Shown here: one piece after another, positions 1 through 64,000 of the stretch
Layout of the letters: every line of letters begins with the position of its first letter
Position numbering within the stretch: position 1 is the first letter of the stretch
Source of the DNA: Dermatophagoides farinae
Lineage: Eukaryota; Arthropoda; Arachnida; Sarcoptiformes; Pyroglyphidae
DNA: 64,000 nucleotides
Direction of reading: 5' to 3'
NCBI RefSeq assembly: GCF_024713945.1
Contig: NC_134680.1
Coordinates: forward strand, 5,949,501-6,013,500
Position numbers and translations under genes: made by a program
The notes under the pieces: model-generated
Databases searched by the model: none
What the model was told of the DNA's origin: nothing
The model's input: only the letters and a program-made list of their open reading frames with translations

Positions 1-2088
1 GTATAATTAGAATAAAAAAAATTCATTCAGTTTAACTCCTCCTTGCTTTCATCGCCGTTGACTAATTATGGATGTCAACACTTTTTTTTTAACAAGACAA
101 CAATAATTAGAGGTTAATTTTCAATTCAAATGAGAAATTAAACAATGTGCATGAGATCTGTCTGTCTCTCAAATGAAATGGAATTAAGAATTGAAATTCC
201 AAAATAAAAGATGCCACAACATACACACACACACAAACACAAAATAATAACAAAGAGTCGCTCACAGATGATAGGACCCAAGATTTATTTATATTCTGAT
301 GATAATTGTAAAATCATCACATTCGATAATGTTCCAAACAAACAAACACAGACACGTGCCCGTGTTTATTGTCAACATACCTTTTATTATCGGATGATTG
401 ATTTTGTTAATTACTTAATCAATCAATAATTTAATCAGTTTGCTTGAAATTGATGACAATTGTTGAATAATTAGTAGCAGTGAAAACAAAATTATTCGAT
501 GGGCGTCAAAATTTTCAAGTTTTTTTATCATTCGAATGCAAATTTATTAAATGATGATGATGATGATCATAAACAAGAAGATGAAGATTATTTTATTTTT
601 TCATCGTTTGTTTCAATGAAATATCGGTAATTGTTGTTGTTGTTTCCGTTTATTGAATAAATGAATGTTGACAATACGCATAATGTAAATGCGTAATGAG
701 AGAAAAAAAACAAAAACAAAATTTAAAAAAAAAATGGTAATGATGGAACAACAATTAAATATCAATATATCAATATATATAATGGGGAGAAAATAGAATC
801 ATTTTATTATTAACAACGACGATGATGATGATGATAACGATAGGTTACCATTCGAAAGACAGATGGACAGACGGACAGACAGACAGACCACCATCAGCAA
901 AAAAAAAAAACATTCAGGATTCTATTTTTTTTTTCATTCGCAATAAAAATGAAAAACAAGCGTCATTAATGGAAACCCTTCCTCCATTCTTTTTTTTTCA
1001 AGGATTCTATGATCCAGGTAACTATAATTCATGCTACTACTACTAGACATTGTGATTACAATAATCCAATTCGTAATCATGATGATGATGATATCCTTTT
1101 TGGATTTATGGTCCTCCTCCTCCTCCTCCTTCAATATATATCGTGGAAGAGGTATGTGTATGTGATAAATTTTGCTACTACTACTACTACTACTACTACT
1201 ACTGGTACATCGAAGTAAAAAAAAGGGGTAAAAATTTTTGTTAAAGCATAAGTAGCGCAAATTTTTGTGGTGGAAGCATTTTACTTGTTAGTTTTAAAAT
1301 AAAAATCCATACTTTCACTGTACATTTCTCACCCTCAAATGAGAAAAATGAGGAAGAGTTAACTAGGGGGTGAACGAAAAAAAAAACAAAATGTGATGTG
1401 GTTGATGTAGTGGAGGATGTTGATGATGATGGTCAATGAATGTCTTTGACCTTGAGACAGGATTATATTTTATTTTTATTTCATTTTTTTCGTTTTCTTT
1501 TCTTTTTTTTTTTTATTTTTACTCTCTTTTTTTCCCGCCATCCTTTTTTCAGGATTGTTTTTGGGACTTGACAACTCTTTTATTGTTTCCCCACCATCAA
1601 TTACCAACTCACCCCCCCCCCGGGATACAAGAAAAGTAATTTTTTTTTATTATTATTGCACTTAAAATGTGATGATTCGACGAATTGCGCATTTCACGAC
1701 ACAACACACAACACATCTGTTGGTTGATTTAGTTATTTGGTTTATTGATTTGATTTGATTTGATTGACTGAAAATAAAAATGTTCACTCTCCCTTTTTTT
1801 ATGCATCAATAACTTTTAGATGTGAATTTTTTTTTTTTTTGTTACAACTTGAAAAATGAACAAAAAGCTTTTTTCGTTAATTAAAAAAAAAATAAAAATA
1901 AAAACAAAGTATAAATTGATGATTTGATTGGATTAATTTAATTTAATTTTTTTTTTCAATTTCATTTTCGATTCAGGTGGTTTGATTTTATCGATTTTTT
2001 TTTTGGATTTTGATTGAATTTGAATTACTGTCTACTGAGACACCACCATCTAGTGTTGGCCAATATGAATGGAAATATTTCGAATCTA
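1..2088. other. Intergenic, no gene recognised
   Basis: AT-rich sequence with short (ATG)n, (ACT)n and poly-A/T tracts. Open frames here translate to simple repeats (runs of D, S, H, T, F) with no domain-like segment. The right-hand end should contain the 3' UTR of the minus-strand dynein gene that ends at 2089. I see no tRNA or conserved coding block. Confidence 0.6.
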
Positions 2089-3313
2089 TTATTTCGTTCG
2101 ATTTTTGTTACCACCACCACCACCATCTAATAGCATGTATTTATATTCCAATATTTTATCAATTTCTGGTTCAGCAAAATTTGTATCAAAACGTGGATCT
2201 ATATCACCCATTGTACTTTGATATGATTGTTCTAAATCTATTTGTGGAAATATTTTTTCAAATTGTTGTCGTACTTGATCCATTGTTGATGTTGATTCAA
2301 TACCAATTTTAGCCACTGTATCATAACCAAATGGTAATAATATTGGTTTGGCTATATTTGTTGACACTGATGGTTTACTACGATCTTCCTGGTCAAATGT
2401 TAATCTATCAAATGCTAATGATTCAAATGCTTGATTAACGCGTTTGGTTAATGTATCCGATCGATTTGAATGATAAATAATTTGTCCACCTAATTCATAT
2501 GATATTGTCCGTAAATAACGTGTAATTTGTTTCTTAATCTCTGGATCCATATTTTGATATTCATCATATTTACTACCAATAATTGTTACCGGTATTAATA
2601 ATGGATTTTTTGGCCGATTTTCATTATTTTCATTATCAGAACGATAATAAATTGAACGTTTCAATGATAATTGTTGCATTTGTTCACATGTTTGATGATC
2701 ATTGGACAATATTGATTGTAAATGTTTACGAATCCATTTTATTATATTGTCCAATAATGTTGCCATTTTATTCGGCTGTGTTAGATCAATCACAATGATT
2801 AATGATACATTATTATTTATCGTATGATTGTTGATGGTAAATTTCAATAGATCAATAAATAATAATTCATGGCCTAGTTCCCAAATATTACATATTTTCA
2901 TACTGTTTTCATAGAATAATTGATCCTGTTGTTGTCGTAGACGATTATCCATTGTTGTTGAATCAATTTGTCTACATAAATATCGATATTCCAATGCAAT
3001 AGTTTCTTCATATTTAGATAAATCATTGGTAGATTTTGTTTGATCAATAAATCGATTTATAATTGAACTTTTACCCTAAAATAATAATTTTTAATAACAA
3101 AACAAAAAAAAAACTTTTTCATCACTTGAAACAAAAAACAGAAAAAAAACTTACACCAAAATGTGAACCAATAAACACTAATGTTGAATAACCATAAAGA
3201 TAACCGTGTTCACGTTGTACATTTAAAGATGTTTTCAATAATTTTTGTGATTCAATCCATATATCTGGCCGGTGGTCACTTTTATCATCATCATCATCAT
3301 GATTACCGGCCAT
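2089..3313 (-). CDS. DYNC2LI1: Cytoplasmic dynein 2 light intermediate chain 1
   Basis: Subunit of the dynein-2 motor that drives retrograde intraflagellar transport in cilia; in an arthropod this would mainly serve sensory cilia. Two coding exons: 3313-3155 and 3075-2089, joined across a 79-bp intron (donor GTAAGT, acceptor TTTTAG), giving 381 aa against about 351 in human. The splice rebuilds a P-loop, GSHFGGKSSI, split exactly by the intron, as in the small-GTPase-like fold of the family. Other family landmarks follow: WELG, IVIDLTQPNK, VTIIGSKYDEYQ, YELGGQIIYHSNRS, and near the C-terminus DPRFDTNFAEPEIDKI, which aligns with the human tail (DPQYAENEVDEM). The end is a Gly-rich, repeat-encoded GGGGGNKNRTK. 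The start is the only ATG upstream of the P-loop in frame. Family assignment is by remembered sequence similarity. Confidence 0.9.
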
Positions 3314-3714
3314 AATGTCTCAATGGACAATGAATATGGAAAAAACATTCGAAATTAAAAACCAAAACAAAACCATTGAGTTACCAATGGCAACCGACCA
3401 ATGTCTGTTGCACATTTTTTTTCTTTAATTCATCAGCGAAATAATAGAGAAAAACAATACAAAATTTCAACTTCCGGATTTTTTTTTGTTGAAATGAAAA
3501 AAAAATATAAACATCAGCTATTTTTATTAATAAGCATATATTGTGTGTGTGTGTGGGTGTGTATTTTTTTCTTCTCGTTATTTTCATTTTTTGGTTATAT
3601 AAAAGTGGCATTTTTTAAAGTTTCAAAAAAAAGAAAGAAAAAAAAATTAAATTCAAATTATGGGGTGTGATGTGTGTGTGTATGTTTCGCATTCATTATC
3701 AATTCTGTTTCAAA
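3314..3714. other. Short intergenic spacer
   Basis: About 400 bp between two same-strand genes. It must hold the promoter and 5' UTR of DYNC2LI1 and the 3' UTR of BTF3. A (GT)n stretch lies near 3541-3565 and another near 3665-3685. No coding block seen. Confidence 0.6.
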
Positions 3715-4459
3715 TCACTTTGTTTCATGAATCTTGGCAGCTTCATCAAAATTCTGTACCAATTCCGGTACTTCATCATCATCTTCTTCTTCAATAATCG
3801 ATGATGATGTACCAGTAGCAGCAGCACCAGCACCAGCACCAGCAGCAGCACCAACATTACTACCATCCGATTGTTCTTGTTGTTGTTGTTTTTGTGCTGC
3901 AGCAGCTGCAGCCAATAAATCGGCAACATTATTTGATTGACCACCAGCACCGGCTAAATCACTGAATAAATTATTCAAACGATTTAGATTTTCCGGTCGT
4001 AATTGATTCAATATACCAGGCATCATATCCGATATACGTTTCTGTTCCGATTGACCAGTTATAGCGAATGTATTGGCCGCCAATGATGCTTGTACTTTTG
4101 GATTTGTAAAATGTATAACAGTACCATCCTCTTTGAACATATTAACCTTTTTTTTGAAATAATGTTTTATATATAGTAAACAGGCAATGAATTTGATTAA
4201 ATCAATCATACCTCTTCAATACCAGGAATAGAATTAACGGTCAATTTTTTGAGCGAACTTTGTAACTTTTTATCATCAGTTGTTGCTGTACGATGGACAA
4301 CCTTTTTCTTCCTACGTGCTGTACCCTGTATTGTTTTCACAACAACAAGAACCATTGATGAAGATCATTTGTATTTGTGGAATTGTATAGAATAATAACA
4401 CTTACCTTGCCACCGATTCGAACTTGTGATTGAAGTTTGCTTAACTTTTCAGCATTCAT
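3715..4459 (-). CDS. BTF3: Nascent polypeptide-associated complex beta / BTF3
   Basis: Beta subunit of NAC, the ribosome-bound chaperone that shields nascent chains. Three coding exons: 4459-4406, 4325-4212 and 4146-3715, with introns of 80 and 65 bp, giving 199 aa. Exon 1 encodes [18 protein letters not shown] and exon 2 starts [12 protein letters not shown], the basic ribosome-binding RRKKK motif. Exon 3 has the NAC domain core [20 protein letters not shown] and ends [14 protein letters not shown], matching the human C-terminus (EVPDLVENFDEASK). Between them is an inserted low-complexity Ala/Gln/Gly/Ser stretch, with six Ala residues then Gln-rich sequence, longer than in vertebrates. The start is set by the family N-terminus. 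Confidence 0.95.
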
Positions 4460-6434
4460 ATTTCAAAATATGATTATGGTTATCCTATGTTATTAAGAAA
4501 AAAAAACAAACATTAGAAAATCAAAATTTGGTCAAGATTTTTTTTTTTGGTTTTATTACCAAATAAAAATTCAAATGATTGATTGACAATGACAACAACA
4601 AAAACAATGGATTGTTTTTTCCTTTTCGCTAATTAATTTTCTGTTATATAACAATATATATAATGATCACAGAATGAAAATTGAAAAACAAAAAAATTAA
4701 TGAATCAAATCAAATTACTGTTTAATGAATGAATGAATGGTGATTATGATGATGAAATGTTCCAATTGGAAATTCTCAATTCTTAATTCTCAATTTGTTG
4801 AGAAAAATTTTCAGTTCGGCGTGCTTTTTTTTTTCTCTCTCTCTCTCCTTTTGCTGTTGCTATTGTTATTGCTGCTTCTCGTGTATTACACATATACATA
4901 GATGGATGGATAAATTGAAAAATATAGGAGGAGTAAAATGAATCGAGTGTGTGTGTGTGTGTGATTGCAAAAAACAAGCATGTATTTTTCCCACATTCTA
5001 TTTCCACATAACCCAATATATTATATTGAATGAATCTAAAACAGACACACACACACAGAACACACAACACATACACATCCTTTCCCGTCTATTTTGATCT
5101 GAATAACATTGTCTATGAATTGATTCATATATATTTATTCAAATAAAAAACAAGAGAATTGTTATCTTATTATACAAAAAAAAAAAAAAATATATCGACT
5201 ATTTTTATTGACTAATTTGATTGAATAATATTCGGAAATGATTCAGAATAAATTTTTTTGTTTGTCTTTTATTTTTAAAACGGCAGCAAACTATCAAATG
5301 CTACTACTACGGTTATCACCCTCGTCAACAAAATTCGGCATCAATTGTTAATTGTATCAACATTCATGGATGCGGCCATTCATGTATGCTACTACCACTG
5401 GCCAACCACCATTATTGATGTGGATGTTGTTCATTGATGAGCACGTTTTTTTTTCTCTCTCTCTCTCTCTCAATCTCATCTCCCCTCTCCCTTTCTCTCT
5501 CTCTCTCAAACTTTTGCTCACTCACTTATTCTCATCATACACGATCTCTCTCTTTTTTACGAAAAAAAAAAAAAAATTTCTGAGCAGAATTTTTTTTTAT
5601 CCAGTTTTTCTCTCATCAAATCGTGTGTTGGTATACATACAACATTTTTATTTACAGAATCTGAATGTTTTTTTTCCTATCTCAATCATCATCAGAATTT
5701 CATAAACAAAAAAAATCTGATTTTATTTTTTTTTTTTTGTTCTCATTCATTGATTTTCATTTGCTATAATCATCAGATCATCAGAATTTTTCAATTTCTG
5801 TTTGTTGTGTAATTAATTGTGTCGTGTTGGTGTCTGTTGTGTGTGATCCACGCTGTGCACATTTTTTTTTTTTAATTTCTGGATCAAAGTTTTCAATAAA
5901 CATAATTTTGTCACATTCAGTAATTGGATCTTAGATCCGGATCTATTGATTTTCATCATTATTTTTAAGTAGTGTTTTTGTCGGTCCAAGTGCTACTGGC
6001 TGCTGTGTTTTGTGTGTATCATCCAATTATCTTTTGCCAACAACATCATCATTGATCGATTGATCGATAAAAATTGATTATTGCATCTAAAAGAAAAAAA
6101 AACGCATACGAAAATCCGAATCGACATTTTTTTTTTCACTTACACCCACCATCCCTAAATTTACCGGTAAATTTTTTTGTTTGTCGTGTTTTCCATTGAC
6201 AAATTTTTTTACTAATTTTATTTTTCCATTGTTTTCTTCAATTGAATTTAGAATTAATTTCTTTTTGTTGTTACTGTTGTTATTGTTGTTGTTTGGATCA
6301 AATAAAATCGTAAATCAAATTTTGGAACATTTTATTGTGTGGGTGTGTTTTTCATTGTTTTTTTTGTTTTGTTTGTGTAGCGTCTGTGTGTGCGTGTGTA
6401 GGTGTGTTTGTGTGCGAATGTGAATGAAATCAAT
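4460..6434. other. Intergenic region between divergent BTF3 and eIF4B
   Basis: About 2 kb shared by two divergent housekeeping genes, so it probably holds both promoters and 5' UTRs. It contains CT-rich runs (about 5452-5510), T-runs and (GT)n around 6370-6410. A non-coding first exon of eIF4B could be here, but I cannot define one. No protein-coding block recognised. Confidence 0.5.
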
Positions 6435-9400
6435 ATGTCTTCATCACAGATTCAAAATCAACAGGCAAATAATGCCGATACAAATAATAGCCAGAATGTA
6501 TCAGGTATGTAAAAATAAATAAAGAATGGATGGATCTTGATTCTAATCATCATCATTATTATCATATTATTTAGGAAAATCAAAAGGAAAACAAAAGAAA
6601 AAAGGTGAAAAATTGGATGTTGATCTTTTCTTTGCCAATACAACAACCAATTGGGCATCAATAATGGAAGATGATTCGGAGAATGATATTATTCCACCAA
6701 GTCAATATAATCTTCCGGATGCGCCAAAAGCATTGGTAAATGAAATTGATCCTTCACAATTACCATCGGTACCACCATTTAAAATACATTTACGTAATTT
6801 ACATTATGATTTGGAAAAAGAAGATCTTGAAGGATTATTTAAAAATCTTACTGTAAGTTGAATTTTTTTTTCATTTGATCAGAATATTTATTTTTTTTCA
6901 TCTTGAAAAGGTTGTCGACATTCAAATGATCAAAGATCGTACCATACGTACAGCATGGGTCGAATTTGAAACGAAACAAGATCTTATTCAAGCATTAGAT
7001 CTAAATAATCGTGCAGTTCGTGGTCGTAATATTTCAATGTCATTAGATCGTGGTGGTAGTGATCGTTATGGTAGTGGTGGTAAATTATTTTTCTTCTTTC
7101 CGTTTGTTTATCATTATTGATCTGGAATTTTTTTTTTGATTTGATTTATAAATAATAGATCGCCGTGGCCGTAGTGGATTTGGTGGCCGAGATAATACAT
7201 CAAGTGATTGGCGTTTACGAGACACAATGCCACCGAAACAAGTATATCCACCACCATCAGTTGAATCATATGATCAGGTACCAAAAACCGGCGGATATGG
7301 TGGTAATCGTGGCCCAAGACGTTATGGAGATGATGATGGTGGTTATGCTCCACCACCATCACATCGTAATGATTATAGTGGTGGACGTAGTGGTGGATAT
7401 GATGATAGAGGTGATGATCGTTCCGGCTATGATGATCGTTATGGCCGTCGTAATGATTATGGCCATCGACGTGGTAATGATTCTAGTGGTGGTATGAGTG
7501 GTGGCGATGGTGGAAATTGGAGAAGAAATGATAAGCCACAGGAAGAGCCAAGTAATTGGCGACGAGAGGTCCCATCAATACCACATCAACAACAACAAGA
7601 TCATTCATCGTATGAACAACCACGTGGTGGTCGATCATTACGTTATGATGATAATAATGTATCATCACGTGCAATGTTACCGCCACGTATGGCATCCGAT
7701 CAACAACAACAACAACAATCATCATATCGTAATGATGATACATCTGGTTATAATGATGATTTGTATTCAACACCATTACCAACTCGTACTAGCAATCAAT
7801 CAATAGATCATCATACAGATATGCAGCAACCATCTTCAAGAGCATTAAGAAATGAATCCTCCTCTGCATATGATCAGCGACGATCAATAAATGAACAATA
7901 TTATCAATCAAATGATCAATCACGATCGGGTCATCGTAATCCACCATTAATGGACCACCAACCACGTGAGCGTCTTTCATCAACACGTTCGAATGTATCG
8001 AATGTTGAACCACATTCAACTGATGATTATAGTAGTAGTGGTGGTGGGGCTGGTGGATCTGCTCCATCAACAGCTGCTGCACCAAAAGAACGTCGTAAAT
8101 TCGTCGATACATCAGTGTTGGATGCATTGAGAAAACAGGCAACCGAAACGGTTCAACCAGCAAGAGGTTCAAGTTATAGCTCAATTTTCGGTGAAGCTAA
8201 ACCTGTCGATACGACGGAAAAAGAATTGGAAATTGAGAAAAAACTTTTAAGTTCAAAACAAGCGGCCATCGCTGCAACAACAGCCGCCAATGAAGAATCC
8301 GATAAGTCAACTGATCAACAAGAATCCACAAATGATGTTGGTGGTGATGTATCAGCACCGGCTGCTACTGCTGCTATTTCTGTTTCATCTAATAATACTG
8401 CTAGTAATGATCGGCCAAATCGTATTGATCATCGAGAATATCAACATAGAGATCATCGTAGTAATGATCAAGATTCAATTCCACCAAGACGTCGTGCCAA
8501 TGGTGGTATCGGTTCAAATCGAATGGGTGGTGTTGGTGGTGGAATGCGAAGAGATTATGATGACCGAAATAATGGTGCCTTAGGTGATAGACGCATGGGC
8601 GGTGGTATGCGTGGACCAAGAGGTGATCATGATCGTGATCGAATGGGTAATAATGCACCACGTATGCGTAGAGATGGACCACGTGGAGATAGTTATATAA
8701 ATAATAGTAGCGGTGGTGGTGGATACAATGATCGTCGTAGATTTGGTGACCGCGATCGTATTGGTGGACGTCGTGGTTATGGTGATGATAATGTCGCACC
8801 ACGATATCAAGATCGTGGTCCACGTGGTGGTGGCGGCGGCGGTTATGATAATGATCGTAATCGTTATCATAGTAGCGGTAGTGATTATCATGAATGGTCT
8901 AATGATAGAGATTTAGATTCAAAACAGGTAAGATTTTAAAATTCATTAATTGATAAATTGATTTGCTTGATATTTTTTTTTCTAATTTTATTGTGAGAGA
9001 GAAAGAGAGAGGTGTATGATATGGTAGGAAAAATAATTAGCAGAAAAAAAAATTAATTCCACTAATTTTTCGCGTTATTTTATTTTTTCCCTCTTTTTTC
9101 TTGTTTTGTTTTTTTTTTTTTTTTGATGTTTTGTGATGGTGGACATTATCTGTTGAATGTTGAATGATTTGAAATTTTTTTTTGGCACTTTCAGCAAGCA
9201 AACAAAATTACTACATGTGGTATTAATATTCATCATCATTATGATCATGATTACAATGATGATATATTGATGACTAATCAATCGACAATTTTTCTATTTA
9301 TAAATCGTATGATGATGATGGTGTAAATTATGTTTATATAGTTTCATGGAAAATACGACCAAAATGATGATGCGCTCAGTATATTGATTCTTCGTTTATT

Positions 9401-9617
9401 GATTGTGATTTAAATTATCGTCCAAATTTAATAACACTTTACTACCCACTTAGAATAATAAAAGCTTTCTTGTAATTTTTTAAATCCGAAATTTCATAAT
9501 TTCTTTTCTGTTTTTTTTTTCATTATCCCAATATCAAAATAAACAAAATAGATAAGCTATGCATCAACGAACAAATTTGAACATCTTGGTGAAACCGATG
9601 ATCATGGTTCGGAATAA
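6435..9617 (+). CDS. EIF4B: Eukaryotic translation initiation factor 4B
   Basis: Cofactor of the eIF4A helicase in cap-dependent translation. Five coding exons fit: 6435-6504, 6575-6852, 6911-7079, 7159-8927 and 9552-9617, giving 783 aa. An N-terminal lysine-rich segment (KSKGKQKKKG) is followed by an acidic linker and an RRM at about residues 92-170 (FKIHLRNLHYDL, then TAWVEFETKQDLIQAL). A long DRYG-like Arg/Asp/Gly/Tyr-rich region follows. SIFGEAKPVDT near residues 514-524 is the diagnostic eIF4B motif (SIFGGAKPVDT in human). The last exon encodes ISYASTNKFEHLGETDDHGSE*, similar to the human C-terminus; it lies after a 624-bp intron and is the least certain part. Without that splice the frame ends after three more codons. 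The start is the first ATG that gives the eIF4B-like N-terminus. Confidence 0.9.
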
Positions 9618-11876
9618 ATAAATATTATTTTTTTTTTTTTTTGATCATTGATTGGTTGTTGTTGTTGCTGCTGCCGCTGCTACTGTTGTCGTTTATGGTG
9701 TGTCCATAGGTGATTATCAACAAACAAACAAAAAAAAAGAAGAAAGGATAGCTACAAAGAAAAAGAAAAAAAATTATTTTTATTTCCAAAAAAAAAAAAA
9801 ACAAATACAAAAATTTACCAACAAATCCTTTTTGATTGAAAGCAGAAAAAAAAATCTTCGTCAATTTCTTTTATTTTTTTTTCACGAGTCTTCATGTTGT
9901 GGTGGATTTTCTTCATGCTTGGTGGGTAAGTCGATGATGATTGGTGATGATGATGAATTTGTTGTTTTTGTTTCATTTTTTTTTTGTCATCTGATTTACT
10001 GATTTTTCGTTTTATCTTTTTTTTCTCTCTCTATAGATGATTATTTTATTCTCAACTTTTTAAAAATCTCTTGCCACCACAAAAAACACAGACACAAACA
10101 CACGTAAATGAATTCTGATGATTTTTTTTTTTGAAACATTTTTTTATCATTGTCACTTAAGAATTTGATTCTCATTTTCTTCTTATTGTTTTCTTACACT
10201 TACACTCACACACACACAAACACAGAACACAGAACAGAATTCTTTGTCTTCAACAACAACAACAATTTTTTTCGGTTATTTTTGAATTTTGATGATTTTC
10301 TTATTTCTTTCACACAACAACCAACCAACAAACCAATCACAAACACACATTGGATTATAATAATTGTCTTGATCAATTTTTTTTCGAAAAAAAAATATTA
10401 ATAATTTTTATCTCATTAATTCAACTTTAAATTACTTATTATATTATTATTGGTGTTTTTTTTTCTTTCTCCCAATCGTCACTGTTTATCATCATCAATC
10501 AATCAATTAAATAATCAATCATCGATGATTTAAAGAAAAAAAATTAATTTTGAAAAAAACGACGACAACAACAACAACAACATTGTGCGCACATAGATAT
10601 TGATCATTTTTTTTGTTTGAATCGAACGATTTACCATCCGGAACATTGCAAAAAAAAATAATCGATTGTTTTTGTCATCGATATCTTTATATTCGAATTT
10701 TTTTTTTTGGTTCTGTTTCGAATCTCATCTCTAATCTAGACATTTTTTTTAAAATAAATATTCAACACTTTTGAAACATTCAGGAGCTACATTTAATAAT
10801 CAATTCAATACAAGATACAAAAAAAAAACAACACCAGCAAAAGATTTAAATTACCGATTCTTATTATTATGTTCATTACCGCGAAATATTTGATTGACCG
10901 GCTACCGATAGACTTGTGAACAATTCAATTTCTCATCATCATCATCATCATTTTTTTTCAACGAATAATGTGACGATTCTCTTCATTCATCAACAATAAG
11001 TGAAACTGATTTTAAATTTGTGTGTAGTAATCGAATGTGAATGATGATTTCTTAATCACTCTCTTCATTGTCTTCTTCATTCATTCATTTGTGCTGTTTG
11101 AAACTTCCAACAAACAAACATCTTGACTGAATCAACTTGAAAAAATACTTGTCAACGAGAATTGTCTTATTTATTCTGTTGGTTTTTTTTTATATTTTGT
11201 GTATGTAATTGCGGTCGGTTGGTGCATGAGCGAGTGAGTGTGTGTGTATACAAATTATAAATATTTTAAATGTCGGTTTTTTTTCTTCTTTTCTTGTCCA
11301 TTGAATTTTGTTTTTTTTCAAAAAACTAAAAAACAAACACACACACACCTCTTTTTATACACATAAAACACACAAAATACAAAACAAAGTATAATAATAA
11401 TAATTAATTAATTAATTAAAAAGTGATTTTTTTTTCTCTCTCTCTCATTCTCACCAAACAATCACCGATTAACATCACAAGATTGAAAAAAAAAAAAATG
11501 TTTCACTTTTCATATATATGAATGAATGATGATAAATATTACTACTGATGATGATGATTTGATTTATTATTATAATAATTACACTATATATTTATTATTA
11601 TCAATTATAATTAATAATTATTCTAATTATAAAAAAAAACAAATTTTTTTCGAAAAAAGAAAAACTTTTATTATTCAAAATTATCAAGAAGGATTTTAGC
11701 AAAAAAAAATGGTTAATTTTTCTGAGAAGTTTTTTTTTATTGTATTTCATACATGATTATAAGACAGAGAGAGAGAGGTTAGTTGTTGTTTTTTTGAAAA
11801 GATTAAAAAAATGTGTTGATCATGTGTATGTGTGTGGATGGTGGTCAAGTGTTCTCATTCGTGTTGTTTTCGTTGA
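9618..11876. other. Intergenic between convergent eIF4B and AMMECR1
   Basis: 2.26 kb that should contain both 3' UTRs. AATAAA occurs overlapping the eIF4B stop codon. The rest is poly-A/T, (CA)n and (TTA)n sequence. I see no coding block or structural RNA. Confidence 0.5.
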
Positions 11877-14535
<2,659 letters not shown>

Positions 14536-16782
14536 TCACATAAGAACTTCCTTTTTCTTTTGTACAACTGTACCTGGTTTATGTTGGGCATCTGGATGAT
14601 TCATTAATTCTGGTGGACATGTCGATACGGGACTTTGTAATAATAATTGTTTCAAATCATAAAATAGGCTATTATCATCTTTGGTCACTAATGAGATGGC
14701 TTTACCATGGCGACCAGCACGACCTGTACGACCAATACGATGTGTATAATCTTCAATTGTTTTGGCCATATCATAATTGATTACTAATGAAACATTCTGA
14801 ATGTCGATACCACGACCAGCAACATCGGTTGCAACTAGAATGTCTTTTGATCCACTTTTCAATGATGCCAATGCATATTCACGTTGTTCTTGACCTTTAC
14901 CGCCGTGTAATGTACAGGCATTGAAACCCATTTTTTCCAAACTTTTCGCCAAAACATCAGCACCTTTTTTCTGATTTACAAATACTATTACCGGCGGTTC
15001 GACACCAGCTTGTAATATTTTTATCAATTTATGACGTTTTTCATTTTCGCTGACCATATAAACAATTTGTTCAGTACGTTCAGTCGGTTTACCAACGGAA
15101 CCAATATAGACTGTTGCTGGACGACGTAAATAGGAACGAGCTAAACGTTCGATTGCTGGTGGCATTGTTGCGGTAAACATTACTGTTTGTCGATAACGAT
15201 TACCAGTGGCCATTCTAGCCATTAATTTATCACCATCTTCAGCATCATCTGTATCTGGTTTTAGATTTGTAACAGGCATATGATCCAAAATTTTTTGCAC
15301 ATCAGCTTCAAAACCCATATCGATCATACGATCAGCTTCATCCAATACAATATACGTACAACGTGACAATACTAGATATCTATTTTCGAGAACATCGATT
15401 AGACGACCGGGTGTTGCAATAACAATTTCAACACCCATTCGAACACGAAAACCTTGATCTTCACGTGAAATACCACCAATTATGGTTACAGTGCGTATTT
15501 CTAATGCTGTTGCAAATTTCATTGTTTCCTCTTCAATTTGTTGCGCTAATTCACGTGTTGGTGCCAATATGATTGCGTATGGACCTTGATCAATTTCTTC
15601 TTGTCGTGTGATTTTCGGCAATGATGTTATCCATACTAATAATGGTATAAGAAATGCTAATGTTTTGCCAGAACCAGTTTCAGCTACGCCGATAATATCA
15701 CGATTCTGTAGACCAATCGGAATGGCTTGTCTTTGGATCGGTGTCGGTTCTTTATAGCCACATTTTGCAATAATATCCAATATTGATTTTGGTAGACCTT
15801 GAATTTCATTCCAGCCACGAACAGGATTCGGTATTCGGCCACCTTTAATTGTTATATTGAAATCTTCACGGAATATACGCCAATCACGTTCAGTCATTTC
15901 TGATAATGATTTCTGTGTCCAATGACGATCATCCCATAATTGTTTCTCTTCACGACGTTTAACTTTTTTCAAACGATTCTCTTCCTGTCGTTTTTCCACA
16001 TCTGACCGGCGTTTTTCCAATAGTTCCCCATAAAATTTTGATTGTTCTTTTCGTTGTTCTTTTGGATCAATACCACCAAGATGACCACGGCCAAAAAATT
16101 GTATTGTATGACGATCCTGATAAAGACGATTATAATCAGTTGATGTATCTTCGGTTGCATCCCAATCAAAGACAAATTTACGTTCATTCAATTTACGTGA
16201 TCGTCGTTTCTTTTTGATAATACCGAGATATCGTTCTTTGATCACTTCTTCTTCTTTTTCTTTTGATTTACCCAATTGTTGACGATCGTCACCACCGTCA
16301 TCTTCATTGTGATCACCACCACCACCACGGCCAGAACGATAATCTCGATCTTGACGTCCACTGCCTGTAGTTCGATCTGATCTTTCTCGATCACGATTAT
16401 CACGGCGACGATCAAGGTCTCTATCTCTTCGTCTATCACGATCACGGTCACGATCCCTATCTCTTTCGGAACGAAATGTCGATTTTGCGGCATCCATAAA
16501 TTGCATCCGTCGACGACGTTCATCATCCTGTTGACGGCGTTTTTCTGCAATCTGTTCCTGTCGTCGACGTATTGCTTCCTGTTCACGTTGTTCTTTCGTA
16601 AGGAATACAGGTTTTGATTTTGCTTCTTCTTCTTTCACCAATTTCGACTTAATCTCTTCCAATGATAGTGGTTCTTTTTCTTTACGACGTTTTTCTGCCG
16701 CTAATTTCAACATGGTTTCTTCATCCGATTCATCATCTAATTTAGAACGTTTCGTTGGTATATCATTCAAAATGGTAGCCAT
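14536..16782 (-). CDS. DDX23: DEAD-box pre-mRNA splicing helicase DDX23 (PRP28)
   Basis: U5 snRNP helicase (Prp28, U5-100K) that helps exchange U1 for U6 at the 5' splice site. Intronless, 748 aa from the ATG at 16782 ([14 protein letters not shown]); an upstream in-frame ATG at 16878 would add 32 hydrophobic residues and is rejected. Residues 105-136 are an RD-rich, RS-like tract, the site of SR-kinase action in the human protein. Helicase motifs: Q motif GYKEPTPIQ (342-350), AETGSGKT (367-374), [12 protein letters not shown] (481-484), TAT (537-539), [10 protein letters not shown] and [10 protein letters not shown]. The tail [11 protein letters not shown] is specific to the PRP28 subfamily. 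It diverges from TMEM161 across 371 bp. Confidence 0.97.
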
Positions 16783-17153
16783 TGTTTGAGTAAAAAAAAT
16801 TTGAAAAATGTTTAATTTTGTTGTCAAAATCAAAAAAAAAAAACCGATGAAATGAAAAAAAATACAAACAAGAATCAAATTCTACATTCCAGGTCGCTGA
16901 TGGGTGTAAATAGTGAAATAGAAAAAAACCAAACGACCCGAATGTTTGATGCCGAACGAATAATTATGCCGAACATCGAATGGCGTGTTAATGTGTTTTT
17001 TTTATTGCTATCCATATCCAATATTGATGATCTTCCTTGGCCTAGATTCTGAATTATTCTCTTCTCACTTTCATTCTAATAACAATATGGAATAATATCT
17101 ACATTCATTGCTATTTATTTACAAAAACAAAACAGAATATTTTCTAATTTATA
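16783..17153. promoter_or_regulatory. Likely bidirectional promoter, DDX23/TMEM161
   Basis: 371 bp separate the start codons of two divergent genes, so both promoters and 5' UTRs must share this stretch (unless there are distant non-coding exons). No TATA box is clear. Assigned from gene arrangement only. Confidence 0.45.
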
Positions 17154-18997
17154 ATGGTAAGAGATTCTTATTTGTTGGTGTTGAAAAAACTAATTTTTTT
17201 TGTCTTTGAATTTTAAATCCAATTTTTCCTAAAAAAAGGCTGTATTTGGATTTCAATTATTGCTCACAATAATCATATTAAGTATATTGAATAAACTTTC
17301 ACCTAAATATTCATTTGCAAGATGGATTCTAACGAAAGGGTTTGTTTTTGATTCTTATTTTTTTTGGTTTTTAATTGCCGAATTTTTTTTTTACTTCATT
17401 TGTAATAAATAGAGGCCTAATTCGTTATCTACATCCAACAAATGAACAATTGAAAGAAGCCATACAACAACAATCAAAAAATGATGAACAACAACAATTA
17501 ATGGGCAACAAAAATTCCAATTCCATCAATCATCAAACAAATCAAAATCATCATCGTAGAAGTTATCGTAAAAATCGACGTAATAATAATCATCATTTTG
17601 ATGAACAACATTCATCAAAACCGGAAACATTTTATGTTCCAAAAAATCTACAATTAGCACTTGATTCAGAACCATTAACATTATTCAATTTGGTTCAATT
17701 GCCTTATTATAATGAGCTTCAATGGTTGATTGATTTTTCAATTAGTACAGTTTTTGTTTATTTTTTTACCGAATTTTATTATACATTCATTCGTGATGGT
17801 ATGAATGATGAATATAATTTAAGTATCATATGGTGTCTATTATCATTAGGTTTTGTGATGAAAATTCTATGCTCAATAACGGCCACATATTTTCGTGGTG
17901 AAGAATCAATTGGTGAACGTTCAATTTGTATTGTTTGTTTTTGCATATATCTTTTAGTGGCAATGATAATATTGATTGCTGATGAAGAAACATTGGAATT
18001 TGGTTTGATTGATGCTTATAGAAATTTTTCATATAACGCCTATCGTCTATTGGAAACACAAGGTGCCATCGAAAATGCTTATGGACCTAGTTCATTTTTA
18101 ATGATAAAATTTTGGCTTGCAATTACATGTGGTTTTATTGGTGCTTTATTTGCTTTTCCTGGTCTTCGTATTGCACAGATGCATTTCGATGCATTGGTTT
18201 ATGCAAAAGGAAATCAATTCATAACCATAATGTTACATTTGGCATTTGTATCGCCATTATTTATTGTATTGGCGTGGATTAAACCTGTTGCACGTTATTA
18301 TTTTGTTCAACGAAATTCGTAAGTTTTTTCTTTATCATTTGTTTTTTTCTCTTGATTTGTAATTGTTTTTTTTTGTTTCCTCCTATAATCATCAAGAATT
18401 TCAAACACAACATTTGAAAGTGGTCGTCTAATATTAATACTATTAATATTGGCATTACGTTTTTGTCTATTTCGTCGTTATCTACAATCATATCTGAATA
18501 TTGCACCACAAAAAATTAGTTATCTACGTAAACAAACTGGAAAAGTAACAAATATTGATATACAAAAATTAATTGCACGTGTTGGACATTATCTAAGTGT
18601 TGCATCGTTACAATATTTAACACCATTATTATTATGTTTATTTATAACATTATTAACAAAATCAACCGGTGATTATAAATGGACTGGTACATTATTGTTA
18701 TCATCATCATTGAATCATACAATCGATAATTATAGCCTGATTAATAATAATGATGATAATGAAACAGCAGCAGCTAGTCATCATTTAAATAATTCCATTA
18801 TGAATAATGCTGGTGATAATGATGATGATGATAAAACAGCTGAAGATGTGGCAAAATTAGCATTAACAATGTTACGTGATGTATTCAATCCGATTGTATT
18901 ACGTGGTTTTATTGGTTTCATACTTTGGTGGACATGTTCTTGTTGGTTTTTCACTAGTGTTGTTGGTTTTGTTTATAATTCATATTTTAGAACATGA
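17154..18997 (+). CDS. TMEM161: Transmembrane protein 161 family
   Basis: Multi-pass membrane protein of the TMEM161A/B family; in vertebrates TMEM161B affects cardiac rhythm and cortical folding. Four coding pieces: 17154-17156 (only the ATG, followed by GTAAGA), 17239-17339, 17413-18318 and 18397-18997, giving 536 aa versus about 487 in human. The joined start is M-AVFGFQLLLTIIILS, matching the family start MGVIGIQLVVTM. Then SFARWILTKGGLIRYLHP across the third splice, a His/Asn/Gln-rich insert, and family blocks NELQWLIDFSIS, FPGLRIAQMHFDAL, LQSYLNIA and FNPIVLRGFIGF. About eight hydrophobic segments are visible. A 60-residue Asn/Asp-rich loop before the last block is of repeat origin. AATAAA begins three bases after the stop. 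Confidence 0.92.
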
Positions 18998-19150
18998 TAA
19001 ATAAAAAAAATTTGTATTGTAAAAATAATTCTTTTTCCCGATTCTTATTCATTCATTCATCATCAATTTGAAACATATTGATATGTTTCATGGTCATCTA
19101 TATATGATATCTGTCTGGGAATAAAATTCCACCAGATTCTGCATTGGATC

Positions 19151-19454
19151 GACTCTGTGGCCAAATGGATACGGCATCGGTTTCCGGTTTTTATTCATAA
19201 AAAAAAATTCTTTGGATCTCTTTTGATTTTGGTTTTAATTTTAATTAAATCATGCCTTCTTAAACTTATGGGTCGCAATTCCCAAAAAATGAGGTCGCGT
19301 AGCAAAATTCTGGATGTGAATTTGTGCAGTGCAGCCACAATCATAAAATGGGGGTCGTGAATGAAAAAAGTTTAAGAAGCCCAGAATTAAATTATAACTA
19401 TTATATAAAAATGGGAAATACCGAAGATTGTGGGTTCAAGTCCCACCAGGGTCG
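19151..19454 (+). tRNA. trnR-CCG: tRNA-Arg (CCG) with a 231-nt intron
   Basis: The 5' half is 19151-19187 and the 3' half 19419-19454; together they fold as a tRNA. Acceptor GACTCTG pairs with CAGGGTC (one G-U). The D-arm is GCC...GGC with ATGGATA loop. The anticodon stem TCGGT pairs with ACCGA around loop TTCCGGT, anticodon CCG at 19184-19186. The variable loop is AGATT, and T-arm GTGGG-TTCAAGT-CCCAC is perfect. Discriminator G at 19454. The intron lies after position 37, the standard place for tRNA introns, from about 19188 to 19418. A T5 run near 19467 can end Pol III transcription. The intron is far longer than usual because it contains a MITE (19251-19384). Whether it is still spliced is unknown. 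Confidence 0.8.
19251..19384. mobile_element. hAT-type MITE inside the tRNA-Arg intron
   Basis: 134-bp element with imperfect terminal inverted repeats: CATGCCTTCTTAAACTT at the left, and the complement of the right end reads CTGGGCTTCTTAAACTT (mismatches at three of the first five positions). It is flanked by an exact 8-bp direct repeat AATTAAAT (19243-19250 and 19385-19392), the target duplication size of hAT transposons. Inner parts also look like hAT ends (GGGTCGC near the left, GGGGGTCGTGAATG near the right). No coding capacity, so non-autonomous. Confidence 0.75.
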
Positions 19455-20861
19455 TGTTATCAAATTTTTATCAAATCAACCAGAAAAAAAACCAGAACCA
19501 AGCCCAGAAACATTGATGTGATCATCATTTGTATGTGTGTGATGTGTTTATATCAACAAAAACAACTGGATCATCAAATAATTACACACATCAAATGTCT
19601 ATTATATATCTGGACGGAATAATGAAAAAACCCACCTACTACTACCACCACCCCCTTTTTCACATTTTCGATGAGCAGCAGTCAAACATCAAAAATGTAA
19701 ACCAGTTTCGATTTTGTTTTCGTTAATTTTTATTTTTTTTTTTTTTTAGGTACAAAGTACACACACACACATTTTGATTTCGAAATCAAAAAAAATCGAA
19801 CGATGATCATCAATTGATTTAATGTGTGTGTGTGTGTTTTTTAAAACAACAGTTATATATCGATGGGTAGGTGTGTCATTGTGAATAATCATTCAACATT
19901 TTACCACCAATATATCATCACACACATTTACTATACATCGCGATTATTTTGATTCGTCCATCACATTCTATATATGATGATGATGTTTTTTATTATTGTG
20001 CTCTGAATAAAGAATATTTATATCCATCAAACAACCACAACAACGACGGCAACGATTTAATGACTATCATCCATTGTTAATCATCATCATCGACAATTGA
20101 TTTTAAAAAAAATGGAATAAAATTCAATGATAATGACATTTAGATGATGCAATGATCAACAACAACAACAACAAGGTAATAATCAAGGAAATTTGATCTG
20201 CCATTGATCACTGTTTTTTTTCCTCTCTTTCTAGATAGATTGGATGGCAAATTTTTTTTTTTCGTCGTTGTCGTTGTCGTTGAACAATCATCATTATGTT
20301 TATGTTGGATCTGATTTTGATTGTAACTAGGTCATGTCTGTTGTGTCCATCACAAGGACAATGATTATATTTTTCAACGAAATGAAATAATAGTGCCTTT
20401 TTTCCTTAATACGCAAATTAGCGAGAAACAAACAATCAAAAAAAAAAAAAAAATGTAAACGTGTGTGCCTTTTCTATGTTTTGGTGATAATTTATTTAAA
20501 CATTTTTTTCAACAAAAAAAAATTTGTCCAAAAAATTAATTTTCAAAATTTTACTGTTCATCATCACTGCTCAGCAATGCCAAAATATGAAAATTTTTTG
20601 GGATTCACCAATCGAATGAATGTTTTCAACTGTGTGTGTATCATATCAAATCACTATCAATAATCAATCAATAAGTGAAAATACTTTTCCGTTTTATAAA
20701 AACCCATAACACGTGTTATCAACAGACGACATCTTTTTTTTTCTCTCTCTCAGAGATGTGATTGATTGATTTATCCATCATATCAATGTCAATAATAAAG
20801 TTCTTTATCCTTATATATTGATTGAATAAACATTAACAACAGCAACAACAAATACTACTAA
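19455..20861. other. Intergenic upstream of the STAR-protein gene
   Basis: 1.4 kb with (CA)n near 19760 and (GT)n near 19823, plus A/T runs and short ATG repeats. It probably carries the promoter and 5' UTR of the gene at 20862. No coding block seen. Confidence 0.5.
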
Positions 20862-22628
20862 ATGATGTCATCATTAAATGATATAACCACTACAATTATG
20901 AATGATGATCAACAACAACAACAACAATCCATAAAAGATCAGGATTTAATGGTAAAAAAATTATTAAATTTCATCAATGAAGATGATGATAATGATAATG
21001 TCGAACAACAAAAACAACAACAACAAGATAAAGATTTAAATATTGAAACCAAAATGAAAAATGATACAAATAATAATGATGTTATTATATCGGTTATAAA
21101 AAATGAACCTGATGATGATAAAGATGATGATCAACAACAACAACAACAACAGCATCATCATCATCAGCAGCAGCAACAACAACAACAACAGGTTGATAAT
21201 GATGAACAGACGATGATGACAACAACGAATGGAAATACCACCAATATCAATGGTGATGATGATGATGAAATTGTTGTTAATAATAATGAAAATATCACAT
21301 TATCAATTATGACGACAAATGTGACAACGACGTCGACGACGACAACGACTACATCATCATCATTATCAATAAATCCATTGGATAAGATAACACAACGTAA
21401 ATCATTGGATTATTTAAAAGAATTATTCAATGATCGTGAACGTTTATCATTGATGCCAATTGGTATATTTTCACATGCATTACGATTATTGGATCAAGAA
21501 ATTGTTCGTGTACGTACATCATTGATACATATTGATGGTTCAGCTGATGAACGTAAACCATTACAATTGCCTGAACCGGATGGTGCCATTATACAACGTA
21601 CTACACGTGTATCTATACCGGTTGATCAATATCCAGAACATAATTTTGTTGGACGTATTATTGGTCCACGTGGTCTTACCATACAAGAATTAGAAGTAGA
21701 TTGTGGTTGTAAATTATATGTACGTGGAAAAGGTTCATTACGTAATAAAGATAAAGAAGAAAAGTTACGTGGCCAATCGAATTGGGAACATTTAAATGAA
21801 GATTTACATGTTATGATCGTAGTGGAAGATACGATTAATCGTGCTGAAATTAAATTAAACTATGCACGGGATCAAATACAGAAATTGATTGATTCGGTCA
21901 TTATGCAAAAAGATGATTTTAAAATGCGACAATTAGCTGAATTGGCTATTTTGAATGATAAATTTAATATGAAAAAATCATCAATTAAAAATCGTAATCA
22001 ACAACAACTGATGACCAATGGACACCTTGTATCATCATCATTATCATCATCTACGGCATTATCAGCAGCAGCAACAACAACAACATCGTCATCAATACCA
22101 AATTGTCTGTTGATTGATACAACATCTGGATCATTTGTTGGTGGTGGCGGTGGCAGTAGTAATCATACAACAAGTCATCATCAAACATCACCACAAACAT
22201 TAGCAGCTGCCATATTGAATCATCATGCTAATCAATTAATTGGTTCAACAACATCGCAATATCAACCGCAACAACAACCACCACCACCACCACCATCTTT
22301 GTCAACAACCATACCACCTTCTTCTTTGAATTTGGAACAATCATTATTTACTACTAATCAACAATTACAATTTGCACAATTAGCTGCTCAACAACAACAG
22401 CAACAAAGATATCAAACAAATGCATTTAATACAGATTTATTTGCTATAATGGCTGCAGCTGCAGCTGCTTCTGGCGGCGGTCTATATGGTGGTGGTTCGA
22501 CGGCAATAGATCCATCCATATATTCAATTTATAATAATAATAATAATTATCAAAATCAACAACGGCAATCACGTTATCATCCATATCATCATCATATGAA
22601 TATGAAACGTAAACATCATACAGAATAA
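20862..22628 (+). CDS. Quaking/HOW-like STAR RNA-binding protein
   Basis: STAR-family regulator of splicing and mRNA stability, binding ACUAAY-type sites as a dimer. One exon, 588 aa. Residues 1-165 are Gln/Asp/Asn/Thr-rich. QUA1 at about 170-208 (YLKELFNDRERLS, FSHALRLLDQEIVRVR) mediates dimerisation. The KH domain spans 238-332 with HNFVGRIIGPRGLTIQELE (GPRG loop 258-261) and NWEHLNEDLHVMIVVED. QUA2 follows (KMRQLAELAILND, 345-356). The C-terminal third is low complexity (Ser, Gln, Pro, Gly, Ala), ending RYHPYHHHMNMKRKHHTE. That end resembles the nuclear-localising RVHPYQR motif of QKI-5 and its relatives, so this frame would encode a nuclear isoform. Further exons giving alternative tails cannot be excluded. 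Orthology to qki/how rather than another STAR member is inferred from NWEHLNEDLHV. Confidence 0.92.
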   Translation: MMSSLNDITTTIMNDDQQQQQQSIKDQDLMVKKLLNFINEDDDNDNVEQQKQQQQDKDLNIETKMKNDTNNNDVIISVIKNEPDDDKDDDQQQQQQQHHHHQQQQQQQQQVDNDEQTMMTTTNGNTTNINGDDDDEIVVNNNENITLSIMTTNVTTTSTTTTTTSSSLSINPLDKITQRKSLDYLKELFNDRERLSLMPIGIFSHALRLLDQEIVRVRTSLIHIDGSADERKPLQLPEPDGAIIQRTTRVSIPVDQYPEHNFVGRIIGPRGLTIQELEVDCGCKLYVRGKGSLRNKDKEEKLRGQSNWEHLNEDLHVMIVVEDTINRAEIKLNYARDQIQKLIDSVIMQKDDFKMRQLAELAILNDKFNMKKSSIKNRNQQQLMTNGHLVSSSLSSSTALSAAATTTTSSSIPNCLLIDTTSGSFVGGGGGSSNHTTSHHQTSPQTLAAAILNHHANQLIGSTTSQYQPQQQPPPPPPSLSTTIPPSSLNLEQSLFTTNQQLQFAQLAAQQQQQQRYQTNAFNTDLFAIMAAAAAASGGGLYGGGSTAIDPSIYSIYNNNNNYQNQQRQSRYHPYHHHMNMKRKHHTE

Positions 22629-24092
22629 TGATGATGATGAGCCTTTTAAAATTTTTTTTTCGTTTGTTTATTTTCAAAATCAATATCTCATTTTGCATAA
22701 TATAAAAATGTGTTCGAATTTTTTTTTTTTTTTGTTCATCAATCACATATTGTGAGAATTATAATTACATAATAATATACACACAAATACGAAAACAAAC
22801 ATGTACCGAAAGTGCCAACATGATAATCAATGTTTTTCATTTCAATGTTTTTCTTTTTCATACATGTGATTTAATAATTTTTTTTTCTACATTGGAAAAA
22901 AAAGCCAAATTTGACATTTGAAAATGTTTTTCTTTGATTTGATATATTGATATATTCATCATTATGATTTTCATTTGAAAAAAAAACATAAATTTGAAAT
23001 AAAATGTCGATTGTTTTTCAATTTAAAAACAAAACAGAAAAAAAAACAAATTGACCGCCTAAATAAAAATTTCGAATGTGGATCAATTTTCATTTGATCG
23101 ACTATTTCTACCTTGATGATTGTCAGTGTGTTTTGTTTACGATGGCGATGCACAAACACACACACACACACATGAATTCATCTGTCTGTCTCTGAGCGCG
23201 CATGTGTATTTTTGGACAAATGTTTTTTTTTTTTTTTTTTTGGATGTTCAATCTTTTTCGAGTGTGTGTGTTATTTTTTTGTGTGTGTGTGTGTGTGTGT
23301 TTGTGCGGAGTTTAATAGTAAAAAATAGTGAATGAATAATGAAGCAAAAAAACAAACAAACAAATAATTCTGGAATTTGTATTATTCTCAATAATTCTAT
23401 TATCCGGTTATTTTATATGTTAAATGGATTGATCATCGTAAATCATCGATAAATCAATCAACCCAAATGGATAAAACAAATGTATTCGATTAATGAATTT
23501 CAAATTTTTCATCAGTGAAATTTGTACTTGAACATTTTTGTTTGATTGTTGAATAGGAGAAACAAAAAAAAAATCAAATATCGAATATAATCCAATCCAT
23601 CTGAATTTTTTTTCCCATGATTCAATTGATTCACCACTGATCAATCAGATATATTGATCCGTCATCATTGTTCATCATCATCATCATCATCATAAATGTG
23701 AGAATTTAAAGGAAAAAAAATTTAAAAAACCTAAATATAGCATTGGGCGAAGAAAATAAATAAACAAAAAAAACCTGTTGTTGGCCACTGTGATGAAGAA
23801 ATTATCGTTTAAAAAAATCAGAAAACAAACGGGTAAAAACACAGATTATTAAAGTGGAAAAAAATTTGAAATTTTCGCGCCGAAATCTCGGAAAATACGA
23901 ATTTGAAATTCTCAAACCACCACCACCACCGCCAACAAACACACACACACATTGATTGTATTCGAATTTCAGAATTAATTTTTTTTTCTCACACTAACAT
24001 TCGAAAATTATACTTACCTATTTGATGTAATTTTTTTTTTAATTTACAATTAACAAAACAGAAAAACAAATTCAATTATCAAATGTATCTTG
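22629..24092. other. Intergenic between the STAR gene and the large unknown gene
   Basis: 1.46 kb with (CA)n at 23153-23172, (GT)n at 23280-23300, a T-run at 23223 and (CAT)n near 23670. Holds the 3' UTR of the STAR gene and the promoter of the next gene; one GC-rich motif is listed separately. No coding block. Confidence 0.5.
23872..23885. promoter_or_regulatory. E2F-like site
   Basis: TTTTCGCGCCGAAA fits the E2F consensus TTTSSCGC and is nearly palindromic. It stands out in very AT-rich DNA and lies about 210 bp upstream of the ATG at 24093. It suggests cell-cycle regulation of that gene. Based on motif match only. Confidence 0.4.
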
Positions 24093-27000
24093 ATGTCATT
24101 GAATTTATCATCATTGATTTCATATGTATACGATATGTATGTTAAAAAGAATAATAATCAACAACAACAACAACAACGTGATGATAATAAAAGAAATAAA
24201 AAATCTACATCATCATCATCATTATTATCGAATACAATCGGATCGAAAAAACAAAATGATACGACAAATAATAATAATAATAAACATAATCGATCATCAT
24301 CATTGTCGACGACTAAACAGTCATCATCAACATTGGATTTACAATCACAAACGACGACAAAAACATTATTGATGAATAAAAATAAAAATAGACAGGAAAA
24401 AAATCTGGTCAATGGCACTACATCATCATCATCGTCATCGGTATCGATTTCTGCATATCGAAAAAATCGATCTTCATCATCATCAAATATTATGAGTCAG
24501 AAATGTTCGAATTCATCATCATCATCATCATCATTGAAACGTAAACATCAGTCATCATCATCGACAAAAAACAATAGTCTAATTCAACGACAAAAACATC
24601 GACTTAATCATCATCATCATAATCATCAACAATTGAATCGTTTTACACATCCTAATCATCATTATAATAATAAAATCTTAAAAAATAAAGAAAAATTAAA
24701 ATCATCACCGTCACCTTCACATTCATCGTTGGATAAAACAACGGTAGTGAAAAAATTGAAAAATTCCAATTATAAAATACCGAAAAATCGATCATCATCA
24801 AACACAACGACGACTACAACGACAACCAGTAGCAGCAATAGTGGTAACGGTGGTAATAGTGGTGGCCAATCGACAAAATTATCACCAAAAAAATGTACAA
24901 TTAAAACGGAAACAATATTTGAAGGTGATCCAAACATAGATGATGATGATGATGTTGATGTTAATGATGATGATGATGATGAAAACATTGATGGCATGAT
25001 GGTTCCAAAACAATCATCATCAAAAACATCGAAAAAGAAAAGTATCAATGGACGATCAAAAACATTTATTAAAGCAAAACAATTTGTTGAAACGAATGAA
25101 AAATTATATCCAGAATTACGGAAATTACAACAATATGAACAACAGGAACATGATGATATTGAATCATTGAAAATACATTTTAATTCTACACAATGGTCGA
25201 TTGAAGATCGATTATCATCAATTGTGCAACAAGAATCTGATTTGAAATTGGAATCAAAAATATTTCAATCATGGTTACGTGATGAATGTGGCGTTGGCCA
25301 TTCGAATAATCGTTCAAATAGTGGTAGTAATAGCAGTAATAATAGTCGTAATCGAAAAACTACATTTCATTCGGTAATTATAACTTTTTTTAAAATTTAA
25401 AAAATTAAATTCATTTATTTGTCATTTAGTTTCAAAAATATTATAAAAAACGTCGTGATCAAGAACGTTGGAAACAACATAGTTTACGTGGTTGGCCATG
25501 TAATGGTTCCATCTATGTATCATCTGCGTCATTATCAAAACGTCTTTGGTATCATGAAAAACTAAAACTTAAAGATGAATTACTACCGCCATTAGATTCG
25601 GTATTGCCTACACCACCGCCATCCACATCATCATCATCATCTTCATCTTCAATATGTACAGTTAAAACAACAAATGAAACAAACGATGATTTTGATGTTT
25701 CAAATAATTGGGAATTAGTATCATTAGAACATGCATTCAATGCCTTTCCATCAACATTTCAAACGACCAAACCAAAAGTTAAATCATCATTATCAATGAT
25801 AAATATTTGTGATGAAATTATTAGCTATTCATCTGTATCGGATATTGGTGGTACGAATTCTGAATCAACAAATCAATCTGTAAAATCATCGTCAACCATC
25901 ATAGATAGGAAAACCACAACTACCGGATTGAAAAAGAAATCGAAAAAAATACGAAAGAAAAATCGTACGGCTACAGCCAATGTTCTACATACACCACGTT
26001 CATCATCGAAAGCTGTACAGCAACAATTAGCTAGTCAATCAAATGTTAATGAGTCATTAATAATTGCTGCCAGTCAAGATTCTTCTGAATATATGACATT
26101 ATTTTCCATGGAGAAATGGGAAAAATTTCAAACATTTATTATAAAAACCGTTTTCAATATTGAAAGACGCAATTGGGAACCATTGCAATCCTATTTACGT
26201 TTAGCCATCATTGATTTAGTTGGATTTGATCGATTAATTAATCGTGAATTACGAACAGTATGGCCAATAGTTGCAACAATTAAATATGAATCTGAACCGG
26301 TTATTGAACCGGAAAATATGCCATTACCAGCTAAACGAAGACGACGTAGTAGTTCAAAAGTATTGGAATATTCTGATTCAAATTCACCTCGTAAACGTAA
26401 TCGTTTGAATGGTACGATAAATGAATGTATAAGAAATGGATCAAAAAGTCCATCACCACCATCGTGTATCAATCATCATCATATGATGACAACCGGTGGT
26501 AAATCAACTACATTATCGCCGGTAACATTTCATATGCCATTAATGACACGAACACAATCAAAATATTTTTTTGAAAATGTTATCAATGGTGGTGATACAA
26601 CGCCAGCTACTCCAACGTTTGCACCACCACCCACCACAACGTTCAAAGATGCAAAACAAATTCAACAACATTTAATGGAAACAGTGATTTCAATAGAATC
26701 ATTGCAGAAACTTTCCAACGATATTTATCATCGTCAATCGGTGTTGAAAGTATTGAAAATTTTTAAAGAATTTTTTAATTTCAAATTTAAATCTCCATAT
26801 TCTCAACAACAACCACAACAACAGCAACAATCGATTGCCAATCATGGTATGAATAGCACAATCGGTTCGGAAACATTACCGACAACAACAACAACAACAA
26901 CACCGTTGATGGTCATTGGATCATCAAACATGATGGGAACGAAATCAACCAAAACATCATATCGTATTTATAATGGTAAACGACGACGTCGTAAACGTTC

Positions 27001-28780
27001 ATTGGCATCATCCACAGTTGAACCAATGATGACTAGTCAGCAGCAACAATTATCAAATCAAAAAAATGGAAAAAATTCCACAATTCAGAATCAACATCCA
27101 CAATGTCATGGTGTTGAATGTTCAATTAGATTTGATATGCCAAACATATCACGTATTGATATGAATCCATCTTCTCTACAATCGATTTATGAACATGATG
27201 ATAATAATGATCGTGATATCGATTCGATGGATTATAATGAAGATTTATTTGATGGAACAATGGAACTATTGAAACAAACTGAACAGATTTTCATCAATAC
27301 AGCTGGTAATTTGCCATCAACATTTTTTCCAAGACAATCATTCAATGGTAATGGTGGTGATGATTTACTAACTGGTGAATCATCTTCATGTTCCGAATCC
27401 AAATTATATCACAATAGTAGTAGTAGTAGTCCACGAAAATTATGGCCATCATCATCTTCAATCGGTAATCGTAATAATAGTAGTACAAATATTTCACCAT
27501 CAAAATGTGAAATGAAACTTCGTTCACGAAGCTCAAGTTCCTCATCGAATTCGATACAATTTGGATTGTTGGATGAATCATCACAGGATCGTGAACATCA
27601 TCATAATAATCACCATCATAATCAACAGCAGCATCCAACAACAGCATTAATATGGGATGCAAATAATTTATCCATATTTAAAAATTTTATTGAAATTAAT
27701 TTCGATGAAATTGAATCACCAACAGCCATTGTGGATAAATCAAGAATGATGATACGTACACGTGGTGGTAGTAAACGTATAGCTGCTGCGGCAGCAGCTG
27801 CCGCCGCCGCAGCCGCCGCTGCTGCTGCTGCTGTTGAAAAAGAATCAATTGTCAAGGATGAAAATTCAAATGCCAATCATATTAAGGATAATAATCAAAT
27901 CAAATATTTGACCATCATAATTGAAAAAATTGAAAATCATTTACGTGTGTTGTCCATAAGAAATCAATCACGTTTGTCTGCTATATGTGATATGTTCTGT
28001 GAGGATTATCATCTTGATCAATTAGAATATCGTTTAGAAAGATTGGATTTTGAAATAATTGATCTCTATCATCAATATTTATTTCGTGAGAAAAAATTCA
28101 CTGATGAAGAATTGGAATCCTGTTTAGCAAAACTTGAAGATCATGCTCAATTGAATAAAGAATATATAACTAAATCAATATGTTTGATGGCTGTTGCACC
28201 TAATTCCCAGCGTATGACAATGGCATTCTGTCAACGTTCAAAATTAATGTCAACATTAATGATGATGATGAAGAATAATAATCATATCAATAATGATAAT
28301 AATATGAATAATCAAGGTTCAATGTTTAAAGATTTATTTGAATCAATAATGATGACAATTACAGCTCGTAATCATGTACAACAATCAGTATCATCATCAT
28401 CATCGTCATCATCGACATCCTTATTGAATATACAGCAAGAATTATGGACATTGGCTAAACAAATTGATTGGTCATTATTGAATGATAATAATTGTCGATA
28501 TCATAATAATCAACATGAGTGCAATGAAAATTCTCATAAAGATAATGATGGAATCAATAATAATGGTGGTGGTGTTATTGGTAATAATAATGTAATACAA
28601 TCATCATCATCATCATCAATTATAAGAAAATTATCATTTGATCAAATTGCTCAGAATATTCTTGCTACTATGAATGATCATCATCATAATAATGTTGATA
28701 GAATGGATAATTTGATTGAAACATTATCATCGTCATCATCATTATCATCGAATAATGGCCATGATTTATTTATTGAATGA
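24093..28780 (+). CDS. Large low-complexity protein, not recognised
   Basis: Two coding exons, 24093-25373 and 25430-28780, joined across a 56-bp intron (TCG|GTAATT ... TCATTTAG|TTTCAA), give about 1,543 aa. I do not recognise the family. Order seen: a Ser/Asn/Gln/Lys-rich basic N-terminus (residues 20-320), and a compact helical block (KQFVETNEKLYPELRKLQQY to FQSWLRDECGVG). Across the splice comes a distinctive charged block FQKYYKKRRDQERWKQHSLR, then GWPCNGSIYVSS. Basic patches that look like nuclear localisation signals follow (KKKSKKIRKKNRT; AKRRRRSS; GKRRRRKRS), then a tract of about 17 alanines (27782-27832). A helical block near the end includes IIIEKIENHLRVLSIRNQSR and YITKSICLMAVAPNSQRM. 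Likely nuclear. The ordered blocks are the parts worth searching. The ATG is the first one in a frame with no stop upstream nearby; the start is uncertain. Confidence 0.75.
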
Positions 28781-29049
28781 TGATTATATAACCATTGTGT
28801 TCATTGATGAATTTTTCAAAAAAAAAAAAAAAACAAAATCAAATTTTTTTTTTCACACCCACAATACAATATATGTAATATGTAATTTATTATTATTTTA
28901 TTTTTTAATAAACAAAAAAAAAAGATTTTTCTTCAACATTTTAATTTACAATTTTGCATGATTTGTTGATTAAAAATTGAATGAATCACAGGTGGTTTGT
29001 TTTGTTTTTCGTTTGTTTGTTTGGTTTTTTTTTTCAAACAACAACAATT

Positions 29050-29655
29050 TTAACCAATCAAACAAAACAGGTTCCAGATAAATTTTGATAAACGACCAAA
29101 TTGATCAATCAATACAGTAAATGGTAAAAATAGATAAATAATCAAAAATAATGAAAATGAAATGATTATTAATTGATAAAGTATACGTATTTTTTCATCA
29201 CGATCAATAATCTGTTCATTTTGATATTTAATCATCTGTGACATTTCATTGATACAATCATGTTCAATAAGATCACGACGTTTCATTAAACGTTGACAAT
29301 ATAATTTACATTTGATCATACTATCAGGATTATATTGACATTCTAATTGATGTTGATCATATTGTTCTAAACGTATTGTTTGTTCGCAGCCATCATCACG
29401 ATATGGGCAATAAATTTTTAAACGATTAATCAAATTACGTATAGCACGTGGTGCACGTTTCAACATACATGTTCGTAATGGACAACGATCAATTGGACAT
29501 GTATGATGATGACGAAGCCAATCATTAATACATTCATTACAGAATAAATGATCACAATGTGTGGTCAATGGATCTTCTAATACACCAGTACAAATTGAAC
29601 AGATAAGCTCTTCACTGATTTCTGAATCTTCAAAACGATCTGTATCGAAACCCAT
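29050..29655 (-). CDS. RNF41/Nrdp1-like RING ubiquitin ligase with C-terminal membrane anchor
   Basis: Single exon, 201 aa. The start MGFDTDRFEDSEISEELICSIC parallels human RNF41 (MGYDVTRFQG...EDLICPIC). The RING is C3HC3D: C19, C22, C34, H36, C39, C42, C53, D56, the Asp ligand being shared with Nrdp1. A SIAH/TRAF-type zinc finger follows (about residues 83-133: CPYRDDGC ... LIEHDC). The family normally continues to about 317 aa with a USP8-binding C-terminal domain. Here the protein ends with a short coil and a strongly hydrophobic segment at about 160-184 (ILYQLIIISFSLFLIIYLFL), probably a membrane anchor. Nrdp1 ubiquitinates ErbB3 and BRUCE in vertebrates; the substrate here is unknown. 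It converges with the large gene ending at 28780. A missed 3' exon replacing the hydrophobic end is possible but not seen. Confidence 0.85.
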   Translation of the reverse strand: MGFDTDRFEDSEISEELICSICTGVLEDPLTTHCDHLFCNECINDWLRHHHTCPIDRCPLRTCMLKRAPRAIRNLINRLKIYCPYRDDGCEQTIRLEQYDQHQLECQYNPDSMIKCKLYCQRLMKRRDLIEHDCINEMSQMIKYQNEQIIDRDEKIRILYQLIIISFSLFLIIYLFLPFTVLIDQFGRLSKFIWNLFCLIG

Positions 29656-31941
29656 GATGATGATGATCCAATTATTGTTGTTTCAATAAATGGAAATTAT
29701 TTTTAGGTTTGGCCAATCTGATTTTCTGATTCTAATGGTGATGATTCGAATCATATCAACAACGAGGAGGGAGAGGGGTTGAAATCACAAATATATATAT
29801 AAACATCATCAGTACGGCCATCTGTTGTAGACCGATGTATTTGATTTTGAATTGAATTTTTTTTTTGCCAATTTGAAAAAAAAAATCATTTGACTTATTC
29901 GTAGCATGATAGTCCGATGACGTAATAATTCATGTGACATTAACATTGTGTTTTGATTTTTAATTTTTTCTTTTTTTTTGGAATTAATCCAATGTTATTT
30001 TGATAGCAAATTTGTGTAAAGGTAATATGTATTACTAATAATCATCGGTTTACCTTGAAATAAATCCTTGATCTCTCTCTTTTTTTCCCGAAGAAGAATG
30101 AACAATATAATTTGTGTGAGCGTATGACGTGTATATATCGGGATTTATTCCGCCATTCCATGGTCATCTATTGTTTGTTAATTTTTTTTTTGCGGCGGTG
30201 TTTATATATATACAGTGTTGACGTGTAACGAATGACGAATTCTATTTGATTTATTTAATTTGACATCATAATCCAATTTAATCAGTTAATATCTGGAAAA
30301 AAAGAAGAATTCCGATTCACATTCATTCATTCATTCAATTATAATTTATTAATAACTATAGCGTGAGTTGCGCACCTTTGCAAATACATCCACACACAAT
30401 TATATATATATAAAGAAAAATCGATGATCGATTCGTTCATCACTTTCATCATTTATCATATTCTTTTTCCTTTTCAAAATCATGCTACTCACCCACACCA
30501 CACATACACACATACACACACACCACAACAACTCATTTTTTTATATTATAAAAATATCGATTTCCGTTCATCAATTTTAATCATGTTTTTACAATACCAC
30601 TACTCTTTTATTTACAAAGGATATCCTTTTAATACACAAAAAAAAACACATCGTGAGCATGCGTAACTCATGAATTTTTTTCAATATTTGTGTCTGAGTG
30701 TGTGTGTGACACATCTTCAACCTCACGAGGCAAGTCTTTTTTTTTCAGTCGTCATCTAAAAAATGTATACGTATATAGTGGTAGTAGTAGTAGTAGTAGT
30801 GGTACATATTTTAACTGTGTGATGATGATTGCATTACATTTCAATGTATATACGACGTTCAATATATTATTACTCACATTTATCTTGTCCTGTGTGCGTG
30901 TGTCTGAAACTTGTAATTTTTTTTTTGTTGTTGATCATTTTTTTTCATTCATTTATTAATAAAAAAGTAAAGGAAAATTTCATTTCATTTTTGGTTGAAA
31001 AAAAAAAGAAAAAACTCAAGAGTGAGAAAAAGAGAGCTATAGAGAACGAGAGACAAAGACAAAATCAAGTAACATCGTCATTTTTTTTTTATTCATTTAT
31101 TGCGATTTCATTTTTTTTCCTTTTGGATTTTCGTCGTGGAAAATCATCATCATCATCGTCGACGACATCATAATCGGTTCATTCATCCAGACCGAATAAT
31201 AATCATACAGCAGACACCATTTATTCGTTCACATTTTTTGTTGTTTAACACGAAAATCCCAATCATCATCAAATCAATTGTTTGAATTGTCACAATTTTT
31301 TTTTGTTCATCCTTTTTTTCGATTATAATATTTTGATTTTCAATTCAATCGTTTCGTTGAACATCAAAAGGTAAGATTTTGATTGTCGATGAATGGACAC
31401 ATATTTTTCAAATAACAAACAATATAACACGCACACACACATTGATTTCAATGTGCTTTCCATTAACTCGCACACACACACACACGCAAACACTGAGAGA
31501 GCATAACATTCGATTTTTTTTAGTTTCGAATTTTTTTTTTTCATTTTCAAAACACATTTTTTTATGATTTTCATTTCATTTCATTTTTTTTCATTATAAA
31601 TACCCGTAATGATCTTCATCTTGCATATTGATTGATTATATATCATCACCAATACCACCATCTCATCATAATCATCATTTTTCCCGATATTTTTCGATTG
31701 ATTTTTATTTGATTGATTGATAAATTCACAGAAAATCCAAGCGTTTTCTGGTGTGCCCGTTTTTTTCCCTTTTTGTTTCATATTTTATTTTTAAGTTGTA
31801 CGTATTTATTTCTGCCATTAATAACAATGAATTAATTTATTTTTCATTTTTTTTAATTCAATTTTTTTTTCTGTTTACTGTTCACACTAAATAAATTTCA
31901 TTATTTATTTAGTAAATAGATTTCTGTATACCATCGATTGT
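29656..31941. other. Intergenic between RNF41-like gene and BZW
   Basis: 2.3 kb between divergent genes. Contains TA-rich runs near 29790 and 30205, (CA)n near 30510 and 31434-31486, (GTA)n near 30779-30800 and long A/T tracts. Probably includes both promoters and perhaps a non-coding exon of BZW. No coding block recognised. Confidence 0.5.
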
Positions 31942-33911
31942 ATGAATCAAAAAGCAGAGAGACCAACACTCCAAGGTCAACGAATTAAGACCAGAAAAAG
32001 AGGTGAGAATTTTTTTTGTTACAAAATTTGTCTTTGATGATAATCACCACAAATGATATTTTTTCAAAGTTCAATTCATTTTCGATTTTGGTGTGTGTGT
32101 GTGTTGATGGAAACATACACTTGCACACACACTTACTCTTTTCTCCAAATCTAGATTCAGGTTAACCTAATTTTTTTTTCCAACTTTATTACATTGATGA
32201 TATGACTACGGTTCATTCATTCAAAAATAGATTTTTTTTCAAATGTTTATCGTTGTTGTAATGGAATCTCATACTCATGTGGTGATAATCACTTATATTG
32301 GATTTTTTCCGGGATATTTGACCGGACAATATAATTGGTTTAAAGGGCTGAAGGGAAAAATAATATAACAAAGGATGAAACTTGTTTGTCCCGTTTTTTT
32401 TCCATTCTCTCTGCCCATTTCGACAAGTTTCGTTTCGTTTCTCAGTGTGGATTGAATTTTTTTTTTCTTCGACATTTTTAATCGGTAAATTATTTACCGG
32501 TTCTATTTTTAGATTTGTCCATTTAGATTTCCATCATTTTTTCTAACTTCCAGATTATTCATCTTTGCACTATGGATATTGATAATTTTCACTAGAAATC
32601 TGACCTATTTTTTTTGTTTTGTTTTTTTTCCTTTTAGATGAAAAAGAGAAATTCGATCCACAAGGATTCCGTGATTCGATTATACTTGGCATCAAAGAAA
32701 CAAACGGCGATCTTGATCAGCTTTCAAAATTTCTCGACATCTCTGGATCAAAATTAGATTATCGTCGTTACGGTGAATCATTGTGTGACATATTGATTGC
32801 TGGCGGCCTACTAGCACCCGGTGGATCAATATTGACCGATAACGAGCCTGAACAAACCTACACCGAATATTCGGTATTTGGACGACCATCTGATGACGAA
32901 TCAGTGAAACAATTTGTTTCATTAGTATTTGTTCGTCTTATACGGCGATATAAGTATCTGGAAAAATCATTGGAAGAAGATTTGAAAAAGATTGTTGTCT
33001 TTTTACGTGCATTTACCGCCGATGATCGTCTTAAATTGGCTAAATTATTTGCCTATCTATTGGCATCTGGTCATATTTCGGTCGCACCATTGAAAAAATT
33101 GCTTGAACAAGACCTGTTGATCAAAGAAGGTTTTGGATTTGAATTCCTTTTGCAAGTATTGCAAAGTTGGCAAAATGAGAAAGATGCATCCACAGTGTGG
33201 ACTGCTTTACGAAAATCGGGATTGGATTCCAAATTGTTGGATTTTCTGCCAAAATCCAAACGTAATCAGGATACATTCAGTAAATCAATGCTTGAATATG
33301 GATTACAACAATTGTTGGCATATCAAGAGGCACAACGAGTGGAAACGTTGAAGAAAGAATTATCGCAAGAGATTCAAAATCAAATCAATGAAAATGGTTC
33401 AACACCCAAAGAATTGATCGGTATCGTTAAAGATTATATGACAGAATATTCATTGACAGAAACTGAAGTAATTGTTATTTTATGGAATACTCTCATGAGT
33501 ATGGTTGAATGGAATAAGAAAGAAGAATTGGTTGCCGATCAAGCTATGAAACATTTACGGGTCTATATACCATTATTTGCTGAATTTACTAAAACTAACA
33601 AGGCTGAAATGTCATTAATGTTACGTATACAGGATTATTGTTATGAAAATATGAATTTTTTGAAAGCATTTCAAAAAATTATATTTCTATTCTATAAGAA
33701 TGATGTAATCAGTGAAGATGTCATTCTTCGTTGGTATAAAAAAGATCATTTATCAAAAGGTAAAAGTATCTTTCTTGAGCAGATGAAAAAATTTATTGAT
33801 TGGCTTATGAATGCCGAAGAAGGTAAGAATAGCATTATAGTATTGTTTCATTGATTTTACTAATTTTTTTTTCATCAATTTCATTTTGTAGAAGAATCTG
33901 AAGAAGAATAA
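31942..33911 (+). CDS. BZW: eIF5-mimic protein BZW (krasavietz)
   Basis: Translation regulator that mimics the eIF5 C-terminal domain, competes for eIF2 and controls start-codon choice. Three coding exons: 31942-32002, 32638-33822 and 33892-33911, giving 421 aa (human BZW1/2 are about 419). Exon 1 encodes MNQKAERPTLQGQRIKTRKR, then D-EKEKFDP across the splice, as in human RKRDEKERFDP. Family blocks: SGSKLDYRRYGESLCDIL, LIRRYKYLEKS, and the C-terminal W2 domain from about residue 245, with STVEWNKKEELV-like SMVEWNKKEELV, FLKAFQKIIFLFY and KGKSIFLEQMKKFIDWL. The last exon encodes only the acidic tail E-ESEEE (AA box of W2 domains). The 635-bp first intron is much longer than the others around it. 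AATAAA overlaps the stop codon. Confidence 0.96.
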
Positions 33912-34755
33912 AATCATTCAATTCATAACAATCATTCTGTATGTGTGTTTTGTGTATTCCGTTGAAGATGGCCGTATCCATTTAACAATCTTATAGATTC
34001 AACATCATATATGAACATTGTTTACAAACACACACACACACCACCAACACCAATTGAACCTTCTGCCATTTAAAATAAACACAATTTGTTTATCCTATTT
34101 ACTCTTTCTTTTTTCTCTACACATATATTATTATTATTATTATCCTCATATTATTATCCAATTATTAATCCACAAACAAAAAAAAACACCATCCAAACCG
34201 TAAATTTATTATTACTTAATTTTTAATTCTTTAAAACAAACAAAAAAAATTTTTACCTGATAAACAGAAAATTTTATTTCATCATTTATATTGATTATTA
34301 TTTGAAGAAAATGGCAACAACAACAACAACAAATATCATCAATCGCTTTTAATGTCTATGTTTGTCTATGTTTTTGTGTGTGTTTGTGTGGAATAAATGA
34401 AAATAAAAATTTAATACCAACCAATTGATCATTGCCATGATTGACTATTGATTGATTGTGATTAATTATGATTAGAATAAAAATGTATTAATTTATTGGG
34501 TCCACCATTATTCCATGATTTTCATCATCATCATTTATTCATTGGTAATGGTATGGTCTTATGGGTTCATCGAACTGATCTTTATTTTCGTCAATCTTGT
34601 TATTTTCAAAATTATCGTATCATTTCGGGAATGGTTCCAAAAGAAATCGATGACAAAAAAAGGAGACTAATTGATGTTTTTCATTCAGTTTATAGAAATA
34701 TCAAATACACAACTCATATTGAACATTATAAATTTATTCAAACGACTGTTCTCTC
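33912..34755. other. Downstream of BZW; small repeats
   Basis: Contains the BZW 3' UTR (AATAAA-type signals at the stop and again near 34070). No gene seen. From 34249 it becomes a patchwork of segments that recur, direct or inverted, as far as 36110. Confidence 0.5.
34249..34330 (+). repeat. Inverted repeat arm (partner at 35387-35466)
   Basis: About 80 bp beginning TTTTTACCTGATAAACAGAA and ending in a (CAA)n tract is repeated as a near-exact reverse complement at 35387-35466. A third, shorter, direct copy lies at about 35972-36005. The two arms bracket the pair of 5S genes. Confidence 0.7.
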
Positions 34756-34791
34756 AGCTTACGACCGATTCTCGTCTGATCACCGAGTTTC
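34756..34791 (+). pseudogene. 5S rRNA fragment
   Basis: GCTTACGACC is joined directly to GATTCTCGTCTGATCACCGA, so the 5' end of 5S is fused to its middle with about 20 nt missing between, and homology stops near 34791. It sits about 170 bp before the intact 5S gene on the same strand. Not a functional gene. Confidence 0.7.
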
Positions 34792-34902
34792 AATTTAGAG
34801 TTATTGTAAAAATTTACTGAAAAATGCTCAAATGAATTGAATGAAAAAACAAAAATTGTGGCCTTTTTTTATCATTAAACATTGTTACAAGCTTCCGCTT
34901 TA

Positions 34903-34930
34903 TGAATTGAGAATCACCCCTGCTCTTTCA
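34903..34930 (+). promoter_or_regulatory. Conserved element upstream of 5S gene 1
   Basis: The stretch GAATTGAGAATCACCCCTGC plus CTCTTTCA just before the 5S start is repeated exactly before the inverted 5S copy (35621-35648), while the 3' flanks differ. It may be a Pol III upstream promoter element or just part of the duplicated unit. Confidence 0.45.
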
Positions 34931-35048
34931 GCTTACGACCATATCACGTAGAAAAAACTGGTTCTCGTCTGATCACCAAAGTCAAACTACGTCGAGCCGA
35001 GTTAGTACTTGGGAGGGGAACCACTTGGGAACACTCGGTGTCGTAAGC
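34931..35048 (+). rRNA. 5S_rRNA: 5S ribosomal RNA, copy 1
   Basis: 118 nt with clear 5S identity. The ends GCTTACGAC and GTCGTAAGC form helix I perfectly. Inside are GGTTCTCGTCTGATCACC (near the canonical GGTTCTCGTCYGATCACCGA) and TTAGTACTTGGGAGGGGAACC (canonical TTAGTACTTGGATGGGTGACC), which form the internal control region for TFIIIA, followed by CTTGGGAACAC. T-runs start at 35049 and 35056 and can terminate Pol III. Confidence 0.92.
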
Positions 35049-35082
35049 TTTTCCGTTTTTTTTCATTTTTTTCAAAATTTCA

Positions 35083-35296
35083 ATCCGTTACCATCAAAAA
35101 TCGTATCATTGATCCAATTAATGATAAATAAAGGTCAAGGTAACATGTGTGACAACTTTTTTTTCTTGTTCGTAAGAAAGTTGTCATACTAGCAATAAAT
35201 ATAAGAGAATAATGATTTATTGGGCAAAAAAACTTTACTTTCATTCTAAACTTGAATCTCAATTAAAAAAACGTAGATCCGTTACCATCAAAAATA
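35083..35296 (+). repeat. Short direct repeats between the 5S genes
   Basis: ATCCGTTACCATCAAAAAT occurs at about 35083-35101 and again at 35278-35296, some 194 bp apart. Between the 5S genes there is otherwise only AT-rich sequence. Confidence 0.55.
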
Positions 35297-35386
35297 GATC
35301 ATTATATACTATCAATTGATCATTGTGATGATTGACTATTGATTTTTTTCTATTGATTGATTGATGATAATCTTTGATATTTTTTT

Positions 35387-35466
35387 GTTGTTGTTGCCAT
35401 TTTCTTCAAATAATAATCAATAAATGATGGAATAAAATTTTCTTCTGTTCATCAGGTAAAAATTTT
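35387..35466 (-). repeat. Inverted repeat arm (partner at 34249-34330)
   Basis: Reverse complement of the 34249-34330 segment, from the (TTG)n tract through ATTTTCTTCAAATAATAATC to TTCATCAGGTAAAAATTT. Confidence 0.7.
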
Positions 35467-35502
35467 TCAAAGGTGTCTTAAAAATCTACAAAAAATTAAA
35501 AA

Positions 35503-35620
35503 GCTTACGACACCGAGTGTTCCCAAGTGGTTCCCCTCCCAAGTACTAACTCGGCTCGACGTAGTTTGACTTTGGTGATCAGACGAGAACCAGTATTTTC
35601 TACGTGATATGGTCGTAAGC
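35503..35620 (-). rRNA. 5S_rRNA: 5S ribosomal RNA, copy 2 (opposite strand)
   Basis: Reverse-strand 5S gene, same 118-nt length as copy 1; I see a single difference (AAAATACTGG for AAAAAACTGG). Helix I and the internal control region are intact. The two genes point towards each other with 454 bp between their 3' ends. Terminator T-run follows on the minus strand (AAAAA at 35498-35502 on the plus strand). Confidence 0.92.
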
Positions 35621-35648
35621 TGAAAGAGCAGGGGTGATTCTCAATTCC
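35621..35648 (-). promoter_or_regulatory. Conserved element upstream of 5S gene 2
   Basis: Reverse complement of the element at 34903-34930; the shared segment before both 5S genes runs through GAATTGAGAATCACCCCTGC. Confidence 0.45.
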
Positions 35649-36149
35649 TAAAGTGGAAACTAATCAATAACAAAATCAACATCATGATGATTAATTGAAA
35701 ATCAATTATTAACAAGTTTTTTTGTTATAATTGAAAATTCTTTCTTTTCGAATCAAGGACAAACAAACAAAAAAATAAAACATTTATAAGCATGAATTTG
35801 GAACCAAAAAAAGGTTCAGTTACTGTTCAATTTCATTTCATTCGCAGATTCTGTACAAATGCTTTTACAGGCTATTTACCAACGATTATATTAAGCTCAC
35901 ATGTGTTTCATATATTTCATTTGTTAATCAAATCTAATCTAATCTAATCTAATCTTGGGAACACTCATTTTGACCTGATGAACAGAAAATTTTATTTCAT
36001 CATTTATTGAAAATAAAAATTTAATTAAAATTAAATGCCATCAATTTTTCTATTGATTGATTGTGATTAATTATGATCTAGTTTTTGTTTTTTTTGATTA
36101 GAATACAAATTCGTTCATCAGATGACCCGCGCCATCTATCATCACAATT
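35649..36149. other. Intergenic with small repeats
   Basis: No gene seen. Contains a tandem (AATCT)n at about 35933-35953, a partial copy of the 34249 repeat near 35972-36005, and at 36046-36112 another copy of a segment seen at 34437-34487 (TGATTGTGATTAATTATGAT). Confidence 0.55.
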
Positions 36150-36283
36150 GGCCGGTTAGCTTAGTCGGTAGAGCGTGGTGCTAATAATTTGAATAAATGG
36201 TAAATTCAAGATTCTGATAATTAGTGAAGTTAAGAACTAATTAAGTGACGCCAAGGTCGTGGGTTCGATCCCCACACTGGCCA
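36150..36283 (+). tRNA. trnI-AAT: tRNA-Ile (AAU) with a 61-nt intron
   Basis: Exons 36150-36186 and 36248-36283. Joined, they give the classic eukaryotic tRNA-Ile: acceptor GGCCGGT/ACTGGCC, A-box TTAGCTTAGTCGGTAGAGC, anticodon stem TGGTG/CGCCA with loop CTAATAA (anticodon AAT at 36183-36185), variable AGGTC, and T-arm GTGGG-TTCGATC-CCCAC. The intron follows position 37. T-runs just downstream (ATCTTTTTG) end transcription. The AAU isoacceptor is normally intronless in vertebrates; the intron-bearing one there is UAU. Confidence 0.88.
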
Positions 36284-36575
36284 ATCTTTTTGCTTTTTAG
36301 TTTAATTATTGATGATTGATTGATTGATTGAAAAAAAAACTTAGTTGAATTTGGATTGAAATTAACATTTTTTTATTCTGAGCAAAAAAAAAAAATAAAA
36401 TTCAGACTTCGATCCCCACACTGGCCAATCGTTTCAATTTTTGCCTTTTGTTCAATTATTGATCGATGATTGATTGAATGGAAAAAAACTTGGTTGAATT
36501 TGGATTGTTGGGCCGAATTGAAATTAACATTTTTTTATTCTGAGCAAAAAAAAAAAATTCAAACTTCGAACACGT
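36284..36575 (+). repeat. Tandem repeat units carrying a tRNA-Ile 3' tail
   Basis: Sequence following the tRNA (AATCTTTTTG... TTGAATTTGGATTG... AAATTAACATTTTTTTATTCTGAGC(A)n...) is repeated in tandem. The first unit ends at 36408-36427 with TTCGATCCCCACACTGGCCA, exactly the last 20 nt of the tRNA. The second unit runs to about 36575, where it breaks off at ACTTCGA. A third unit lies at 40322, on the far side of the inserted NCAPG copy. Confidence 0.75.
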
Positions 36576-36748
36576 CCTTTATGAATGGCATATAAAAAAC
36601 CGTTTTATAACAAAAGCTCGCGCGCTCTGTCGAACTTTTTCTTTTTTTTCATTTTAGCTCTCACTTTTTCGTTAGTTTAATATACTTTTCATCAATTTTT
36701 ACTTTTATCATTTTCACCATAATTACAATTATTATAATTGTGTTAGTT
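36576..36748 (+). promoter_or_regulatory. Probable promoter and 5' UTR of NCAPG copy A
   Basis: 173 bp between the interrupted tRNA-tail repeat and the NCAPG ATG. It contains TATAAAAAA (about 36590) and a GC-rich island in AT-rich DNA, CTCGCGCGCTC (near 36615). Whether the same sequence precedes copy B cannot be seen, because the window stops at its second exon. Confidence 0.4.
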
Positions 36749-39700
36749 ATGGCTCAAAATTCAATCAATTTCAATGTTGAATCATTACGAAATGAATTGG
36801 CCAAAATTTTTAACGAATCTCAGCATTTAAAAAATTCTAAAAAAAATGTCAAAGAATTTATGAAAATCTATAAATCATGGGTATGTTTTATTGATGATGA
36901 TGATGATGATGATGAAATCTTGATAAATGTTCTAAAATCCAATCTTCTAATTATATTTAGTTTATCGATAATGAAAATTTTGAAAATTTTATGGCAACAT
37001 TTATTGAAATTATGAAAAATGTTTTGGTTTGTAACAATTCATCACCATACACAAAACGTGCATTAGATTTTATTGCATTAATATTCAAAGAGATAATCTT
37101 TTTCGAAGAAGAATATGAAAGAAAACGTATTGATAATGTAATTGCTCGTGGTGATGAAACAATCAATTCTGAAATAAATAATGATGCAAGTGATTTTGAT
37201 GATGAAATTGGTGAGGAGTGTTTTGATCGTGACAAAACTATTATCGATACACGTTTTATTTCAGAACCAACCACCGTAGATTTATTTATACGAAATTATC
37301 TGCTAAAATTTATTAAAGCTGATGATGTATTTGTACGTCGTAATTCTGTATTGCTTTTAAGAAAAACGATTGATAGTCTTGAAGAAGTGGATGAAAATAC
37401 ATTTGCTGAAGTATTGAAAGAACTTCGTAAACGAAGTATTGATAAAGACAAATGTGTTCGTTCATTAATTATGTTGTGTTTACGAAAACTTCAAAATATT
37501 AATAATGATGATAATGATGATGATGAAGCCATAAAAATATTGAAATTCCATCTACAATATGATCCTGATTCATTTGTTCGTTCGGTTGCAATGAAAACGA
37601 TCGGACTTTATTCCAATACAATCGAAGTCATTTATAATGCAACACGTGATATAGATGATGTCGTTAGACGTTTAGCATATCTAAAGATTGCTGAAAATAG
37701 TTGTGCAAATAATTTTTCTGCCAATGATCGTTTACAATTATTGATCAATGGCCATACTGATCCTAGTAATCAGATAAATAATATTATCATTAAGAAATTA
37801 TTACCAACTTGGATTTCTGATGTTAACGATGATATTATTCGATTCTTGGAATATTTTGACATACGTAACGAAACAGATTTTTTCAATACATTATTGGATG
37901 ATTATTTTCAATCATTATTGAAAATTGTTGAAAGAGATGATATCACTGAATTCCATCAATTGGTATTTCGTTTTAAACAAAAATGTATGAATGAACATAA
38001 ATTTCCATCGATAATTTTACCAAAAGAAGAATGTGTTTATTTGTGGTATAGACTTTGTAATTTTTCAAAAGAAAATAATATCACCTATAAAAAATCAATG
38101 CCTATTTCACAAAACAATGATTATGATGATGATAATGCTAATGGTGAATTATCACAACGGCAAAATTTCATCATCAACGATCTATTGGATGATATTTTTC
38201 CCGACATTCCTGTTTATTGTGATTACATTGAAAGGTAATGATATAAATAAATTGTTTATTTTTATAATAATTTGAAAAATAATAAATTTCCAATTTTTTT
38301 TCCATCCCTACCATTTAGTTTTGTCAACAATACTATTTCGTTGCATAGCCAACAGAAGAATGATGATCAATCACAATCTTCTAAAATTGTTTTTCGTCAT
38401 AAAGAATTGAATTTCATTTTTCAACAATCACTTAACATTGGTAAATTGTATAAAATTAGCGATACAGCACAATGGAATCGTATTGAACGAACATTTCGTT
38501 CAATCATATTGAATGATGATCTCTATACAATGCTCAATGATTACATAGAACCAATATTTATTATTTTCAATAATTATTTTCAAAATGATTGGCAACAATT
38601 ATTGGAATTGGCATTAGATTTGATCAATACTATCAATTTGCCTGAATTACATTGTGATCGTATACAAACACAGTCACAGTCTCAGCCAATGAATAGTGAT
38701 TATCAATCACAAACAAATGAACAACAATTGATACCAACATCACAATTGAATCCACAAGAAAGAATCGAAACGGTAAGTAAATGATAATTTGTTTGTTTAT
38801 TTAATTTTACTTATTCCTTTCCTATATATGTGGTGAGAATAGGATCCAAAAATTTTGGAAAGATGTATCAATATTTGTAATTCATTTCTTCATGTTGGTG
38901 GACCAAAAAATTGCGATACATTATCAAGTCTACGTGGATTGGTCAATAAACTTGTATTACAAAATTTAGCACATCCAGAAAGTGAGAAAATTCGTTTATT
39001 ATCGGTAAAAGCTTTGGGCAATTATTGTTTCCAATCGGTTGTTACAATCAATTCATTTCTCAAAGTGTTCATTGAAATTCTTAAAGAAGAAAATTATCTA
39101 GATGCTAGAGTTGAAGCACTAAAATATATATTCGATTTTGTTGGCTTTTATGGTTTGAGAAAGATAAATTTTGTTGATTCAGACAATTCAAGCATTCGTA
39201 ATCAATCAAACAGTATGAATAACAGTCATGATGTTTCAAATCGTTATGAAAACTTTTTCGAATTTTTTTCGGAAATGTTATTGGATTTTTTGGTGGAACC
39301 ATCTATGGAACCGGCTATAATGAAGAAACGTCCAAAAACTCGTATCGAATATGATCTATTCGATATAGCGGTTCGTGGTCTATGTAAAATTCTTTACATT
39401 GGTCGTTTTAGTTCATCGGATTTTCTTGCCAAATTAATGATCATATTTATTACTTATAAGAATATCACACCCGATACAAAATATTTTCTACGAATATTCT
39501 TTCATCGTTATAGTGAAAATATTGAAGCCTTTTTTGATCATTTCAAAACAAAAAACAGCCCATTCAATGATGCATATGTTCAATGTTTCAAGATGTTAAT
39601 GGAAAACGATGTAACTAATTTGAATTCATATGAAATGGTTGTCGATATGGTCGATGCTTGTACAAACGATGATCAACGTAATAATTTGGTTAGTAAAGCA

Positions 39701-40189
39701 ATGGAAATATTTACATTGACATCAGAAAAAGATTTGATTCATTTGAATTTGAAATTTATTGATCGAATCATTGATTATAAATGTATTGAAAAATTGGATT
39801 TATTGGATTTAATCAAACAATTTGATGAATATCGACAACGTTATCAAAGAAACAATAATACAGTCCGAAGCAGACAGGATAAATGTATTTTATTATTCAA
39901 AAAAATTATACAAAATCTACAACTAGCATCACAAGGTAAAAATCAATCAATCGTAGAGAATGATGATGAAAATAATCCACGTACACAGCGATCATTATCA
40001 TCAATAACAACAACACCAATACAACAACAACGGAAACGACATTCAATTGAAAATGTAAACACGAATCAAGAAATCGATGTTACTATTGTTGATGATAATA
40101 ATGTTGCCAATGGTGATGATGATGATGATAATCATGGCATTTCCGATTTGGACGATGATGATGAAGATAATGATTATAATGATGATTGA
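36749..40189 (+). CDS. NCAPG: Condensin complex subunit 3 (CAP-G), copy A
   Basis: HEAT-repeat subunit of condensin I, which compacts mitotic chromosomes and binds DNA together with the kleisin NCAPH. Four coding exons: 36749-36880, 36961-38234, 38319-38772 and 38843-40189, giving 1,068 aa (human 1,015). All splice sites are canonical, with introns of 80, 84 and 70 bp. HEAT-type blocks include FVRRNSVLLLRKTIDSL, SFVRSVAMKTIGLYS and DVVRRLAYLKIAEN. The Cnd3 C-terminal domain begins near LERCINICNSFLHVGG and includes LHPESEKIRLL-like HPESEKIRLLSVKALGNYC. The tail is acidic and repetitive. The gene is open throughout and nearly identical to the inverted copy at 60765-63998. ATG 36749 is chosen over an upstream GTG. 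Confidence 0.93.
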
Positions 40190-40227
40190 TTTAATTTTTT
40201 TTTCATTTTTAATCTAAAATAAAAATA

Positions 40228-40321
40228 TCAATTCTTTTTCTTCTTATTTTGTATAGATTCTTTTCTTTTTCGACGTTTATCGATTTTTCGTTTTCGTTTA
40301 TCACCACCACCCATTAATGAT
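40228..40321 (-). pseudogene. Truncated 3' end of RPP38
   Basis: Reverse-strand reading gives SLMGGGDKRKRKIDKRRKRK and then the rest of the RPP38 C-terminus and stop (TGA at 40230-40228). It corresponds to the last part of the intact gene at 59552-60724, with three Gly codons where that gene has six. Upstream coding sequence is absent: homology ends at about 40321. It shows that this arm was copied from the right-hand locus. Confidence 0.88.
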
Positions 40322-40430
40322 GCAATTTGGATTGTTTGGCCGAATTGAAATTAACATTTTTTTATTCTGAGCAAAAAAAAATAAAATTCAGACTTCGATC
40401 CCCACACTGGCCAATCTTTTTTCAATTTTT
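40322..40430 (+). repeat. Third tRNA-Ile-tail repeat unit
   Basis: TTTGGATTGTTTGGCCGAAT ... ATTCTGAGC(A)n ... ending with TTCGATCCCCACACTGGCCA at 40394-40413, in the same orientation as the units at 36284-36575. It abuts the end of NCAPG arm A directly, so arm A is bracketed by this repeat. Confidence 0.75.
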
Positions 40431-40616
40431 GTTTTTATTTACAAAATGATTATCAATGCAAAAAAAAAATGTTTATTTTACAGGCATAATGATGGTATAT
40501 AGTATATATGTGGTCAATGTGGATGAAAATAATAAATACTTGTGGACAAAAAAAAATAAAATAAAATAAATAAACCAAAGTGAAAAAAAAAATTTCAAAT
40601 TCAAAGAAATGAAAAA

Positions 40617-43453
40617 TTATTGATAAATGTAATCATTTGGAATGAAATAATTAAACATTGTATACAATAATCGTGGATACCAATGTATACCAATCGGTAA
40701 TGATGGCGATGGCGATGGCGATTGATCAGATTGTTTTGTCGTCCTCCTAATAATTAATTGGCTATGATGTACATGTAATTGTTGGGATAAATAATCACCA
40801 AATTTGATAAATTGATATAACCAACGAATCGGTATGAATGATAAATGGCTTAATTGTTGGCTATTGATTATGGCATAACAAGATGCAACAATATTGTTTA
40901 CAACAATTGTACCGGTTACTGTCAATGGGGCATAGATTCCTTTGGATTTTTTCGTACTTATACGTATGATACGTTCCAATCTTGGTGTTGTTTCTGCCAC
41001 TGCGGCTGCTACTGATTTGTTTTGATTATCAGATTGATTCATGACCACAAATAAATATTGATTCATTTCAATTTTCGATACAAATTCTTCATGTTTATCA
41101 TCAATGTTTCCTGTGTCCGATATGAATAATAAATGTGATGGTGTGGCCGTAATCATTCGACCGAATTCGGTTTCAATTTCATAATATAACCGTTCAATCG
41201 ATGGATTACGATCTAAAAACATTATAATGGAACTATATTCTAGATGGCCAGTCGCTGGATTCATTGTCAATATTTCATCACCAATACGTAAATTATCGAT
41301 ATTTATAGTTTGACCATTGTGGCCAATAACAGTGCTATTTTGATCGAAACATCCACCATTACGAGCTGATTCAGATTTTTCTATAAATGATGCAACAAAA
41401 CGAAACAAATGTTAAAATTTTTAGCAATTTATCGATAGATAATCAACAACAACAACGACAAAAACCAATAACCAATTGAGAGACCGGAGACAAATTATAT
41501 TGTCGTGGACAAATGACTATTTTTTTTCTGATAAAATCAAAAAAAAAACAACAAATCTTAATGGTCGATCATCATAATGTTTGTTTGCTTGATTTATTTT
41601 TATTATTAATTAAAATGCAATTTTGTTGCAATCAATGTGGTGGTGGTACAACATAAAATTTTATGTGAATTAAATTTGTTTTTTTTAAATGTGAATTCCG
41701 GCCATGAAACAAAACCAAAAAAAAAAAAAAAAATGTCAATCGTCTGCGGTGGTCGTCGTGAATACACAGACATCATGTCATCACCATATAATATATCGTC
41801 AACAATCAAATCATACTAAACATTCATCAACATCGACATTATCTCATCATTTCTATTTTCATTTCCAATGTCATCACCAGTTGTGTCGGTTTTGATCGAT
41901 CGATCAATTGAATGGCAATGGCAATGGCAATGACGATGATGATGGCGGCAAAAAAAAAAAATTTTCTTTCTTTTTTCTTTGTTTTTTTTTCTTTTCAAAA
42001 GAAAATTTGAACAAATCACCATCATCACATCATCATCATAATCATTATAATGATATGATGATAATGATGTGGTATTTAGTCTTGTGTGGTGGTGGTCATC
42101 ACAATCATTCATCCGTTTTTCTATAAAAAAAAATAGAAAATTCGGACACTGACAACAAATTGTCATTGATGGAACGTGTGTGTGTGTGTATGCTCGTCGT
42201 TTTCCCCTACTCTTCCGTCCCCCGTATATAATGAATTAAGATTTGAAAATTACTTTTTTTTTCTTCATTGGAATTGATCTAATCTAAAATCTTAAAGTAA
42301 ATAAATAATTTGGTCATTCGCGGTGTGTTTGTTTGTTTGTTTCAGTGTGTGTGTATTTGTGTGCGTTAATTCGACATACACACACACACACACCGCAATA
42401 ATCATCATCATTCAACATTGTTGGAATCACTAATCGAATGAATCGAATTGAATCTATCGACGAAAAAAATTTCCAAACTTGCAAATTTATATTCACACAA
42501 GTGATGGATGACTTTTAAAATTTATTTATTTATAAATTGAAAATGAAAAGTAAATGAAAAAGGAAAAAAAAATTAAAACTGTGTTGTTCATGTTTGAGGT
42601 CGTCGAAAGATTAGCTTTTTTTCTGCTTCTTTTTCTCAAAAAAAAATGACCATCACTTATTCTCAATACAGGGAGCTAACTATCAAACTATCTAGCTCGA
42701 ATGAATCTATCTCGCGTGTACACACACACAGAGAAAAAAAAGGAAATCGGATTTAAAATTTTTTTGTTTTCGTTCAATTTTCAAAATCCGATCATTTTCA
42801 TTGTTTTGTTGCGGCGATTTTTTTTTTGGTTCAAAACAAACAAACAAACAAACCAACGAAAAAAAAATCATTTTGTCCATTTGGAATAATGAATGAATTC
42901 AATGGTGAACAAAAACAAAAAAACAACAAAAAAAAATTCATTCAAATTTGACAATTGAAAATTCCATTCTATTCTGTAATCGTATTACACAATCACACAA
43001 AAAAATAAAAAACAACGACAACAAGAAGTGTCATTTTGCAATCAAATTTTTTTTCACAAAAATAGAAATTACAATTTACCTGAATAATAACCCTATACCA
43101 TTACTGTGTTTGTTGAATGAAAATCAATTATCATACTCTCTCTCTCTTGCTCACTAACTTTTTGACCGGTAATAATAATAATAATAAAAATGATAATCGA
43201 TTATATCGGTGGGTAAATTCTTTTTCTTTTTTTGTTTATCTCGACCATTACAGTACCCAAAATCAATCGATCGATTGATTGCCTTGGTTGGACAAAAAAA
43301 AAATTTGTCACCAATTGTAATCACAGTGTGAGATAAAACACAGTAAACAGAATGAAAATTATTTTTTTTTTTCGTCATTTTTCCATTTCAATCATTTGTT
43401 GTTGTTGTTGTTGTAATCATAATAAAATAATTTAATTTGTCCACAACAACAAC

Positions 43454-43490
<37 letters not shown>

Positions 43491-46400
43491 CGACAAACAC
43501 ACAAACCCAAACGGGCAATTTTATGGCCTCAATTCACCATTGTAATGTAATTTTTTTTTCGTGAATGAAATTTGTCGTCAAAAACAACAACAACAACGAC
43601 AACAATAATCATTATCGATTGATTATTTTTATATCGATATAAATCAATAAATGAATAATCGATCAATAAAACAATTGTCCACAATGTCATTATTTCTCTC
43701 TTTTGGGTTTTAATTGATTTTTTTTTGTTTTTTTTTTGGCAATTGAAATTGATCATTTTTTGTTTTGTTTCTCTTACCTGATTTCACTGAACAATGAATA
43801 TGAAAACGTGATTCATAATAAACCCAATCGAAACCGGCTTCAACGGCTAATCTGGCCAACATACCATATTTAGAACGATCACGATCACTGGTTGTTATAT
43901 CGACGGCACGGCCTTCATAATGTAATGAATTTGATGCATGTGAACCGTCTTCATCCCAGCCTTCGGTTACACGTAATCGTACACCAGGCCATTGATTCAT
44001 TACCGATATGGCCAATGTATTTAGTTTTTCTTTTAATCTCTGTGGAGAAAAAACAAGAAGAAAATTTCAAATCAATCAATTTTCGATTCATAAAAAAAAA
44101 AACAAAAAACAACGACAGCAACAAGTCAATTCAAATGTTAAATTATGACATTTTTTGTTTCTTGTGACATTTTTATCTTTTTTTTTCTCATCTCTGATCG
44201 ATTGATCAAATTGAATGTTGATAATTGATTTTGTTGTTGTTGTTGTTGTTCTGTAGTTGGTGGCGGAATAAATTAGTTAAAAACAACAACAACAACAATG
44301 TAAAAAAAATGATATGATATGATTTTTTTTTCATGGATAAAAATGACAGCATCATTAATCATCCGTCTTTTTGTTGTTGTTACTGATAATCCAAAATGAT
44401 AATGACGACTACGATGAGAATTAAATTTCATAAAAAAAACGAAACAAATCATTCAACTAATTCATTGTGACATGATCATGATCATGATCATCATTTGGCA
44501 CCTTTTTTGTCTCATCGATTGATGTTATACCGGCTATACTTTCAATGTTTATTGATTTGATTAGATTTCAACAAGGATTATCTTCAATAAAAAAAAACAA
44601 CAACAACAACAACAACACACACAGAGCAATACAAAGAACAGGTGTCGTTTATGAAATGAAAGTAAAAATGTACAGTGAATTCCAGAAATTTTGTCCAAAC
44701 AAAACAAAACAAAACAAAAATCAATCACAACCACCCGGTAGTTGGTGTTTTGTTTCCTCTCTCTCTTTCTCTTTCTCATTCAAACATTGTCATATGAAAA
44801 TGATTTAATGACTAATGAATGAATTAAACCTACCGAATATTTGTATATGTGTGTGCGTGTGTGAACAAACAATCAAAATTAAGAAAAAAATTCTTTACAT
44901 TCTACACACTACACACACACACACACACACAAAGTACAGGAATCAATATTGTTGTGCTTCTGTTGTTGTTTACACACACACACACACACTTTTTTGTTGT
45001 TGTTTATGTTTGTACATTACATTATCAACTTTGTTGTTGTCTTTGTAGTTTGGGTTTATCTTAAAACAACAACAACAACAACAACAACAACTAGAAATGA
45101 AAATTAAAATGACAAACAATTTCCAGTGTGTGTATGTGTGTGCGTATGTTTTGTCATACAGAACGAAAAAAAAATTACCTGTATAAATATACCGTGAAGA
45201 TTAATATTTTTATTTTTCACAATAAAATAAAAGAGAAATATGCCGAAACAAACAAACAAATGTTGATGGTGTATTTAGTGAATAAAAATGCAAATGAAAT
45301 GACAAAACGTTCACTTACACACACACACACACACACACTATTCATTAAGGTATTTTGATTGGATCAAATAAATATTTTGCTTTTTCTGTCATTCATTCAT
45401 ACATTTTTTCAGATTAGTTTTGCTTGTGTGTGTGTGACATATGTGACATTCATTTCATTCTGTTTTTTTTTCGGGATTAATTTTTTGCTTTGTTTTCTTT
45501 TTGTTGTTGTTGTTGTTGTTCAGATCTGCTTATATTTCATAAATAAATTGTGTGTGATCACTGAATTCTGCATATATAGAGTATAGTCAGTGTTTTCAAT
45601 TCTTTGTTGGCTAATAATAATAGCCGGAATAAGAATTCAATGTGGAACAAGTAGAAGTTTATTATCTCAAAATATTCGGCAGAATTTTTTTCTTTTTTTT
45701 CAATTATCTATTGGCCAAAAACATTTGGACAACAAGTGTTGTTTGCACTAAATTGAATTTATCAATCAGAAGATTTATTGACTTTTGTTGTCCAGTTGTT
45801 GTTGTTGTTTGCTGAATTTTTAAATTTCTGCTGTTGTTGTTTAAAAATTCAAATCAAGTTTAGTGAAAATGAAATAAATGAATAAATAAATAGTTGAACC
45901 TGTACTTTTGCATTCTTGACCTGGTATATTGACCTGAGAGAGAGAGAAAAAAAAAGATAGAAAAGGTCAAAGTGGCTAATATTCTTATTTATTCAATGGA
46001 TAATGGTAATAATCACAACAACAGAATCAATAATTGATTGGAAATTACCAAGAAAAATCTTTCGATGAATTTCAAGTGTTTGTTATTGTTGTGGTTTTTG
46101 GTTGCAATGTGTTTGCAAACAAATTCAAATGCAAAAAAAAAAGAAAAATTTGAAATTTTTTTTCAAACAAAATTCAAGTGCATTTTTTGTTGTTGTTGTT
46201 GTTGTTGTTGATTGAATCGAATGACCTCCTGACACCTGTCAAAATATTCCAATTCCACCATATTACTAAACTGGTTAATTTAATTTTGTTTTCAACAACA
46301 ACAACAAAAAATTCACAAGCAAACAAACAAACAAACAAAAAATTCATGCAAATCAAATTCTTATTCATCTCATTGAAATTAGCCAAATTAAATTAAAAAC

Positions 46401-49400
46401 TTTGTCGCAACAAAATGCCGAAAAAAAGTAAAAAAAAAAAAATTTTCTGTCTAACGATTCATTACCCGAGACCAATTGCAGGTATACATAACACACACAC
46501 ACACACACACATACAGACATTGCACCAAAGGTAATTTCACGGACCTAGGACCAAAGAGACAAGATACGAAAGCAAAACGAAAAAAAAAATTCAATCGAAC
46601 CGTGAGAAATTTTTTTTCCCGTTGTTGTTGTTGTTGTTCGTATTGGAAATTCTTCCTACGGTGCCATGAGCCATAAAACACACACAAACACACACACAGA
46701 ATGGTTGTAATCAATAACTTTCTCTTCTAAAAATTTAAATTCCAGAAAAAAAACTTGGACAACAACAACACAAAAAATTAATTGTCAATAGCGGCAACCA
46801 GAGAAAGAAACCCAAAAGACCTAAAAATTTATATGTTTATGACCACCAATACATATCACAAACGTTTGTTTTTTTTATGAATTGAAAGTGATTATCGATC
46901 AATGATGATGATGATGATGATGATGACCATTATCATTATTATCATTGGCCACTGGGTGTCTATTTTATTCGTTTGAATACTAAACAAAAGAAGAAAAAAA
47001 AATGGTGGTGGGAGTATGTGCAATGGATGTGTAGGATAAAAAAAAATCATTATTTTGGAATGCAAGTTTCTTACCATCCAGTTTTTTTTGCAAGAATTTT
47101 TTTTTTCATTCTCAAAAAAGAAAAAAAATTTCCAATGATAAATGATTGAATTTACGAAATCAATGGTTGAATGAATGAATGAATGAATAAACCACCATTA
47201 CCATTACCACCACCTTAATCAAACTATCATCATCATCATCATCAACAACAACAACAAGGATATGATGGTTTAAACTAACTATAAAACCGTACACATATAC
47301 ATCGTGCATCGGATACAAAAAAAAAAACATTCAACAGGCTGCCATTGTGCGTGCATGTGTACAGAATAAATAGGGTGAATTGAAGTAAAATGGTCAAAAA
47401 CTTTTTTTCAGGACCAACTTCAATGAAAAAAAAGAAACACCCAATTTCTTTACTCACACAGCAGAAATATAATTTACCATTTTTTTAAAGGGGGTAGTAG
47501 TAGTATAAGGTGGGAAACGTCTTTCGTCGTCGTCGTCGTCGTCATGAAAGCTGAAGGTGAAACACACACACAGTGTGCACGAGTTTTTTTTCTATTTCTA
47601 ATAATGATTTCTACTACCTACTATTTATCCGAAAACAACAACAACAACAAAAAGTCATTGTGAACAACAACAACAACAAAATGAAAATGAAAATTTCAAA
47701 AAAAAAATTCAACCAAATTTCAATGCAGAAAGAAAAAGATAGAAAAACAGAGTGCACCCAATACTATCATCATCATCACCATCATTTGATGATCGCTACC
47801 TGTGCTGTGCTGTGCTGTGTGTGTGTGTAAATGATGACCACCTAGCTAGATGTGCACATTTGAAAATAGCCATGACCTGTGTATGTGTGTGTGTATGTTT
47901 CTGTTCTTTGAACTTTTTTTTCTTTCATTTAATGGAGCACCAAACATACTAAGAATTTAAGTAAAGTGTACACACTTAAACACCATCATCATCATCATGA
48001 TCAGTGGCTGTGGTGGTGGTCGATGGCCACCACAGAGAATTTTCGTTTTTTTTTTTTGTCGGTCGGTCGGTCGGCCACCATTTGATGATGATGATGATCA
48101 TCATCATCATCAATAGCCATGTAACTTGTTAGCATTAACTTTTCGATCATCATCATTGACGATCATGATGATGATCGAGTTTTTCATCATCAAGGTTTTT
48201 TTGTTGTTTGTTTCGGTCATGTTTTTTGTCCCCCTCTCCTTCTTCTTTGTTGAATTGTAAAATGGAATGAAATGAAATGAAAAATTCAATTTTTTTTCGA
48301 ATGAAAAAAAACTACGACAACAACAACAAAAAAGACCGCTTGACCATTTCTATATGAGAAAACAAAACAAAACGAAAAACTTGCACGAACAAACAAACAA
48401 CAAGAAAAACGAAATCAAAACTATATATCTAACACCAACACCAACAACAACAACAACAACAATGGACCAAATGAACGAAACAAAATTTTTTTCAAAGAAT
48501 GTGACCCTGGCCATCTATCTACTGGTCATGGAAATGGTCAACTACATTATACTCCTTGTTAGTTAATATAGTCCAGTACAGAACGAAAAAAAAATGAAAT
48601 ACCAAGAAACTAGCCATAACCACCAACACCAACACCAACAACACAGCCATTATATCACACTAAACAACACGGATGTTGAATTTTCCTACAACAAAAAAAA
48701 ACAAATCACAATTGATGAACATACTGCATACCAACACCACCACCACCAGTAAAACTGGTGTTGTATATATAGGTGTTAGCCAACAGCAACAAGAAAAAAA
48801 CCCTATAGATGAGGTTTTTTTTTATTTTCATCTTGACTTATAACACCAACAAAATAATGATTTGATAAAAATTCAATGGAAAAAAACAAAAGAACTCTCT
48901 CTCTCTCTCCATCGCAACCAAAATATCACCTGATTATAATAATTTAGATTTACTGGTGGTGGTGGTTATTTATACATTTTTTTTTTTTTGGGCTTGTCAT
49001 ATTTGCTTGTGAACATGATTATTTTTTTTTTCATTCACGAACGAAACGAATAAAACGAATGAAAAAAACACCCAGGTAACAAATTTTGTCCATAAATAAT
49101 AATCAAACTTGAAATATTGAAAGAGATTTGGATGTAAAGAATTTTTTTTCTGGGCATTCATTTTATACCGAATTAAAAAAAAACAGCCGGAATGCTGTGT
49201 TCAAGATACCATACCATATGTCATTTTTTTTTCTGTGTTGTTCTGTTGTTAAATATGAAATGATGATGTTGCTCGGCGGCGGATGATGTGTTGTTGTTGA
49301 GAATTTCATATCTCAAGTTTATAGTTTTTTTTTCTCTCTCTCTCTCTGTTTGTTCGTTCAATTTCCATGATGATTTATTCGGTCAATCAATTAATTAATC

Positions 49401-51971
49401 ACCAGTCTGCGAGTGTGGTGTGTGGTGGAAATTCATTCGTTTTCATCATGATGACAAATGTAATCTCTGTAGATGTTTAAAAAAAAAATTTTTCGGCAAG
49501 AAAATTTCTTGAAAAATTTCTCAAACAAAATTTAATTGGCCAAAACACGACACCTTGTTGTTGTTGTTGTTTTTTGTCATTTAACAGAGAAAAAAAAATT
49601 TCCCACGATTATCGCAAACACTAATTGGTGGTCATTTAATCTGATCTGGTCAAACTTTATGGAAAAAAAAGAGTTTTTTTTTGCACAAAATCTTGAATTT
49701 AATCTGATTTTTCATTTCAATGATGATGAAAACGAAACAACAACAACAACAACAAGATAACAACAGACAACATTAACATTCCACTTTTGGTAATCAATTA
49801 GTAGTAGTAGTAGTTGTTATTGTGGCCAAATAACAAATAATTAAAAACAACTGAATGACCTTTTTGCGTTTGTTTGATTTATATACGTGTGTGTAAGGTT
49901 AATAAATAAATTTTTTTTTGGACAAACACAAGACAGGATCTGAGTGATAATAAATAATAATAATAATAATAATAAAATTGTCAACAACAAACAAGGTGTT
50001 GCTGTTGTGGCATACATATGTTTTTCATTCATCATGACCTATGACATTTTTTTTTTCATTCATCATGAAAAAAAAGGAAATACGCCTTTCTATAGAAACT
50101 AGAAAAAACACTTGATGACATTCTTGTTTTGCTTCAAATTGGTTGTGTTTGATGAAAAAAAAAATTTAATTTTCACCGGTCAACTTCATCATCATCATCA
50201 TCGTCACCAGTAAATTTGATCCTTCTTTGAAGAAGTAATACTTTGATGAACTTCAACCTTTAATGGTCAACCATGACAACAACAACAACAACAAAAATAT
50301 AACCAGAATCTGTGGATATATAAAAAAAAAAATAATAATGAATTAAATCCATCGACGACGATGATCATGATGATGATGATGATAATCAATGATCTTCAGT
50401 TTGTGGTTTTTAGCTTAGCTTTAGCCATATGAAATGGTCATTAAATTGTCATCATTCTTCAATTATATTGGCGACGGCGACTATGACTATGACGACAACG
50501 ATGATGATCATCTCGGTTTTCTTCATCATCATCATTCAGGTTTTTTTCTCTTCAATAGAAAAAAAAGATAAATTAAATCCAGAAAAAAACATATTATACA
50601 TCATCATCATCATCATCATCATAAAAAATCAACACCAAAACAAAATTGAGGGCCATACATCATCATCAAATCTATTTTTTTTATATGGTCTCTGTATGTA
50701 GTGGTAGTGGTGTGTGTGTATGTTTGGTGAAATATTTATGGCCATTTTTTTTTGGACGATGATGATGATGATGATGAAAATAATTTAAATGTTTTCGTGT
50801 TTCTGAATTTAAGAATTTTTTTTTTTAAATTTCGGAAAAAGAGATAGAAAGATTTGCAGGAATCGATTTTCAATTCAAATGATGATGATGAAGATGATGG
50901 GCGAAAATGTCATTAATTTTTTTTCACACACACACACATGGTAATTAAATCCTTTCGATTCGTTAATCCATTCGAAAAAGTTTTTTTTTCAAATTCAGAA
51001 TATGTGTTGATGCGTGAATGAATAAAATGAATTTTGAATAGAATTTGAATTTTCCAAAAAAAAAGTCATAAAAAATCAAATCAAAGACAAAAACAGTTCA
51101 TAAATTAAAAATTCATGAATAAATTTAAATGGATGACCATATGACCATGACCATTGGCACAGCTAAATTTGAAAATTTATAATACATGCATAATACATAC
51201 CTGTGTCATAAGACGATCAGCACCGGTACCTTCTTCATCTTTAAACAGAATATCTTGGTTATAATTTGGAACCAATTCTTTAAAACGACGATGATTACGT
51301 GTAATTGGACCTTCGTTTAGGCCACTAGCACCTAATGTATTTTCCGATACATTTGGTACATGTTGTTTGAATACTAATGGTATTAATTTACGTGGACTAC
51401 GGCGTCGTGATCCACCACGTCCTGGACCACATGACATTGTTAATTGTGATTGTTGTATTATTAACATTATGATTATTATTATGGACATTAATTGTTGTTG
51501 ATGATCAATAATCGATATCGTTGATGATGATGATGATGATCTTGACCTATGATGATATGGCCTATGATGATTTTGATGATGATGATGATGACTATTTAGT
51601 TGATGTTGATTTGATTTTTGTTGAGATCTTTTCATTTCAAACATAAATGATAATGGTAACAACCATATGATGAATTTCAATGTATCGATCATTTTCAATC
51701 TAACATTTATTATTATATCATTTGATTTGGTTCTAATTTCATTCAATTTATTATATTGATGATTTGTTTCATTATCGATCATTATTATTGATCTATTGCA
51801 TTGATTATCATTATTATTATGATGATGATTTTGATTATTATTGATGAAATTTGATGATTTTTGCCATATTTGTTGATCATGATAATGATCATTGATGGCA
51901 ATATTATCGTTATTCGTCATTGTTTCAATGTTATTTTTTTTGTTATCGATAATCATCATCATCATCATCAT
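40617..51971 (-). CDS. hh: Hedgehog morphogen
   Basis: Secreted signalling protein that self-cleaves and is cholesterol-modified. Three coding exons: 51971-51201, 44039-43778 and 41380-40617, giving 598 aa. The signalling domain begins at Cys181 (CGPGRGG, palmitoylation site) after a hydrophobic signal segment ([11 protein letters not shown], 162-172). Zinc-site residues H297, D304 and H339 keep exactly the spacing of vertebrate Shh, with [16 protein letters not shown] and FHIHCSV. Autoprocessing occurs at Gly354-Cys355 (NGGCF). Hint landmarks: MFLDRN (the Asp used in cholesterol transfer), [25 protein letters not shown] and [10 protein letters not shown] near the end, all close to Drosophila Hh. 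The first 160 residues are low complexity. The start could instead be Met162 (51488), directly before the signal segment. Introns are 7,161 and 2,397 bp, the longest in the window. Confidence 0.95.
41381..43777 (-). other. hedgehog intron 2
   Basis: 2.4 kb between the second and third coding exons. It includes microsatellites and a 44-nt poly-A run on the plus strand (43455-43498). Frames here are repeat-encoded. No embedded gene seen; regulatory elements cannot be recognised by eye. Confidence 0.7.
43455..43498 (+). repeat. 44-nt poly-A tract
   Basis: Uninterrupted A run inside hedgehog intron 2. No target duplication or retroposed body is seen next to it, so it is treated as a homopolymer repeat. 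Confidence 0.8.
44040..51200 (-). other. hedgehog intron 1
   Basis: 7.2 kb, by far the longest intron here, full of (CAA)n, (CA)n, (ATG)n and (GTC)n repeats. Donor GTATGT at 51200 and acceptor CCACAG at 44040. No coding block or structural RNA seen. Long introns in developmental genes commonly house enhancers, which would need comparison with related species to find. Confidence 0.7.
48082..48113. repeat. 32-bp perfect palindrome in (ATG)n/(CAT)n
   Basis: A (GAT)n run meets its complement at a central GATC, and 16 bases each side are exactly complementary. Simple-repeat origin is likely. Confidence 0.8.
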
Positions 51972-52082
51972 GGTTAATGATGTTGATTATGAATTTTATT
52001 AGTGAACCAAGAATTCACAATGTTTGTGTGAATACAGATCTAAAAAATTAACCTTCGAACTTTATCAATGATGATGATGATG

Positions 52083-52090
52083 TTTATATA
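52083..52090 (-). promoter_or_regulatory. Possible TATA box of hedgehog
   Basis: On the minus strand TATATAAA lies about 112 bp upstream of the first hedgehog ATG (51971). In AT-rich DNA such matches are common, so this is weak. Confidence 0.25.
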
Positions 52091-55000
52091 AATAAAATTG
52101 ATGCTGATCGATTGATTTTGGTTGAGATTTCAAAAAATAAGTTGTGATAGGTGATGAGAAACAAGCAAAGCAAAAAAAAAATAGTTCAAAGTTGAACCAT
52201 ATTGATTTTTGCATTTAAAAAATAATTAACAACGACGACGATGATCATTAACGTTTTGAATGGATGATTGGAATCATTAATGATAATTCATCGATAGATG
52301 ATGATGATAACTACAAACAACAAAACTTTGAATTTGAATCAATTCAATCATTTTACTCCAAAAGTCTGTTGTCGTTTGTTGTTGTTGTTGTGGATTCGAT
52401 TGAAAACAAATCAATTTTCAAACGTCATCATATCACTCAACAAACACATCACACAAAATGGTAACAAGTGACAAAGATTATGATGATGAATGTCGATCAA
52501 AAGAAAAAAAATTGAAATCAATCATGGAACCAGCCAACCAACCAACACACACACACATGCAACAAAACCAGAAAAGAGGAACCAGCTTAAAAAGACTCAA
52601 TAATAATCCAGAAACAAACCAAAACCAAAAAAAAATCACCATCGGTAACCACGAAACACACACTTGAATATTAACCGAAAAAAAAGAAAACCGACACGTA
52701 CAAATAAATCAGCAGAAAGAAGGCAGAAATTTTTTTTCTGTTTGATTTTAACTTCTAAATAAAAATTGTGTTAAACGTCATCGTCTTGGTTTTGCAAATT
52801 TCTTGTCGTCGTAGTTTTTTTTTATTTTGATGTAATGTCTAGGGGCCGTGTAAATATTTACATAAATGAACAAGCACACACACACACACACACACAAGCA
52901 CACCGGTGGTATTGGCTGATTTTGTATTTTCAGAATCAATGAAAAATAAAACAAATTTGGTTGCTAAAAATGATGATGATGATGATGATTATTATTGCTG
53001 CTGTTGTTGATTTTTTTTCTGTATTTTATTTTGCAAGTTAACAAAACAGTTTGTCGGACTTTTTGAACGATGATGATGACGGTGGTGATGGTGGTGATGG
53101 CGGTTTTGATGGTCATAAAACATAACACAAAATAAAATCTTTGTTGTTGTTGTTGTCGAAAAGAATTTAGTTGGTTTTTATCATCACTTTATTAAAAAAA
53201 AAGTGGCCAAATTCATTCATTTAAAGAATTGATGATTCATAATGATTTCAAAGAGCAGAGGAGAGAGAGAATTTAGGTGTGAAATGAATTCAATTATCAT
53301 TCATTCACCTTTTTTTCAAAATGAAGAATTTGTTTTCAGTCTTGATTCAATTCGACAATTGAATTCGATTCTAGGCTAATGATAATGATAATAATAACAA
53401 TCGTCAAATAAACACACACGAACAAGAAAATTTACCTGTATTTTTTTTGCTATCATTTCTACTATTTTGAATGGTTAAATTGTTTTCTTTTCTCTTTTTT
53501 TCTCTCTCTCTCTCTCACTCGTTCTCACTCATTCAATATCAATATCATTCAGTTGTTGTTTTTTTTCATTTCTTCAAAACCTGTTGACAATGTATTTGAA
53601 TCAATCATTATCAACAAGTGTTTTGTTTGTAAAAAAAAATATATAAAAATATTCTAGCCAATGAACTAGCAAATGGTCAAATTGAATGAATGTTGTGTGC
53701 TGTGTGTTATGTATGTGTAACAAGTGAGAAAGGCGTGGCCATCATGATAATTTCACCAATTATGATTGGATATTATTTAACTAGCCACAATTGAATGTGA
53801 ATAGTTCAAGCTCCGCCTGTTTTCTTCTATTTCTAAGCAGCATATATTTGTATATATTCGGGAATTTGGATTGTTGTTGAATAAAATTTTTTCTCATTTT
53901 CATATCAGAATCTTTTTTTACACCAATTGATAATGGATGATTAGAATGTGTACAAGAAAAAAAGAGAATCATCATTCATTCATTCATCTATGCTTCTCTC
54001 ATCGTATTTTTTTTTTAGGTTTAAATTGAAAAATCCTAACAAAAAAAAAAAAGAAATCAAAAACACAAACATACCACCAGTGAATTCCGGAAACTTTTCG
54101 GCTAACCAAAAAACCACCAAATTATAATGATCAAATTTTTTTTTCTCATTGGATAATCTGAAAATCAAACAATGAAAACAAAAAATTCAATTAAAATGTA
54201 AATTTTGTCGTTGTTGTTGTTGTTGTTGTTGAAAAAATTTGTAAAGAATTTCAAAAAACGAAATAAATAGATGAACAACAACAACAAAAAATGAGATAAA
54301 TAGCGCCCGACACACACACACACAGATCGATTTCATTCAAATAATTCAATAAATAGAAAAAAAAATTAATTTGAATCAAATCTAATCGGATTTTCCACCA
54401 CTATATAATGCCGATAAAACAAACATGCTCCTCCGCCCTTCTAGTCCATTTTGACCAGATTTTTATTCAATTTTTTTTATTCAATCAAACAATTTGTTTG
54501 ATCAATATCTAATTCACAACCACCACCGATAATAGTGTGTCACCTATTTAGTGATTGGTCATTTTTTTTAAACGAAAATTCAATTTTTCAGCTCAACAAA
54601 TTCCACAACAACAACAACGAAAAACCGATTATTTGACAATTGAAAACGATAACAAATCGGTTTTCACTAGCAGAGAGAAAAAAAATTTGTAAAGTTTTCA
54701 TGAATGGGGTTTTTAAGCAAAAGAAAAGAAAAGAAAAAAAATTCTTGAAATAACTTGAAAAAGAAACCACCAACCACCTTATTTTCTGATCCAAATTTAA
54801 ATTTGATGATGATCCATAAATGACACACACATACACTCAAAACTTAGGTTGCCGCCGCCACCAACATTTTGTGGTGGTTATATCAATTTTAAGTTGTAAA
54901 CCATCATCATCATCAGCAAATAATAAGTATATATAGATATACAGCTGTGGCTGATCCTGCCAAGTTAGCCATTCAGCTAGCCAGCCAGTCAGCCAGGTAG

Positions 55001-57159
55001 GTCCGAATAAAATTCAATATATCAATATCAATATCAATTTCTCGCTATGGGTGATCTCATCACCCAAACAATAAAGAAAACAACAACAACTTGTTGCGGT
55101 TGGTTGACCTATTGTCTGTGTGTTTGGTCTTCTTGTCAAAACAACAATTTTTTTCCAATACAAATGACAACAACAATAGAAGCACCCACACACACACACA
55201 TACACAGGTATCATTTTTGGTCACTATTTGATTGAATAAAATTTTTTTTTTTTGTTCGAACAACAACAACAACAAGGGACCCAAGTTGAAAATGGTGAAA
55301 AAAAAAATTTTTGAATCGAATCGAATTTGTGTGTTTACAGGTATGTTTTTTTTGGTCGGTTGGTTGATTCGTTGGTTTGCAACCATCACCAATGAAATAA
55401 TATCAATTATTGAACCAAGAAAAAAAACCGACTTGTAATGTCGATGATCATCATCGTTTAATTCAATTTTATTTAGATTTGAAATTGAAATTTTAATTGA
55501 AAAATTGAAATATCTGGAAAATATCGAGTTGACGCCACAAAACAAAACATGTGCGCATGTGTGTGTGTGTGAATTCAATTTGAAAATTTTTTTTTTTTTA
55601 AACGAAAGAATTTCTAGAAGAAAAAAAAATTTTTTTTCTCAAAAAAAAGCTCAACCCAAATATCCTTCAGGCCATCAGATTTCATGTGTCGTTCATGGTG
55701 GTGGTGGTGGTGGTGGTGGCGGCCCTTGTTGGACAACAGAACAGCAATTGAAATTGAAATTTTTTTTTTTTTTTTTTTTGGTACAATTCTTGTATGGACC
55801 ATTGGGTGCACAATACCACCACCACCACCCATCTTTCTTGCTTCAATAAAAAAAAATAATGTGATGATGATGATCATCCATCACACAAAAACACAGTAGA
55901 AATACAATTGTATACCATATTTAAAGTAGCAGCTCATCATCATCATTATTATTATTACCTAAAAATTATTGTTATTATCACCATTATTATAACCAAAAAA
56001 AAAAAAAAAAAAAAAAACGAAAAAAGAAGAAATATTCTAAATGGTAGGGTGCCCAGTCAAAAAAAAACGAAAGAGCCCCTGCTGATTATTATTAGCAGTT
56101 TCTAGTAGTTCTGATTCGTTGATTATAGTAGACAGTGTATATATGCTTCATTCATTCATTTTATTCAATCATCATTTTCACCACCATCACTATTGCCACC
56201 TCTTTCAATTGTCTTTGAATGATCAGAAAAAGAAATTTTAACCAAAATCTAATTTGATCTGATAAGAAATCTTTGAACTGCAAAAAAAAACCACACACAT
56301 GATGATAATCGGGTTTTGATGATGAAAAATCAATGAATACTCGTTCGATTCTAACTAATAGTTATTCTGATTAGAATTATGGCCCAAATTTTTTTTTTCT
56401 TCATCCTATGCGATGGTCAATGATCATTTAATTTGTTGTAATTAAATTTTTTTTTTGTTAATTTAGTTACCCGAATTATATGATTACTAGACGCAAACAC
56501 ACACGCACACACACATAGACAGAAACAGACATTAATAAACAAAATGTTTTTCAACAACAACAACAACAAGAAATTTTACGGCAAAAAAAAACAACATCTG
56601 TACCTGTGTATGTGTCCAAAAAGGTGTCGTCGGCCTTCACAAAAAAAAACTAACAAGGAACAACAAGAATTTCTTCCATCAAAATCATTGAACAAGAGTC
56701 GTAATTTGTTTTCTTCTTCTATTTTTATATATTCAACGACAAACATCGTAAAAAAAATTTGAAATTTTGTTCATTTCGGTTTTGCAGCGCTTGATCATCA
56801 TCATCATGATAATAAAAAAATTTTCGGCAAATTTTTTTCTGGTTTTGTTTTTTGATTTCTGCAAAAAAAAATTACAATGTTTGAATGAATGAATCGATAG
56901 ATGTGGAATGAAAAGAATGTAAATGTTTTATGTGTTCATTTCGTTTGTGGTTGTTCAATGTTTGGCCAAAACATTTACGATTATAGCTGAAGCTAGTCAA
57001 TAAAGGATGGATGAAAAACACCAACCAATCAACCAAACATAAAAACCTCTCAGAGTCATTTAAATAAAATCACAAACGAAAAAAAAACATATTTTCATAT
57101 TTTAATAAATTTGAAAAAGCAAATTGTAAAAAAAAATTCCTAATTATAACAAATACACA

Positions 57160-57160
<1 letters not shown>

Positions 57161-57194
<34 letters not shown>
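57161..57194 (+). repeat. (TG)17 microsatellite
   Basis: Uninterrupted 34-bp dinucleotide run, one of the longest in the window. Confidence 0.9.
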
Positions 57195-57195
<1 letters not shown>

Positions 57196-57439
57196 AGAGT
57201 AGAATTCTGTGAATATTCTTGTTTTTTTTGCAAAAAAAAAAAGAAATCAATCAATCTATGGACAAATCAATCAAATAATGTGCCTAAATTTCACAATAAA
57301 TGAGAAAGAGAGAGAGAGATAAAGAGAAAATTGAAAAAAATTTTTAAATTTTTAATCTGTTACAGCAACAGTGGCCGCAGACTCATTGGTTTCCAATACA
57401 AAACAATGGTTTACATGGATGTTCAAATGATAATATAAA

Positions 57440-58037
57440 TCAATAGGAAAATTTATTCGTTTCTGTACGCAATTTTTCCATCAATTCAGTAATCATTTGA
57501 ATACTGTTATTATATAATTCTTTTAAATGGGCAACTTTATTCCAAAAATTTGGTTGATCCGAATTATCACTGGCTTCTTGTTTGGCCATTCGTAATTTTG
57601 CGCTCAATTGTAGACGATTTTCTTCTTCATCTTGTAATGACATGATCAATGTGGCCAAATAATCATGACCAACATGGCGAAAATATTTCGATACATCAAT
57701 CATACCGTTTGTTATACGTTTAAAATCTTTAGTTGCATCCGTTACTAGTTGACGAAATTTTGTTGGATTACAATTTGATTGATTGCCCATGTAGATTTTA
57801 TATGCTCTATATATTTCGAATAGAGAAAAATCAATAAAAAATTTTTAAAAAAAAACCAGAAATCAATAAAAAAAACCTACTCATCGAATATTTTAAATGA
57901 ATGTTCACGTTCCTCTTGTAATTGGAATACTTTTTGTATCATATGAAATGTTTCGGCATCACAACTCTATTATGATAATGATGATGATTAAAATTAGTGA
58001 ATTTTTTTTTTCTTTTGAACAAAATTTGTATTACCAT
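57440..58037 (-). CDS. Small coiled-coil protein, probably REX1-B domain family
   Basis: Three coding pieces on the minus strand: 58037-58035 (only ATG, then GTAATA), 57966-57881 and 57806-57440, giving 151 aa. The predicted start is M-SCDAETFHMIQKVFQLQEER, continuing EHSFKIFDE-AYKIYMGNQ across a 74-bp intron. The rest is mostly helical: KFRQLVTDATKDFKRITNGM, then LQDEEENRLQLSAKLRMAKQ and a final helix ending in LRTETNKFSY. The layout (an N-terminal Q-x-EE-R helix, F-x-x-Y/F, RQLVxxxTxxFxxI, then a leucine-rich coil) resembles the REX1-B domain proteins (REX1BD/C19orf60), named after an algal DNA-repair gene. The match is from memory and moderate. An alternative start is the ATG in FHMIQKVF (57939). 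Confidence 0.65.
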
Positions 58038-59551
58038 GATTGATTCGGTTTATGTTTCGAATTTCGGAATAAAATCAATGAAAATAAATAAACTCTCTAC
58101 ATATAAATGGGGGCAAAAAAAATGGATTTTATTAGAATATTTATATAGATGGATGGACAAAAATTATTACCAGAATTTAAATTGTTTCAATACGTTTTTG
58201 TTGTTGTTGTTGTTGTTCCCGTTTAAATCCGCAGATGATCCAAATAATGAGTGTGTGTGTGCGAATGGATCAAGTTACTGCTTTTGTTTCGTATGAAAAT
58301 AAACTACGTTGATAATGATGATGATGGAGCAAATAAATAGCGAACAAAGAGAGAGAGAGAGAACGAAAAAAAACGTGCTTTGTTGGCCAATAATGGAACA
58401 ACAACAACAAGTGGCAGTCGAGGTTGTGGTGGTAGCAAACACACAGTGGTAAATAATAATAAAAGTATTGAATTCGTCAAAATGTCGAGAACGAGAAACA
58501 AGAAATATTTTGTTCGTTGCTATGCAAAAAAAAATTAAATGGCAAATAGGAAAAAAAACGACCACGACGACGACGACGACGACAATGATGATGATGATGA
58601 CTTGTCAGACCAGCAAGTCTTGTTTTAGTTTAGTTGGTTTGAATTTGGAAATCGAATCGATTAATTATTAATGGATCAATGTGAATATGAATAATTTGAA
58701 TAATTAAATGCATGCATTAGCCGGCAAACAGACATAAAAACGGCATGGTTAATATATTATCATACACACACACACATATAAAGCAATGGCAGTGGTGGCA
58801 CGACATTTATCAATGTTTAAAAAAAATGATTTAACATTGACTGACAAAGTTTCTTGCTTTTCATCATTTTTTTTATTAACCATTAATGATGACGATGACG
58901 ATGATTTCTGTGTTTAATGTATAAAAAAAATGAAATAATGTTGATGATGATGATGATGATTTCAATATATATCATTTATATGTATTGAACTGTATAGATT
59001 AGATTTTTTTTTTTCATTGATTTCATAGTCATCATTCGACCGATATGATTGTAAAATCGATAGAAGAAGAAGGAGGAAAAAAACGGATTTCATTCTATCA
59101 ATCAATCATTAATCAATAAATCATTGCGGAGCCAAAAGCAAGCACAACAACAACAACAGCAATATATTAATAATAATATAACCGGCTTTAAATTGATTAA
59201 TAAATCTGGATGATGATAAACTTGTTAAAACTTGTTGAGCAAACGTTTTTTCGCTGTTTACAAGTTTTATCCGGTTAATTTATTTTAATGTTTGTATATA
59301 TTAATTTGAAAAACAGAAATGGATAGAGAAATGATTTATTCTGAATTTTAAAATTAGTTCTAAAACTTTTTTTTAAATTGAATTTAAATTGAAGAAATTT
59401 GAATTTTTTTTTTTTTAAATTCAATTCACCTGTTGATCATTATGAAACGTCATCTATGAACAGGGTTTAACATGATGTTTATTTTGTTTGGCTCTTTTTA
59501 TAAAATTCAGGCATTTGGATTGGTTTTTTTTCTGTTTTATAAACAAAAAAA
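58038..59551. other. Intergenic between REX1-B gene and RPP38
   Basis: 1.5 kb between divergent genes, likely holding both promoters. It contains (GAC)n near 58561-58583, (GAT)n runs and (CA)n near 58765. No coding block recognised. Confidence 0.5.
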
Positions 59552-60724
59552 ATGGCCGAAAATGAACCAAAAATATTGACACCAAAAGATAAACAAATAT
59601 TGGATCAGAAAATTCGATCGAAAAAGAAACAATTTATACGTTTTTTACAAAGTAATCAAAATTGTTTACCATATTGTACAACGATTACAAATGAATTTCA
59701 AAAAGAATTGGAAACAAAAATTGAAAAATTGATTGCCAATAAGAAAAAAGAAAAAGACAAAAAGCTTGAAAATGCATTGGAAGAATTTGAAGATGAACCA
59801 AAAAAGTTAAGACAATTGAAACATCAATTGAATCGTAAAGCTATTAAATTTCCTGAAATAATATTCGGTCTAAATGAAACATTTAAAATGATTGAACGTA
59901 AACAAATATCGATGATATGGTTGGAGGAAAAATCATTGGCAATGAATATAAAGAATATCATACAGAAATTATGTGCCGATAATCAGATAATGTGTTTGAT
60001 TTTTGAATTGAAAAATTTAAAAACACTTTTCAATGTTTCTTCATTGGCCATCATGGCTTTCAAACAAACAATAACAGTGGCCGAATCTCAATTCAATGAA
60101 ATCTATTCATTTGTACGCATGAATCGAATGGCAAAACCTATTGAAACACAACCGGATGAAAGTGAAGAAAAATCGTCAGCCAATATTCAAACAACAATTA
60201 AACAAATTATCGAATCAAAACCATTCAAATTAAATACAAATAATTCAAATGATCAATATGGTGAAATGATGAAAAAACGTCTCTTTAATGGTAGCCGATC
60301 GGAATCATTGAATCATCCCGCAAAAGATAAATTGGAATTTGTACGAAATGAATCATTTATTGCATTTACCACCACCAACAATGATGATGATGATGACGAT
60401 GAATATTTTCTTGATTATAACAATAAACAACAATCATTCAAATTGGAAATTGAAATTATATGGCCAGATCAATCACATATTGAACAACGTAGACAATCAT
60501 CAAAAAATTTTGCTATACAATTATATGAATTAGATCAATTTGATGAAAATTCAAAAATTGAACCATCAAAAACAAATTTACAATTTAAAACACCAAAACA
60601 AATCAAAGGACATTGTGATGAATCATTAATGGGTGGTGGTGGTGGTGGTGATAAACGAAAACGAAAAATCGATAAACGTCGAAAAAGAAAAGAATCTATA
60701 CAAAATAAGAAGAAAAAGAATTGA
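59552..60724 (+). CDS. RPP38: Probable RNase P/MRP protein subunit RPP38
   Basis: Single exon, 390 aa. Residues 99-190 look like an L7Ae/L30e-type fold: KFPEIIFGLNETFKMIERKQISMIWLEEKS would be the helix-strand start, then CLIFELKN, LFNVSSLAIMAFKQT at the end. Animal RPP38 has the same plan (GINEVTRALERNELSLVLV..., then ...ALAFKK), and binds K-turns in RNase P and MRP RNA. The N-terminus is lysine-rich with a coiled region (residues 45-95). The C-terminal 190 residues are poorly conserved-looking, ending in a strongly basic nuclear/nucleolar-type tail (DKRKRKIDKRRKRK). Its stop is only 40 bp from the stop of convergent NCAPG copy B, so the 3' UTRs must overlap. A truncated copy of its 3' end lies at 40228-40321. 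Confidence 0.75.
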   Translation: MAENEPKILTPKDKQILDQKIRSKKKQFIRFLQSNQNCLPYCTTITNEFQKELETKIEKLIANKKKEKDKKLENALEEFEDEPKKLRQLKHQLNRKAIKFPEIIFGLNETFKMIERKQISMIWLEEKSLAMNIKNIIQKLCADNQIMCLIFELKNLKTLFNVSSLAIMAFKQTITVAESQFNEIYSFVRMNRMAKPIETQPDESEEKSSANIQTTIKQIIESKPFKLNTNNSNDQYGEMMKKRLFNGSRSESLNHPAKDKLEFVRNESFIAFTTTNNDDDDDDEYFLDYNNKQQSFKLEIEIIWPDQSHIEQRRQSSKNFAIQLYELDQFDENSKIEPSKTNLQFKTPKQIKGHCDESLMGGGGGGDKRKRKIDKRRKRKESIQNKKKKN

Positions 60725-63700
60725 TATTTTTATTTTAGATTAAAAATGAAAAAAAAAAATTAAATCAATCATCATTATAATCATTATCTTCATCATCATC
60801 GTCCAAATCGGAAATGCCATGATTATCATCATCATCATCACCATTGGCAACATTATCATCAACAATAGTAACATCGATTTCTTGATTCGTGTTTACATTT
60901 TCAATTGAATGTCGTTTCCGTTGTTGTTGTTGTTGTATTGGTGTTGTTGTTATTGATGATAATGATCGCTGTGTACGTGGATTATTTTCATCATCATTCT
61001 CTACGATTGATTGATTTTTACCTTGTGATGCTAGTTGTAGATTTTGTATAATTTTTTTGAATAATAAAATACATTTATCCTGTCTGCTTCGGACTGTATT
61101 ATTGTTTCTTTGATAACGTTGTCGATATTCATCAAATTGTTTGATTAAATCCAATAAATCCAATTTTTCAATACATTTATAATCAATGATTCGATCAATA
61201 AATTTCAAATTCAAATGAATCAAATCTTTTTCTGATGTCAATGTAAATATTTCCATTGCTTTACTAACCAAATTATTACGTTGATCATCGTTTGTACAAG
61301 CATCGACCATATCGACAACCATTTCATATGAATTCAAATTATTTACATCGTTTTCCATTAACATCTTGAAACATTGAACATATGCATCATTGAATGGGCT
61401 GTTTTTTGTTTTGAAATGATCAAAAAAGGCTTCAATATTTTCACTATAACGATGAAAGAATATTCGTAGAAAATATTTTGTATCGGTTGTGATATTCTTA
61501 TAAGTAATAAATATGATCATTAATTTGGCAAGAAAATCCGATGAACTAAAACGACCAATGTAAAGAATTTTACATAGACCACGAACCGCTATATCGAATA
61601 GATCATATTCGATACGAGTTTTTGGACGTTTCTTCATTATAGCCGGTTCCATAGATGGTTCCACCAAAAAATCCAATAACATTTCCGAAAAAAATTCGAA
61701 AAAGTTTTCATAACGATTTGAAACATCATGACTGTTATTCATACTATTTGATTGATTACGAATGCTTGAATTGTCGGAATCAACAAAATTTATCTTTCTC
61801 AAACCATAAAAGCCAACAAAATCGAATATATATTTTAGTGCTTCAACTCTAGCATCTAGATAATTTTCTTCTTTAAGAATTTCAATGAACACTTTGAGAA
61901 ATGAATTGATTGTAACAACCGATTGGAAACAATAATTGCCCAAAGCTTTTACCGATAATAAACGAATTTTCTCACTTTCTGGATGTGCTAAATTTTGTAA
62001 TACAAGTTTATTGACCAATCCACGTAGACTTGATAATGTATCGCAATTTTTTGGTCCACCAACATGAAGAAATGAATTACAAATATTGATACATCTTTCC
62101 AAAATTTTTGGATCCTATTCTCACCACATATATAGGGGAAAGGGATAAGTAAAATTGAATAAACAAACAAATTATCATTTACTTACCGTTTCGATTCTTT
62201 CTTGTGGATTCAATTGTGATGTTGGTATCAATTGTTGTTCATTTGTTTGTGATTGATAATCACTATTCATTGGCTGAGACTGTGACTGTGTTTGTATACG
62301 ATCACAATGTAATTCAGGCAAATTGATAGTATTGATCAAATCTAATGCCAATTCCAATAATTGTTGCCAATCATTTTGAAAATAATTATTGAAAATAATA
62401 AATATTGGTTCTATGTAATCATTGAGCATTGTATAGAGATCATCATTCAATATGATTGAACGAAATGTTCGTTCAATACGATTCCATTGTGCTGTATCGC
62501 TAATTTTATACAATTTACCAATGTTAAGTGATTGTTGAAAAATGAAATTCAATTCTTTATGACGAAAAACAATTTTAGAAGATTGTGATTGATCATCATT
62601 CTTCTGTTGGCTATGCAACGAAATAGTATTGTTGACAAAACTAAATGGTAGGGATGGAAAAAAAATTGGAAATTTATTATTTTTCAAATTATTATAAAAA
62701 TAAACAATTTATTTATATCATTACCTTTCAATGTAATCACAATAAACAGGAATGTCGGGAAAAATATCATCCAATAGATCGTTGATGATGAAATTTTGCC
62801 GTTGTGATAATTCACCATTAGCATTATCATCATCATAATCATTGTTTTGTGAAATAGGCATTGATTTTTTATAGGTGATATTATTTTCTTTTGAAAAATT
62901 ACAAAGTCTATACCACAAATAAACACATTCTTCTTTTGGTAAAATTATCGATGGAAATTTATGTTCATTCATACATTTTTGTTTAAAACGAAATACCAAT
63001 TGATGGAATTCAGTGATATCATCTCTTTCAACAATTTTCAATAATGATTGAAAATAATCATCCAATAATGTATTGAAAAAATCTGTTTCGTTACGTATGT
63101 CAAAATATTCCAAGAATCGAATAATATCATCGTTAACATCAGAAATCCAAGTTGGTAATAATTTCTTAATGATAATATTATTTATCTGATTACTAGGATC
63201 AGTATGGCCATTGATCAATAATTGTAAACGATCATTGGCAGAAAAATTATTTGCACAACTATTTTCAGCAATCTTTAGATATGCTAAACGTCTAACGACA
63301 TCATCTATATCACGTGTTGCATTATAAATGACTTCGATTGTATTGGAATAAAGTCCGATCGTTTTCATTGCAACCGAACGAACAAATGAATCAGGATCAT
63401 ATTGTAGATGGAATTTCAATATTTTTATGGCTTCATCATCATCATTATCATCATTATTAATATTTTGAAGTTTTCGTAAACACAACATAATTAATGAACG
63501 AACACATTTGTCTTTATCAATACTTCGTTTACGAAGTTCTTTCAATACTTCAGCAAATGTATTTTCATCCACTTCTTCAAGACTATCAATCGTTTTTCTT
63601 AAAAGCAATACAGAATTACGACGTACAAATACATCATCAGCTTTAATAAATTTTAGCAGATAATTTCGTATAAATAAATCTACGGTGGTTGGTTCTGAAA

Positions 63701-64000
63701 TAAAACGTGTATCGATAATAGTTTTGTCACGATCAAAACACTCCTCACCAATTTCATCATCAAAATCACTTGCATCATTATTTATTTCAGAATTGATTGT
63801 TTCATCACCACGAGCAATTACATTATCAATACGTTTTCTTTCATATTCTTCTTCGAAAAAGATTATCTCTTTGAATATTAATGCAATAAAATCTAATGCA
63901 CGTTTTGTGTATGGTGATGAATTGTTACAAACCAAAACATTTTTCATAATTTCAATAAATGTTGCCATAAAATTTTCAAAATTTTCATTATCGATAAACT
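60621..64000 (-). repeat. Segmental duplication, arm B (inverted relative to 36749-40321)
   Basis: The same segment as arm A in opposite orientation. Its left boundary at about 60621 falls inside intact RPP38, so this is the parental locus. The right boundary lies outside the window. Confidence 0.9.
60765..63998 (-). CDS. NCAPG: Condensin complex subunit 3 (CAP-G), copy B, partial at window edge
   Basis: Exons 63998-62725, 62640-62187 and 62114-60765 are visible; the first coding exon (44 codons in copy A) lies beyond the window, which ends exactly at the acceptor AG of exon 2. The visible 1,025 codons differ from copy A at two residues (NITT for NITP; NDVN for NDVT) and two repeat lengths (five Gln for three before RKR; one Asn fewer in VDDN). 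The proteins of exons 2 and 3 are identical. Splice sites are intact. Function as for copy A. It is convergent with RPP38, 40 bp stop to stop. Confidence 0.93.

Follow-up and report, generated by a model that had tools for sequence, protein, structure and literature searches.

Two near-identical, inverted copies of the condensin gene NCAPG beside Pol III genes in Dermatophagoides farinae

Results

Layout of the inverted repeat

Two near-identical copies of the condensin gene NCAPG lie in opposite orientation, about 20 kb apart, in the genome assembly of the house dust mite Dermatophagoides farinae. The observation is confirmed at the sequence level; it was first made in a stretch of 64,000 nucleotides, hereafter the window. 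Comparison of the window with itself recovered the inverted arms described in the first-pass annotation, with 1,874 nt at 100% identity, 1,218 nt at 99% and additional shorter pieces, and an alignment of positions 36959–40311 with 64000–60641, confined to the window, showed 99.4% identity over 3,363 columns. The window truncates arm B; when further sequence of the same contig was included (coordinates above 64000 are extended coordinates on that contig), the match ran from 34853–40311 against 65979–60641, and beyond a 9-base gap it continued to 40321/60622. By sequence comparison, arm A spans 34853–40321 on the plus strand and its partner, arm B, 60622–65979 on the minus strand, of which 60622–64000 falls inside the window and the remaining 1,979 bases (to 65979) past it. 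The repeat is about 5.4 kb long, larger than first described, and its arms are separated by 20,300 bases. The inner ends originally proposed, 40321 and 60621, were retained, whereas the start of the repeat, placed at NCAPG, had to be moved upstream, where the arms take in a pair of 5S rRNA genes and a tRNA gene. Similarly, the claimed base-for-base identity very nearly holds for NCAPG and for the 5S block, but the rest of the arms has diverged, as in the tRNA intron and the spacer.

From the outside in, each arm comprises two facing 5S rRNA genes, a spacer, a tRNA-Ile(AAT) gene with an intron and two tandem tRNA-tail units, and, innermost, NCAPG followed by the 3' end of an RPP38-like gene. 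Genome searches covered 62,435,336 bases in 22 contigs, in which the window occupies C4:5949501–6013500; the inner flanks of the arms were searched across this whole genome, and the outer flanks were compared with each other. Outside the arms the sequence differs, the match stopping at 34853/65979 and at 40321/60622. The BZW, 5S and hedgehog neighbours recognised earlier were all found in family and Rfam searches. The BZW gene (5MP HEAT and W2 domains) lies to the left of arm A, the hedgehog gene (signal and Hint domains) and a REX1-B-like frame lie between the arms, and an oxysterol-binding protein gene lies to the right of arm B. Inversion of the hedgehog-containing segment between the arms is possible in principle. 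A separate tandem pair was observed at C4:6025788–6030851 (L005:2488–7551); its copies match in two blocks, at 94% and 88% identity, and from the translation we take the genes to be Hsp70-like.

The two NCAPG copies

Copy A (36749–40189, plus strand) has exons at 36749–36880, 36961–38234, 38319–38772 and 38843–40189 and encodes 1,068 aa. Copy B lies on the minus strand, with exons 2–4 within 60765–63998 (63998–62725, 62640–62187 and 62114–60765) and exon 1 beyond the window, at 64079–64210 in extended coordinates; its full product has 1,069 aa. Both genes have four exons, with coding sequences of 3,207 bases in copy A and 3,210 in copy B. The frames and splice sites are intact, as had been proposed, all three introns being of the GT...AG type in each copy and each frame having a single terminal stop. 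The identification as NCAPG was borne out by the Cnd3 domain and by matches to PDB sequences: exon 4 of copy A carries the Cnd3 C-terminal domain (PF12719, E 4.9e-20; score 72.4 bits, cut-off 25.8), and all five distinct PDB sequences matching copy A at E ≤0.001 are named 'Condensin complex subunit 3' (best E 8.5e-17). The introns (3/3) and the 5' flank of the gene are common to both arms, and the 178 bases 5' of the start codon are identical. Since all three introns are kept in both copies, a processed retrocopy was rejected as the origin of the duplication.

At the protein level, the two length changes described previously were found, both of them in-frame (copy B has two extra Q and copy A one extra N), while the substitutions number three, not two, once exon 1 of copy B is added (F8C, P830T and T878N, from A to B). 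Five coding substitutions separate the copies, three non-synonymous and two synonymous, and these are too few for selection on the pair to be judged. Judging from the sequence, both copies are probably expressed, which would raise the dose of condensin G, and there is no hint so far of a new function.

An 801-base NCAPG query returned three DNA matches in its own genome, namely the two arms and a 272-bp fragment on another contig. The Cnd3 profile also matched three places, both NCAPG loci and one on contig C1 (29.9 bits), which, judged from its translation, is presumably a beta-adaptin-like protein. A third full condensin G gene was rejected, the additional profile match reading as beta-adaptin-like and the additional DNA match measuring only 272 bp. 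This fragment, a piece of NCAPG exon 2 that is 93% identical, lies at C3:1847563–1847834 (L006:4564–4835). It is embedded in a retroelement of the copia type, with gag/Pol_BBD on one side and the final portion of the reverse transcriptase domain on the other, and looks like a host-gene fragment taken up by the element. The arms are identical across the stretch that matches it, so the fragment gives no polarity for the NCAPG substitutions. Among the other condensin subunits, CAP-H was found at one locus in the genome. A genome search for condensin II CAP-G2 with PF12422 gave no match, nor did its controls, and PF12717 gave 10 matches, all to HEAT-type proteins, which do not settle the copy number of CAP-D2.

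5S genes, tRNA-Ile gene and tRNA-tail units

In arm A, the outer 5S rRNA gene (34931–35049, plus strand; Rfam RF00001, 104.4 bits) faces the inner one (35502–35620, minus strand; RF00001, 106.2 bits). The 5S block shows 2 differences in about 726 sites between the arms, and the outer edge of the repeat, the 64 bases at 34853–34916, shows 11 substitutions. The spacer (35643–36020) gave no end-to-end alignment with its arm B counterpart (64950–65185, extended coordinates), which carries an additional 5S fragment. Pieces of the 5S block are also present to the left of arm A, at 34245–34338. Facing 5S pairs were observed in both arms (34931–35620; L004:1308–1997), with matches to the block on both strands on contigs C3 and C7; 5S genes are dispersed in this genome, apparently in inverted pairs.

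The tRNA-Ile(AAT) gene (36150–36283, plus strand; Rfam RF00005, 50.2 bits; ARAGORN run with introns) contains an intron of 61 nt, or 63 nt in arm B. Between the arms, this intron (36187–36247) differs by 7 substitutions in 64 columns and by a 2-base length change, and the tRNA exons do not differ at all. The genome was searched with patterns for the 5' half (2 mismatches), the 3' half (3) and the anticodon stretch (2) of tRNA-Ile, and this intron-containing gene and its arm B partner (L004:782–917) were the sole matches, two of two on the arms for each pattern; a reversed control pattern gave three chance matches.

Two tandem units, each consisting of the tRNA 3' tail and its flank, follow at 36264–36569 (plus strand), and part of unit 2, 36497–36569, reappears at arm A's opposite end. 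There, at the inner junction, sequence comparison revealed a third tRNA-tail unit (40324–40468, plus strand). Its bases 40324–40398 are 97% identical to unit 2 of arm B, and its bases 40394–40468, including the tail, are 79% identical to unit 1 of arm A, a level that fits the remnant of an old array at the left locus. Beyond the tail, the score of its match to unit 2 was reached by 4 (arm A) and 11 (arm B) of 2,000 shuffles, and the match to unit 1 was weak (92 and 69 of 2,000); these counts are rough, the shuffles having been made two bases at a time and the third-unit sequence being AT-rich. Across the genome, the tRNA region and tail units matched only the arms, the third unit and 56 bases (86%) on contig C10. 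When 3,829 bases (36555–40383) were removed in silico from arm A, an uninterrupted tandem tail unit was obtained.

The RPP38-like gene and the likely direction of copying

A full RPP38-like open frame spans 59543–60724 on the plus strand (393 aa, stop to stop) and has its 3' end within arm B, its final 103 bases (60622–60724; 84 without the gap) belonging to the repeat. The name RPP38 given to this neighbour is weakly supported: the frame is weakly L7Ae-like (PF01248, E 0.0065, 16.6 bits, under the Pfam cut-off of 22.1), and its best PDB match is 60S L7a (E 0.013). Arm A holds a severed 3' tail of the gene (40228–40321, minus strand), the counterpart of 60622–60724 with the 9-base gap, and the rest of the gene gave no other long match in the genome, the others reaching at most 101 bases at 74–90% identity. 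Because arm A contains a severed piece and the gene is whole at arm B only, arm B is the likely source of NCAPG copy A. At the arm A junction, the RPP38-like tail gives way to the tRNA-tail unit within a few bases, the pattern expected of end joining.

Divergence along the arms

Near-neutral sites, defined as non-coding sites outside the tRNA exons together with synonymous sites, carry 14 substitutions in 417 (3.4%) up to position 36510, against 4 in 1,210 (0.33%) beyond it (Fisher p 4.7e-6); with the tRNA intron excluded, the comparison becomes 7/356 against 4/1,210 (p 0.004). The likelihood change point was located at 36511, with a score above that of all 3,000 weighted random placements; without the tRNA intron, 62 of 3,000 placements reached the score, so that support is then modest. 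The change point falls within 36497–36569, the piece of unit 2 that is found again at 40324–40398 beyond NCAPG. Within NCAPG itself, the 5' part has 1 substitution in 2,291 sites and the 3' part 6 in 1,510 (p 0.018). A single copying event does not predict this contrast; later gene conversion would, and the contrast points to some of it as well.

The genome report gives a heterozygosity of 0.52% for the sequenced D. farinae mites (PMC11074847). The near-neutral divergence of 0.33% over NCAPG lies below this value, which indicates a young copy or one that underwent conversion recently; if rates are alike, it would be younger, or converted later, than the average allele pair. Copy A may accordingly be polymorphic and not fixed. 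The initial proposal, either a very recent origin of the arms or their homogenisation by gene conversion, is broadly supported, and to it we add a likely direction, from B to A, and a sharp boundary in divergence.

Discussion

A probable history of the locus

The history that we favour, with somewhat better than even confidence, is an older inverted Pol III repeat followed by recent DNA-level copying of NCAPG from arm B into the array of arm A. It is preferred because the step in divergence lies in the very tail unit that reappears beyond NCAPG. On this view, the left locus would already have had its own, inverted version of the 5S/tRNA-Ile block. When the tRNA-tail array there broke, the homologous array in arm B would have served as template for the repair, with synthesis continuing across NCAPG and on into the RPP38-like 3' end. 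The stretch copied would be about 3.8 kb long, and its free end would finally have been rejoined to the array of arm A with almost no homology. Against this order of events, the 5S block looks no older than NCAPG, barring separate homogenisation of the block, although the 64 bases just outside it differ at 11 sites, and the 5S pieces to the left of arm A point to a more tangled history there. We infer both the order and the direction of events from signs internal to one genome. Two-step copying and gene conversion are compatible readings, and later conversion may have contributed to the likeness of the arms.

Transfer RNA loci mutate fast. A single event could have duplicated the whole 5.4-kb block, with gene conversion afterwards keeping NCAPG alike or the tRNA surroundings mutating faster, and we consider this possible, though on the unlikely side. 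It would accommodate the patchiness of the identity between the arms, with 11/64 at the outer edge, so few differences in the 5S genes, 7 in the tRNA intron and a near-identical NCAPG, as well as the unaligned spacer and the 5'/3' contrast within NCAPG; however, it leaves unexplained why the divergence step falls in a tail unit that reappears at the inner junction of arm A, and why an old-looking tandem remnant lies at that junction.

An assembly or haplotype artefact, in which a single true NCAPG locus was placed twice, is unlikely, and we give it little weight. According to the genome report (PMC11074847), the assembly was built from PacBio subreads (mean 7,442 bp, N50 9,679 bp) with three assemblers and a Quickmerge merge, and it exceeds in length two of the three other D. 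farinae assemblies tabled there, all of which would leave room for such an error. The same paper states 131-fold coverage, however, at which reads that long could span a 5.4-kb arm. Moreover, the flanks outside both arms differ, the arms themselves differ at a number of sites, and the inner junction between the RPP38-like tail and the tRNA unit has no long shared sequence, unlike a repeat-mediated misjoin. Finally, it is highly improbable that arm A was the source and that copy B landed by the RPP38-like gene and supplied it with a new C-terminal end: the tail, being short and basic, could be new, but about 34 in-frame codons and a stop would have been needed by chance downstream of NCAPG A, and it is the insert in A that interrupts a tandem unit.

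Returning to the copying of NCAPG into an older Pol III repeat, a broader reading that we regard as doubtful is that inverted Pol III clusters serve as recombination platforms that draw neighbouring protein genes across their arms, with the NCAPG copy segregating as a copy-number variant. The duplicate of this core chromosome-packing gene is very young and its junctions are still legible, so that the direction and the steps of its making can be followed. It provides a test case for the tolerance of an additional condensin G copy, and likewise for arrays of Pol III genes as origin points of gene duplication.

Comparison with known systems

Literature searches covering the duplication of condensin genes or of NCAPG, inverted gene duplicates and mutation at tRNA loci listed nothing on this locus by title or opening of the abstract, which is not proof of absence. 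We regard the NCAPG pair as a young inverted duplication of a known type, whose history is readable from its junctions and whose mechanism we infer. The first-pass statement that condensin subunits are normally single-copy was too strong, since King et al. 2019 (PMC6759200) describe duplicated condensin I subunits in insects. As with NCAPG, these are cases of additional condensin I subunit genes in a genome, of insects there and of a mite here. In that study, hits longer than 200 nt at over 98% identity were removed as likely artefacts, and a pair such as NCAPG A and B would therefore be discarded; surveys that drop near-identical copies in this way would overlook it.

The young inverse intrachromosomal duplicates of the human genome, as presented by Bu and Katju 2015 (PMC4546093), resemble the mite pair in being DNA-mediated, in lying on the same chromosome, in including the whole frame and in their low divergence. 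They differ in span, the human duplicates having a median of 36 kb and the mite repeat being much shorter at 5.4 kb, and in their boundaries, which in the mite fall at tRNA-tail repeats and Pol III genes. The CAP-G sequence on a grasshopper B chromosome (PMC5732253) is also an additional copy of this condensin gene; the grasshopper copy, however, is a pseudogene on a supernumerary chromosome, whereas the mite copy is intact and lies 20 kb from its presumed source.
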